A stretch of DNA of 64,000 nucleotides. Source: Mytilus galloprovincialis (taxonomy: Eukaryota > Mollusca > Bivalvia > Mytilida > Mytilidae). Numbering within the stretch: the first letter of the stretch is position 1; each line of letters starts with the position of its first letter. A program made the translations under genes and the position numbers. A model generated the notes under the pieces. The model had not been told where the DNA came from. It saw nothing but the letters and a program-made list of their open reading frames with translations, and searched no databases. Below are positions 1 to 64,000 of the stretch, piece after piece. Where the stretch lies: assembly GCF_965363235.1 (NCBI RefSeq), contig NC_134842.1, positions 6,475,112 through 6,539,111 of the forward strand. Reading direction: 5' to 3'.

Positions 1-713
1 TGTTACGGTCATCTTGAAAATATTTTGATAATGATTTACGGACATCTTAGCGATTTTTTCAAATTGAATTTCCCGTTTCCTGAACATTTTTCGGTAATAA
101 TTTGTGATTTCTGTGTGAATCTTTTATAAATTTACATCGTATCAATGTATGGTTTGTAAAGAAAATGATATAGAAACACTGTAACAGACAATACAGTTAC
201 TGACCAATTTTATTATCCGACATCTTGGGATGACCGTGAATGCAGTTACGGTCATCAGCTTTACCCCAGTGAATTTGCGTTATGATTGATTTATTTATGT
301 ATAGGTAAATAACAGCGGCTTAACATAAAGTGGACTCATGGTATTGTACAATATTTAATTTACTGCAGGAGATAAGTCTTAAATATGAACAACTTTCGAT
401 GTAATGTATTGTTCGTCATTTCAGACCGATTCAAAACTGACATACATTTAAAGATATATAATTGAGAGGCTAGAATCGATTTTAGTAAGACATTTGTGAT
501 TTTATTCGAAGATTTTTCACATTTTTTGTTTCAAGTTTATTGGACTTTTCATAATGAATTGTACAAGGTCATGTCCTGAAATGTTGAATAATAATAGTTT
601 GTTTACCAATTGACCGGGTACATGAGGTATCATAAATTTTACTCCAGTTTGCTTTGTGACTGTGCAAGATATATTACACAATTTGTCACAGTGATAGGAT
701 TTATGCTCACTTT
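1..713. other. Gene-free left edge
   Basis: AT-rich sequence with no supported gene. A short motif (ttacggtcatc) occurs at about 3 and again at 245, with its complement nearby at about 230. The open frame on the minus strand at 517-768 has no recognisable domain and is probably chance. Confidence 0.5.
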
Positions 714-1526
714 TGATAAAGTCTCTGGAACACAGATTATTTAACACTTTGGTACTAGTTCGAAGCAAATGTACTATTTATAAAAATGATGGTAATTGTT
801 TCCACTTTTGTCATTAAACAAGAACTGTTTTTTAAACTTTATATAGTTGAAAAAATTACATTAAACATGTCATAAGTGTTTCTCGTTACTCTTTTTTTTT
901 TATATAGATTAGACCGTTGGTTTTCCTGTTTAAATGGTTTTACAATAGTAATTGTTTTAGACCCTGTATACATGTAGCTTGCTGTTTGGTGTGAGCCAAT
1001 CTTTGACGACTGTATCTTGATATATATTAGTTTAATTTTATAAATTGAGACTTGGATGCAGAGTTGTCTCATTGGTACTCATACCACATGTTCCTATATC
1101 TACAGTATAACTGTGGTTTTTTATTTGTTTCAGTTTGTTCTCGTTAATCCTTTCTTCTAGACCCATCAGAACCTTGTCCAGAAGAAATACACCCCACACA
1201 TGCCAATTGCTAAATAAAAAAATTAATCACATGTCAGAATGTTTAATTGCAACATCATGTGTCTTTATGTGCAAATATGCTCCCAGAACACAGTTATCGT
1301 GCTTTGGTTTTCCTTGTCCTCGAATATAAACCCTAGTGTAATTGGTGTATACCTTTTTTATACACTTTTCCAATTTTGCAAGATATTTCATGTATAACAT
1401 ATTAAGTAAGGGGTGAAATTACATGTTATATATAAACATATTTGGGTGCTGATTCCTACTGTTCAGTAGTGATTTGGTCTATTGTATGACGTAAATGTAT
1501 TTCATATTGTGTGAAATCAATGTATG
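714..1526 (+). repeat. Left 813-bp terminal direct repeat of the Ngaro-type element
   Basis: Matches 3949-4762 at about 98 percent, offset by 3,235 bases. The match starts at tgataaagtc and stops just after atcaatgtatg in both copies. The repeat includes at 895-1093 a roughly 200-bp block that also occurs alone at 22,490-22,682, so an older dispersed repeat is embedded in it. I could not find the split A1/B1-A2/B2 arrangement typical of Ngaro. Confidence 0.85.
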
Positions 1527-1805
1527 GTAAATTTTTAATTAATTAAAAATACTTAATTCCATCTCGGATGCTTTCGACATTACTCGTTACCCTTCGACAT
1601 TACTCGTTACCTGTTTGTACAAAATTTATCGTTCGTAATTTAATCGCATTTGATTGGTTAATAGAAATACCTGTTCACTTCAGGTAAATTTTCATACAAA
1701 TATTCCCTGGTCATTTCGAATTGTGTACTGGTCAATTCAACACGTTAAATTTAAAATTCTTCATCTGTCACTGTACTAAATTCTGGTGCTTGCAGAAACA
1801 CGTTC

Positions 1806-3031
1806 ATGCAATCTTGTCTCAGAGAAATCTGTTTTCTGACAGCTAGTCATGAGTTTCAAGTAAAAGGACGGCATTTGAGTGGTGAAGCAAATAAAATTGC
1901 TGACATGCTTTCTAGGTGGGATATGGGTCCCAGTGTGAGCACTAAGTTTTTAAAGCTGGCTCGTGTCAATGCGTGGAAAGGAATTGAATTGGATGATGAT
2001 TTGTTTCATTTTACGTCACCTTGGTGAATTTTTCTTTGATATTGTTTATTGTAGATACTGAGCTATGCAGGTTACAGAAAGACACGGAGTTGTGTAAAAA
2101 ATCTGCTTTTGCAGAAAGAACTTACAAAAATTTGAAAGTGCAATTAGTTTCTTACTTTTTATTTTGCACATATTTTAATATGTCACCTTTGCCTACTTCT
2201 GTAAATACTCTTTGTCTATATGGGAAATTTTTGAGTAGGAGTTTTAAGAGTGTAGCTTCTATTCAAAATTATATTAGTGGTGTCAAGACTTTACATTTGC
2301 TATTAGGAGTTGAGTTTCCAACGGAAGATTGGTTTTCCATAGAGTTATTGTTTAGAGGTTTGTCTCGTCAAAATCATCATATGCCTCGCAGAGCTCTGCC
2401 TATTACTCCACAGATTCTTTTTAAAATGTATGAATTGTTAGATATGTCTAATCCGTCAGATGTCACTATCTGGTGCTGTTTTCTGTTTGCTTTTTTTCTT
2501 ATGGTTAGAAAGTCAAATTTAGTTCCAACTTCGGCAAAGAATTTTGATCCGCACAAACAATAATGCAAAAATAACGTTATTGTTTTTAGTGATTATTTGT
2601 TGGTTAGAATGGAATGGTAAAAAACCATTCCATTTGGTAATAGGAAACTGGAGTTACCATTGGTCAAGATAAAAGAGTCTCCGCTTTGTCCGTACAATGC
2701 GTACAATCGTATGTGCACTCTAATACCATCCGATGGTGATAAACCCGCCTTTTTAATTCCACAATCTAAAGGATATAAAACTTTATGTTATTCATTTTTT
2801 CAGAAAAGACTAAGGGACATTATAGAAATGTGTGGTTTAAATTCTTCCAAATGTTCCTCTCATTCTTTTCGCAGAGGAGGGGCTACATGGGCTTTTCACA
2901 GTAAAGTTCCTTCCGAGTTGATACAATTTCACGGGGATTGGCGTAGTGACGCATATAAAGTTTATTTAGAGTTTGACTTAAAGGAAAAATTGTCTATTTC
3001 ACGAGCTATGGCTGATGAAATTCTGAATTAA
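1806..3031 (+). pseudogene. RNase H tail and tyrosine recombinase remnant of the Ngaro-type element
   Basis: The first part (1806-2027) ends with GRHLSGEANKIADMLSRWD, the typical end of an RNase H domain in DIRS/Ngaro polyproteins. The following part encodes a tyrosine recombinase. It has a core-binding helical region (about 2060-2560) and a catalytic region with SHSFRRGGATWA (the HxxR box) and, further on, HGDWRSDAYKVYLEF, which carries the second His and the nucleophilic Tyr. Such recombinases insert a circular cDNA without an integrase. The remnant is broken in a few places and is treated as a fossil. It could be confused with a Crypton recombinase, but the RNase H neighbour argues for a retroelement. 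Confidence 0.75.
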
Positions 3032-3090
3032 TATTGTTTGTTTACCTTATCTTATTTTTTATTTTGTAGAATTTGTGTCAAAAAATAAGG

Positions 3091-3554
3091 TTTTGTTGCT
3101 GTCAGATTCCACTTGTAAATATGTCAATAATATTAACTGGCTGGATTGCAATGCTATATCTGGTGCTAATATATACACTCTTCAACAATTTGTAAAAGAC
3201 AACAAATCACTTTTAAGAATATATACACATTTGTAATTGCATGTAGGCACAAACGATGTTGGGAATGGTTTATCTAGTAAATTGATTATTCAATATTATA
3301 ATAATTTAATTGATTTTATTTGCAATGTTTTTCCTTCTTTAAAAATAATAGTTTCAGCAATTTTGCCAAGACCCATAGACACAAAACAAACTGTAATAGA
3401 CTGTAATAAAGCTTTGGCTAAGTTATCTTTGAAGAAAAATATTTTATTTGTCAAAACTTATAAGCAATTTGTTCAGCAACCAGGATCAATTTATAAAAGT
3501 AAATGTTTTTGTAAAGATAGATTACATTTAAGTTATTTTGGTGTTTCAGTTTGA
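3091..3554 (+). pseudogene. SGNH-hydrolase-like domain of the Ngaro-type element
   Basis: The sequence carries the three landmark blocks of SGNH (GDSL-like) hydrolases in order: LLLSDS near 3095 (block I), HVGTND near 3240 (block III) and DRLHLS near 3520 (block V, with the Asp and His of the catalytic triad). It lies directly after the recombinase, as known for some Ngaro elements. Its role in the element life cycle is not established. The copy is broken and is treated as a fossil. Confidence 0.65.
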
Positions 3555-3948
3555 AGGAACTTTTTTATAGGTGTAGTTCATCATTTGTAATTATAGAATA
3601 TTGTATTTACATGTATTTTTGGTCAAGATATTTTGTGGATTTTAATTTTATTTTTCAGAAGATGATGGTCAAGAAAGCTGGGCTAGACCATTACTTCTAC
3701 ATCTGGTTTACCTGTGAACCTATATTAGTTTGCAGGATTCCAGTAGTTGTTGTTTGTATTATCAGGTAGGTTTATATTATAATGTAGTTTTTTCTTTAAC
3801 ACTGAACACTTTATAGTGGCCGTTGGTTTGGTGCATTTATATATTTTGGAAATTAATAATTATCAAGAATATGGACTTAAAATGAGAAATTATTTATGAC
3901 ATATGTATGATTGTAATTTTTTTATTTATGCCAAAATATGATTAAATA

Positions 3949-4762
3949 TGATAAAGTCTCTGGAACACAGATTATTTAACACTTTGGTACTAGTTCGAAG
4001 CAAATCTACTATTTATAAAAATGATGGTAATTGTTTCCACTTTTGTCATTAAACAAGAACTGTTTTTTAAACTTTATATAGTTGAAAAAATTACATTAAA
4101 CATGTCATAATTGTTTCTCGTTACTCTTTTTTTTTATATAGATTAGACCGTTGGTTTTCCTGTTTAAATGGTTTTACAATAGTAATTGTTTTAGACCCTG
4201 TATACATGTAGCTTGCTGTTTGGTGTGAGCCAATCTTTGACGACTGTATCTTGATATATATTAGTTTAATTTTATAAATTGAGACTTGGATGCAGAGTTG
4301 TCTCATTGGTACTCATACCACGTGTTCCTATATCTACAGTATAACTGTGGTTTTATATTTGTTACAGTTTGTTCTCGTGAATCCTTTCTTCTAGACCCAT
4401 TAGAACCTTGTCCAGAAGAAATACACCCCACACATGCCAATTGCTAAATAAAAAATTTAATCACATGTCAAAATGTTTAATTGCAACATCATGTGTCTTT
4501 ATGTGCAAATATGCTCCCAGAACACAGTTATCGTGCTTTGGTTTTCCTTGTCCTCGAATATAGTCCCTAGTGTAATTGGTGTATACCTTTTTTATACACT
4601 TTTCCAATTTTGCTAGATATTTCATGTATAACATATTAAGTAAGGGGGTGAAATTACATGTTATATATAAACATATTTGGGTGCTGATTCCTACTGTTCA
4701 GTAGTGATTTTGGTCTATTGTATGACGTAAATGTATTTCATATTGTGTGCAATCAATGTATG
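3949..4762 (+). repeat. Right 814-bp terminal direct repeat of the Ngaro-type element
   Basis: Near-identical partner of 714-1526, in the same orientation. Differences are scattered single substitutions and run-length changes. After its end the sequences flanking the two repeats are unrelated. Confidence 0.85.
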
Positions 4763-5373
4763 TATTGTATTGTGTGACATAAATGTATGTATTTTATTCC
4801 ACTGCATGTTGATTTTGATCGTGAAATCAACATTTTATTGGTCGAAACTATCACACGTAAAACTTCATATTCCCCTCTGAGTATCATATTCCCTTCTGAA
4901 TATCATATTCCCCTTTGTTAATCGGGACCTCGTAGTATGACGTTACTTGCGGTTATTGAATCTACCGTTTTGGAGGTGGTTTTAATGAAATAGCGTCACT
5001 GTAGTAAAGTCATTCCCGTGTTAAAATTTATTCCAGCATTAAAATAAAAAAAGACTATTAATTGTACTTTTGATTCGTACTGTTTGTCAATGTTTATGCC
5101 TCGTTTAGCTATTTAAACAAAAAGATATGAATTAATATATTATATTTTGGAAGATAACAAAGCATAGGCAGTGGAACAAGACAATTATTTCCCTTAGCTT
5201 CGAGAGATATGAAGATTTGTTCCCCCTTGAAAAATCATATTTCCCTAGGACAAAGCCCTCGTGAAATATGAATCTTCTTTGGTGAACAAATCTTTATATC
5301 GCCCTAAGACACGGGAAATAAATGTATTATATTGTATAATATAATTGTTCATGTACATATTGTATTAAATGTC

Positions 5374-5376
<3 letters not shown>
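4763..5376. other. Gene-free stretch with short tandem repeats
   Basis: No gene is seen. At 4866-4915 a 19-bp unit beginning catattcccctctgagtat is repeated about three times with small changes. The AT content is high and rises into the TA tract that follows. Confidence 0.6.

Positions 5377-5409
<33 letters not shown>
5377..5409. repeat. (TA)n microsatellite
   Basis: About 16 alternating TA dinucleotides abut the left arm of the Penelope-like element. A second, less pure TA tract (7363-7393) lies beyond its right arm, which suggests insertion into a TA-rich target. Confidence 0.9.
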
Positions 5410-5412
<3 letters not shown>

Positions 5413-6121
5413 TCTAAAGATTTGCACATCGGTACTTATATAAGATGTTATAATACGAAAATGATGTTATTAAATCGTGTTGACAAATATTTCGGCTCAA
5501 CAAAAGGCCTTCTTCAAGTGTCACAAGTTTTAACGATACTGATACATAATGTATAAGGTGTAAAAATAGATCAATAATAATACAGGTAAGTTTTGGTCGA
5601 TTGATTTTAATCCAAAATCCTGAATATCATAATATAAACAAAACACTATAATTCAATATACGTGACTGTGTATATTAACAATAAAAATGAGTGAAAAACA
5701 AAACCGTTAGTATTTCTTATTGAAAGCTTTCCCGAACCTGTCGCTGGGCATCACTCCAGTGAATGTTCTGTTCAATCACTAGAATCATTATTTGCAAGTA
5801 AATGGAACTGCCATGGGCACCAAAATGGCTCCGTCATATGCCAACATATTTATGGGCAAATTAGAGAAACAACTCATTGAAATTTCCATCGAAAAACCGC
5901 TTTCCTGATTTAGATTTATAGATTATGTGGATATGAAATGGAATAAAAGCGACGAGGATTTAGATACTTTTATCACTCATGCTAACAACATACATCCTAG
6001 TATCAAATTTACTCATGAGAAGTCTTAATCCAAAATCGCCTTCCTCGATACTTCAAGTTCGCTCACAGAGGGCATCATATCTACAGATTTATATTCTAAA
6101 CCTACTGACACTCATCAATAT

Positions 6122-6982
6122 TTGTCCCCTAAAAGTTGCCATCTTGCTCATCTCACCAAGAGCATTCCATACAGTCAGGCACCTAGAGTCAAGCGAATAT
6201 GTTCCAACACAGAAACAACTAAATTACAACTACGTCAACTTGAAACTCGCTTGAAGAAAAGGGACTACAAACACAGAAATATCAAAAAAAGCTTTCAGAA
6301 AGCGGAGTCAATTCCCAGGAGTGAACTATTGGAATACAAAGTTAAAAAGAAAAATAAAAGGACTCCATGTGTTCTTACTTACCACCCATCTCTCAAAAAC
6401 AGCTTTGGTGTCATTCGTGAGCATTGGAAATCAGTTGAAAAGAATTCCAAACTATCCAAGATTTTTCCTGAGCCTCCAATGATAGTTTTTAGGCAACCTA
6501 GTAGTCTGCGGAACCTGCTGGTGCGGGCTGAAGTGTCTGATAATAGAAGTACTTCTGGAAAATGTCGTTCGTGTGAAGAAAAACGCTGCAAATGCTGCCT
6601 ACAGATGCAGCATTCATCAACATTTCACAGTAAGGCAACCGAAAACAACTATAAGATATTTTGCAATGTTATCTGCAAAAGTATGAATGTTATTTACATA
6701 CTAGAATGTTCGGTTTGTGGCCTCCAATATGTTGGTGAGTCAAAGGAGCCTTTCCGCAAACGCCTCAATGGCCATAGGAGTGATATCTCTAAGAAGCCAC
6801 TTCTCCCAGTTTCTCAGCACTTCAGACAGTCGGGTCACAAACCTAATGACTTTAACCGCATGAAAATTCTAGTGATTGAACAGAACATTCACTGGAGTGA
6901 TGCCCAGCGACAGGTTCGGGATAGCTTTTGGATAAAGGAACTTAATGTACATCATCCAAACGGTATCAATAAGAAATACTAA
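6122..6982 (+). CDS. Penelope-like element: RT thumb/linker plus GIY-YIG endonuclease (partial)
   Basis: Product of about 286 residues. The frame is open upstream of 6122, so this is an element fragment and not a gene with its own start. It begins in the thumb/linker of the Penelope reverse transcriptase (LSPKSCHLAHLTKSIPYS). The linker carries FRQPSSLRNLLVRA and a Cys cluster (CRSCEEKRCKCC). The GIY-YIG nuclease follows: YILECSVCGLQYVGES contains the paired GIY/YIG-type strands, followed by the catalytic Arg region in FRKRLNGHRSD. It ends with FWIKELNVHHPNGINKKY. The nuclease nicks target DNA for cDNA priming. C-terminal placement is the canonical Penelope order. Confidence 0.82.
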   Translation: MSPKSCHLAHLTKSIPYSQAPRVKRICSNTETTKLQLRQLETRLKKRDYKHRNIKKSFQKAESIPRSELLEYKVKKKNKRTPCVLTYHPSLKNSFGVIREHWKSVEKNSKLSKIFPEPPMIVFRQPSSLRNLLVRAEVSDNRSTSGKCRSCEEKRCKCCLQMQHSSTFHSKATENNYKIFCNVICKSMNVIYILECSVCGLQYVGESKEPFRKRLNGHRSDISKKPLLPVSQHFRQSGHKPNDFNRMKILVIEQNIHWSDAQRQVRDSFWIKELNVHHPNGINKKY

Positions 6983-7146
6983 CGGTTTTGTTTTTCACTC
7001 ATTTTTATTGTTAATATACACAGTCACGTATATTGAATTTTAGTGTTTTGTTTATATTATGATATTCAGGATTTTGGATTAAAATCAATCGACCAAAACT
7101 TATTTATTACTGATCTATTTTTACACCTTATACATTATGTATCAGT

Positions 7147-7221
7147 ATTGTTAAAACTTGTGACACTTGAAGAAGGCCATTTGCTGAGCCGAAATATTTG
7201 TCAACACGATTTAATAACAAT
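7147..7221 (+). ncRNA. Degenerate hammerhead-like motif in the right arm of the Penelope element
   Basis: The layout follows a type I hammerhead: ATTGTT (7147-7152) can pair with AACAAT (7216-7221), GTG at 7160-7162 can pair with CAC at 7205-7207, GGC with GCC around a loop form stem II, and GAAAT-ATTT-GTC forms the very short stem III and cleavage triplet. The core reads CTTGAAGA instead of CUGANGA and stem I is interrupted next to the core, so activity is doubtful. Hammerheads are known in Penelope elements. The same block is present inverted at about 5465-5536. Confidence 0.35.
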
Positions 7222-7282
7222 ATTTTCGTATTATAACATCTTATATCAGTACCGTTGTGCAAATCTTTAGACTGATATAATT

Positions 7283-8700
7283 TTTTCCTTATCTGCATAG
7301 TATCGCCTATTCTAGACGATCCGGTACATAGTAAATTTGCTGGTTGGTCGTTTTTATAGACTTTTATATATATAGATATATATATATATATATTGTAAGT
7401 ATGACATTGATGCATGATATATTGTATTGGATCATATACCATTCATGTAGATATTGTTTTGTATGACATAAATGAATATAGTATGTTGTGATTATAAGGA
7501 TTTTGATAAAACCAATGTTGTTTTTCCCTATCGCTATTACTTTTTTTTTTTAATTTGAGCATGATTGGTTCACATTTAATTACATGATAATATACTTATA
7601 TTGTTATAAACAGTCAAAAGAAGACACATGATAAAATTACACTGGAAGAACAGTTAACAGATATAGCATTTTTAACCATAAGAAATTATACGTTTTTTAT
7701 TTAACTGCCGAAATAAGTATTATTGATTTACACCATATATAGTATTGACATATAGACTCTTTCTAGATATGTTCGCAATCTGTCTACACTGTAGTATTCT
7801 TTTAAAAGCATGTATCTATAATTAAATTATAATTGTGTTGATAAACGATAAGCCATAGAGAATACATGTACCTGTGTTTGCGCTAAGGTCTAGCAAATTT
7901 TTTACCTTGCTAAATTTATTATGCATGTACAGTAGTTGTTTTAAACACTTAACATCTATTATGTCAAAATGATTAACATATATACATGTACTTTCTAAAA
8001 TCAACCTTTGTGTACTCTTCATATGAGCTGACTAGACAAAAGTGAAAACCTGATATCAAAGTCATTGAAAACCCTCCATGACCACCTGAAGCATTTATGC
8101 TTTTTTTGTTTGTTTGATTCTATCTTTAGTTTTCTATTTAGATAAATGTAACAGTAGTATACCGCTGTTCAAAGATCATCAATCGATTGAAAGAAAATAC
8201 ATTTTCGTTACAAACTTAAATTTGGTAATAATGGTTTTAATCTCGTCGTTTCTATTGCTTATGGTGTTTACTGTTTTCTTGTAAGGTTTCTATTTGCTAC
8301 CTTGGCGACTCTTATTGACACAGAATATGTAAACCGACTCATTGTCACGAGACAGCAGTTCAAATGTCATTCCATTTTCCTGTAATATAAACCAGTTTGG
8401 GTTACTTTAAGAAATTTCTATTTTCAGTATCGGAGGCCATTTTGGTTGGCAAGGCAAGCTATCAGATACAGTTTGAAAGGGACAACCTAAGGACTATGTA
8501 TGTTAAGTTTAGATCCAATTGCAAATCCACTTCAAGGGAGAAGATTCTACATTGATTTTCTGTCAAAATATGCCTAATTTGCATATTCGACAAAATCAGC
8601 AAAAAGTTTAAATTTTACATCAATACATTTTAGTCCTATGCTCTATTTATAATAAAGGTGGCGATGTTGGTTTGAAAGCGGGATCATCGGATACAATTTT
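7283..8700. other. Gene-free stretch
   Basis: No gene is seen. A TA tract lies at 7363-7393. A roughly 50-bp block (ggccattttggttggcaagg type) occurs at about 8430-8480 and again, diverged, at about 8655-8705. A short piece at 8150-8185 matches the dispersed repeat at 46,035-46,345. Confidence 0.5.
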
Positions 8701-8986
8701 GAAAGTAGACACCCCACCGCGTCGATGCCTCTGCTGGTGGACTGTAAGTCCCCGAGGGTATCACCAGCCCAGAAGCCAGTACTCCGGTCCTGGCATAACA
8801 ATACGGATTTTTTGTGTTATTACATTTGCTGTTACAAAATGTTAAAATTATTACAAATTAAGGAATGTCTCTCCCTCATGCAAAGCTCTGATTCCTTTCA
8901 CGGATTTGGCTATACTTTTTGGAACTTTTGGATTATAGCTCTTCATCTTTTATATAAGCTTTGGATTTTACATATTTTGGCCACGA

Positions 8987-9030
8987 GCATCACTGAAGAG
9001 ACATGTATTGTCGAAATGCGCATCTGGTGC
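8987..9030 (+). ncRNA. Type I hammerhead ribozyme, subfamily R1 (canonical)
   Basis: Stem I is GCATCA (8987-8992) with TGGTGC (9025-9030), 6 bp including one G-U. The core is CTGAAGA (8993-8999), which fits CUGANGA. Stem II is GACA/TGTC (9000-9003 with 9009-9012), and the second core element is GAAA (9013-9016). Stem III is A-U and U-A closed by a GCGC loop. The predicted cut is after the AUC triplet at 9024. The very short stem III is typical of hammerheads in animal retrozymes and Penelope elements. I see this directly in the sequence; activity is inferred. Confidence 0.85.
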
Positions 9031-9337
9031 AGAAAAAATGGTACCGTTAATGTTATTACTACCACTGGGTTGATGCCTCTGCTGGTGGACTGTTAGTCCC
9101 CGAGGATATCACCAGCTCAGTAGCAAGTACTCCGGTCCTGGCATGAAAAAACGGATTTTTTTGTGTTATTAAATTTGCTGTTTCAAAATGTTAAAAATTA
9201 TTATAAATTAAGGAATGTATCTCCCTCATGCAAAGCTCTGATTACTTTCACGGATTTGACTATATTTTTTTGGAACTTTTGGATTATAGCTCTTGATCTT
9301 TTATATAAGGTTTGGATTTTACATATTTTAGCCACGA

Positions 9338-9385
9338 GCATCACTGAAGATCGAAACATGTATTGTCGAAATGCGCATCTGGTGC
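9338..9385 (+). ncRNA. Hammerhead ribozyme, R1 unit 2, altered stem II
   Basis: Stem I, core CTGAAGA, GAAA and stem III match unit 1, but the stem II 5' strand is replaced by a longer insertion (tcgaaaca in place of gaca), so its closing pair is lost. It is probably weak or inactive. Predicted cut at 9379. Confidence 0.6.
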
Positions 9386-9691
9386 AGAAAAATTGGTACC
9401 GTTACTGTTATTACTACCACTGGGTCGATGCCTCTGCTAGTGGACTGTTAGTCCCCGAGGGTATCACCAGCTCAGTAGCAAGTACTCCGGTCCTGGCATG
9501 CAAAAACGGATGTTTTGTGTTATTAAATTTGCTGTTTCAAAATGTTAAAAATTATTATAAATTAAGGAATGTATCTCCCTCATGCAAAGCTCTGATTCCT
9601 TTCACGGATTTGGCTATATTTTTTTGGAACTTTTGGATTATAGCTCTTCATCTTTTATATAAGGTTTGGATTTTACATATTTTGGCCACGA

Positions 9692-9739
9692 GCATCACTG
9701 AAGATCGAAACATGTATTGTCGAAATGCGCATCTGGTGC
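9692..9739 (+). ncRNA. Hammerhead ribozyme, R1 unit 3, altered stem II
   Basis: Same change in stem II as unit 2, which shows that these two units share a more recent common ancestor within the array. The rest of the core is intact. Predicted cut at 9733. Confidence 0.6.
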
Positions 9740-10051
9740 AGAAAAATTGGTACCGTTAATGTTATTACTACATTTGTACCACTGTGTCGATGCCTCTGCT
9801 AGTGGACTGTTAGTCCCCGAGGGTATCACCAGCACAGTAGCCAGTACTCCGGTACTGGCATAAAAATACGGATTTTTTTGTGTTATTAAATTTGCTGTTA
9901 CAAAATGTTAAAAATTATTACAAATTAAGGAATGTATCTCTCTCGTGCAAAACTCTGATTCCTGTCACTGATTTGGCTATACTTTTTGGAACTTTTGGAT
10001 TATAACTCTTCCTCTTTTATATAAGCTTTGGTTTTTACATATTTTGGCCAC

Positions 10052-10097
10052 GAGCATCACTGAATAGACAAGTTTTGTCGAAATGCGCATCCGTTGC
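10052..10097 (+). ncRNA. Hammerhead relic, R1 unit 4
   Basis: Core reads CTGAATA, so the required GA is changed, while stem II GACA/TGTC and GAAA remain. The 3' strand of stem I is also altered. It is probably inactive. Confidence 0.6.
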
Positions 10098-10125
10098 AGA
10101 AACATTGGTACCGTTAATGTTATTA

Positions 10126-10904
10126 GGATGATGCCAGCGACTTTTGTTCCAATTAGACAAGTAGTTTAAGATATGAAGATTTTTGACAGACGACGGACAC
10201 AAAGGGATAGCAAAAGTTCACCCTTGTTTTTAGCCAGATGATCATAGAATTGTAATGGGTATAAAATAGTTAAAAAAAACAACAAAAAAAACCCTGAACA
10301 TGACTTGATAGTGATGACTACTAGGCATACATCACCTGTAGTTAAACTGTGTCAGAAGACGCAATCCCTATTTCAAAATGCTACAACAACCAGATTGACG
10401 AATACACATGTTTATCTACCGTTTCTTCATTCATGACATTATTGTTTGAAATACTACTTATTATAAAAACAAAATGTCATGTCAAACTGTTTTAGGACTG
10501 CAGCATTGATCAACTGATTTGATTCGACATCTTATTCTGTAAAAAAAAACATTATTTTTTTCCTCCACAAACTTTTTCTGTTTGAATTTTGAATTTATAT
10601 TTTGTTTTTAGTGTCTTTTAAGACTGGCCCACACATATTGATTTTCTCAATTCTTATTTAGCAGGTACTTTCTTTGAATGATTTGACATGTACTTGACCT
10701 ACTCGTTTAAACATTTACATACTGGCTCGGATGATTTTCAAAATTGTCGTTAACGAGTAAATTGTTCGTGAATTTGTGATGAATTCATTGTTTAAAATTG
10801 TTTCTACACTTAACGTTTTTGAGCTATTCATGCAGCTATCGATTAGGCGGGGTATCGCACATTCTCCTATTGCTGATGCAATATTTGATGTTGCTCGTCA
10901 AAAC
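10126..10904. other. Gene-free stretch
   Basis: AT-rich with A runs near 10,275-10,295 and 10,540. No gene, RNA or recognisable repeat is supported. Confidence 0.5.
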
Positions 10905-11116
10905 AAGGAAGCACAACTCTAAAATGCTGCAAAGTGAATATGCTTTCTTGTTTGAATTGTTTTACATTTGTCATTTCGGGGCATTTTATAGTTGACTATG
11001 CGGTATAGGCTTTGCTCATTGTTGAAGGACGTATGGTTTCCTAGGCTATAGTTCTTCATTTCTGTGTCATTTTGTTTCTCGAGGAGATTTGTCTCATTGA
11101 CAATCATACCACATCT
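10905..11116 (+). repeat. Dispersed retroelement 3' end, family S
   Basis: Shares the block gcattttatagttgactatg through to the tail accacatcttctttttaat with copies at 20,375-20,712, 40,745-41,045, 60,400-60,628 and (reversed) 18,540-18,752. The tail end is constant and the start varies, as expected for 5'-truncated retroelement copies. The parent element is not in the window. Confidence 0.7.
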
Positions 11117-12390
11117 TCTTTTTAATATGTACCATTACTGATTACATGTAGCATACTGTAAAATGACTTTTGCGATTAAAAAGGTTGTTATAACACGGCG
11201 GATGCCACATTTTGAGTAGGAACTGCTCACTCTTTCTTAAGCACTTCAGTCCTATCCAAGTTTTTAGTGGGTTTCTGATTACTCATCTTTAGTTTCGTTG
11301 TTTGTTCTCGTTGGTTGTGGTTTGTCTTTTTCTATTCTAGCCACATTTTTGTCCTTTGATTTTAATTTTCGATTTTTTATTAAGTACCCTAACGTCAGTG
11401 TTGATTACGTAATGATCAAAATTTAGACTTCGTTTATGAATTCACTTAATGTACGCCAAGAATCAAGCAAATTCACGTGCAATAAAACCAGCATAAAGTA
11501 AACCACATTGCGACCAGACATTCTGTTTGGAATAGACAGCTGTTCGATTTAGATTGTTTTATTTCACAAACAAATAATGAAATGTATAGATAAATTATAA
11601 ATTCAATATAAGAAGTATTATATTTTGAATAAACAGTTTCAAGGTTGTAAGTTTTCTATAATACGTAATATTTTTGGAAATCTTACATAAGTTTTCCTTT
11701 AAATCTATTTAATTCTGTTTTGACATAAAACTGAGTCATTATAAATTATATTATAAAAAAATTTAAGGAAGATAAACGACGATCACTGAGGAGACTAAAA
11801 GTAGATGACATTGACCCACACGAAAATTATAACAACAATGCAAATTTTCAAAGAAAAACATCTATCATTTGTCTAGAAAAGATGACATTTCAAACAAAAC
11901 AGGCTATAAAATAGACCCCTCAAAGCAAAAGACGCAACCAGAAAACCTCCAGCCTTCTGTAGCAATCAATTTCAGCCTTTTAGAACAAGTACGTCACAAG
12001 TACGATCTTTCTAGTATAAACGTAATACATGTGGATTTTTCAAACATTTAAAGTCATTTAATGTTGGGTATTTAAAATATAGATATTACTTATTAGATGA
12101 AAACATATCAAACTGAGGAGCTATAACTTTTGTAGATTTTATCAAAACATGTTTTATTTTCAATACAACATGTACAATGACACATTTTTGGATTTAATCA
12201 ATCATGATAGCTGCAAACATAATTTAAAAACAATTTGTTTTAAACAACGGGTTGATATCGTTTTTTTAAACTCTATAGATTTTCGTCAAGGGTGTCCTTT
12301 ATTTTGTTTATTATTTATTTGTTTAGTAGAAATTTTATCATTAAGACTAAGAAGCAAGCAATAAATACATCAAGGGATAAAGATTAAGGT
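11115..12390 (+). repeat. Duplicated block, copy I (partner 41,226-46,060)
   Basis: Collinear with 41,226-41,384 and 45,063-46,060, for example the gattaaaaaggttgtt block near 11,175 and acgtaatacatgtgg near 12,020. Here the gattttaatttt site at about 11,357-11,372 is uninterrupted, whereas the partner carries a LINE there. The open frame 11,869-12,051 is not preserved in the partner, so it is not a gene. Confidence 0.8.
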
Positions 12391-13125
12391 AGACAAAAAA
12401 ACTCGTAGTATAAAGATTTCTCAATTACCGTATGATTACACTCTTTTTTTCAAAATATTATCATTCTTTTCAACGAAATTGAATTAGTTGGTTCTCCGTC
12501 TGGCTTGATGTTAACAAAATATAAACAAAAATGGAGGAAAGTGGATTGTGAAACAATGATGCTGACAAATTAGAAGGAATAAATTTGGAAAAAAGCATTA
12601 AATGTTAAGGTAATTATTTAGGACATTTAAATTAAAATAAAAATGAAATAGGCAATAATTGGGTCATAAATTTTACCAAAATACATCTGTTTTGCTAGTA
12701 CTCCAAACAAAGATACAGCAAAAAATTTGAATCGGGTTGATTAAATTTATTTTGGAGGAAAGACAGATGGAGTGAAAAAAACAATACAATAAAGACATAC
12801 TAAAAGGGGAAATTAAAAGGGTAGATTTTTGCTGGGTTTTTTTATTCTCTTGAAGCATCACGCATAAAAATAATTACAAACGGAAAAATCAAAAAGTGTA
12901 ACGTTATACATGCAGAAATTTCAACATTATTGGCTAGTTTTATGTATAAATAACGATACCATTTAGAAATGAACAAATAACAAAACCACTCAGGACTGTT
13001 ATCAAGAAGTTGATTTGGATGAAGACTGAAGGAGAACTAGTAGAAAATACTAACATATCTTCAGATATAAGGAAGCAAATTGGGTTAGTCAATGGTGAAA
13101 GATGGTCTAAAAACTTTAATCTTTA
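12150..13125 (+). mobile_element. Old L1-type LINE reverse transcriptase relic
   Basis: A decayed reverse transcriptase is readable in pieces: DFRQGCPLFCLLFICLVEILSLRLR corresponds piece by piece to the IRQGC motif region of the LINE at 42,833-44,671, and KTRSIKISQLPYDYTLFF corresponds to its KTHTLKISQLADDTTLFL, with the catalytic Asp-Asp box damaged. Many stops and frame changes follow. The first part is also present in the duplicate at about 45,830-46,030, so the insertion predates the duplication. It is a nonfunctional relic. Confidence 0.65.
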
Positions 13126-13689
13126 ATAATTGAAAATTACTTGGTCTTAGCATAGTGGTAATACAGACGGTCAGTTGTTGAGTACTTTCATCTAAGAACA
13201 ATAAGTAATAAGACAAACAAACTTGATTTTTGAAATTTTTATATTAATAAATAAGATTTCAAAAATTGGCGTCAAATTTTAGTTCAAAATAGGTATGTTA
13301 ACATTATCAGAAAATATATAAAATGGAAATCTCTATTTGTTATTGTACATGACATAAACAATAAAGGTTTGCATCATCAACAAATAAACAAATATATTGG
13401 TGTTAATGTATAACCATCCAAACCCAAATGTATTAAACAGTATCTTATTCTGAACTGGCTAATCAAAATTCAATATGAATAGTGCATACTAATAGAAATA
13501 TAAGTGAGTGTCAAACTGAATTGCTTATATAATACGACACACGACAGTGAAGAAAGGCATTATATATCATGTTAAAAATTTCGTCGCTATAATCATTAAA
13601 TGTTTTCCAATGATTGGTATTCACTTGGATGTAGGCTTTTGTTCAATAGGGTTATAAATAGACTAATTGTTTTAATTGCTTTTTACAAT
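13126..13689. other. Gene-free stretch
   Basis: AT-rich. It may contain the last traces of the LINE relic to its left, but I cannot align it by eye. No other feature seen. Confidence 0.4.
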
Positions 13690-13915
13690 GTTTAGTACCG
13701 TTTGGTTTGCAGTTGTTATCAAATACTAGTAGTCCTTTTCTATGTATGTTGGCGTTTGTTTTGTAGCAGTTCAGTGTTTACGTTGTTCCGTTGTTTTCCT
13801 GTTATAGTTGATGTGGTTCCTTCGGTTTTGGTTTCTGAACCGGATTTGTTTTCGTTTAATCAATTTATGACTATTGAACAGCCGTATACTACTGTTGCCT
13901 TTATTTGCTTCTAAT
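13690..13915 (+). repeat. Dispersed repeat, family H
   Basis: Reverse-complement match to 46,035-46,345; it shares for example the block reading gcagtagtataccgctgttc in the opposite orientation. The opposite orientation at otherwise collinear positions shows that these two are independent insertions. Confidence 0.6.
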
Positions 13916-14263
13916 GAAAAACTTGTAGAAATCAATTTAATTTTGATATAATTGAAAACAGATAGAAACAAGAGTTTACAACAGAAATAAACCATATAAG
14001 ATATTTTGTAAAGCTTATTTCCATATCAAGATTGACAATCCTACCTGATATTCACCAAAGTGTTATTCCAATGCTTATTGTAAATTACAATTCGTTTTAG
14101 ATACCTATAAATGTCTGACTACCGTTTGAAATATTTCGTACAAATAAGATTGCGTTGTATTGTACATTTTTCTGATTCACCAGCAAACTGAATAAAAACG
14201 CAAAAATGAATATACACAGATTCATTACTTTATCATAATCTTTATTTGAATTTTTAATTTGCA

Positions 14264-15150
14264 GAAACTATTGAGGGATGATTACCATATATTGTTGGTT
14301 AGTCGTTGTATTGGGGACCTCTGGAACAGCATTGTTAAACGACAATGATTCGAACAAGCTTCAAAATGCATTGCTATTGCAGACAAATTAATTGACTCTC
14401 ACGATCATACTACTGAATGTGTAGGAGAAATGATGTGTTTACTTGCTGCATTACCAGAATCCAAATGGAATCAAAAGTTGGACAACCCTTTAGGTCTACT
14501 AACCAAAATTGCAACTGACAACGGACAAGACCATGACAGTTTGTTATATGCAGAAGCCAGGAAATTATTAGCTGACTATCCGAATATTGGACATGTTTTC
14601 AATGGAGCTAAAAATGGACACTCCGTAAAAGATAGTGATGTCTGTGAATCAATGTACTCCAAATGCCCATATGAGCCAAAAGACTTGCTGGACACTGTCA
14701 ACGATTTGGGGGATATTACCACACTATTGTCCAAGAATTTGTTTGGGAAAGTCATCGCAGATGCAATTGAACTTAACAACACACAGGTTGGAACAAATAA
14801 TAGACAAAAGAGATCATGTGACCACAAAGCACTGAAAGACAGTTGCGCTACACTTGGAGTTACGTGAGGTGTAGTGACTGTAGCATGTACTATTTGTGGC
14901 ATTTTTACATTTGGATTATGTCTAGCTGGCTGTGCTGAACCTGCCAGTGGTCTGTGTACATCAGCCTTTGTTAGTTGTACTGTTGCTGATGCTGTATGTA
15001 CTGCAATAGAGAAACATTAGAAGTCACCGAGATGAATGAAAAGTATTATCGCCGTATTTGTGATGAAAGATGTTCCTCGTCTGTTCAATTTTAACTCTAC
15101 ATTAAAGATCAGAATGCATGTTAAATTTTCAGTATTATTCGGTGAATAAA
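14264..15150 (+). pseudogene. Broken gene for a secreted, cysteine-rich pre-propeptide
   Basis: The exon starts after a good intron acceptor (tttttaatttgcag, ending at 14,263). The first readable part, MITIYCWLVVVLGTSGTA from 14,278, looks like a signal peptide. An acidic, helical pro-region follows (best part 14,430-14,800), then a dibasic RQKR site at 14,802-14,813 as used by furin-type proteases. After it comes a short, hydrophobic, cysteine-rich region (to about 15,020) with CTICG and CLAGC type pairs. A polyadenylation signal AATAAA lies at 15,145-15,150. The layout is that of a secreted peptide precursor, possibly defensive; no family is recognised. The copy is broken, with about two interruptions, and is treated as a fossil. 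Confidence is for the class, not the function. Confidence 0.55.
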
Positions 15151-15950
15151 ACAAATTTAAAAGTAAATTAGCGTTGTGATGATTACATTTTCTACTTAAG
15201 CGCTTTATAATCTATGATAACTATCTGATGTCAGAACTAATTAAATGTGAGCTTGAAGCATTTGTATTATTGTCGTGTTTTTGGTTGAAACGACTGTCTG
15301 AATAATATACTCCTTTGTTCGTTACAAGTTACAAGAAAAGTTACATGAATGCCTCAAGTTTTGAAATGAATTTTTAAAAATAAGACATTGCAAATGAAAA
15401 GTAAAAAGATACAAAGGGCAAACTCGACAAGTAGAATGACAATATCTTTGCGAAAATATAAGAGACAATAAATACCAACAAGAAACACCTACTGGAAATC
15501 TAAAAATTGTAGATAATGCGAAAGTCATTAAATCCGGGGTTAAACTCAGTCGATCCGGCAATTAAAAAAGGTAGGCAGTTCTTGCTTCTTTGGATACTCA
15601 CATTTTATTGTTCATGTTCAAATCAGGTAAAAATTCTTATATCAGGGAGAGAAACGGGATAAAAGTATAACAAAAGGAGTAGGCCCAGTATCAGTTGTGA
15701 ACGGACACTTCGTAATGATCACGCAGCTCCCATGGCGACAATAATTATGATGAATAGCAGCAACATAGCCTTGCAGAAAGCAAACAATTCTACTTTTTTT
15801 ACACTCAAATTGATTTTTTATTGCAAATACTGCTGTTGAACAACATAACTTGGTGTACAGCATTACAAAAAGTATCCCTGAAAAATTTACCATTAAATAT
15901 CAAGATGGAATATTCAGCAAAGTCAACAATAAATAGCATTAACATAAATA
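15151..15950. other. Gene-free stretch
   Basis: No supported gene. The minus-strand open frames at 15,322-15,561 and 15,642-15,893 carry no recognisable domain. Confidence 0.5.
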
Positions 15951-15954
15951 TCTG

Positions 15955-16175
15955 AAAACATAAAAAGTAAAATAACAAAAAATACCGAATTCCTAGGGAA
16001 ATCGCAAACGGAAAGTCCTTGATGAAATGACAAAACCAAAAGCTCAAACACATGTAACGAATGGAAAACAATTGTCATATTCCTGACTTGGTAAAGAAGT
16101 ATTTCCTTATGCATTAAATGGTGGATTGAACCTGGTGTTATAGCTAGCTAAACCTCTCACCTGTATGACAGCCAC
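15955..16175 (-). repeat. Dispersed repeat, family G
   Basis: Contains the marker blocks cctgacttggtaaag and ggtggattgaacctgg. Other copies are at 32,400-32,470 (-), 34,370-34,705 (+), 38,195-38,390 (-), 61,820-62,110 (+) and 63,860-63,985 (-). Several copies flank the B-box genes. Confidence 0.65.
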
Positions 16176-16915
16176 ATTGAATTCCATTATATAGACAACA
16201 ATGGGTGAGCAAAATAAACAGACAAATAGTAGGTCATACGTCAAACATTGGGGTACAACAGTCAATATTGTAATATAATCTTAATCACTATAACAATATA
16301 TAACAATTTCAACAAAGAAACACAAAATGGCTTAAAGACAAAGTACATACGCAAAAATCAAAGACAAGAATTCAAAATTGACCATTGCACAATAACACGA
16401 TGGAGGGATGTATAAGTATCGAGGCACGTCATAACTATATAATCACAAAAGGAATAAACATTAATTGATACAAGGACTAAAATGCAGGGATTTTAACACG
16501 TAATTAAGATGATAAACCACGTCAGTATCTAGAATCTATTTTAAGACCGTGAAGTTGATACGGAATATCAACAATAAATTACTGTTACAAACAGTCTGAC
16601 CTACTTCAAAATTAGGTTATTATCTCTTTCTATAATACTATCTATAATTTTCAATAGATAAGTTGGTCAGTATGCGTTCGGGAATCATTCGATACTCCAT
16701 ACTGGTTATATTTAACATGTTCAATGTCATAAGTTCATAAACAAGATATTGTTTAGCCAGATATGTATTTGTTTCACTTTTAGTTTGAAAATTGTCTTGT
16801 TGATAATATCTGTCATCTAACACCATGTGTACTTTCTTTGGAGACAATGTCTTTTTTTTTTTCGTTGAACATAACCGCAGCTAAAAACCTGCCCTTGACA
16901 TTTTTGCATTTTTTA
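16176..16915. other. Gene-free stretch
   Basis: AT-rich, with no gene or recognised repeat. It precedes the start of the alignable duplicated block. Confidence 0.45.
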
Positions 16916-17829
16916 TTTATAATGAGAAATAAATGATAGTTATCTGCCAAATATTTATGAATAAAGTCCACAAGTTCTATATATCTACAGTTCAATTACT
17001 CGATATCGTTTCGATTTAATGGACATAATGTAAATACCTACCAAATGTTTCATAGCAGTATAGGTCCAATGTTTTTTTATCATTCAATCCTTTTAACAGT
17101 AAAATTATTATTATATTGTGTCAATGTTTGTAATAAAGATGCTAATATGACACTAGACATGCTTGTTGGATAAACATTTTTCATCCAAGATGTACTAAAT
17201 TTGTAAGTACCATCGCTTATTGAATAATTTTAGTCCATTCGCTGCAATAAACAAAGTTTAGAGAGAAAAGAAGATCAGATTTGAAGTACCTATTGTATGA
17301 ATGTAGCTTATATCATGTTTTGGTTTGTTTTATTGATAATGAAAAGCATTGGCCACTGATCTTTTGCAGTTTTGTAGTTAAACGTGAGAGCATAATTTTT
17401 TTGGTGAATAGAATAAAACTTAACGACAGAATTCTAAAATTAAACGTGAGAAATAAGCACTTGACATACTATTTTCTGAGATAAAACTAAAAAATGTTGG
17501 TCAACGTGATCGTATATAATTTATAAACAAAAATATGTATATTTACTGTACATTCCTGTATAGAAGGAACTTTTCTTTATAACCTCGACTCATACGGAAA
17601 ATGTCAAAATATTCGTTTCAACTGTTTTATGAAATAAGTATCGTCCTATTTGAAAATGTCCGTTTTAAAACTTTAACAATTTTTAATGCTATTTCACAGT
17701 CCAAAATTTCCGAAGACACAAACACTGCGCAAAGAAATGTGAACAAATTATAATTGCTTTAGACCAAAAGTATTACCTATATTACATTCATCATACCAAT
17801 GTACTTATTATTCAAAATTTCATCTATAT

Positions 17830-18420
17830 TAAAGGAGAGACAAAAGATATTAAAGGGACATTCAATCTCATAAATTGAAAATAAACTGACAACGCCAAGG
17901 CTAAAAAACAAAGGCAAACAGGACAACAACAGTACACAACACATAGAAAATCAAAAGCTGTACAACACAACAAAACACTTTGGGTGATCACAGATCCTGT
18001 GTAAGGGTAAGCAGATCCTGCTCCACATGTGGCACCCATCGTGTTGCTCATATTAGTACAAACCCGGTGATAACTCTAATCCGGTAGGTCACATTCGGGG
18101 AAAAGTGGACGGGAAGGTAGTTACAACTACTGGAACCGTTATCATCTATGAAAAGATATTTCATAACATTCAACCAACTAGCGATGGCGTCCGTAAAAAC
18201 TATGAAGGTTTGAGTTCAAATTAACTATTAGGAACTATTGGTTTAATAGCCTTCTTGTGAACAGCAATCCTTTATCAAGGAAATCATGATAGGAAACGCT
18301 AGCCCTGGAATATCGTATCAACTGGGAGATATATACTGTGTATGCAGGCGCTGATAGAATTTTGCTACATAGAAATGGAAAGTTCACAATATGTGGGTCA
18401 AACACTAGTCTATGCACAAA
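17830..18420 (-). mobile_element. Penelope-related RT 3' fragment, family T, left half of head-to-head pair
   Basis: Reading the minus strand from 18,420 down gives a decayed reverse transcriptase thumb (VNFPFLCSK, YISQLIRYSRA, DFLDKGLLFTRRLLNQ), followed by the conserved 3' UTR of a very common family (gccacatgtggagcagg at about 18,025 and the terminus near 17,835). It faces an oppositely oriented copy from 18,430 on. Confidence 0.7.
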
Positions 18421-18429
18421 AGTAATGTT

Positions 18430-19165
18430 TGTATGCTTCTATATGGATTTCAGGTTCCCAATTTTGAACTTTCCATTTCTTTGAACATTCCAACAACAGC
18501 TGCATACGGAGTTATATCTCTTAGTTGATAGGCTATTCCAATATAAAAAAAGAAGATGTGGTATGATTGCCAATGAAACAACTATCCACAAAAGACCAAA
18601 ATGACACAGACATTAACAACTATAGATCACCGTACGGCCTTCAACAATGAGCAAAGTCCATACCACATAGTCAGCTATAATAGGCCCCAAAAAGACAATG
18701 TAAAACAATTCAAACAAGACAACTAACGGCCTTATTTATGTAAAATATGAACTATCATAACTTCCTTGATAGGGGTGCTGCTCAAAAGGATGCCATCAAA
18801 CCTACATTCCAAGGGTTGAAGTTTAAATGATCCATTTGTATATTTAACGGATGGCATCACGATTTGGTTTACCGTTATGGAATTTACGTTTCACAGATAA
18901 CAATGGATCTGTTCCAATTGTCGTATCCCGTCCCTTTTTCCCCGAATGTGACCTACCAAATTAAACTTATCACCAAGTTGGTACAACATTAGCAACACAA
19001 CGAATGCCACATGTGGAGCAGGATCTGTTTACCATTCCGGAGCATTTGAGATCACCTATAGTTTTTGGTTGCGTTCGTATTACTCAGTCTTAAGTTTTTT
19101 ATGTTGTGTATTTTGTGTACTGTTGTAAGTCGGTTTGTCTTTATTTTTTTTTAGCATTGACGTAG
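18430..19165 (+). mobile_element. Penelope-related RT 3' fragment, family T, right half of head-to-head pair
   Basis: A plus-strand copy of the same RT thumb and 3' UTR as 17,830-18,420, so the two form an imperfect inverted repeat. It contains traces of the HHDLVDR box and the marker gccacatgtggagcagg at 19,007. It is interrupted by the 213-bp family S insertion at 18,540-18,752. Not coding. Confidence 0.65.
18540..18752 (-). mobile_element. 213-bp family S insertion with empty site in the duplicate
   Basis: Reverse orientation, starting aatataaaaaaagaagatg and ending aaaatatgaac. The duplicate at about 49,650-49,670 runs through without it, which fixes both ends. The start is truncated relative to the longer copy at 20,375-20,712. 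About 11 bp of target differ between the filled and empty sites, so no clean target duplication can be named. Confidence 0.75.
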
Positions 19166-20374
19166 TCAGACGTCCATTTGAAAGTCTTAACTATACATTT
19201 TTTTAATGATCTAATATTTGGTTAATATTATGAAATATCCCGACCTGTACGTATGTATGAAGTCACAATTCAGTATTCAATTGTATAAAACTAACGCACG
19301 TTACCTTTGAAATCATATGATTTGTAACTTTATGTAACTTGTTTTTCAGTATGTCTTGCTACAATTTGCTGTGCGACTGAAATTATTTATCTTGCAGAAA
19401 TGCTGATAAAACAAATACTAACCGGTTTTGAGAGGCAGTTGTTCTTTTTCAATGTACTAATATCTAAATTTGTAAAGCTTTATATGTGTTTCGTCCACTT
19501 TTATTTACATATATTCCTATAATCGAACATGCTTCCTGTTTTAAGTATAAGTGAACCAACACCATAGCTTATGATGTTCATATTTAGGAATATGCTTCTT
19601 ATGAATACTTACAAAGAAGATGTTTCTTCCATCAAAGATAAAGCTGTGTGGAAATACTTTCAATGACATATTTTGTTATTCATTGGAAACAATGAGGTAA
19701 ACTTCTTCATAAAGTACACTATTACACATGTGTATCTTATTGATATATTTACCACGTCTTCAAATCTTAAAATCTTGAAATAGTGCAAAAACATTTTTTT
19801 GGATATCGGATGACATATCTCCTTAGAACAGAAGTGTTTTGTTTGTCTAACATTTTCGACAAGTCTGTTTAAAATATGAACTATGAAGGTGTCGATTTTC
19901 CAATCTGTCTTTTAGTTTTACGACAACAACTGGCTTCTCGCAGGGTGGTTGTCCTAAGCGAAACATTTGTCTTATATCATTTCATATTAAAACACCGTGA
20001 AAATTTAAACATAGCCTTGTATGTTAACATTTCTATCCCGTGATTGATTACTTTATATTATTTACAGTGTAATTCTATTTTTTTAAGTCTACTTCATTGT
20101 GGTGTTACAATTAATTTTGTAGATGTGCATTTAATCAATTTTTAAAATTGAAAATGAAGAAAACTTCATGTGGTGGCTCGTTTTCAATTGACTATGACCA
20201 AAAAGTTCTTTAAACTTCGAATGATCACTGAAACAGAGATATTCTAATAGAACCAAGTTAAAGCCATAATTTTCATCAGAAGTACCAAGTCGTGAATATA
20301 ATAATTGTGTCGCTTTAATTGATAATGTTTTATTTTGCCAGTTTTATGAGCTACCCCTTTTTGAATTAGCCAGG

Positions 20375-20712
20375 TTAGGGGAGGGTTGGGATCCCGCTAA
20401 CATGTTTAACCCCGCCATATTATTTGTATGTGCCTTCCCCGAGTCAGGAGTCTGTAATTCAGTGGTTGTCGTTTGTTTATGTGTTACATATTTGTTTTTC
20501 GTTCATTTTTTTACATAAATAAGGCCGTTAGTTTTCTCGTTTGAATTGTTTTACATTGTCTCATCGGGGCCTTTTATAGCTGACTATGCGGTATGGGCTT
20601 TGCTCATTGTTGAAGGCCGTACGGTGACCTATAGTTGTTAATTTCTGTGTCATTTTGGTCTCTTGTGGAGAGTTGTTTCATTGGAAATCATATTACATCT
20701 TCTTTTTAATAT
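20375..20712 (+). repeat. Long family S retroelement 3' end
   Basis: The longest copy in the window. Its first part (gggagggttgggatcccgc through aaccccgccatatta and the gtcaggag block) resembles the 3' UTR of the permuted Penelope element (24,291-25,040 and 51,717-52,360). The rest is the common S tail ending at catcttctttttaat. The parent protein is not present. Confidence 0.7.
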
Positions 20713-22484
20713 TATTTTACAAGACCGTATGTCATGAAAAAAGACATAATATTTTGCATTGACATTCGAGCTAAATATTATAGACACTAATAAGCTGTTC
20801 TATCAAATGTTTTGATTTTTACAAAATTGTATACCCTCAATTTAAAAAGATACATACACCAATTAAAAAAATTCGGAATATTTACAGTATTTTATTTTCC
20901 TCAGGGAATAGCAAACCTTGTCATTAGTTCAAAAACAACTACAAAATTTATCAAAAGAGAATGTCAGTATAAGAGAAACAGTAATATATATATATATCTT
21001 ATTTAAATTCAACGTTAGTAGGCTCCGCTTTTTTATTTCTTTTTAATTGTAATTGAAATGTGGCTTCAATGTGTGCTAAAGTTCATACTTTCACGGGTTT
21101 ACTCTTTATTTGGATCTTTGTATGTCCTCTTTTAAAGATTGTTTACTTATATACATTGATTGAAGTAATTCTGCCTATCGAAACTAAGAAGACGGAAACA
21201 GATGTGAGTACACCTTGTCTCTTCATGGGTAATTATATGTATTTTAATCCTCTTGAATGTTTCTAAACTGTTTTAGTGTAATCAGCATTGCCAGATATGG
21301 ATTAAGATAACCACCGAAACCCTTCTGACGAATATTTGAGTTGTCCCTTATAGTCAGATGTCGTTGTTTAGTTGATGAAAAAAATTAATCTGACATCTGA
21401 AGTTTGTCTTTATTTCCATATTTGTTACCACTGTCCTTCCGTATTGAGACGTTTTGGCTTACTTCAACGTCATCTTTAACTCTAGTTTCGCGGTAACTTC
21501 TATCTATTTTTCGGTTAATTCCTACATTTTGGTTTATGTATTTTATAATGAGAATCGTGGCAATGCCCGGACCACACTATGTATAAATGACACATGAAGT
21601 ATCTGTATTCATGATAACTACAAAAAAAGTTTTTAAAGAAGGTATACTCGTATTTATAAACAACCTATTGAAATCAACGTTGCCCATTCCTTCTCTATGT
21701 GATTGTCAACGATCGTCCCATTTAATAAAATCTTTACCATTACAAATTCATTTTTTGTTTGGCTATTGATTTAAAAAAAAACAATGATTAATTATCTGCT
21801 AAAACATGTAAAAAGATAATGAATTTAGTTCAGAAATTCTCTATTTTTACAATTCAATGTCTCGACATCTTTTCGATTTGATACACTTTACTGTAAACAC
21901 CTCAACAGTTATCATAACTGTAAAGGTCATAGCATTTATAATTTATTAATCTTAACAGTAAAATGATGAGTATATTTTTTCAAATTGTGTATTCCAATTT
22001 CCGATTAGTCACTTGACATGAATGTTGGTTCAACATTTGGTAATCTAGACCATCTTGAGATGACCCATTTTTTGAAAATTATAATTTAACACAAGGCGAT
22101 GAAGAGAGCAATGTAAAATATCTGATTTTCTAAAATACCATTTATACAATAAAATACTTAAGTGTTAGATTATAATGTCTTGTTTAAACAAAGTGATAAA
22201 AAGCAATGATCAATAATACTGCTGCAAAGTTATGGAAAGCTAACAATTATGAAGCTGGAATTATTCCTTTTTTCGTAATGTTGTGTTAATCATGTTAATA
22301 ATCTACCTTCATTGTCAATTTTTAAGTGATTTCCTGTTGTGTATATGTAGGGGAATACACTGAATAGACGTTATTGTTTCAGATAGGGGTGAAGGTTTGG
22401 TACCATTAAAACGTTTTCAAAATCAGAAATCTGATGTTCAGTAGTTGTTTGTTGATGTGGTTCATAAGTGTTTTTCCATTCTTG
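20713..22484. other. Gene-free, old diverged duplicate (block B)
   Basis: Parts resemble 47,240-47,980 (gtgtgctaaagtt and tcgcggtaact-type blocks) and 58,215-58,450 (gcgacgttt and ttcctacattttg blocks). The small open frames here (20,812-21,006, 21,060-21,266, 21,587-21,769) are not conserved in those copies, so I do not call genes. Confidence 0.5.
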
Positions 22485-22489
22485 CTTTT

Positions 22490-22682
22490 ATTATAGATTA
22501 GACTGTTACTTTTCCCGTTAGAATACGTTTACACTAGTTATTTTGTGTGCTGTTTTAAGTTTGCTGTTCGGTGTGAGCCAAGGCGCCGTGTTGAAACCGA
22601 ACTTTGACCTATAATTGTTTACTTTTATAAATTGTGACTTTGATGGAGAATTATCTCATGGGCACTCACATCTCATCTTATT
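22490..22682 (+). repeat. Family S2 repeat, solitary copy
   Basis: Matches the block inside both Ngaro-type terminal repeats (895-1093 and 4132-4325), with the marker ctgttcggtgtgagcca and the tail ctcatgggcactcacatctcatc. This shows that the block is an independent repeat and not a Ngaro part. Confidence 0.65.
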
Positions 22683-22839
22683 ATATATAGCTAAACCATT
22701 TACTAATAACGGGTACTGACAAGTTTTTTTTATTTATATCTGAACGTAGTTTTATGAATATTAGACAACTAATTTATCCTTAAACTGGTAGTCATGTATC
22801 ATTTGGATTTAAGGGCACGTAATAAAAAAGTGTGATAAA

Positions 22840-23020
22840 AATAATGACTGCCGATAAGACAACTATCCACCACAGTTTAAATGAATAAAGTACATTTACG
22901 CACCCTTATGACCTTTAAAAGTGAGAGAGAAACACCTACACCGTAAAAAAGTCCTGACATGCATAATGTAAAATTGTTTAAACAAAAAAAAACATTTCGA
23001 CCGCATTTATAAACAATAGT
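22840..23020 (-). repeat. Diverged family S copy
   Basis: Reverse orientation. Traces of the gccgataagacaactatccacc block and of the aatgtaaaattgtttaaac block are seen. Strongly decayed. Confidence 0.45.
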
Positions 23021-23689
23021 TGATCAATTTACGATAACCACATATGACAAACATGGAGCGAGGGCAACTACTTATTTACACGCTCTCGACTTCGGTCAGG
23101 ATCATAAAGAAAGCGTTGTGCCCAGACATCATTGTGAGCGCTTAAATTGTTTACCATGAAGTGATTACACACAATCAATGCTTGTGTATTCTCTCGAAAT
23201 ATCCGAAAATGTACCTTCATAATTGATTACAGTTTTTCCCAAGTGTTTGGTTAAACCCAAATTGTATTTTCTAATATTATTAACTCGTACATTTTAACTA
23301 ATTGGATTCGTGCAGGGATAGTCACATGTTAAACTATATTTTAAGGTAGAGAGAAAACAGCGGATAGCAAAACGCATATTGCACAGCAAAAAGCATATTG
23401 CACGGCTATTTTTAGAATACCGAAAAACCGATTTACTTTGTGACGGCATGTAATGAATTTCATAATATTGTTAAAAGTTTAAAAAAAATATCTATGATCG
23501 ATTATTTGAAGAATAAAATCCTGAAATACAACAAATGTAAAACAAAAAACCCACAAAATAAGGAAATAAAATTACAACTAACATGTTGTTATTGCCTATA
23601 TATATAGCTAGGAGACAATATGATGTCTATAAAATCAAATGACGATTTTGATTAGATATGGTCAAAAATTAATCATATAAACATTATAG
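23021..23689. other. Gene-free stretch
   Basis: No gene. A small direct repeat (gcatattgcacagcaaaaagcatattgcacgg area) lies at about 23,370-23,404. Confidence 0.45.
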
Positions 23690-23965
23690 AAGAGGGACGA
23701 AAGATACCAATGGGACAGTCAAACTCATAAATCTAAAACAAACTAACAACGCCATGGCTAAAAATGAAAAAGACAAACAGAAAAACTATAGTACACATGA
23801 CACAACATAGAAAACTAAAGAATAAACAACACGAACCCCACCAAAAACTAGGGGTGATCTCAGGTGCTCCGGAAGGGTAAGCAGATCCTGCTCCACATGC
23901 GACACCCGTCGTGTTGCTTATGTGATAACAAATCTGGTAAATAGTCTAATTCGGTAGGTCACATT
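23690..23965 (-). repeat. Family T 3' UTR copy
   Basis: Starts at the family terminus (gggacgaaagataccaatgg) and runs through gatcctgctccacatg to the point where RT coding would begin. It is a 5'-truncated insertion. The same family occurs at 17,830, 28,745, 39,840, 46,985, 48,120, 48,950, 49,540, 58,590 and 59,855. Confidence 0.7.
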
Positions 23966-24006
23966 CAGGAAATATAGCCTATTTATGAGGTCAATACAGC
24001 ATATAT

Positions 24007-24077
24007 CAGTCAATATACTTCTTTCAGGTCAATATACTTCTTTCAGGTCAATATACTTCTTTCAGGTCAATATATCC
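24007..24077. repeat. 19-bp minisatellite, about four units
   Basis: The unit caggtcaatatacttcttt is repeated at 24,007 (slightly short), 24,025, 24,044 and 24,063 (partial). Confidence 0.9.
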
Positions 24078-24290
24078 TTGTATCGACATTATACAAAGGC
24101 TATCATTGCATAATATTGTTTCGAAAACAATAAAACATGTTTCAAACGGAAACAACAATAAAAACATCCGTTTGTGAATTCATACAATTGTTCATTATAG
24201 AGAACCGTGACATATTGCTGTCATTATCAATGCTGGTAGAACGAGTTCTCAGTATACGACTAGACATACCATACTACATGTACATTGTAA

Positions 24291-25040
24291 AGCTAATAAA
24301 ACTTTTATATAGACTTATTAAGAAGGGATATATTTCCGATACAGGCCATTAAAGATTTCATATTTTGCCTTTAATATTGATTCACTTATAGGGTTTTTGC
24401 ATCGGAAAAATACACATTTATTCTGAAACCAGTTGTTAGCATGACACGGGTTATGTTCTTCTCATATAATTCATGATGGTACAATACTAAACCCCTGACA
24501 GTAGGAATTGTGCCTGATATTCATTTGATGAAGACATAAGCTTTAGTTGAGTTCTGGAGCTTGCATGTCAGTTACTGCTAGTAGTCTGTTGTTATCTATG
24601 TATTATTGTCATTTTGCTTATTTTCTTTTGTTTCATATTCTGACATCGGACTCGGACTTCTCTTAAATTAAGTTTTACTATGCGTATTGTAATGAATTTT
24701 TCTTCATTCGGCTAGAGGTATATATAGAGCGAGGGTTGAGATCTCCAAAACATGTTTAATCCTGCCGTAATTGTGTGCCTGTCCCAAGTCAGGCGCCTTT
24801 GTTAGTCTTGTAGGATTTTTAATTTTAGTTTCTTGTGTATAAATTGGAGTTTAGTATGACGTCAATTATCACTGAACTAATATACATATTTTTAGGAGCC
24901 AGCTAAAGCACGCCTCCGGATGCGGGAGCTACTCGCTACATTGTCGACCCATTGGTGGCCTTCGGCTGTTGTCTGCTATATGGTCGGGGTTGTTTTCGCT
25001 TTGACACAATCCCCATTTCCATTCTCAATTTCATTGGCTT
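24291..25040 (+). mobile_element. 3' end of a permuted Penelope-like element (second copy)
   Basis: Aligns on the opposite strand to 51,720-52,450. It starts within the C-terminal coding part (RLIKKGY at about 24,313, compare RLIKRGY in the longer copy) and then carries the same 3' UTR. Recognisable UTR blocks are gacacgggttatgttcttctc, gcatgtcagttactgctag, gtccgag-like text and cattggtggccttcggctgt. It is a 5'-truncated copy of about 750 bp. Having two copies fixes the family 3' end at the ccatttccattctcaattt region. Confidence 0.75.
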
Positions 25041-25433
25041 TCTCTGGGTTAATCATTCATTACCGAAAAAACATATAGTGTCTTAGAAATATTAAAGAAG
25101 AAACGAACAGTTCTAAATCAACAATTACTTGTACGAAAGAGTTAAACATTAAATGTATAACAATACTGGATGATTCTTGCAGGTAACTTTACACAGTATG
25201 TAATATTCATCTATAGAAAAATCCCTGCAGATGTGGAGAAAATTAACGCCCTGGAGAAATTAAAGCAGAGTAAACATTATTCATATTTTAATACATAAGT
25301 GCTCCAGGGAATCGGGGTGTCCAGGTGGAAATTTGGAATTTGAAGAGAATACTTTTCATCCGGTTAATAATATTACTGACTTAAAGAGTAAATAAGTGTG
25401 CCATACAAACTGCCGCCTTTTAGGTGAATATTT
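25041..25433. other. Gene-free downstream flank of the B-box/propeller gene
   Basis: No feature of note. It presumably includes the 3' UTR of the minus-strand gene; I could not assign a polyadenylation signal with confidence. Confidence 0.4.
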
Positions 25434-27125
25434 TTAAAGATATTCATAAATAGATATTTTACTTCCACGACAGTTACAGATAACCAGAATGTTCAATTGT
25501 TTGTTGAATTCAATACCATATGGACACCAAATGCCATCTCTAGTTGTTAGAAGTTCCTTGCACTTTTTACCGTCACGACGTATCCATACAATATTGTTAG
25601 AATCCGACCCTGCTACTAGAATGTTGTTTCCCCTGTCCACTGTTATTCCATATGGACCCTTTAATTTTTCACTCCTAAATGTAAACATTAGTTTCCCGGT
25701 TGAATCGAGTGCTATGACACTATTGTCTTTGGTTAATGAACAGAATATTCGACATTCATCGTCAACAGTGAGGAGTAACGTTTGGTTCAATTGCATTAAT
25801 TTATTTGGACAATTGTATGCAATGTTATTTCCGGTTGAATCAATTATACGTATGCCTGTAGAATTGCATCCTACAACAATACTGTTGTCGGAATATTTTG
25901 CAATACCACTACATTTCTCAACAGTATATACGTGTTTTATTAAGTTCATGGTGTGTTTATCATATATTTCTACGCTGTCATTTTCGGAATCAGTAACAGC
26001 AAAAATGTCCTGGGTGATTTTTGTTATTCCAAAATATTTTGACTGCATTTTCACATTACGTTCTAAAATGCCCTCTTTGTTGAATTCTACGAGGCAGTCG
26101 TGTTTTTCATCAACTGCTATTATCTGACCATTTTGAAATATAGTAAAATTACGTATTAATCCATCCTGTGGGTCTGTTTCTTGAAATGCTATATCCATTC
26201 GTAAATGCAATCTTGGAACATCGTGTATACCATGCAGTTTTGGTTGTAAAATCAATTGAACAGGTGTCAATTGAGGGATGTCAATATTAAGTGTTGTTTG
26301 AAAGAGATTTATTTTCACCTCTTTCAGTTGATGCAATAATGATTCAAAAGCAACTTCGTCAGAAATCCTAATATCTACACAGTTCGAGTCAATATGTTTT
26401 ATGACAAGGTCTTGATTGCGAAGTGCATTTTCAATTTCAAATATACTGAGAAAGATTTTATCCTCTGAGCATTTGGTTGAAATATGATCGAGATCTTCTT
26501 TATGTTTTAAAAGTTCTGTTTCGTGCATATGAAGTTCGTTGAGCTCCCTCGTCAGGTTTTCGGTTACAAAATGAAATAACAGTTCGTGTTGGTGGGTGAT
26601 ATCGCTAACCCATTGATTTACCTCACTTATGAATGATTTTAACTTAATTTCAAACTTAATCTTTTCTATCAATAAACCCTCAATATTTGCGGTTTTGGTC
26701 CGTAATAGATTTTTTATCGAGTCATATTTCGAGCCAATTCTATTTCTCAAATCTGTAAACACGTGAGATAATCTTACATTCCCCGTAACATCTTTTAATT
26801 TACGAAAATCGCATAACCTGTGTGACTCAATCAGACATGAAAAACAGAATGCTTCACAATGAAAAGGGCAGTAATATTCCTTTAGTTTGTCAGAATGTGC
26901 ATTGCATGTCATTGCACGGAACATTAAATCAAATGGAAACTCAAAGATAGATTCAGAAGGAATTATACTGTGATTTGCAAACAGTGGAAACTTGGAATGA
27001 TGATCTGCACATGGTTTGCAAAAATATAGGTTGCAATCGAGACAAAGTGTGATGGGTGCATCAGAAGGTTTTGATATTTTCAATTCTATTTTACAAGCAT
27101 CGCATACGATTACTTTTTCCGCCAT
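25434..27125 (-). CDS. TRIM-like protein: two B-boxes, coiled coil, NHL-like beta-propeller
   Basis: 563 residues from MAEKVIVCDACK. A longer frame starts 15 codons earlier, but those codons are a pyrimidine tract ending in the acceptor tttcttttcag one base before this ATG, so they are intron and the start is here. B-box 1 uses C8, C11, C28, C31, C36, C39, H43 and H52. B-box 2 uses C74, H77, C86, C94, C97, H102 and C105. A coiled coil spans about 130-300, and a propeller of NHL type spans about 325-563 (repeats such as GPYGITVDRGNNILVAGSD). There is no RING, so it is a TRIM-like scaffold and probably not an E3 ligase by itself. Such genes are strongly expanded in bivalves, where roles in innate immunity are proposed. 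The reading frame is intact with a full domain set. Its partner or ligand is unknown. Confidence 0.9.
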   Translation of the reverse strand: MAEKVIVCDACKIELKISKPSDAPITLCLDCNLYFCKPCADHHSKFPLFANHSIIPSESIFEFPFDLMFRAMTCNAHSDKLKEYYCPFHCEAFCFSCLIESHRLCDFRKLKDVTGNVRLSHVFTDLRNRIGSKYDSIKNLLRTKTANIEGLLIEKIKFEIKLKSFISEVNQWVSDITHQHELLFHFVTENLTRELNELHMHETELLKHKEDLDHISTKCSEDKIFLSIFEIENALRNQDLVIKHIDSNCVDIRISDEVAFESLLHQLKEVKINLFQTTLNIDIPQLTPVQLILQPKLHGIHDVPRLHLRMDIAFQETDPQDGLIRNFTIFQNGQIIAVDEKHDCLVEFNKEGILERNVKMQSKYFGITKITQDIFAVTDSENDSVEIYDKHTMNLIKHVYTVEKCSGIAKYSDNSIVVGCNSTGIRIIDSTGNNIAYNCPNKLMQLNQTLLLTVDDECRIFCSLTKDNSVIALDSTGKLMFTFRSEKLKGPYGITVDRGNNILVAGSDSNNIVWIRRDGKKCKELLTTRDGIWCPYGIEFNKQLNILVICNCRGSKISIYEYL

Positions 27126-27126
27126 T

Positions 27127-27128
27127 CT
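27127..27128 (-). other. 5' UTR intron acceptor of the B-box/propeller gene
   Basis: On the minus strand a run of pyrimidines ends in cag directly followed by a and the ATG. The upstream exon and promoter lie at higher coordinates and cannot be fixed from sequence alone. Confidence 0.75.
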
Positions 27129-27630
27129 GAAAAGAAAAAAAGGAAAGCATATATATTTGCATGAAAGCATAATAAAAACTTACAAATTAAACATCAGTAA
27201 CGACATTATCAATATGAAACTGTAAACGTCAAAATGAAACGTAACGAAACTTTAGTTAAATATTCATTACGAACGAAAACAATGACAGATTCACAACAAG
27301 CAAACACGTGTGTGTGTCGAACAAACAAAACACAAACTAAATACCATCAGGCATAGATGACTTGAACATTACTTCTTCAGATGCAACAGTTTCTCTAGAG
27401 CTTATTAGACGTTGACTTTGGGCAAACCAATTTAGAGACAACTGTGTTGTATTTGAAGCTTTGTGGATGTCCATCGGTAGTTTTACCGTCGTTAATTTAG
27501 TTTACCTGGCCACGCATCAGTTTGATAGTTACCTTTCGTCTAGACTACGATAACGCTTTCTGATTGGTACAAGTGCACCATTATTGCCCATTTGTATGCG
27601 TTTCACAATTATTCGAAATACTAAGGATTT
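27129..27630. other. Upstream flank (5' UTR intron and possible promoter side) of the B-box/propeller gene
   Basis: AT-rich with no coding signal. The first exon and promoter of the minus-strand gene should lie here or further right, but neither TATA nor donor can be chosen with confidence. Confidence 0.4.
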
Positions 27631-27745
27631 TCTTACTCCAGGCATAGATTACCATAGCCATATTTGGCACAACGTTTTTAGAATTGTTGGTTCTCAGTGC
27701 TCTTCAAATTTGTACTTGATTGGCTTTCTAACTTTGTGGATCTGA

Positions 27746-27789
27746 TTGTCACTGATGAGTCTTATAAAGACGAAACGCGAGTCTGGCAA
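27746..27789 (+). ncRNA. Type I hammerhead ribozyme, subfamily R2 (canonical)
   Basis: Stem I is TTGTCA (27,746-27,751) with TGGCAA (27,784-27,789). The core is CTGATGA (27,752-27,758). Stem II is GTC/GAC (27,759-27,761 with 27,769-27,771), followed by GAAA (27,772-27,775). Stem III is A-U and C-G with loop GCGA. The cut is predicted after GUC at 27,783. Compared with the copy at 28,547, two stem I pairs are replaced on both sides, which keeps pairing. Confidence 0.85.
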
Positions 27790-28049
27790 ATCAAAAGATA
27801 CCTTTGATAACTATTTACACTACTGGGTCGCTGTTTTGTCCCCGAGGGTATTACTACCCCAGTAGTCAGCACTTTGGTGTTGACGTGAATTTTAATAAAA
27901 TAACTGTTTGCAAAAGTATGACCTATTCGAAAAACTATGGACTTTCTTATCCTAGTCACATATTTATTTATCCGTATTTGGCACAATTTTTAATACTCAG
28001 TGATCTTCAATTTTGTATTTATTCTGGCTTTGTAACTATTTCGATCTGA

Positions 28050-28093
28050 GCGTCAATGGTGAGTTTCATGCAGACGAAACACGCGTCTGGCGT
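28050..28093 (+). ncRNA. Hammerhead relic, R2 unit 2
   Basis: Stem I strands and the GAAAC-GTC part remain, but the first core reads CAATGGTGA instead of CTGATGA. Probably inactive. Confidence 0.6.
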
Positions 28094-28429
28094 ATCTAAA
28101 GATAAGCCTTATAACTATTTACAAATAATTTGCAAGACCGATCATCAGGTATAATTTTTTTTATATTGTACCGATTTCTAAATTCTTCATAAGCATAAAA
28201 CTTTTTTTTTTTGTGTACACGTTTTAAGTAACGATCTATTTTAGAATTTGACAAAACGTAATTCAGGATTGAAAAAAAATGCTTACAAATGATGTTTTAA
28301 GATTCATGAATCGACAAATTTAGATTTTTCCGAGATTCTTTTATGATTGCTACTTGCGCTTTCATTAATATGGTTATATTTATAAATTAACTGTTTACAA
28401 AATTTAAAATTTTTGAAAAAAACTAAGCC

Positions 28430-28632
28430 TTTCTACCTCAGGCATAGATTACCTTAGCTGTATTTGGTATAACTTTTAGGAATTTTGGTCCTTAATGCTC
28501 TTCAACTTCGTACTTTATTTGGCCTTTTTCACTTTTTTGGATTCAAGCGTCACTGATGAGTCATTTGTAGACGAAACTCGCGTCTGGCGTAGATACAAAA
28601 TGTAGTCCTGGTATCTATGATGAGTTTATTTC
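28430..28632 (+). mobile_element. Solitary R2 hammerhead module
   Basis: A single half-unit begins at caggcatagattacc and ends near gatgagtttatt, with a hammerhead in its centre. No joining half is next to it, like the solitary modules at 49,858 and 55,508. Non-coding. Confidence 0.65.
28547..28590 (+). ncRNA. Type I hammerhead ribozyme, subfamily R2 (canonical)
   Basis: Stem I is GCGTCA (28,547-28,552) with TGGCGT (28,585-28,590). The core is CTGATGA (28,553-28,559). Stem II is GTC/GAC (28,560-28,562 with 28,570-28,572), followed by GAAA (28,573-28,576). Stem III is A-U and C-G with loop TCGC. The cut is predicted after GUC at 28,584. Confidence 0.85.
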
Positions 28633-28744
28633 ATCAAACGCCTTCTGTGAACCAAATCTAAGAGAATTGTTTATATGTTATCGAAGCGGTTTCAAACATT
28701 TATACAGCCTACACATGCCACATAAGGTTAAATACTATCAATGA

Positions 28745-28910
28745 TGATAATGAAAAAGAAAGTTAAATGATACCAGAGGAACATTTAAACTCATTAGTCG
28801 CAAAATAAAGTGACAACGCCATTTCTTTAAGAGAAAAAGACGAACAGGCAAACAACAATGCATACAACACAAAAACATAAAAAAACTAAACTGAGCAACC
28901 CAAACCATAC
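28745..28910 (-). repeat. Family T 3' UTR fragment, 5' truncated
   Basis: Contains the tgacaacgccatttc and gaacaggcaaacaac blocks of the family 3' UTR, in reverse orientation. Confidence 0.6.
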
Positions 28911-29666
28911 TGATTTTATTGAAATATAAAGAGTGATCATTGTTAATGAAGCACCAATCAAAACAATAAATGTATAAACAATTACAGGATGTGTTAACTA
29001 TGAAGCTATATAAACTTGGAGCTCATCAATAAATAAATTCCGTATGTAACGTAATATAATATGTTCACTGGGTAAACCTCAACGTTTTTCCTTTCAATAA
29101 TGCAATCTATAAATATTGTATAGCTACACTAAATATGATGAATGTTGATTATATAAGAATGAACTTTAGTCATAATAAAAAAGGTGTTTAAACTTGCTAA
29201 GTAACGAAAACGCCAACGGTTTACAAACAATAATAAGATTAATAAATTATAGTGTGTAGATAAATAATATTTGCACTGATAAAATACATGTACCATACTA
29301 AAGTTTTTATCTCAAATGTTTATTAAACTGTGCTAGACGATACTTATATTTGAAAAAGCAAACAAACGCCAATCAATTATTTGCCGATAATTTGTCCTCA
29401 ATTTGCACCTACTTGATCATAGGCATTTATATGGAAATATTATATGGTTTTGAATAATTAGTCATAACTGCTCCTTTGAAATATGAATCAACTCAATAAA
29501 CTATTTGTTACTTAAAGAACAAAACTAGGATCGATCGAAATGATTTCATTTTCAATTTTGAAGACTTTTATCTGGAACAATTTGTAGCATATTAATCTAT
29601 TGTAATAAAAAAAAAATAATATTTAATAAAATTTATAGATCTAGCTAACAAAGTCCTTATATTTGT
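28911..29666. other. Gene-free stretch
   Basis: AT-rich with no supported feature. Confidence 0.45.
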
Positions 29667-30281
29667 ATAATTCTTATATGATTTGCATATCTATAAATAC
29701 TTGAATTAGATTGGTCAATTAGAATTTTTCTCTAGGTTTACACTTCGATAAACCATGTTTCCGAAACTATTTTTGTAATCTATTCATGCGCGATACACAA
29801 GCTTGCAGTGATCCCGAGATTTTCAGCAAATTGAGATTTAAAACCAATTGCATAACAGTAATGACTATTCTAGTGCATAAATAACAAACAAAGAAATAAA
29901 TTTAATGCACTAAAGCTTCGAAAATGTATAAAAATAAAATTTAATAAAATTCCGCGAAATTTCATGAAGGATTTGGCGAATTTACGTAATGGCAAAACAC
30001 GACGTCATACGAATAGAAATTTTCAAGGGAAAGATTATTTCGTTACGTGTACGCTTCAAATTCGGATAACATTTAATTAAAATGAAGTTTTTGAGGTAGG
30101 TGCTATTTCATTTAAGATTCCGTTGTATTTATCGGACATTTATGGTTTTTAGAAAGTCAAGATGGCGGCGTACTCCTTAGTTACGACTTGCCATTGTGCT
30201 TTCGATGGTAAATATATTTAGTAGCCATCAACAACAAAAAATGTTTATTAAATATCACAAATGTTTGGCTGAAGAATTATA

Positions 30282-30437
30282 AGGATTAAACACATTTTTT
30301 CTAGAGGTTATTGATGTGTAAACCGGGGCTCTTACTCACAAACTCAACATAAAAGTCCTTCGGACTTTTATTCAGTTTGTGAGTTAATCGCCCCGGTTTA
30401 CACATCAATAACCTCTAGAAAAAATGTGTTTAATCCT
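30282..30437. repeat. 156-bp hairpin 1 (48-bp perfect base stem)
   Basis: The left arm from aggattaaacacattttt pairs with the right arm ending aaatgtgtttaatcct. The outer 48 bp are perfectly complementary, the middle has a few mismatches, and the inner stem closes with aaaagtcc-ttc-ggactttt. Confidence 0.95.
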
Positions 30438-31052
30438 ATAATAATTCTTATATCATTTGCATATCTATAAATACTTGAATTGGATTGGTCAATTCGAATT
30501 TTTCTCTTGGTTTACACTTCGATAAACCATGTTTCCGAAACTACTTTCGTAATCTATTCATGCGCGATACACATTCTTGCGGGGATACTGAGATTTTCAG
30601 AAAATTGCGATTATAAAACAATTGCATAACAGTTGTTTCTATTCTAATGCATATATAACAAACAAACAAAAAGAAATAAAACAAATGCACTAAAGCTTCG
30701 AAAGTGTATAAAAATAAAATTTAAATAAAATTCCGCGAAATTTCATGAAGGATTTGCCGAATTTACGTCTTGGCATAACACGACGTCATACGGGTGGAAT
30801 TATTCAAGGGAAAGATTATTTGTTACATGTACGCTTCAAATTCGGATAATATTTAATTAAAATGAAGTTTTTGAGGAAGGTGCTATATTTCATTTTAGAT
30901 TCTGATGCATTTATCGGACATTTATGGTTTTTAAAAAGATGGCGGCGTACTCTTTAGTTACGACATGCCATTGTACTTTTGATGGCAAATATAACAGCCA
31001 TCAAACAAATAATGTAAATTAATAATCGCGTATGTTTGGCTGAAGAATTATA

Positions 31053-31208
31053 AGGATTAAACACATTTTTTCTATAGGTTATTGATGTGTAAACCGGGTC
31101 TCTTACTCACAAACTTAACATAAAAGTCCTTCGGACTTTTATTCAGTTTGTGAGTTAATCGCCCCGGTTTACACATCAATAACCTCTAGAAAAAATGTGT
31201 TTAATCCT
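31053..31208. repeat. 156-bp hairpin 2
   Basis: Same length and position in unit 2 as hairpin 1 (offset 771). The left arm has picked up a few substitutions (for example ctatagg for ctagagg), while the right arm is almost unchanged. Confidence 0.95.
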
Positions 31209-31211
31209 ATA

Positions 31212-32399
31212 ATAAAGTAACATTCGTTTATAGTGGAAAATTGTTTTAACGTTAAATAAGCTACAATTAAAAATTGCTTGCTAGTCCCTCTCTGTGATTA
31301 ATATTAGATAACTCTGGTTAATTTCCCAAGCAATTTATCATGAAGGGGAGATCCATTGTAAAGAACTCGACTTTCATTTATAGTCTTTTTCAAAAATGAT
31401 GAACGGTTCTTTATATTGGTATGTATCATTGTAAACGTTTCAAATTTATGAAATTATATTCGTACATCAATGTTTTTGATACGCCAATAACAGAAACTGA
31501 AATATATTGAATTGATACATTTTGTAATTATTCAAAATTATATCAGATACCTATACTTAATTATAAAATAATGAACCTGTTAAAGGAAGACAATACTCGC
31601 ATAACATTTTTCGAATCGGCACATAATACAAAGGAATGTCACTCTTGCATACAAATGGCAAATCAATATGATTAACTGTGCATTTGTGCTCCACCTTCAA
31701 TGAAGATTCTAAATTATAAATATAACCAAAAGTTGTTAATCTATAGTATAATGAAGACTAATGAAAGCTAACCCACTGTAAAAATATTTCTTTGGAATTT
31801 TTTAAAACTGCCTCAGAAAAATGCTCGAGCCACTTGACTTCATAGCTCATAATTAACGTTTTTACACAATATTTTAATACAGTAGTTAACGATTATTTGA
31901 TTCTCAAAGTGAAATACGCAATAAAAATCGTATGCTTGTATCATCTTTCCCAAACACAGATTTAATTAAGTCCTAAACATTTCGATATTCGTTTGTTTAT
32001 TTTTATCAATACTGGTTTGTAAACAAATCACTAGTACATGTTAAGATCCGACTAAATACCTATATCCCGATATTGTCAGGTAAATATGCTTCAATTTATA
32101 AAAAAAAAACAATAATGTCGTCAATTAACCAAATATTCAATAATACTAAAACTTAATGAGTTACTACAAAATGAAAATTAGCGATTGTATAATTAATTTG
32201 TTTAACAAAACTCTTGCTCGAACAGTTAAATAAAAGTATTTCAAACTTAGAGAGTATATTGATTGCAAGGATGTTGAATGACACAAATATCCAACCGATA
32301 ATTACACAGGTGGATGTTAACCACTACAGAGAGTAAAATACAAAAAAAAAGCGCCAAAGGAAATTCTATACGAGAAGTCCTTTATCATACCGGAAAATC
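31212..32399. other. Gene-free stretch
   Basis: No gene or recognised repeat in about 1.2 kb of AT-rich sequence. Confidence 0.45.
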
Positions 32400-32900
32400 A
32401 AAAGCTTAAATATATCGAACGAATAGAAAGAAAATGTCAAATTCGTGACTTGGTACAGGCATTCTTTATTAAAAAAAGTTACATAATCAATGTCCCAGCA
32501 AAACATAATATGTCACCTTTTCCCAGGTTCAGACGGTCCCTAGATTGAGCATAATGCTTTGTAAAATCAATATGGATATGAGTGAATAGCACCAACCACA
32601 ACCACTTAACAACAGGCGCATGATTGAGGACAGGTACATAAAGCATCACCTTAAAATTTAGCATCTGATGTTTATAACTTTTTTATAACAACCAAACTTG
32701 CAAACCAACTCAGTGTACTTATAGAAAAAATATCTGTTTGAACTGTTTAAAAAATAATAATTTGAGACCCTTTATAGCAAGGTGTTTAGCCAATGTTCAG
32801 TGTTGAAGGCAGTTTTGTTTTATCTATTATTATTATCTTGTTATACATTGTAAACTTGGATGCAGAGTTGTTTCATTGAAAATCATAAAATATCTTTTTG
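32400..32900. repeat. Fragments of families G (-) and S2 (+)
   Basis: 32,405-32,470 carries the tgacttggtacaggcatt block of family G in reverse. About 32,760-32,890 carries the cttggatgcagagttg and tttcattgaaaatcat blocks of family S2. The open frame 32,479-32,664 is not supported as a gene. Confidence 0.5.
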
Positions 32901-33022
32901 CTTATATTGGTATAATAAAAGATAATTGATCATTATTCCTTTGTAAATAATACATGTAATAATACATAAAAACAATGCGTACTCAAGGAAGCTTATATCA
33001 TCCCAAGGAAAAACTACATGAT

Positions 33023-33838
33023 TTAATAAGATCGGAATGAACAACTAAAAAGATTTTCAAAGTCAGGTTTACTAATTGTAAATGACACGTCAGTTCTATG
33101 TGTCTTATCGTTAATATCATGAAGTAATTTTTCGTCTTCAATATTTTCTCTTTTCAATTCTTCTAATTTTATGAATATTTTAAAGTTATCTCCATATTTA
33201 ACAAATTCATTCAGCTCCTGACTTCTTTTGACTGTTGACTCGCGAATAATTTTGCATTTTTTCATATCAAGTTTTATTTGTTCACACTTGGTTGATATTT
33301 TTGCTTTAAACTGCGTTTCACATCTATGTAATGACGATTGGAGTTTACTAATAAGATTTCTGAGTTCATCTTGGGCAGATAATATTTTCTTCTGTAAAAC
33401 TACTACGTCTTCAGAAAATGAATCGATAAGTTTTCCAGCCAATTCATCTATGATTGAAACTTGCTTCCGAAATGTTTCAATTTCTGAATGTAATTCTGTT
33501 TCAAGAGTAACTTCTGTTATTTTACAAACAGAGGTGCAGGTTTTATGCTGGTCTTTTAAACATTCAAAACAGATACACGTTTTGTGTTCTTTGCAGAGAT
33601 ATTCCCTTTTCTCATCTGAATGATCTATGCAAAATTCATCGTAATTTCGAACAAAATCCGGTATTTTTGAAATTTCGTCAACTGGAAGCATTTTATGTCC
33701 TTTTATTGCTCTAAATTTACTATGATTGGTCAAACAGGTTTTACATAATGGATGTTTACAATTTACGCAATACATGACTGCCGTTGAGAGAATTCCATCT
33801 TTGAAACAAATTTCACATTGATTCATAACTGCAGCCAT
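33023..33838 (-). CDS. TRIM-like B-box/coiled-coil protein, 271 residues
   Basis: Complete frame from MAAVMNQCEICF. The ATG directly follows the acceptor ctttttacag on the minus strand, so the whole coding region is one exon behind a 5' UTR intron. B-box 1 uses C8, C11, C24, C27, C32, C35, H39 and H48. B-box 2 uses C70, H73, C82, C90, C93, H98 and C101. A long coiled coil follows (about 105-235). There is no RING and no propeller. The C-terminus FTISKPDFENLFSCSFRSY is shared with the paralogue at 62,384-63,199, so the short form is natural and not a truncation. The two proteins are of identical length and roughly half identical. Likely an oligomerising adaptor; immune involvement is an inference from bivalve TRIM-like expansions. 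Confidence 0.88.
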   Translation of the reverse strand: MAAVMNQCEICFKDGILSTAVMYCVNCKHPLCKTCLTNHSKFRAIKGHKMLPVDEISKIPDFVRNYDEFCIDHSDEKREYLCKEHKTCICFECLKDQHKTCTSVCKITEVTLETELHSEIETFRKQVSIIDELAGKLIDSFSEDVVVLQKKILSAQDELRNLISKLQSSLHRCETQFKAKISTKCEQIKLDMKKCKIIRESTVKRSQELNEFVKYGDNFKIFIKLEELKRENIEDEKLLHDINDKTHRTDVSFTISKPDFENLFSCSFRSY

Positions 33839-34369
33839 CTGTAAAAAGTATTAAATATTTTGTGTTTGTTCATATTTGTAAATCATTAGATTCAAATGTA
33901 ATTCGGTTTTGGTGAATTGATTTAACTTTTTTTTCAACCAAAACTTTTTTAAGAAAGGATTTTTAGTTATTGTGGGTACTGCAACTCGTGACTCAGTTAT
34001 GCATCAATCATTATATTTCATTTCAATTTCAGAAGTTGAAAAAAAAACATATATGTCCCGTCATACTTTGAACCACACAATTATTTTATTTATTATTATT
34101 ACTTTAACTGTTAAGTCTGTTTTTGTGATATCTATTTTACGTGACTCTGTATTTATATATCCCGTCATACTTTGAACGACAAAAATATTATATGTCTACC
34201 TGTTCGAATTTCAAACGCGCAATTTTACACCAGTACTTATAACCTTCCATCCTGTATGGGTGGTATTTTACATAGATAAATAAAATCGTATAATATAAGC
34301 AAAATGAGGATGTTCAATTTGATGTAAGCCTTTTTGTGCTTCTTCGTTACATTTGTTGTTTTTATAGTG
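33839..34369. other. Upstream flank of the B-box gene at 33,023-33,838
   Basis: Holds the 5' UTR intron (acceptor at 33,839-33,848). A short direct repeat (cccgtcatactttgaac) occurs at about 34,057 and 34,160. No other gene. Confidence 0.45.
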
Positions 34370-34705
34370 ATTAAGATGATAACACACTGTTGAGTGCTGT
34401 ACCCCTATTTTTGACATTTTTACCTATTGTGTCTGTTTGTTTTGTTTCCCGCATCGTTGACAATATAATGGAATTTGATGCGACTGTCATACAAGTGAAA
34501 GGTTTAGCTAGCTATGAAACCAGGTGCAATCCACCATTTTCTACATAAGAAAAAGCCTGTACCACGTCAGGAATATGACAGTTGTTATCCATTCGTTTGA
34601 TGTGTTTGAACTTTTGATTTTGCCATTTGATCGGGGACTTTCTTTTCTAATTTTCCTCGGAGTTCAGTATTTTTGTGATTTTACTTTTTACATAATTTTG
34701 CATGA
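34370..34705 (+). repeat. Dispersed repeat, family G (long copy)
   Basis: The best preserved long copy in plus orientation: gcgactgtcatacaagtg, ggtgcaatccaccatttt, and the end cggagttcagtatttttgtg. The open frame 34,524-34,742 is a product of the repeat. Confidence 0.65.
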
Positions 34706-37700
34706 CCTTATGGTGAGTCTTTTGTGTTTCTCTATTGTGTAAAGTCTTATCATCAAATATTGGCATTACCAACGTGCACTATGTTATTAAATGATGCGGC
34801 TTTTTCAGTCATTTTATTTTGTGTTATTTATCATTTCAACTATTGTGTTTTACAAATGTTTTTTTGTAATTATTTCATTAATTTTTAAGAGTTCTTCTCT
34901 TTAGATGATTATCATCAATATTAATCACGTATCTAGAATGAGTTCATAATATTATATAATTATAATTTACAAAAAAAGCAAACGTTTAGAAAATTTCTCG
35001 TTCTCAAAGAAATTCACCTAGCATTTTTTATATAAAATGTTTACAAATTAAAACCACACGAGACAGTTTATAAACGACCGTTGACTTTAAATCATTGTTC
35101 AATGTAAAAATTTCAAGAGTATTCAAATCCCTTAATCTGATAACGTATCAAATATATTTGCTGATTATAATTGATATCGAGAGAACGACGTAGTAACACA
35201 TATATATTTGACTATTCTTCAATAAATATACATGTACGTGGTTATTGCTAAACTATTAATAATGCAAAACATACGAACATTTAAAAAAATATATGGGTAG
35301 TTCAAAGGAAAATCTTGCGGTGGTGATACGAAATGCGAGCATTACAATCGTCACTTTCATTGTCTTGTCAAGTTGCATCCTTCGATATGTCTTTAAATTG
35401 AATATTAATAAGTTTACAATTGTTTGCCATAAACTCGTGACTTATTCTTTTTTTTAAAACTTATATTCCGCAGGGGAGCAGTTTTACACAGATTCTAAGA
35501 GGCTGGTAAAACATTAAAAGCAGCAGCAGTTAAAACTATTGGTTAAAATGATCAAATTTTATGATTGAGTGTCTCGATTGGTTCAGAGTCTGCAGCTATC
35601 AACAATAAATAAAATGTTGTCTCAATGAATTATAACTATAAGTCAAACTTTTAGATAACGGTATCATCAATATGAATCCCTAGACTAAAACTTGTTTTAA
35701 GTGTATGTGTGCACCGTCATCCGCTATGCAAATTAAAAGCAACATTCATTCAAAATAAGACGTCAACGCATGTAGCTCAGTAGTTATTTAGTTATACAGT
35801 GGATACTCGGACACATCGTATGAATCAATTAATTCGGGATTGTAACAGTAAAATTTATGTGGTGTTGATAAAATGTTTTATATGTATTAGTTGTATTGAT
35901 TTTGAACAAATATCGTAAACTGTAAGTCATCTTTGCCATGCTCTCAATGAATATAATCCAAACCAGCCGATGTGCATAGTTGCCATATAAAAGTTCTGCT
36001 AGATATGTTAAAATCTTGAACTTTACAGTGTATGAACATATAATAAATATATATATAAATTGATTTATCCGGCCCTTGATCCTGAACCATATAAATAGAT
36101 TCGGGATATCAATAGATATAGTCGAGGGAAATGCCAACAATTTGCTTAGTAATGAACTGGATAAATGCTATTTTGTGTTATATACTTATATCCAATGAAC
36201 TTGGGTTTAATTCAAATTTTGGTAGCACAGAAAAATTCTACAAAAACATTTAGGAAAATTACAAATCCCCAATCCTCGTCTAGTGTATTAATATAGTAAC
36301 GATAACTATAGCTTTCCCAAAAAAAAAACTTAATTTCAACTACATTTCAACGTGTGGTCGGGTTGTCTAGATGTTAGACTAAACATCTGTTTAAGTGTCT
36401 TTTTTTCCTGTTATCTCATGTATAGTTTTTATTCTACTTGAAAAATATGATTAAAAATATGGATTAAACTAATCAACGTCGGTGCATTCATTATCAGATC
36501 AGTAATATGTTAGGGTCAAAGTTATGGAGGCCCGCTTTAACGTATTTGACATTTTAAAGCCATGATATGCAATTGAATTAAGAGCTGAGCAGATGATACA
36601 GACAGTGGAACGACCGATAATACATAACAATAAATAATACCACAGATAGTATAGGACAGTTTGACAGTTTACACAAACCAAAAACACTTTTCTCTTCCCT
36701 AAATAGACAGGAAAAAAGATACATAGATAGCCCCATTTGATACTGGTACATGATGTATACAAGATTAAATGGGTGTTTTTCAAACGCATAAGTTCTTTAG
36801 AATTAAGATGTAAAAAGATATTCCTTTGTAATAAGATCGTTTTGAATTTCAAATACACAATATTTCAATAATGACTTACCTTTTAATTTTTGTAATGTTA
36901 ATTGTGGAAAATTAACACACCTAAAGACCAACGAAGGTCGTATTAATACAGATGTATATATTGATCGATAATAAATTTAAGATACCAATCGACTCTTGAC
37001 GACGAACTACGTGTCACCGTTAGATAACTTATATCTAAATCGCAGGTAAGCCTTGTGTATTAATTGCAATATAAATCATGTTCTGCACGCTACATTCTTA
37101 TTATTTACTTTGGTAATTGTAACCTGATTTTTATTGAATGTTCTTTAATGGAACTTTTGTTATTCCATCGATAAAAAGTTAAAGGGTAAGATTTAAGATA
37201 TAAAAAACTAGTTTTATTTTCTTCGTATAGATATTTTCGTCTGAGTTCTATCTTTGTAGAACCAGCAAACAAATGCATTTCTCGAGTTTGAAATGGTTTG
37301 GTAACAAGCTTTTTATTTGGTAACTTACATGTTTAACATAATTTTTAAACTTATCACGTATCTCATTCTTGTGTTTCATCCATGTTTATTTTTCTTTGAT
37401 GTATGTATAAGAAATGTATAAGAATGTACACCTAATATATTTTTACAAACCGGAATGACTTTGATAGCAATAAAACATATGTGTATTAAGTTAGATGTGG
37501 GATCTTAACTTAAATCCATTAATTAAGTTCACATCCTGCATTTTTGCAACAGGATTTGTAAAAAAAATATATCTCTGTAATAAATATGATAACCACTAAA
37601 TATAGCATGACAAGTCTAACACAGTAATTTCCTACAACTTTCGAAATTTGCACTTTTCATTAAAGATCTAGACTGATTGTTATCTGCCATTTCAAATCAA

Positions 37701-38194
37701 AAAAGGAGGAAGACACCCTAGCTACCTAAAATACATTCGTATATATTATTATAAATTGTGTTATCTTGTTTTATATATATTACTATATCTGAAATGTATG
37801 CCCCTTACATTTTTCAGGTCAAGAATTTTAAATTTCAACTCCTATAGTTTTACGCATATAGATAACCTACTATCACACATCATAATACAGCCTACATAAA
37901 TATCTTTTATCCTCAAAATGATTCTCAGGGGTTTTGTGTTACTAAGTATCTAGGTATTTTGTACACAGAAGTTTGTTTTACTGTTGTTTGTTTTGGGTTT
38001 TTTTTCTTTTTGATCCTCAGAATTTGGATTTGTGGGCGTTTTTTTTTCTTACAACAGGAATACATTACTTTTCTGTTTTAAAGTTAACACAAGCTGTTTT
38101 TGTTAAATTATTTCTAATTACTGTTTTATTTAAACATTGTTGACTTTTTCATAAAAATTGGTACAGATAATCTTGATTCGTAATCAAAGCAAAA
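34706..38194. other. Long gene-free stretch
   Basis: About 3.5 kb without a convincing gene, RNA or repeat. The open frames at 35,829-36,140 and 36,499-36,858 (minus) have no domain and no splice or composition support. A small stem (agatgtt with aacatct) lies at about 36,370. This is the largest unexplained single-copy stretch in the window. Confidence 0.45.
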
Positions 38195-38390
38195 AGTTAA
38201 ATCACAAAAATACTGAATTCCGAGGAAAATTCAAAAGTTCCTAAACAAAGTGCAAAATCAAATGATAAAACACATCAAACGAATGATTTGTCATATGCCT
38301 GACTTGGTAAAGGCATTTTCAAATGTAGAAAATGGTGGATTGAACCTGGTTTTATAGCGTTGAACCTCTCACTTGTATGTCATTTAAAAA
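38195..38390 (-). repeat. Dispersed repeat, family G
   Basis: Reverse copy with cctgacttggtaaagg and ggtggattgaacctgg, upstream of the short B-box gene. Confidence 0.65.
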
Positions 38391-38875
38391 AAATAATGGT
38401 TCAATAAACTCGTTTTCCAGTGAAATCAGTTGGAATGTGGAAATCTGTCGAAAAGGCATTTTTTTCTCTATGTGTAAACATTTGTAACGAAAATATATTT
38501 TGTGTTAGCAACGTCATTACATGTACCTCCCCTGTAACTGTATCGTATGCCCTTAATGTGATAGAAATAAAAACTTTGCCTTTTACTAGACCGACACACT
38601 TAGCTTGATTCTTAACATGCTTGTTTACTAGGCTACAGTCTGTAGGACGACATGTTTCTTTTCCCGTACTCATTATTCAGACTCCAATCCGTGTTTGCCC
38701 TTGATTGCAAAGTTAAAGAACTTAGGTTTGGCCTGGCCTGGGTTGGAACCCATGACCTACCACAACCAACATCACACTACAACGATATCACTGTTATTCC
38801 TTTTTCATGTATTATGAAAAATGTCGATCAATATTTTGATTATGCTTTCTACACAAATTATGTTTCAATTGCGGA

Positions 38876-39538
38876 ATGGATACTGCATATTTCCCTTGCT
38901 TCCCGTGTAATAGTGAAGGAAGTTCAAAGCCAAAAACAGACGCTTTTGCCGTTTGCCTAGAATGTAGTGAATACTTTTGCCATATTTGTAAAGACATGCA
39001 TTCTAAATTTCCGCAATTGAAGAATCACAGTATTATTCCGATATCACATATTTCTTCTTTCCCTCGTGACTTGATGAATAGACTGCACAAATGCGAATCG
39101 CATCATACGGAAATAGCCGAATATTATTGTTCCTTTCATTGTAATGCTTTCTGTTTTGTTTGTTTAATGGCGTTACACAGAAATTGTAGTTTCACAAAGT
39201 TATCTGATGTTTCAAGAGGTGTTAAACTATCTACTAGGTTCAATGAAATGGAGAAACGATTAGCTGTGAAATGTGAATCCGCGAAGGATTTGTTTAACAA
39301 TAAATCAGAAAACCTAAATGATATTCTCCGTCAAAAGACAAAGCTCGAAACTGAGTTGTCTTCGTGTGTTTGTCGTATCAATAGTTATATGAACGAATTA
39401 ATTGAAAATGTAAAAAAAGTATTTGAAAAAGAAATGCAAAGGCTTCAAACAGATTTGGAACAAATAAGAATGCAATCAAAAGATCAAAACAGGTTAAGAA
39501 AAATTGGTAAAAGACTTAAATGGACATGTTATATTTAG
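38876..39538 (+). CDS. Shortened TRIM-like B-box protein, 220 residues
   Basis: Starts MDTAYFPCFPCN. B-box 1 is complete (C8, C11, C27, C30, C35, C38, H42, H51). A second B-box (CESHHTEIAEYYCSFHC, then CFVCLMALHRNC) and the start of a coiled coil follow. It is closely related over its whole length to the N-terminal half of the gene at 25,434-27,125 (shared HSKFP, NHSIIP, YYC-FHC-AFCF). It stops in the coiled coil and no propeller is found in the roughly 300 bp that follow, where a reverse transcriptase relic begins. Unlike the other three genes, it has no clear acceptor before the ATG. It may be a truncated, possibly nonfunctional paralogue, or a short functional form. Its strand is opposite to its relative. 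Confidence 0.65.
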   Translation: MDTAYFPCFPCNSEGSSKPKTDAFAVCLECSEYFCHICKDMHSKFPQLKNHSIIPISHISSFPRDLMNRLHKCESHHTEIAEYYCSFHCNAFCFVCLMALHRNCSFTKLSDVSRGVKLSTRFNEMEKRLAVKCESAKDLFNNKSENLNDILRQKTKLETELSSCVCRINSYMNELIENVKKVFEKEMQRLQTDLEQIRMQSKDQNRLRKIGKRLKWTCYI

Positions 39539-39839
39539 CCATTTTGATAAATCTTAAAAGTTCCATCTTCAAGCTTTAAAATAAACACTGAGTAAATCTT
39601 ATTGGGAAAAAAACACCGAGAGTACAAAAATACACACCTGTCTGGGCATATAAGGAATTTGACAATAACCTTTTCAAAAGATAAAATTTACAATTAGTGC
39701 CATTTCCATTTAACCTTTGCAATCAGCAATACAAAAGCTGGGATGAGAATATAATTTTGATAAAGTATTAATTTTCCTACGATATGTTTTTTTTACAAAT
39801 CTGTATAAATATGACACACTTATTAGGACATGAACTAGA

Positions 39840-40765
39840 ATACGAAGTTCTCAGGTTATGAGACTCTCTCATCTTGCAATAGTATTAAAATATTTGATTT
39901 GTCTACACTTTACACAAGTATTCCCCATTTCAATTAAAAAGTCAAATTGAAAGAGTTGGCAATATCTTTTAACTTACTTTCCGCTATATCAATTATGTTC
40001 TCTCACCAAATAATTCAAAATTTGGGGACTATGTAGAATGCATCTTTCCAATCGAACAAGAGATAAACAGATACAGTCAAGTCTGCCTCATATCTTGACT
40101 GACATATACAAATTGACAATGAGGATCGGTTGAAAACAAAACTTTACGACCAAAGAGATGATTTCAGCTTCCCACATTTGAATTTTCCATTTCTATGTAG
40201 CAACATTCCAGCAGTGCCTGTATCGGAGTATTTATCTCCAAATAAATACTGATTTCCGGGCTTGTTTCCTATCACGGTTTTCGTAAGGCGGGCTTGTTTC
40301 CTATCATGATTTTCTTGAGGCTTGCTACTCAAAAGGAAGTACCAAATGGTGAAGTTGAAATCATCACTTCATAAATTTTACGGACGCCATCACGATTTGG
40401 TTGACCGTAATGGAATAACCTTTCCAAAGATGATATCGGATATGTTCCTTATGTCGTTACTGCAATCCACTTCCTTTTGCACCACTAATCTGACCTACCG
40501 AATAAGACTATTTACCGGGTGTGTAATAATATGAACAACTCGACAGGTGCCACATGTTGAGCAGGATCTACTAACCCTTCCAGAGCACATGAGATCATCC
40601 ACTAGTATTTTGTGGGGTTCGTGTTGCTTAGTCTTCAGTTTTCTATGTTATGTCATTTGTACTACCAATATTTGTCTGTTTATCTGTTTTTATTCTTTAA
40701 GCCATGGCTATTTTTTATCTATGAGTTTGACAGTCCCTCTGGTATCTTCCGCCCTCTTTTAGAAG
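39840..40765 (+). mobile_element. Penelope-related RT relic with 3' UTR, family T
   Basis: A decayed reverse transcriptase on the plus strand. Pieces such as FDLSTLYTSIPHFN (about 39,895), KLYDQRDDFSFPHLNFPF (about 40,145) and KLKSSLHKFYGRHHDLVDRNG (about 40,350-40,415) match the RT of the element at 52,361-53,668. The common 3' UTR follows (gccacatgttgagcagg at about 40,548) to the terminus near 40,765. Many breaks; not functional. Confidence 0.7.
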
Positions 40766-41045
40766 AACTAGTTCAAATCCGCCATATTTGGCATGTGTCT
40801 AGCCCAAGAAAGGTGCCTGTAATTCAGGGATTTTCGTTTCCTTGATTAGCTTTTCGTTCATTATTTTGTACATAAATAAGGCCGTTAGTTTTCTCGTTTG
40901 AATTAATTTATATTGTGTCACTTTAGAGCCTTTTATAGCTGACTATGCAGCCGTATGGTGACCTGCAATAGTTGTCAACTTCTATGTCAGTTGGTCTCTG
41001 GTGTAGAGTTGTCTCATTGGCGATCAAACCTCATCTTCTTATTTT
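40745..41045 (+). repeat. Family S retroelement 3' end
   Basis: Markers are aaataaggccgttagttt and the tail catcttcttatttttt. It lies immediately left of the duplicated block, like the family S copy at 10,905-11,116. Confidence 0.65.
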
Positions 41046-41384
41046 TTTTTATTAGCTCCCGTCACCATAGTTTTGCTCAGTCAGATCATTCTTTTGCATG
41101 TACATGTAATTAATTTCTTCTCACGATTGTTTCTCTATTGGAATAACTCAATATGGATGTCATTTTATTAGTTGACCATTTCCTATATCTATATCATAAT
41201 ATACATACTTATCTTACCTCCTATACACATCTTGTTTTTAATATGTATCATTACTGATATCATGTAGCATAATTTAAAATGACTTTTGCGATTAAAAAGG
41301 TTGTTTTAACACGGCGGGTGCCACATGTTGAGCATGTTGTCTTTTTCTTTTCTGGCCACATTTTTGTCCTTCTATTTTAATTTT

Positions 41385-44300
41385 TTTTTTTTTTTTTTAT
41401 TCAACAACAGTATTGCTCGCTGTTAACAATTACTCCACTGACACAGCTATCTCAGTGAAGGTCCCTGTTTCATTAGTACCAGAAGTTCAGGGATTCTTCA
41501 GGTAGATAAACTGCATATTGTTAGTCGTTTACAAAATATTATAAATATTACATCAATATAGATAAAAAATGCTATTCTAATTATATTAAAGTATTTATAT
41601 TATATAGTCTTATTTTCGGAAAATTTTCATAGTTCATCCGAGTTTGGGATGACTTCTATCAGTTTCCATGTGTTTCCGGATAACGGTTTTTTCAATCAAT
41701 ATCGAAAAAGATTGTAATTATCTTTGATCTACATCATCATTCAGGTAAGACAGCTATAATTTGAAAGAATAATAGTCGTACGGTAATCAAAGAACAACTA
41801 TGCTGTTTTTTGGGTTTGTTTTTTTTTGTTATGTATAATGCCTCGTACCAGATTATAATATAAATATTGTAATTAATGTCTATCAAGCATCTTAAATAAA
41901 TACAAAATTAGATAATAAATTAATTAATACACAATGATAACTTTACCAACCATGTTATCAGTTCAAACAATTCAAATACACTTAAATAATTTTCCTTATA
42001 TTCCTTTTCTTTCATGGTTAAAAAAATTGTTTTGTAGAACGAGCCTATTTCTAAACTCAGTTTTAAAAACAGAAAATACATTTATCTTCTTTGTTCTAAA
42101 CTCTGACAAATAGTGTATTTTGTGAATTGAAAATATAATAACTGTAAGAAAAAAATTAATATCATAATATTCTATATCATTTATTTTGTAACCCCAAATC
42201 AAATTTTTTAGTGTTAAAATGTGTTTTCCAAGTTTCACTTTTTCTAACAGATTAAATATGTCTTTCCAAAATTTATCAAGAAAGTGGCATGTAATAAAAA
42301 AGTGTTCATAATCTTCTGTAATATTACAGTGATTACAGTTTGAGTTTTGGCATATTTTCCATTGTTTTAATAAAACTTTGTTTGGAAGAATAAAATGTAA
42401 TAGTTTCCATCTGAAAATTTATAATTTATTTTCTTTCAAATAATTATGAACAAATTTAAGTATGTTTTGAGCTTTATTTTCTATGTTTTCAAAATTTAGT
42501 AGTCTCTTCCATTTGTAAAAGCCAACTGGTATTTCTTTATCTTGTTCTAATAGTATTTTGTAAATTTTACTTGTTTCTAATTTATTTATATTTTGTTTAA
42601 AGTTATCTTTGTCATAAATATACACAACATTATCTGTTAGTACATTAGTTGTTCTTGAACATTTTTCAGCTAATATTTTAACCCATTCTTTTGGTATAGC
42701 TTTTTTTAATTTTAAAAATTCAGTAATCCAGTTTGTCTTTTTATTAAGCTTTTGTCTAATAAATCTTTCTGTTATATTTCCAGATTCATCTATGATATCA
42801 TTTATGTATATTATGTTGCTATCTATCCAGTTTTAGAATAATAATATTTTTTCTTGAAATTTTATCCACTGATTTCCCCAAATAACTTGTTGGCGGATTA
42901 GTCTGTAGATTTTGGGGTATTTATTATTATTATTTTTGTTCTTGATCCAAACTTTGATTATATCAAGATAAAACTCTGGTATCTTTTTTATATCTGGTAT
43001 TGAATTTATACTATCCAGATTCATTTGCAATATAAGAAGATTATTTCCAAATTTGTTTAAATAAAATTTTGGTATTACCGTCCAGTTTAAGAATTGCTTT
43101 GCATTTAATCTTTTAATCCAACCTATTTTTATTGTTTCTATGTATTTCTCTAAATTAATCATTTTTAATCCCCCATTTAATTTGTCGTAACTTAGTACGG
43201 AGCGTTTAACTTTTTCTGTTTTGTTATTCCATAAAAATTCATATATCATTTTTTTAAACTGGTTTAAATACTCTTTATCTATGGTTGAGACAGATGCTAA
43301 AAATGTAATATTAGGAATAATTAATGATTTAGTAACTGTTATCCTTCCTATCATGGTTAAGTTTCTCTTTTTCCAATTAAGAATAATTTTTGCTGATTTT
43401 TCTAAAAGTTTTTCAGCATTTAATCTTTGACACTCTTTTTTATTATGACCAAAATATATACCTAGGCTTTTTACAGGTATATTTGTCCAGTTAATATTTT
43501 CTTGTTTATCTTTGCAGTTTTTTTGCTTCCCAAGCCAAACACCCTCAGTTTTAGCTCTGTTTAATTTCAAACCTGACAATGTTCCAAATGTTTCAATCAT
43601 ATTAAGTGCTTTTGAAATGTCTTGTTTTGTTCTAAGAAAAAGAGTGGTATCATCTGCTAGTTGACTAATTTTTAATGTGTGAGTTTTGCCATCAAGTTTA
43701 ATTTCAAAGCCTTTGAGGTCATGATCTTGTCTGATCCTACATGCTAAAATTTCAACAGCAATTACAAAAATTATCGCACTGCATTGGCACCCTTGCCTAA
43801 TCTCACGAAAAATGCTTATAGGTTTTGAAATCCAACCATTGTTTATAACTGAGCTTTTAATATCAGTATATAGAACTTTAATCCATTTCAACATTGAACT
43901 TTTGAATCCAATTTTTTTTAAAGCTAAAAACATGAAATCCCACTCTAAAGAATCAAAAGCTTTAGAGAAATCTAAGAAAAGAAGAGCTCCCTCTATGTTG
44001 ATTTTTTCTGCAAAATCAATGATATCTTGAATTTGTCTAATGTTATATCCAATATATCTATTTTTTACATACCCATTTTGATCCCCATGAATAATTTGTG
44101 GTAATATTTTACTAATTCTTTGTGCTAATGACTGAGCTACAATCTTTGTATCTACATTTAATAATGTTATTGGCCTATAGTTATCTAAAGATAGTGGGTC
44201 ATTTTTTTTTATGTAGAAGGGAATAACTCCTATTTTTTGTAAATTAGTTAACTCCCCTTTTTCATATGAAAAATTGAATGTATTAACAGCAAATTCTTTC

Positions 44301-45048
44301 AGATCTTCCCAAAATATCTTGTAAAACTCTACACTTAAACCATCAATGCCTGGGGCTTTATTGAGTTTCATTTTAAATAGAGATTCTGTGCATTCCTGGA
44401 TACTTAATAGACCTTCCATACTTTCACTTTCTTTATTGGTTAATTTATGATCAATTTCTGTATTCATAATGTAATCTTTAATATAAGTTATGTTAGGGTT
44501 TGAACTTTTGTATATATCTTGATAAAATTCTCTTTCAAGTTGCAATATTTTTGTAGGATCTCTGTGTATCTCCCCATCTTTATCTTTAAGGGCTGTTATT
44601 GTTTTTTTTGTTTGCCTAGATTTTTCTAATCCTAAAAAGAATTTTGTATTTTTTCCCCTTCTTCCACCCACTTAATTCTAGATCTAATTTGTGCCCCTTT
44701 AGTTTTCGCTTCATATAAATTACTAAGTTTGTTTTCTAATTTATTGATTTCATCATTGAAATAGGCAATAACATCTTCAAATTTATACATTCATTTAATT
44801 TTTTAAGTTTATTTTCTAAAATGTTTACTTCTTTTACATTGTTTTGTGCTTTCCTTTTACAGAATGCTATAGTATAGTCTCGCACCTCTGTTTTAAAGAG
44901 ATCCCATTGAAGCCCAACGTCGTTGGTAAGTAATACTTTACATTCATACTGTTTTGTAAGTTTTTTAATTATGTTTTGATACTCATTATTTTCTAAAACA
45001 CTATTATTTATTTTAAAATATCCTTTTCCTTTTTGTTGTGATCTACAG
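41385..45048 (-). mobile_element. L1-type LINE, 5' truncated, with poly(A) tail and 14-bp target duplication
   Basis: Minus-strand element of about 3.7 kb. Its poly(A) tail appears as a T run at 41,381-41,398. The target duplication tctattttaatttt occurs at 41,371-41,384 and 45,049-45,062. The duplicate block at about 11,355-11,372 shows the unoccupied site. It encodes a reverse transcriptase (42,833-44,671), then a Cys/His zf-RVT-like C-terminus (about 42,000-42,420: CQNSNCNHC, EDYEHFFITCHFLDKFW). The endonuclease and ORF1 are missing, consistent with 5' truncation during target-primed reverse transcription. Confidence 0.88.
42833..44671 (-). CDS. LINE reverse transcriptase (L1 superfamily), partial
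   Basis: 612-residue open part of a larger polyprotein. The motifs are in L1 order: KAPGIDGLSVEFYKIFW, NYRPITLLNVDTKIVAQSLA, GALLFLDFSKAFDSLEW (first catalytic Asp), REIRQGCQCSAIIFVIAVE, and LADDTTLFL (catalytic Asp pair; many relatives read FADD). Upstream in another frame lies IKWVEEGEK, so a one-base change in an A run near 44,655 separates it from the expected EGEKNTKFF. Downstream, the C-terminal region continues in other frames (42,419-42,625 and 41,996-42,420). The listed start is only the first Met of the open part. The element copy is therefore nonfunctional but fairly young. Confidence 0.85.
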   Translation of the reverse strand: MGGRRGKNTKFFLGLEKSRQTKKTITALKDKDGEIHRDPTKILQLEREFYQDIYKSSNPNITYIKDYIMNTEIDHKLTNKESESMEGLLSIQECTESLFKMKLNKAPGIDGLSVEFYKIFWEDLKEFAVNTFNFSYEKGELTNLQKIGVIPFYIKKNDPLSLDNYRPITLLNVDTKIVAQSLAQRISKILPQIIHGDQNGYVKNRYIGYNIRQIQDIIDFAEKINIEGALLFLDFSKAFDSLEWDFMFLALKKIGFKSSMLKWIKVLYTDIKSSVINNGWISKPISIFREIRQGCQCSAIIFVIAVEILACRIRQDHDLKGFEIKLDGKTHTLKISQLADDTTLFLRTKQDISKALNMIETFGTLSGLKLNRAKTEGVWLGKQKNCKDKQENINWTNIPVKSLGIYFGHNKKECQRLNAEKLLEKSAKIILNWKKRNLTMIGRITVTKSLIIPNITFLASVSTIDKEYLNQFKKMIYEFLWNNKTEKVKRSVLSYDKLNGGLKMINLEKYIETIKIGWIKRLNAKQFLNWTVIPKFYLNKFGNNLLILQMNLDSINSIPDIKKIPEFYLDIIKVWIKNKNNNNKYPKIYRLIRQQVIWGNQWIKFQEKILLF

Positions 45049-46034
45049 TCTATTTTAATTTTAGATTTTTTTTAACTTCAGTCCTAATTACGGCATGATC
45101 GACAGTAAGTCTTCTTTTATGAATTCCCCTAATGTGCGCCAAGTAACAAGTTAATAAACGTGAAATTAAACCAGCATAAACTAAACTACTGTGCGACCAG
45201 ACATTCTGTTAGGAACATACAGCTGTTCGATTTAGAATGGTTTATTTCACAAACAAAAAATGAAGTGTATGGATAAATTATATATTCAATACAAGAAGAA
45301 TTATATTTTGAATAAACAGTTTCAAGAGTGTTAGTATTTTATAATACGTAATATTTTGGGAAATCTTACATAAGTTTTCCTTTCAATCTATTTAATTCTG
45401 TTTTGACATAAAACTGAGTCATTATAAATCATATTATTAAGAATGTTAGGAAGATAAACAACAAATACTGAGGAGAAGAAAATAAGATCACATTGACCCA
45501 CACGAAAATTATAACAACAACGCAAATTTTCAAAACAATTCTATCATTTGTCTAGTAAAGTATGATATTTCAAACAAAACTGGCTATAAAATTGACCCTC
45601 AAAGTTAAAGACACAAACAGTAAACCATCAGCCTTCTGTAGCAATCATTTCCACCTTCTGGAACAAGTAATTGACAGGTACGGTAACGATCTTTCTAGTA
45701 TAAACGTAATACATGTGGATTTTTCAAACATTTAAAGTTATTTAATGTTGGGTATTCAAAATATGAGTATTACTTATTAGGTTAAAACATATCCAATTGA
45801 GGAGCTATATTTTTTGTAGATTTTATACAATGAAACATTTTAGGATTTAGTCAATCATGTTAGCTGCAAACATATTATAGTAACAAACAATTTTGTTTTA
45901 AACAACGTGTAGGTTTTTAACTCTATACATGTAGTTATTCGTCAAGGGTGTCGTTTATTTTGTTTATTATTTGTTTTATTAGTAGAAGTTTTATCATTAA
46001 CATGATTAAGACTAAAAAGCAGTAAATACATCAA

Positions 46035-46345
46035 GGGATAAAGATTAATAAAGGCAACAGTAGTATACCGCTGTTCAAAACTCATAAATCTATGGACAAA
46101 AAAACAAAATCGGGGTAACAAACTAAAACTGAGGGATACGCATTAAATATAAGAGGAGAACAACGACACAACAGTAAAATGTAACACACACAGCAACGGA
46201 CTAAGCATTGACAAAATCCGATGAGAATAACCAATATAACATCAAAACCAAAGACATAAAGTACCGTGACACGTCTTATAGTAATGTGAATCCACACTCA
46301 AATATAGGGGAAAACAAACGACACAACGTAAAAATGTTACACACA
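46035..46345 (-). repeat. Dispersed repeat, family H
   Basis: Reverse complement of the 13,690-13,915 family, with aacagtagtataccgctg at its start. Confidence 0.6.
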
Positions 46346-46349
46346 CAGA

Positions 46350-46750
46350 AACGAACTATGATATAACAATGGCCATTTTCCTGACTTGGTACAGGACATT
46401 TTTAAAGAAAAAAATGTTGGGTTGATCCTGGTTTTGGGGCATGCCAAACCTCGCACTTTGATGGGATTGTTAAATATAACATTAAAATGAAAACATAATA
46501 CTTCAGGACTACAATATAAATAAATAGGAGAACGTATTAGGCAAGGAAACACATAATTAATAGATAACAAAAGGCATCAGGTTTAAAATTCAATACGTCA
46601 AAAACGCGCCCCGTCCAAACAAGACTTACCAGTGACGCCCAGATATAAAAGTTCGAAAGTCAAAAAAAGGTACAAAGTTGTACAGCTCTGACGATCATAA
46701 GTTGAAAAAGGTTGTGCCAAATACGGCTAGGGTTTTCTGCTTGTGATAAG
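46350..46750 (-). repeat. Family G-like and hammerhead-derived repeat, subfamily R3
   Basis: 46,375-46,480 carries tgacttggtacagg and gggttgatcctggtttt (family G-like). About 46,560-46,745, read on the minus strand, is a module homologous to R2: it starts with agccgtatttggcacaac, passes a decayed hammerhead and ends near ttgttatctatt. Confidence 0.55.
46594..46640 (-). ncRNA. Hammerhead relic, subfamily R3
   Basis: Minus strand: GGGCGTCA, then a core reading CTGGTAA, stem II GTC/GAC kept, then GGGGC where GAAAC is expected. It is clearly derived from the hammerhead module but inactive by sequence. Confidence 0.5.
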
Positions 46751-46984
46751 AAAATTTTTATTATTTAGAACAATTTATGCTATTGCAAACAATAAATTTT
46801 ATTAAATGAATATAAAAGATTTACATGATAAAACTGAAGTCTTCACTAATTACAGAAAACAAAACCCGAATACATAAAGAACTCACCGTTTTGAATTTCT
46901 TTGGAGTTTGGTATTTGTGTGTTTTTTTCACTTTTGGATATAAACTCAAAGCATGAAATTACCAATATCTTTTCAAAGCTTTTC

Positions 46985-47022
46985 ATAAGAGGGACGAAAG
47001 ATACCAAAGGGACAGTCAAATG
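46985..47022 (-). repeat. Extreme 3' tip of family T
   Basis: Only about 38 bp of the family terminus (gagggacgaaagatacc, aaagggacagtcaaa) are present, so it is an extremely truncated insertion. Confidence 0.65.
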
Positions 47023-47239
47023 TTTTATAAAATGTAGTATTATGCAAAAAAAAAAATAAAGATTTTAATATGAAGATTTAACTCATCCCGTTCTACTAAC
47101 CAAACACATTTAATGATACAATCCAGTTTTCCTCAAACAATTAAATTGAACAATTTAAAGTATAATATTTCTTAAATGTCAACCTTTCCTCAAGGAGAAG
47201 GAATCATATTCATTACTTTCAAAATAACTTCTTAATTTA

Positions 47240-48012
47240 TCAACGGAGAAGTTCAGAAACGCTATTTATATCTTTGTCTTTTTTTAATTCCATCATCAGT
47301 CTTCTCCGCCTTTTTATTCCTATTTAATTGTTATTGAACTGTGTGTAATGCACTGTGTGCTACAAAGTTTTCGTACATTATTTACATTTGTCAGTTGTAT
47401 TTGGATTTGTCTTCTAAACACTGTTCACTGGTACATCTTATATATACATATAGTCTGAAACTATCCTGTCTATTTAATCGAAGAGATTGATTCAGATTTA
47501 CATACGCCCTGTTCTCTTCTGGGGTTTACTTTGTTCAGGTCACTGCATTTTAAGCAGAAATAACTGATCTGGATTCAAGTAAACATCTGTTGTTAACCGA
47601 ATCCCATCTAACGAAATAATTGAGTTTTCCCAATTAATTATGTTTCATAACGTTGTTCTGGTGATGCATTTTATTTTCACTTTTCATTCTTGTTGAACCA
47701 TTTTTTCAACTTTATCGTCTACGAGAGCCTCGCGGTTATTTACATCTATATTTTGGTTAATTACTGAATGCATGTTTACCTAACAGTTTTATGTATGCAA
47801 AAGAAAACAATATTGCAACTGAGAATAAGAACAAGGCTAGTTCCACACGTTGTATTAATATCATCTATTCCATTTATAAAAACTTCAAAATAAAAAAAAA
47901 TCTTATTGAAATGGACATTATACTTTCCTCCGTTCATCTCATCAACTTTTATGTCCAATATTCAGTCAAATTCAGTCTTGAAAAATAATGTTTTTTTTTG
48001 TTATTTATAAAG
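47240..48012. other. Gene-free, old diverged duplicate
   Basis: Weakly similar to 20,990-21,780 (for example cgcggttat and ttttggttaatt blocks near 47,735). No gene is supported. The paired open frames at 47,776-47,988 are chance. Confidence 0.45.
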
Positions 48013-48119
48013 AAAAAATAAATGATAGGTATCTGCCAAATATTTATGAATAAATTCCACAAGTTCCATATATGTATACAGTACAATTACTCGATATCGT
48101 TTCGATTTAATTTAACTAC

Positions 48120-48415
48120 AATCCCCTTCCCTTTCATGAATTTGACCTACCGAATTAGACTATTTACTGGATTTGTTATCACATAAGCAACACGACGGGT
48201 GCCACATGTGGAGCAGGATCTGCTTACCCTTCCGGAGCACCCGAGATCACCCCTAGTTTTTTGGTGGGGTTCATGTTGTTTATTTTTTAGTTTTCTATGT
48301 TGTGTTATGGGTAATATTGTTTGTCTGTTGTCTTTTTCATTTTTAGTCATGGCGTTGTCAGTTTGTTTTAGATTTATGAGTTTGACTGTCCCTTTGGTAT
48401 CTTTCATCCCTCTTT
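48120..48415 (+). repeat. Family T 3' UTR copy
   Basis: A well-preserved 3' UTR from gacctaccgaattagac through gccacatgtggagcagg to the terminus tttggtatctttcatcc. It is not present at the corresponding place in copy I (about 17,020-17,290), so it is a later insertion or was lost there. Confidence 0.7.
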
Positions 48416-48949
48416 TATATCTTGTTTTGGTTGGTTTTATTAATAATGAAAAGCATTTGCCACTGATCTTTTTTCAGCTGCAAATTTGCAGTTTTGTAGT
48501 TAAACATGAGAGCATAATTATTTTGGTGAATAGAATAAAACTTAACGACAGAATTCTAAAATTAAACGTGAGAAATAAGCACTTGACATACAATTTTCTG
48601 AGATAAAATAAAAAATGTGGGTCATCGTGATCGTATTCAATTTACAAACAAAATATATATATTTACTGTATATTTCTGTATAAAAGGAACTTTTCTTTAT
48701 AACCTTTACTCATACGGCAAATGTCAAAATATTCTTTTCAACTGTTAAGTATCGTCCTATTTGAAAATGTCTGTATTAAAAGGTTTAACAATTTGTTAAT
48801 GCTATTTCACAATCCACAAACACTGCGCAAAGAAATAAATATTTCAAAGAAATGTGAACAAATTATAATTGCTTTAGACCAAAAGTATTAACTATATTAC
48901 ATTCATCATACCAAAGTACATAGTGATCAAAATTTCATCTATATTACAT

Positions 48950-49535
48950 CTATAGGAGAGACAAAAGATATCAAAGGGACATTCAAACTCATAAATTGGA
49001 AATAAACTGACAACGCCATGGCTAAAAAACAAACAAGACAAACAGGAAAACAACCGTACACGAAACATAGAAAATTAAAAAGTGTACAACACAACAAAAC
49101 ACTTCGGGTGATCACAGATGACTTGTAAGGATAAGCAGATCCTTCTCTACATGTGGTACCCGTCGTGTTGCTCATATTAGTACAAACCTGGTGACAACTC
49201 TAATCCGGTAGGTCACATCCGTGGAAAATTGGACGGGATGGTAGTTACGACTACTGGAATCATCTATGAAAAGATATTTCATAACGTTCAACCAACTCGC
49301 GATGGCGTCCGTAAAAAAATATGAAGGTATGATTTCAACTTCACTATTAGGAACTATTGGTTAAATAGCTTTCGTGTGAGCAGCAACCCTTTATCAAGGA
49401 AATCGTGATAGGAAATGCATGGAATATCGTATCAACTTGAAGATATTTACTTTGTATGCAGGCGCTGTTTGAGTGTTGCTACATAGAAATGGAAAGTTTA
49501 CAATATGTGGGTCAAACACTAGTCTATGCACAAAA
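48950..49535 (-). mobile_element. Family T RT fragment, left half of head-to-head pair (copy II)
   Basis: Counterpart of 17,830-18,420. The head-to-head arrangement therefore existed before the duplication. Not coding. Confidence 0.65.
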
Positions 49536-49857
49536 GTAATGTTTGTATGCTTTTATATGGATTTCACCTTTCCAATTTTGAACTTTCCATTTCTTTGATG
49601 CATCATTCCAACAACGCCTGCATACGGAGTTATATCTCCAAGTTGATAGGATATTCCAGGCTTTTTTCCTATCATGACTTCCTTGACAGGGGGTGCTGCT
49701 CAAATGATACCATTAACCCAACATTTGAAGGAGTGAAGTGGAAATGATCCATTTCTAGATTTATTGGATGGCTTCACGAGTTTGTTGACCGTTATGGAAA
49801 TGAGGTTTCACAGATGACAATGGATCTGTCCCAATTTTCTTATTTCGTCCTTTTCCC

Positions 49858-50043
49858 AGGAATAGATTACCTTAGCCGTATTTGCACAACCTTTTTGAAT
49901 TTTGGGTCCTCAATGCTCTTCAACTTTGTATTTGTTTGGCTTAATTACTTTTTTTATCTGAGCGTCACTGATGAGTCTTATGTAGAAGAAACGCGCGTCT
50001 GGTGTATTAAATTACAATCCTTGTACCTTTGATAACTATTTCA
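49858..50043 (+). mobile_element. Solitary R2 hammerhead module with empty site in copy I
   Basis: About 186 bp from aggaatagattaccttagcc to gataactatttca, absent at 18,938-18,942, where cctttttccccgaatg runs through. It contains a hammerhead (49,962-50,005) and has no joining half, so the half-unit alone was inserted. Confidence 0.8.
49962..50005 (+). ncRNA. Type I hammerhead ribozyme, R2, near-canonical
   Basis: Stem I is GCGTCA/TGGTGT, the core is CTGATGA, then GAAA, with stem III closing at GUC. The stem II closing pair is changed (GTC with GAA), so activity may be reduced. Confidence 0.7.
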
Positions 50044-50232
50044 CCCGAATGTGACCTACCAAATTAAACCTATCACCAGGTATGTACAACATAAGCAACA
50101 CAACGAATGTGGGGCAGGGTATGTTTACCATTCCGCAGCACTTGAGTTCACCCCTAGTTTCTGGTGGAATTCGTGTTGCTCAGTCTTTAGTTTTCTATGT
50201 TGTGTATTTTGTGTACTGTTGTTTGTCGGTTT

Positions 50233-51591
50233 CAGGCCTGGGGCCATCACATTGCAATGTAATGCATTACATTACAATTACTTTGTGATTCTTCCATTAC
50301 AATTACAATTACAATTACATTTTTTCTCACATGTAATTCATTACATTACAATTACTTTGCCTATGTAATACATTACATTACACATTACTTTTTCAATATA
50401 AAAACTAAAAACATTTCAAAAATGATAAATATTACAGGGGTATATGTAGATATATATACAGTGTTAGTGACATAGACTTCAAATACTGGTTAATCAATAT
50501 GTCCATTGAACTTTATCATCATAAGAGGTTCAAAAGTGGTGTCATTAAGAGAACAGCGATCAGTTCTGTACACCTTTCTGGCAATACTAAAAAGCCTTTC
50601 TACAGCAGCTGATGTGTGTGAAATAGCTAACTACTTGATAGCTGTATTAGCCAAAGAAGAAAGGCACACTGAAATTGACTTCCATCATTCCAGTGCATTG
50701 ATTGAACTGTCTTCACATGGCTCAGACATGTACTGCACCATACCTGTGTCTATACTCTTTGATGGAGTAGTAGGAGGCATGAAACTGGAAAAGTCACTTT
50801 TAAGTCTCTTAGGTGGTGGTAAAATAATTAAATTATCATATAATTTTGTGTCTTACATTGATCACTTAATCATTAAGACATCATTAAGGTATTTCAAAGG
50901 ATAGTATAATAAATGTGTCATTAAAGGATTATCTTTTAAAATGCCCAAGGGCTCTGTGAGGACAAACATAAGTTGAGAAGATTTGATTGCAATAAAAACA
51001 TTTTGATATTAATTAGGTGAAATAACAACACAGACAGGACCCAAACCACAGTATGAATAAAAATGTTGTTTGACATATTCAATCTTTCACTGAAATACAT
51101 GTAAGGTGTGTATTGAATTATGAAAATTTCATTTTCATATTTTTTCCATTCATCTAAATAGTTTTGTTTGATAAATTTTTATAAAAATTTTCATTGAACA
51201 CCAAACCACCAAACACCAAAATATTCCTAATATCATTTTACCATTTTATGTTTATTACCTTAATGTGTGTTTTAAAGATTGATCTAATGTATTTAATAAA
51301 GTAATTAACTGTGACAAAAATTTTATTCCATACTTTCTTTTGTTTTTGTTAACATTTTATTTTTATTATACAATATTCTTCAATTTTATGTATTTTACCA
51401 ATTTGTAATGAAAAGTAATGTACTGTAATTGAGGCATTACATCAATTTTTAACTTAAGTAATCATTACATTACATGTAATTGTAATGCAGAAAATGTGCA
51501 TTACAAATTACTTTGCATTACATCCAAAAAATGTAATATTACAATGCATTACAATTACAAATTACCATTACCCCTGGTCTGGTCTGGCCTG
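50233..51591 (-). mobile_element. hAT DNA transposon, decayed, with 8-bp target duplication
   Basis: 1,359 bp. Both ends start caggcc when read inward, and both subterminal regions are rich in attac repeats in inverted orientation. The target duplication gtcggttt lies at 50,225-50,232 and 51,592-51,599, the 8-bp length expected for hAT. Copy I has a single gtcggttt at 19,129-19,136 with no insertion. Inside is the end of a transposase on the minus strand. Confidence 0.92.
50490..50700 (-). pseudogene. hAT transposase C-terminal dimerisation region, fragment
   Basis: The minus strand reads TSAAVERLFSIARKVYRTDR then CSLNDTTFEPLMMIKFN, the hAT family dimerisation signature (compare SERLFS-AGK and R-L-L). 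Stops interrupt it just upstream, and no DDE catalytic part is left in the element. The opposite-strand frame 50,506-50,904 is a shadow of this. Confidence 0.85.
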
Positions 51592-52360
51592 GTCGGTTTT
51601 TTTTTCTATTTTAGCCATGACGTAGTCAGACATTGTTTACATTTGAAAGTCTTAACTATACATTTTTTTAATGATCTAACATGGTTTATATTATGAAATA
51701 TCCCGACTTTTACGTATAAAATAAAATTGAGAAAGGAAATGGTGAATATGTCAAAGCGACAACCACCCGACCATAGAGCAAACAACAGCCGAAGGCAACC
51801 AATGGGTCTTCAATGTAGCGAGAATTCCCGCACCCGTAGGTGTCCTTCAGCTGGCCCCTAAAATATGCATAATAGTACAGTGATAATGGACGTCATACTA
51901 AACTCCGAATTATACACAAGAAACTAAAATTTAAAATCATACAAGACTAACAAAGGCCAGAGGCTCCTGACTTGGGACAGGCGCAAAATTGCGGCGGGGT
52001 TAAACATGTTTATGAGATCTCAACCCTCCCCCTATACCTCTAGCCAATGTAGAAAAGTAAAACAATAACAATACGCACATTAAAATTCAGTTCAAGAGAA
52101 GTCCGAGTCTGATGTCAAAAGATGTAACAAAAGAAAATAAATAAAATGACAATAATACATAAATAACAACAGACTACTAGCAGTTAACTGACATGCCAGC
52201 TCCAGACCTCAATTAAACTGATTGAAAGATTATGTCTTCATCATATGAATATCAGGTACAATCCCTCCCGTTAGGGGTTTAGTATCATACTATCATAAAA
52301 TATATGAGAAGAACATAACCCGTGTCATGCCAACAACTGTTTTTTTAGAAATAAATGTGT

Positions 52361-53668
52361 TTAGTTCCGATGCAAAGACCCTATCAGTGAATCAATGTTA
52401 AAGCCAAAATATGCAATCTTTAATGACCTGACAACAGTATCGTAACTATATCCCCTTTTAATAAGTCTATTTAAAGGTTTTGTTAGTTTCTGAGGAGAAT
52501 ACTGACATTTTTGTGCTTTATAAAGAATATTTCCATAAAATTTTGGATGTGAAATACCTGAACGTATAAGATGTCTGCATGTTGAGTTATATTTACGAAT
52601 TATTTCCTTATACCGGTGATAAAATTTAGTAAATGTTTTGACCAGTTTGTGATATCGAAAACCCTGGTGTAATAATTTTTCAGTAATACATAAATTTCTC
52701 TCGCTAAAATCTAATACATTGTTACATACACGAGCGAATCGTACAAGTTGAGATATATAAACACCATAAGATGGTGACAAGGGAACGTCACCATCTAAAA
52801 ATGGATAATTAACAATAGGAAATGAAAAATCATCTCTTTTATCATAAATTTTTGTATTAAGCTTCCCGTTTATGATATAGATATCAAGATCGAGGAAAGG
52901 GCAGTGGTCATTGTTATCATTAGCTTTATTTAAAGTAAGTTCTACAGGATAAATTTCTTTAGTACACATACTGAAGTCGTCATTATTTAGAGCCAATATA
53001 TCATCCAAATATCTAAAAGTATTGTTAAATTTTTGTATCAAATGTTGTTTTGATGGGTCTTTGCTAATTTTAGTCATAAATTGTAACTCATAACAATACA
53101 AAAACAGGTCCGCAATAAGTGGTGCACAGTTAGTCCCCATTGGAATTCCAATAACTTGACGATATACGGAATCTCCAAAGCGAACAAAAATGTTATCAAG
53201 TAAAAATTCAAGTGCATAAATAGTATCAAAGCATGTCCAATTGACATAGTTCTTTTGTTTATTGCTACTAAAAAATGATCTAAAAGAGTTTGAACATATG
53301 TACTCGCATTCCGACTTTTTAAATGCCCAGTTAATTAGGGATGTGAATTTTTTCTTAATAAGAATATGAGGCAAAGTGGTATATAGGGTAGAAAAATCAA
53401 AACTTTGAACAGATTCAAAATCACCAATATATGCATGCAATTTATCAAGTACTTCCAACGAGTTTTTGACACTCCAAAAGTAATTAATTCCACTATTTTC
53501 AAAGGCCTTATTTGAACAATTTATTATCAGGTTTTTTATTGTACCAAGTGTACTAGTAAGTAAAACAGACAATTTAGTAGTTGAACAATGGCTGGAAGAT
53601 GAAATAAATCTATATTTGTAAGGTTTTTTGTGCAGCTTCGGAAGCCAGTACATAGTTGGGACTTTCAT
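52361..53668 (-). CDS. Permuted Penelope-like element: reverse transcriptase
   Basis: 435 residues with the RT motifs in order: YWLPKLHKKPYKYRFISSS, SFDFSTLYTTLPH (first catalytic Asp), IPMGTNCAPLIADLFLYCYE, and TFRYLDDILAL (catalytic Asp pair as YLDD). A thumb follows (PFLDGDVPLSPSYGVYISQL, RFARVCNNVLDF, LLHQGFRYHKL). The PKLHK box and thumb are those of Penelope-like enzymes, unlike LINE or LTR RTs. The C-terminus RLIKRGYSYDTVV is found again at 24,313. The decayed family T copies in this window have a related thumb. The listed start is only the first Met after the preceding fragment. Confidence 0.85.
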   Translation of the reverse strand: MKVPTMYWLPKLHKKPYKYRFISSSSHCSTTKLSVLLTSTLGTIKNLIINCSNKAFENSGINYFWSVKNSLEVLDKLHAYIGDFESVQSFDFSTLYTTLPHILIKKKFTSLINWAFKKSECEYICSNSFRSFFSSNKQKNYVNWTCFDTIYALEFLLDNIFVRFGDSVYRQVIGIPMGTNCAPLIADLFLYCYELQFMTKISKDPSKQHLIQKFNNTFRYLDDILALNNDDFSMCTKEIYPVELTLNKANDNNDHCPFLDLDIYIINGKLNTKIYDKRDDFSFPIVNYPFLDGDVPLSPSYGVYISQLVRFARVCNNVLDFSERNLCITEKLLHQGFRYHKLVKTFTKFYHRYKEIIRKYNSTCRHLIRSGISHPKFYGNILYKAQKCQYSPQKLTKPLNRLIKRGYSYDTVVRSLKIAYFGFNIDSLIGSLHRN

Positions 53669-53803
53669 TGTGTTTGGTTCTGCTTGTAAAGAAGTAGCTA
53701 AAAGTTTATGTTTGTTACAGATGTCGTTTTCTGAAAATGAAGTCAGTTGGAATGTTGGTGAATTCGTGATTTCCTTTTGCAGAACCTCTATATAAAATTT
53801 ACG

Positions 53804-54990
53804 TCAAACAATAATGATATTATTAGCAGCTTTATCAGCCGGGACAAAAACAAATTCCTTGGCTAGTTCTGTTAGTTTATTTTTGATACGCGAAATAGGG
53901 TTTTTATAGTTTTTGTTGAGGGTAAAATGTTCTTTAAAATGTTGTATTCGAATATCAACTATCTTCATTACTGAATTAAAAAAAGAGTCCAAAGATTTTT
54001 TGTCAGCTTTTTCCCGTTTTACCCATTTCAAACAGTAGGCGCGGAGTGAGTCGTTGATGATATTACGACACTCATTCCAGTTAACAGTTGACGGGGGACG
54101 ATATTTAGGTCCTTTACTGAGGAATGATTTTAACTCTCGGTCGCGAACGATGTTAAGGTCTCCTGTTATAACATGGGAAATTGGTCCATAGGTGTATTCT
54201 GAATTACTGCAATTACACGACATAGGTGTATTTTCAGTGACATTTACATCTTTACACAATTGGCTATAATTAAACACATATTTTCGGGTAGATTTCTTGT
54301 AAATATAACAAATGAGAGGGAGTTCAGTATTATCAAAATATCCAGGAATTTTGTATTTAACGGAATGGTCGTTAAAAATACCGGCAATATTTACAAAATC
54401 AAAACCTTTATTGACATACTTTATTTTAATAAAATGTTTTTTATGATCTTCAGGGCGATCAATTTTTGGAAACAGTTTAGAATAACAATATGCCATTATA
54501 ATTTGGACAATTTCATACTTAGGACTGTAATATGAAATTGTGTTGCAATCCTCTAAAATTTTATTTAATTTATTTATAGGTAAAGAACAAAGCTTGGTTA
54601 ACAGATAATGTCTGCCGTTGTTTTTTGAAATGGAAATTAGGTCCGAAATATTTGTATGGTTGGTCCGAAATTTTCTTTGATTGCGATTTTTTCTGCGTCC
54701 ATGAGAACGATTTTTACGAACAGTTTTAGAAACTATATCCAAAATGTTAACATAATCGGTTCTTGATATATTCCCAATTCCCATGATATTATCATTAAGA
54801 CCGAGAGGGTAGACTGTCTGTAATTTTTTAATCCAATTTAATTCATTTATTTTTCGTGATCGTACAAACTTGGAATGAGATTCACCAGGCTGCTTATTTA
54901 CTACTTCTAAAGGTTGAACTGTTAAATATTTAATAGGATGACTGTGCTTCTTAAGATGTTGATAAATGATACTTTTGAATTTATTGGGTC
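53804..54990 (-). CDS. Permuted Penelope-like element: end of GIY-YIG nuclease plus linker
   Basis: The frame is open from the truncation point at 54,990, upstream of the Met at 54,784. Residues encoded at about 54,770-54,990 include HLKKHSHPIKYLTVQPLE and INELNWIKKLQTVYPLGLND, which match the C-terminal part of GIY-YIG nucleases of this clade; the catalytic GIY-YIG strands themselves are lost. The linker holds a CNCSN motif, ISHVITGDLNIV and KGPKYRPPSTVNW. It ends with FVFVPADKAANNIIIV, the start of the RT fingers. The family-specific linker supports assignment to the same element as the RT downstream. Confidence 0.75.
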
Positions 54991-55507
54991 TGAAGTCACA
55001 ATTCAGTTTTCAATTGTATAAAACTAACGTACGTTACCTTTGAAATCATATGATTTGTAACTTTATTTAACTTTATGTAACTTGTTTTTCAGTATGTTTT
55101 GCTACAATTTACTGTGTGACTGAAATTATTTATCTTGCCGAAATGCTGAGGAAAAAAATTACTAACTAGATTGTTGTTCTTTTTCACAGTACTTATACCT
55201 AAATTTGTAAAGCTTTATATGTGTTTCATCCACATCGATTTACATATATTCCTATAATCGAACATGCTTCCTGTTTTAAGTATTGGTTAACCAACACTGT
55301 AAAACTCTCAATGACAGTTTACTTTTTATTGGAAAGAATAAGGTACACTTCTTCATAAAGTGCACTATTACACATGTGTATCTTATTGATATATTAACCA
55401 CGTCTTCAAATCTTAAAATAGTGCAAACAAAATTTTTGGATATCGGATGACATATCTCCTTCGAACAGAAGTGTTCCGATTGTCTAAAATTTTCGACGAG
55501 TCTGTTT

Positions 55508-55675
55508 AATAAAATTAACCGTACCAATTTTCTTGCACCAGATGCGCATTTCGACAATATATGTCTCTTCAGTGATGCTCGTGGCCAAAATATTTGAAAT
55601 CCAAAGCTTATATAAAAGATGAAGAGCTATAATCCAAAAGGTCTAAAAAGTATAGCCAAATCCGTGAATGGAATC
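55508..55675 (-). mobile_element. Solitary R1 hammerhead module with empty site in copy I
   Basis: About 168 bp, absent at 19,871-19,873 of copy I (ctgtttaaaatatgaac). It corresponds to the second half of an R1 unit of the 8.7-10.1 kb array, without the gatgcctctgctggtgg half. An aata at both edges may be a short target duplication. Confidence 0.78.
55535..55578 (-). ncRNA. Type I hammerhead ribozyme, subfamily R1 (canonical)
   Basis: Minus strand: stem I GCATCA (55,578-55,573) with TGGTGC (55,540-55,535), core CTGAAGA (55,572-55,566), stem II GACA/TGTC, GAAA, and stem III with loop GCGC. The cut is predicted after AUC at 55,541. All core residues and stems match the 8,987-9,030 copy. Confidence 0.85.
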
Positions 55676-56009
55676 AGAATATGAGTTATGAAGGTTTCGA
55701 TTTTCCAATTGGCTTTACGACACTTGGTTTCTGGCAGGGTGGTTGTATTAAGCAAAACATTTGTCTTATATCATTTCATATTAAAACAGCGTGAACATTT
55801 ACACATAGTCTTGTATGTGAAAATTTCTATTCCATGATTGATTACATTATAATATTAAAGGTGTAATGCAATTTGTAAGTCTACTTTATTGTTTTGTTAC
55901 AATTAATTTTGTGGTTGTGCATTTAATCAATTTTCAAAACTACATGTGGTGGCTCGCTTTCAATTAAATATGACCAAAAATGGTTTCGTATGATCACTGA
56001 AACAGAGAT

Positions 56010-57310
56010 ATTAATATACTGTTAATCTTATGAGTTTTGTGATGATAAAACACATTTCTTTCATGACTTAACTGAGAAAAAAGGAGAAACTTAAGCTAAA
56101 AAATTATAATACCACAAATTGATTCGAGGTTAAATTCAATTTACTTTCCTAGTGACATAGTGTGGGTAGCATAATCGGTAATGCATAATAACAGTAAACA
56201 TGTTCCCTGTCTACACACTCAATTTAGCTCCTTTTGATTATTTGTTTGTCACTTTAATTTGTCCCTTCTTAATGGAATAAGGCGTTTCAAATATCAATCA
56301 TTACGGCTATAAAATTTCAGATATTGTAAGCATATTTTAACATGATAATCATTTTAATAACGTATATATTCTTTTCAATATATAAGGCATATTTTTTTTT
56401 CTCAAACAAACAAAAACTAAAGATATTTAACATATTCAAAACGGAAATTACAACATAATTTGCGATTAAAAATATCGAAACCAACAAAATGGTCTTACAA
56501 ACATCAAAATATTTAAATTTATTGTAGGTCATATTTGAAGGAGTGTATTTAACACTTTTAAATTCACAATTACAAACATTATTGTATACACTTACCTTTG
56601 TATTCATTATCATTTAGCATTGTCAACTAGAACAGTTTGTACAACAAACCTTTTTTTAAATTAAGGAAGGTACAATCAAATCCCAGTTGCACGTGTATCA
56701 AGTGACGAAAGGTAAACATATTCGTATAAATACCGTAAATGTAACGGTATAGAGTTGTTACTTTGCCGATTTATACGCATGTTTTATTTTTCAAACAAAA
56801 CGGAAATAAACGAAAGCAGATATAAAATCTGATGAGTCAAATTATATTTAGTTATATTAACGTATATTTATTCATTATATGCAAATGTGTAATTTTAAAA
56901 TTTATGGAACTGTACAAATCAACATATGAAGTTGTACTTTCAGCATTGCTGGTACAGGTGGGTACTGAGGTGACATTTTGAGGCAAAGTGGTTTTATGTT
57001 GGGTTTTTTAATTCTGTTTTCCCTAGTTGCTGATTTGTCTTGCGTCTGACGTACAAAATTTTAGTCCTGGCATTTATGATTGAGCTTATTATTATTTGCC
57101 ACACCTTTTTTTATGGCGTCTTATTAATATATAGTGGGTTTTTTTCTCAGTTGTGTTGTATGTTTGTGATGTATGTTTACACAGTGTTGGCTGCTGCATC
57201 CTTATCGTTGTCACATCAACCTATCATGTGTGTTTGGGTTGCTTCTCCAATTTCGGTAAATGACAGGTTTAGATAGTTATTAAACCACGTTTATTCCACA
57301 ATTGTCTTCA
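56010..57310. other. Sequence present only in copy II
   Basis: Copy I goes from gagatattctaatag (about 20,240) to agaagtaccaagtcg (about 20,278) almost directly. The 1.3 kb here is either inserted or was lost from copy I. No protein domain, terminal repeat or target duplication is seen. It contains an R2 tail fragment at 57,042-57,090. Confidence 0.5.
57042..57090 (+). repeat. R2 hammerhead module tail, starting near the cleavage site
   Basis: Homology to other R2 modules begins at gcgtctgacgtacaaaat, that is within stem III/cleavage triplet, and continues through tagtcctggcatttatgat. The upstream ribozyme half is absent. Confidence 0.6.
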
Positions 57311-57498
57311 GAGGTACCAATTCATGAATGTGGCAATTGTTTCATGTTGATTTATTATGTTTGATTTTGTCAGTTTTATTAACTACCCCTTTTTGAATTC
57401 ACCTTGGAGTTCGATACTTTCGTTCTATTTTTTCCTTCTGGTGGACGGTATATGACCCTATGTGAACTAAGAATCTTCAGCTTTGACATATTTGACGT

Positions 57499-57542
57499 TG
57501 CGCTCCTGATGAAGGTTAATCCAGAAAAGTGCTTCGAACGTA
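57499..57542 (+). ncRNA. Hammerhead-like motif of a further lineage
   Basis: Core CTGATGA (57,506-57,512), then GG/CC stem II with an A-A mismatch at its base, GAAA (57,524-57,527), and stem III A-U, A-U with loop GTGC and cleavage triplet UUC (57,533-57,535). The seven stem I positions (57,499-57,505 with 57,536-57,542) form six pairs, one of them G-U, around one C-A mismatch. The fold is complete but imperfect, so probably a diverged or weak ribozyme. Confidence 0.5.
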
Positions 57543-58005
57543 TGAAATCATTAAAGTGTTGTTTTCATTTTTTTAAATATATTATTATATACGACCGATA
57601 TATATTTATTAAGCCTACCTACTAATTAAGCTATATAGGATCTCTGGATACACTTTTAAGTATAAATGACACTTTTCGTTATTCGAACTCAGTCTGGACA
57701 ACATATATTATCGCGACTAAACAGTCTGTTGATGAAAATAGCATTTTCTGCCAATGATTCTACTCTGCCTTATTTTTCCATAATTATATTTTAAATATAT
57801 AGTAAATTGTTAGATTTGAGGGTCGGCATATACAGTTGATATAGTTTAAAGGTAGAAAGGGGACCTGTACACAAGTTATTTCTAAAAAAATGTTTTAGGT
57901 TGTAAATTGCAACTTTAAACAAAACCTTGAAATACCAAAATTTGTATTCTAGAGCTTTTTTTTATCATTCTTCCTTTTTATAGATTGATGCTTACGGTCT
58001 CGATC
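57543..58005. other. Gene-free stretch
   Basis: AT-rich, no supported feature. Confidence 0.45.
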
Positions 58006-58009
58006 AAAG

Positions 58010-59110
58010 ATTTCCAAGTGATGAAATTTAAGCGCCATCACGAGTTTGTTGACCGTAATGAAATATCTGTGTTTAATAAATGACGACGAATATGTTCAAA
58101 TTGTTGTAACCACGATCCCGAACTATTTTCCCTCTAATGTTACTAACCAAAAAAGACCTATTCCGGCTTTGTATTTAAGATGACTAATTAGACGGTCGCC
58201 ATAACTTCAAATTAAATTAAAGAAACAAAATAAGACTTTCCCTTCGTATTGCGACGTTTCGCCTTATTTAAACGTCAGCTTGTATGTTAGTTTCGTGGTA
58301 ACTTTCATATATATTTCGGTAAATTCCTACATTTTGAGTCATGAGAACGAGAACGGCGGCAATTTCGATGCCATGTTATGCTATTTATTAAACAAATGAC
58401 ACTGTTAACATTTGTATCCATGTATATACATTAACCAAGAAATCAAATAGAAAAAGTGCAACAATAATGTTTTAAAGTTTTAGATAAGATATTTACCTCA
58501 TTCTAAACTTTCATTATTGTACACAATAACTGTTATACTGATTGTCTTTCAGCATGGTCCACCAATACATTTTGTAGAATTAACCTTTCAAACAATTATA
58601 AAAGAGACATTGACACTCATAGATTGTATATAAACTGACAACTGGCTAAAAAAGAAAAAAAAGAAAAACAGACAAATAATAGTACAAACAACACAAACAT
58701 AGAAAACGAATGACTAAGCAACCTGACTCCTTCCAAAAACTATGTTTGTGATCAGGTGATCTGGAAAAGTAAGAAGATCCTGCTCCACATTTGACACCCG
58801 TCGTGTTGCTTATGTTATTACAAACCCGATATTAAATTGTCTATTCCGGTAAATCGTGAAAAGGAAACGGAATATAGTTACAACATAAGGGACATATCCG
58901 ACCTCATCTGTGAAACTGATATTTCAAAACCGCCAACCAACTCGTGAATGTCTCCGTAAAATTTACGAAGGGATGATTTCAACTTCACCATTTAGAACTC
59001 TTGGATTTATAGCTTCCTTGTGAGCTGCAATCCTCTATCAAGGAAATTATGATTAGAAATACAATCCAGGGAATATCGTATGAATTGGGAGATATATACT
59101 CTATATGAAG
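58010..59110. repeat. Family T fragments in opposite orientations around an old block B duplicate
   Basis: 58,010-58,165 is a plus-strand RT thumb fragment (HHEFVDRNE-like). 58,215-58,450 resembles 21,435-21,650. 58,590-59,110 is a minus-strand 3' UTR and RT thumb fragment (gatcctgctccacattt at about 58,778). The order block B then reverse family T is also seen at 21.4-23.9 kb. Confidence 0.55.
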
Positions 59111-60399
59111 GCATTATATATTATGTTTTAAATGCAACAGACGCTGTGGTTATCCCCTCTTTCTGTTTAGGAAACGAAACATGGACGTGGCAAGCATGAT
59201 TTACAATAAAAAGTAAGGGTCTCAATATGAATAAAAAATATGTTGTTCTTTCAACACGAGATTGCGCCAATCATTAGGGCATAACCATATATATTGGTGT
59301 GACGGTAGGTGCACTTTCCTTCAAGATTGAAGAAGAGATTGGATGGTCGAAATGATGCTCTTGGTAATCAGATGTTATTATTTTGCAAACTCTGGTTTTA
59401 GTTAACTAACGTCACTTACAGCACACGTTGTCTTCGTTTAATAGTTCTTCGTTTTCTCGGTTAAATTTGAATTCTTTAAACTTTTGCTGTGCCATATATA
59501 AATACACGGCATTCTTGCTGATTTTATTCTCAAGATAAGTTTTCAAATGCCGTCTAATGAACGCCAATTTCATCGATTGAGTAAGGAATGAACCTTAGAT
59601 TAGCAACTCTTTTGATTTGTCTCACTGACTAAACGTTTAATCCGGGGTTGTTTTTATCTTGGTTATCTGATATTTGCAGAGAGTTTCGTGAAAGACAGGA
59701 TGACAACACCGTATTTTATGTTCATCTGGAAGACCTGTTATAAAAATATATTACAAAAACTTTGATTGAAATCCGTACGAAAAATACCATATAAGCAAGC
59801 AAACATCCAACATTGGAATTTTTATGTTGGTTTGATACTTTTCGTGATCAACTTAAGAGGTGACAGTCAAATTCATGTATTGAAGTTGATTAAAACTGAC
59901 AACGCAATAACGGGGAAAAAGATGAAGTACAAATAAGTCTACATATCACTACACAGAGAACTTAACACTGATACATCCCAATCCCACCGAAAGTCGGGAA
60001 TGAACTGCTTTGATCTGGAAGTGTTTTCCAATTTTTAAATATCTATGATTACTGTTAGCTCAAACTGTATATTACTGTCTGATTTATATTTCATCTAAGC
60101 TCACTGTAGTTTAATCAGGTTTTACAAATTGTAATAAAGATTTAATACATGTCCATACCTTTAGAATTAAAAGAGTAATCACTATATAGAGGCAACCATT
60201 TCTACAGTTGATATCAAATAAAGTCGTTTTTCGTTAAGGTTTAATACCGACAACATAGCAATATTGAAAATGCTTGAAGTTATGAATCAACATATAAATG
60301 CATGCATTGATGGAATAAGTAAGCTAATGTGTATATATTTTCTAACGAAATAATCACCAATACCGTGTTGAAGGGGAAATCAGATTCAATATACTTAAT
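59111..60399. other. Gene-free stretch with a decayed family T fragment
   Basis: Mostly unassigned AT-rich DNA. About 59,855-59,990 carries a weak reverse copy of the family T 3' UTR (aactgacaacgcaataacg). Confidence 0.45.
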
Positions 60400-60628
60400 C
60401 AATGATTTTAACCCCGCCAAATTCTGTATATATGTACCTGTCCCAAATCCTGTAATTTAGAGATTTTCGTTTGTTTGTGTGTTACATATTTGTTTTTCGT
60501 TCATTTTTGTACATGAATTATGCCGTTTGTTTTCTGGTTTGAATTGTTAACATTGTCATTTGGGGCCGTCTATATCTTACAATGCAGTATGGGTTTTGCT
60601 CATTGTGGAAGACCGTACGGTGACCTAT
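60400..60628 (+). repeat. Family S retroelement 3' end, interrupted before its tail
   Basis: Matches 20,395-20,640 (aaccccgccaaattc, tgtgttacatatttg, accgtacggtgacctata) but ends at ctatag without the catcttc tail. Confidence 0.6.
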
Positions 60629-61700
60629 AGAGAACCTAATGACACTTTTGCAAAAAAAATAAAACTGGTGAGATAAGCAGATTAAGTTTCACTGTTGGTT
60701 CAACGTTTAATGCGTTGTCAGTTTTGGTCAAACTTTAGAGGTTGAAACGTTCTCTTTATTACTTTTATTTTTGTTTTCTTTCGAATTTACTAGTAATGTT
60801 GAAAACGTTTCACCTTGGACTGAAACTGCAAATATGTTCTTTACCCCTATCATTGGTTTCTATTACCGTCTTACTACAACTATATCATTAGAAACTTGGT
60901 AAAGTGTACACGTACCACATCTCTTTATTTATAATAATAGCCACTAGAATATATTTCTACGAAATATTTACTCACCTACATAAAAATGGGGTGATAAGCT
61001 ATGATTGTCAATGATACAAGTATCGACTGAAGAACGCAGTAAAAGAATAGAAACACCCATCATATGACCTTCAACAAGGAACAGAGCACATAGTTTATAG
61101 TAAGTATAGTATACCCTTGTCATATAGGATTTGGGTATGCACTTTTTATGGTCAAAATGGTTTTAGTACGTTTATTCCGATAGTTCCATTTATATTCCGA
61201 AATAGGCCAAAATCCTAATTCAAATTGTGTTTGAAAATATTAAACCATTAATTGTGATTTTGGAACTAAGTATAAATTTGATATAACTTCTCTTAAATCT
61301 CTTTTTCACGGCACACGTAAAACATACGGCAAATACAAAGTTGAAAAAGTCCCTAATTATAAATATAAAGTAAATGGGTTCACAACATACGGTACTTATT
61401 TATTAGGTGTGATCACATCTTTATAGTAAGCTACATTGAACCAATTGTATGCCAATAACAGACAATGTTAACACCTTTCCATATAAAGCAAACACTAAGT
61501 AACAGAGAGCAATTGTAACAAACAAACCGAATCAATTCTTCAAAGTGTTATAACTGTTTAATGTCAACTCTACCTGTGTGAAGTTTACATTTTGAAGTCA
61601 AACACGCCATTATATTCCAGAGTTGATGTGAACCTAGTAATTCAGTCACAGGACATCAAATTTTCAATCCTGTAAGGGTTTATTAAAAATACAAAAATGA
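60629..61700. other. Gene-free stretch
   Basis: No gene. A short family S-like trace in reverse (accttcaacaaggaacagagc) lies at about 61,065-61,090. Confidence 0.45.
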
Positions 61701-61701
61701 G

Positions 61702-61750
61702 TAAATAGTTATCAAAGGTACCAGGATTATAATTAAGTACGCCAGACGCG
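61702..61750 (-). repeat. R2 hammerhead module tail, starting near the cleavage site
   Basis: On the minus strand homology starts at cgcgtctggcgtactt and ends at gataactattt. The upstream half with the ribozyme core is absent, as at 57,042. Confidence 0.65.
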
Positions 61751-61819
61751 TAAGCAATGAACGTTTTTATCTTATTTCATATGATATGCTTTTTTGTTAT
61801 TTGTTGTTTAATATTTGTT

Positions 61820-62110
61820 TGTGTTTGTTCTGATCGAGATTGTGACACAGTGATGACAGCTGGACCCTTATTTTGACAATTTGACCTATAATGTCATACA
61901 AGTGAGAGGTTTAGTACTATAAATCCAGGTTCAATCCACGATTTTCTACATTTGGAAATGCCTGTACCAAATCAGGAATATTTCAGTTGTTTTCTATTTG
62001 TTTGAAGTGTTTTATTATTTGATTTTGACAATTGAATACGGACTTTCCGCTTTGAATTTTTCTCGGAGTTCAGTATTCTTGTGATTTTACTTTTCTGTAT
62101 CCATATTTCA
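61820..62110 (+). repeat. Dispersed repeat, family G
   Basis: Plus copy with aggttcaatccacgatttt and cggagttcagtattcttgtg, downstream of the B-box gene at 62,384. Confidence 0.65.
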
Positions 62111-62383
62111 TAAAAAGAGAAAAAAAAACAAGTAGTGTAGATAAAACATTGCGAGATAAATTAGCATTATATATTATATTTCAAAATAAAATAATGAGTA
62201 GTTGCCACTGTTAAAGATGTTTATAAATCTAAGTGAGCCACACATAGTCTTTAGGGGTTCTCCCTGGTACTATGGTGTTTGGTTTATGGCGGAAAGTTGT
62301 TTTATAGTTAATAGTTTCCAACCTATTCCTCAAATTGAAAGGTATTACGGTATTTAATTCATTTGTTTAGTTCCGATGTTTAA

Positions 62384-63199
62384 TTAAATTGATCGAAATT
62401 CAAAACTGACAAGTTTTTCGAAATCAGGTTGTGTGATCTTAAATGAAACTTCAGTTCTATGTTTAACACCATCAATATCCTGCAAAATTTTTTCGTCCTT
62501 GCATTGTTCTTTTTTAAAGTCAACTAGTTTTAAGAATAAATGAAAGTCATCGCCGTATTTTATAAAATCATTCAGTTCATGTCTCCGTTTATTAATCGAC
62601 TCGTGAATATTCTCGCATTCCATTACTTTCAGTTTTATCTTTTTACAATCAGAAAATATTCTGTCCTCAATCTGCTTAAGACATTTAACAAAAGAAGACT
62701 GCATTTTACTAATCAGACCTTTTACTTCTTGTGAAGCAGATTTCAATTTAGATTGTAGATCTTTTATATTTTGTCTGTATGAATCGGTAAGATTTTCAAC
62801 TAGTCCATTAGCAACTGCGATTTGTTGCTGCAAGGCATTAACATCTGACTTGAGTTCATTTTTTATTCTAGTGTCAGTTATTTTATAAATAGATGCACAC
62901 GCTTTATGTTGGTCTTTTAAGCATTCAAAGCATATGCTTTTATGGTGGTTCTCACAAAAATATTCCCTTTTTTCGTCCGAGTGATCAATGCAGAATTCAT
63001 CAAAGTTTCTAACTGAACACGGTTTCTTAGAATATTCTTCCATGGACAGTATTTTATGTTCCACCATTGCCCGAAATTTACCGTGGTGTTTCATACAAAT
63101 GTCACACAAGGGGTGTTTACAGTTAATACAATACTTTACTGCTATTTTCAGGAGGCCATCTTGAAAACAAATTTCACATTGATTCATAATCTCAGCCAT
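62384..63199 (-). CDS. TRIM-like B-box/coiled-coil protein, 271 residues (paralogue)
   Basis: Starts MAEIMNQCEICFQDG. The ATG directly follows the acceptor tactctttacag on the minus strand. The length and layout equal those of the gene at 33,023-33,838: B-box 1 (C8, C11, C24, C27, C32, C35, H39, H48), B-box 2 beginning FDEFCIDHSDEKREYFC, coiled coil, and the shared C-terminus KITQPDFEKLVSFEFRS. Roughly half of the residues are identical, with the zinc ligands and the FCIDHSDEKREY segment strictly kept, so both copies look selected. The flanking non-coding sequences no longer align, so the duplication is old. No RING or effector domain; probably an oligomeric adaptor. Confidence 0.88.
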   Translation of the reverse strand: MAEIMNQCEICFQDGLLKIAVKYCINCKHPLCDICMKHHGKFRAMVEHKILSMEEYSKKPCSVRNFDEFCIDHSDEKREYFCENHHKSICFECLKDQHKACASIYKITDTRIKNELKSDVNALQQQIAVANGLVENLTDSYRQNIKDLQSKLKSASQEVKGLISKMQSSFVKCLKQIEDRIFSDCKKIKLKVMECENIHESINKRRHELNDFIKYGDDFHLFLKLVDFKKEQCKDEKILQDIDGVKHRTEVSFKITQPDFEKLVSFEFRSI

Positions 63200-63859
63200 C
63201 TGTAAAGAGTACGCAATATTTAAACATGCAAATTGAAATCTATTAACGATCTAATGTTGTTTACTTCAAGTTGTTAACATTATCTTTGGCAATGTTTTGT
63301 TTTGTTAACCGAAAGCAAGAGACAGCATCATAATTTCGTCTAATGTTCAGTCACGTGTTTTATTTTCAAAGCTTTCTACATGTACTGAAAGTCTATTTGT
63401 TAGAATAAGAGTATAATAAGTGATAGAAATGCAAGTACAAATAGCATTAGAACTAAATAGATCATCAAACTTTGCAAACATATTTTATATGTAAACATTG
63501 TCACTGAACGGAAGAAGTATGTTGAAATATATTGCGTTTTGATATGGCAACCTGTATATTGCTAAAATCTACAAGTAATAACTCGATGATTTATCTTTTT
63601 TTGAATGTCTGAATGTCTGAATTTCATGTTATTATGGTTTGGTTTGTGTCTTGTCGCCTTATATCCCACAAATCTTACATTCATATCTTATATTTAGTGT
63701 TAGGAACATAACATGAACTATAATTTTCAACAATTACATGCTCGTTATAATCATTATAGAAAATATGTGATAAAAAGTACAGTTTATAAATAAAAAACTA
63801 AAACTTTAGCATACATTTCTTCACATATCTATTCTAATAATAAGAAAAAATAAAACATA
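63200..63859. other. Upstream flank of the B-box gene at 62,384-63,199
   Basis: Holds the 5' UTR intron (acceptor at 63,200-63,209). The first exon cannot be placed. A small direct repeat, gaatgtct, occurs twice at about 63,603-63,618. Confidence 0.45.
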
Positions 63860-63985
63860 TAAAAAAAATCGAACTCCAAGGAAGATTCTAAAAGCAAATG
63901 ACAAAATCAAAATCTCAATCACATCAATGTATAACAACTATTATATTCATGACTTTGTAAATGCATATTCTTAATTACAAAATAG
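63860..63985 (-). repeat. Dispersed repeat, family G, right edge
   Basis: Reverse copy with aactccaaggaagattc and catgactttgtaaatgc, diverged, running to the window edge. Confidence 0.5.
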
Positions 63986-64000
63986 TGAATTAAATATGAT

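What the first reader, a model, noticed from the sequence alone, without database searches (positions are those of the whole stretch)
8987..55578. Family of hammerhead ribozymes with compensated stem changes
Four copies (8,987 +, 27,746 +, 28,547 +, 55,535 -) have the full type I core CUGANGA...GAAA with NUH cleavage triplets. Differences are compensated. In stem I, GCATCA/TGGTGC, GCGTCA/TGGCGT and TTGTCA/TGGCAA all pair. In stem III, U-A in R1 is C-G in R2. Stem II is GACA/TGTC in R1 and GTC/GAC in R2. Paired changes in non-coding repeats indicate selection for the RNA fold or descent from active ribozymes. Short-stem-III hammerheads are established in animal retrozymes and Penelope elements.
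Basis: partly seen in the sequence, partly recalled or inferred. Interest (0 to 1): 0.9.

Follow-up and report, generated by a model that had tools for sequence, protein, structure and literature searches.

The report
Animal retrozymes with hammerhead ribozymes
This stretch of what looks like a bivalve genome holds ten copies, four of them apparently intact, of a small self-cutting RNA that belongs to known parasitic DNA elements called retrozymes, and two of the insertions can be compared with uninterrupted copies of the same site, which hints at how these elements get back into DNA.

Summary
Confirmed and extended. A strict motif-plus-pairing scan finds those four and nothing else; 300 shuffles gave one hit in total. 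A model built from the window's copies finds ten: A1-A4 in a 354-bp tandem array (8714-10125), A5 (55535-), B1-B3 (27746, 28050, 28547), B4 (49962), B5 (46595-). Four of ten are intact. Six of 12 stem pairs show changes on both sides. They sit in two repeat families (A about 354 bp, B about 300 bp) like the published mussel non-LTR retrozymes (PMC7229834: repeats of about 350-390 bp, two hammerhead families, self-cleavage and circRNA shown). So the kind is known; no call names the host. Added here: for two of seven insertions (A5, B4) uninterrupted paralogous sites show clean, 5'-truncated inserts with no duplication seen beyond 0-3 nt. Their 3' ends lie 34 and about 42 nt past the cleavage site, at the unit border next to a hairpin domain; the other five end near there, judged less exactly. 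This suggests, but does not prove, that copying starts at a fixed point on the RNA circle.

The parts
8714..10125 (+). Family A retrozyme array, four units of about 354 bp (A1 8714-9061, A2 9062-9416, A3 9417-9770, A4 9779-10125)
   Evidence: Tandem Repeats Finder period 354, 4.0 copies, 92% matches; BLAST of units
8987..9030 (+). Hammerhead A1, intact; predicted cleavage after 9024
9338..9385 (+). Hammerhead A2, insertion at the base of stem II, probably inactive (inference)
   Evidence: 44.5 bits; not used to build the model
9692..9739 (+). Hammerhead A3, same insertion as A2
   Evidence: 44.5 bits; not used to build the model
10054..10097 (+). Hammerhead A4, core CTGAATA and two stem I mismatches, damaged
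55507..55678 (-). Family A single-unit, 5'-truncated insertion (A5) in a copy of a dispersed repeat; paralogous uninterrupted copy at 19364-20243
55535..55578 (-). Hammerhead A5, intact; predicted cleavage between 55541 and 55540
27600..28125 (+). Family B tandem, one truncated and one full unit (B1, B2)
27746..27789 (+). Hammerhead B1, intact; predicted cleavage after 27783; near-threshold Rfam RF00163 match
28050..28093 (+). Hammerhead B2, two core changes, damaged
28376..28630 (+). Family B copy B3, 5'-truncated; ends approximate (BLAST similarity stops at 28618, the rest by eye)
28547..28590 (+). Hammerhead B3, intact; predicted cleavage after 28584
49850..50043 (+). Family B copy B4, 5'-truncated insertion in a dispersed repeat; paralogous uninterrupted copy at 18752-19136
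49962..50005 (+).
46560..46806 (-). Family B copy B5, old and damaged, ends approximate; hammerhead remnant 46595-46638
57028..57090 (+). Family B 3'-end fragment B6, no full hammerhead; left end by eye
9064..9142 (+). 5' domain of unit A2: helix P1 (9064/9116) and hairpin P2 (9123-9142, two mismatches); counterparts at 8716-8794, 9419-9497, 9781-9859
27822..27884 (+). 5' domain of family B unit B2: P1 27822/27858, P2 27865-27884 with UUUG loop

Best explanation
These are genomic copies of two related families of metazoan non-LTR retrozymes: small non-autonomous retroelements with a type I hammerhead in each unit. Most likely, tandem units are transcribed, the hammerheads cut the RNA into monomers, a host ligase closes them into circles, and a reverse transcriptase of another element copies the circle into new genomic sites. 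Shown here: the motif, its compensated evolution, the tandem unit, 5'-truncated dispersed copies, and the clean insertion of two of them. Inferred from published work on mussel retrozymes: transcription, cleavage, circularisation. Inferred here: copying starts at a roughly fixed unit border beside the P1/P2 domain.
For: Strict scan: 4 hits against 1 in 300 shuffles. Covariation over 8 aligned copies (A2 and A3, which carry an insertion, left out): 94.8% of cells paired, 6 of 12 pairs with both-side changes (6 of 500 shuffles reach this), covariation score 0.512 against 0.249 shuffled (0 of 500) and 0.000-0.220 with slid partners. Tandem array of period 354; units 36-38% GC. PMC7229834 (sections read): mussel retrozyme repeats of about 350-390 bp, about 5000 hammerheads in two families, construct DRtz_Mg353, cleavage about 0.1 per min in vitro, abundant circRNA; stem III of two pairs with a tetraloop described as similar to invertebrate hammerheads. 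A and B units are 49-60% identical overall; between families the hammerhead is 55-75% identical against 44-55% for the rest (A1 and A5 each against B1-B5, 10 comparisons). Uninterrupted paralogous sites for A5 and B4 show clean insertion.
Against: No Rfam gathering hit. Further pair types no better than shuffled (159 of 500). No RNA data: cleavage, circles and expression untested for these copies; loop 1-loop 2 contacts not tested. Six of ten hammerheads are damaged, and in the family A array only the first unit has an intact ribozyme, so this array may not now yield unit circles. Circular folds of one A and one B monomer do not show the hammerhead. PMC7229834 says target duplications, when present, exceed 4 bp; none beyond 0-3 nt is seen at the two resolved sites, and flank matching at the 7 insertions found none above random pairs. 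The host is not identified by any search, and the published mussel sequences could not be compared letter by letter.
Confidence: 0.9

Rival explanations
1. A satellite DNA that spreads at DNA level (unequal crossing-over, extrachromosomal circles) and merely carries a hammerhead.
For: The 354-bp array is head to tail with 92% matches; two of its units share one insertion (A2, A3), which fits local duplication.
Against: Single 5'-truncated units lie inside other repeats (A5, B4) with their 3' ends at the unit border; DNA-level spread does not predict this, reverse transcription does.
Confidence: 0.07
2. The hammerheads belong to Penelope-like elements (pseudo-LTR ribozymes) rather than to retrozymes.
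For: A GIY-YIG frame (6029-6982) flanked by inverted repeats lies in the window, and a frame that I read by eye as reverse transcriptase begins about 500 nt from A5. PLEs carry minimal type I hammerheads (PMC7761336, passages).
Against: A scan that asks only for the core, stem II and 5 of 5 stem I pairs, with 2-13 nt in place of stem III, returns the same four hammerheads, none in the GIY-YIG element. A5 lies in a repeat with an uninterrupted copy elsewhere. The hammerhead units are tandem repeats of about 300-354 bp.
Confidence: 0.02
3. Chance motifs.
For: The bare core CTGANGA occurs 37 times; Rfam gathering search empty.
Against: One hit in 300 shuffles against 4; homologous flanking units with compensated stems.
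Confidence: 0.01

Closest known systems
Non-LTR retrozymes of the mussel Mytilus galloprovincialis (Cervera and de la Pena 2020, PMC7229834, named sections read)
   Same: Type I hammerhead with short stem III, two hammerhead families, repeats near 353-354 bp (family A), low GC
   Different: Family B unit B2 is about 300 bp, below the published 350-390; no target duplication above 3 nt seen at two resolved sites; sequences not compared letter by letter, so identity with the published family is unproven
Hammerheads of axolotl and newt satellite repeats (retrozymes with HHR_Amex1 and HHR_Amex2, PMC7229834)
   Same: Tandem repeats of 330-350 bp with type I hammerhead and very short stem III; Amex2 also has two pairs and a tetraloop
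   Different: Amex1 has a one-pair stem III; the axolotl ones cleave well only as dimers in vitro; vertebrate host
Minimal hammerheads of Penelope-like elements (PMC7761336, passages)
   Same: Type I core
   Different: Those usually lack the variable part of helix III and map, in some cases, to pseudo-LTRs of autonomous elements; here stem III has two pairs and the unit shows no reverse transcriptase

Membership tests
Hammerhead ribozyme type I | CUGANGA, GAAA and NUH with three stems in type I order | tested here: met
   4 of 10 copies fully intact
Hammerhead ribozyme type I | Rfam RF00163 gathering score | tested here: not met
   Best copy 32.5 bits against 34; a library cut-off, not a structural feature
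Hammerhead ribozyme type I | Covariation in stems | tested here: met
   6 of 12 pairs with both-side changes, 6 of 500 shuffles reach this; the measure of further pair types does not exceed shuffles
Hammerhead ribozyme type I | Loop 1-loop 2 tertiary contacts | not tested
   PMC7229834 says mussel hammerheads lack most of the conserved contact nucleotides
Hammerhead ribozyme type I | Self-cleavage | not testable with these tools
   Needs a transcription assay
Metazoan non-LTR retrozyme | Tandem units of 150-450 bp each with a type I hammerhead | tested here: met
   Array of period 354 and B1-B2 tandem; the five other insertions are single units or fragments
Metazoan non-LTR retrozyme | GC below 50% | tested here: met
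   36.4-38.0%
Metazoan non-LTR retrozyme | No LTR, PBS or PPT | not tested
   Not searched for specifically
Metazoan non-LTR retrozyme | Target duplication, when present, larger than 4 bp | tested here: inconclusive
   None beyond 0-3 nt at two resolved sites; the feature is optional in the source paper
Metazoan non-LTR retrozyme | Expression as linear and circular unit-length RNA | not testable with these tools
   No RNA data held
Penelope-like element pseudo-LTR hammerhead | Minimal hammerhead in a pseudo-LTR of a Penelope reverse transcriptase element | tested here: not met
   No hammerhead in the GIY-YIG element; A5, near another frame, is an insertion in a repeat

The most novel reading that the evidence does not exclude
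The retrozyme circle has an origin of reverse transcription. The mobilising enzyme starts copying at a fixed point just upstream of the P1/P2 domain, primes on target DNA, runs round the circle a variable number of times, and inserts the product without target duplication. P1/P2 would be the recognition signal.
Probability: 0.3. Interest if true: 0.65.

Novelty: new member of a known kind. Interest (0 to 1): 0.4.

Why it matters
Animal retrozymes make abundant ribozyme-derived RNA circles, but how those circles return to DNA is open: PMC7229834 leaves the priming step undecided and names Penelope-like elements only as a strong candidate for the enzyme. Insertions compared with uninterrupted copies of the host repeat give direct junctions. 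If the fixed 3' border, the 5' truncation and the lack of target duplication hold genome-wide, they point to target-primed copying of a circle from one origin, and P1/P2 becomes a concrete candidate signal.

Tried and rejected
Rfam gathering search of the window: empty. Own genome: none held. Relatives elsewhere: exact-pattern scans of viral contigs gave 0, 0, 2 and 0 stretches and of genome contigs 0 and 1. The three loci score 19.7, 18.0 and 9.7 bits with the window model (E 0.0022, 0.006, 1.1 in 29 kb) and have no Rfam gathering match. They were picked by an exact hammerhead seed, so these scores are biased; I read them as chance and did not study them further. A protein scan of viral contigs with the frame 52364-53803 found nothing, nor did a search of solved structures. 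Target duplications by longest common word at the 7 insertions: none above random pairs. An outer helix extending stem I looked possible by eye but is no better than shuffled flanks in any of 10 copies: rejected. A minimal-hammerhead scan found only the same four. Folding energy of the 44-48-mers: not informative. Circular folds of one family A and one family B monomer do not show the hammerhead; PMC7229834 notes the same for some mussel circles. Literature: the repeat's letters are in no held paper (three strings); listings for hammerhead with bivalve, mussel, Crassostrea and for retrozyme with bivalve or target site duplication brought one primary paper on mussel retrozymes, PMC7229834. PMC7761336 and PMC10886601 were seen as passages only; the rest as listings. 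PMC4209133, PMC5785218 and a DOI recalled for the Naiad paper are not held. That junction data are unreported is therefore said only of that library, and of PMC7229834's main text without its introduction and supplement.
Full report
Observation. The four reported copies are real and precisely placed. A scan demanding the core, NUH, stem II of at least 3 bp, stem III of at least 2 bp and 5 of 6 stem I pairs finds exactly those four; 300 dinucleotide shuffles gave one hit in total. Rfam gives nothing at gathering score but sub-threshold RF00163 matches for two copies, 32.5 bits (E 0.00033) and 24.1 bits (E 0.21); the other two are not listed.

Full census. A covariance model from eight copies, run without filters over the window, finds ten copies at E 8.3e-10 or better; the next match has E 0.5. 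Eight of the ten built the model, so their scores are circular; A2 and A3 (44.5 bits) were not used. BLAST with five unit queries gives the same copies plus a 3' fragment, B6. Of ten hammerheads four are intact (A1, A5, B1, B3); A2 and A3 carry an insertion in stem II, A4 and B2 have core changes, B4 has lost the first stem II pair, and B5 has four core changes.

Compensation. On eight copies (A2 and A3 left out because of their insertion) 6 of 12 pairs have changes on both sides, 94.8% of cells pair, and slid partners pair at 16-44%. One measure, further pair types, does not exceed shuffles (12 against 11.0; 159 of 500). The changes are mainly between families A and B, so they are few independent events, and related sequences can exceed such shuffles without structure, as the tool states. 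B1 alone carries the two U-A pairs at the end of stem I. I read the selection as acting on source elements.

What carries them. Family A is a head-to-tail array of four units, period 354, plus the dispersed copy A5. Family B is a tandem of a truncated and a full unit (B1, B2) and dispersed copies B3, B4, B5 and fragment B6. Family A copies are 88-97% identical, B copies (B1-B5) 63-77%, A against B 49-60%. Between families the hammerhead is 55-75% identical against 44-55% for the rest (A1 and A5 each against five B copies). I call the units non-coding by inference: stop-to-stop frames of 146 and 211 aa do cross the array and were not scanned.

A second structure. The start of the unit can form a helix P1 (ACUGGG with CCCAGU) followed by P2, a 20-nt hairpin. 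In A4 and B2 P2 has eight pairs and a UNNG loop, and two of its pairs differ on both sides between them; P1 has G-U in A2 and A3, U-A in A4 and G-C in B2 at one position. P2 of A4 and of B2 folds far better than shuffles (z -4.85 and -4.22). Against: A1 breaks P1 at three of six pairs; A1 breaks P2 at one pair and A2 and A3 at two; the A2 region as a whole does not fold better than shuffles (z -0.85), while the B2 region does (z -2.39). Five units were examined; B2 is the only one from family B.

Insertion junctions. The repeats that host A5 and B4 have uninterrupted copies in the same window. For A5, CATATT/TTAAAC is interrupted by a 5'-truncated element ending in TTATTA, 34 nt past the cleavage site, with a 3-nt overlap between element and target at the 3' junction. 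For B4, a C-run is interrupted by an element ending about 42 nt past the site. No duplication beyond 0-3 nt is seen at either. These are diverged paralogous sites, not empty alleles, and they are two of seven insertions. The other five (A array, B1-B2, B3, B5, B6) end near the same border, judged by loss of similarity or by eye: about 34 nt past the site for the A array, 36 for B1-B2, 34-47 for B3, 32-42 for B5; B6 has no hammerhead to measure from. The 5' end is at the unit start in the A array and within the unit in the other six; divergence makes some 5' ends uncertain.

Mechanism. Hammerhead cleavage would leave RNA 3' ends at the cleavage site, not some 34-42 nt further. A fixed border beyond it fits either a circle copied from one starting point or a linear transcript ending there. 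No T-run is shared by the copies at that border (by eye), which leans towards the circle, but this is inference. PMC7229834 shows cleavage and circles for mussel retrozymes and proposes that LINE or Penelope enzymes copy the circle; the parts I read give no junction data beyond the remark on target duplications. Its introduction and supplement were not read.

Host. No call names the species. AT-rich DNA (31% GC), B-box proteins (two scanned, one above Pfam's cut-off) and a unit size close to the mussel construct Mg353 fit a mussel; that the family B sequence recurs in bivalves is my recollection only.

Verdict. Reader supported; kind known; the insertion junctions are the part worth following.

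Noticed in passing
window 52242-55012 (-): Two long frames (53804-55009 and 52361-53803) are in one reading frame split by a single TGA; the upstream boundary is also TGA, the final stop TAA, and a SECIS-like match (30.9 bits, gathering 35, E 0.042) follows at 52242-52306. This may be a selenocysteine-using retroelement; I recall Naiad-type Penelope elements of clams doing this, but no held paper confirmed it. That it is a reverse transcriptase is my reading by eye: Pfam matched neither frame and solved structures did not match the one frame tried.
   Followed up: partly
window 24426-24892 (+): A second copy of the 3' region of that element, with a weaker SECIS-like match (24.9 bits, E 1.8) at 24465-24528.
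   Followed up: no
window 5405-7279: GIY-YIG frame 6029-6982 flanked by (and overlapping by 24 nt) inverted repeats of 144 and 176 nt (97% and 95% complementary), like a Penelope-type remnant.
   Followed up: no
window 41996-45071 (-): LINE-like reverse transcriptase (RVT_1, E 1.8e-32, in the frame 42833-44671) among several short frames; two pieces of 45073-45826 recur within 11390-12142.
   Followed up: no
window 25434-27179, 33023-33850, 38840-39538, 62384-63250: Four B-box-like protein frames by eye; Pfam was run on the first two only (21.1 bits, below, and 33 bits, above the cut-off of 24.1). In all, 10 of 26 listed frames were scanned.
   Followed up: no
window 9338-9385 and 9692-9739: Units A2 and A3 share an insertion that repeats TCGAAA inside stem II, suggesting local duplication of one damaged unit.
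   Followed up: partly
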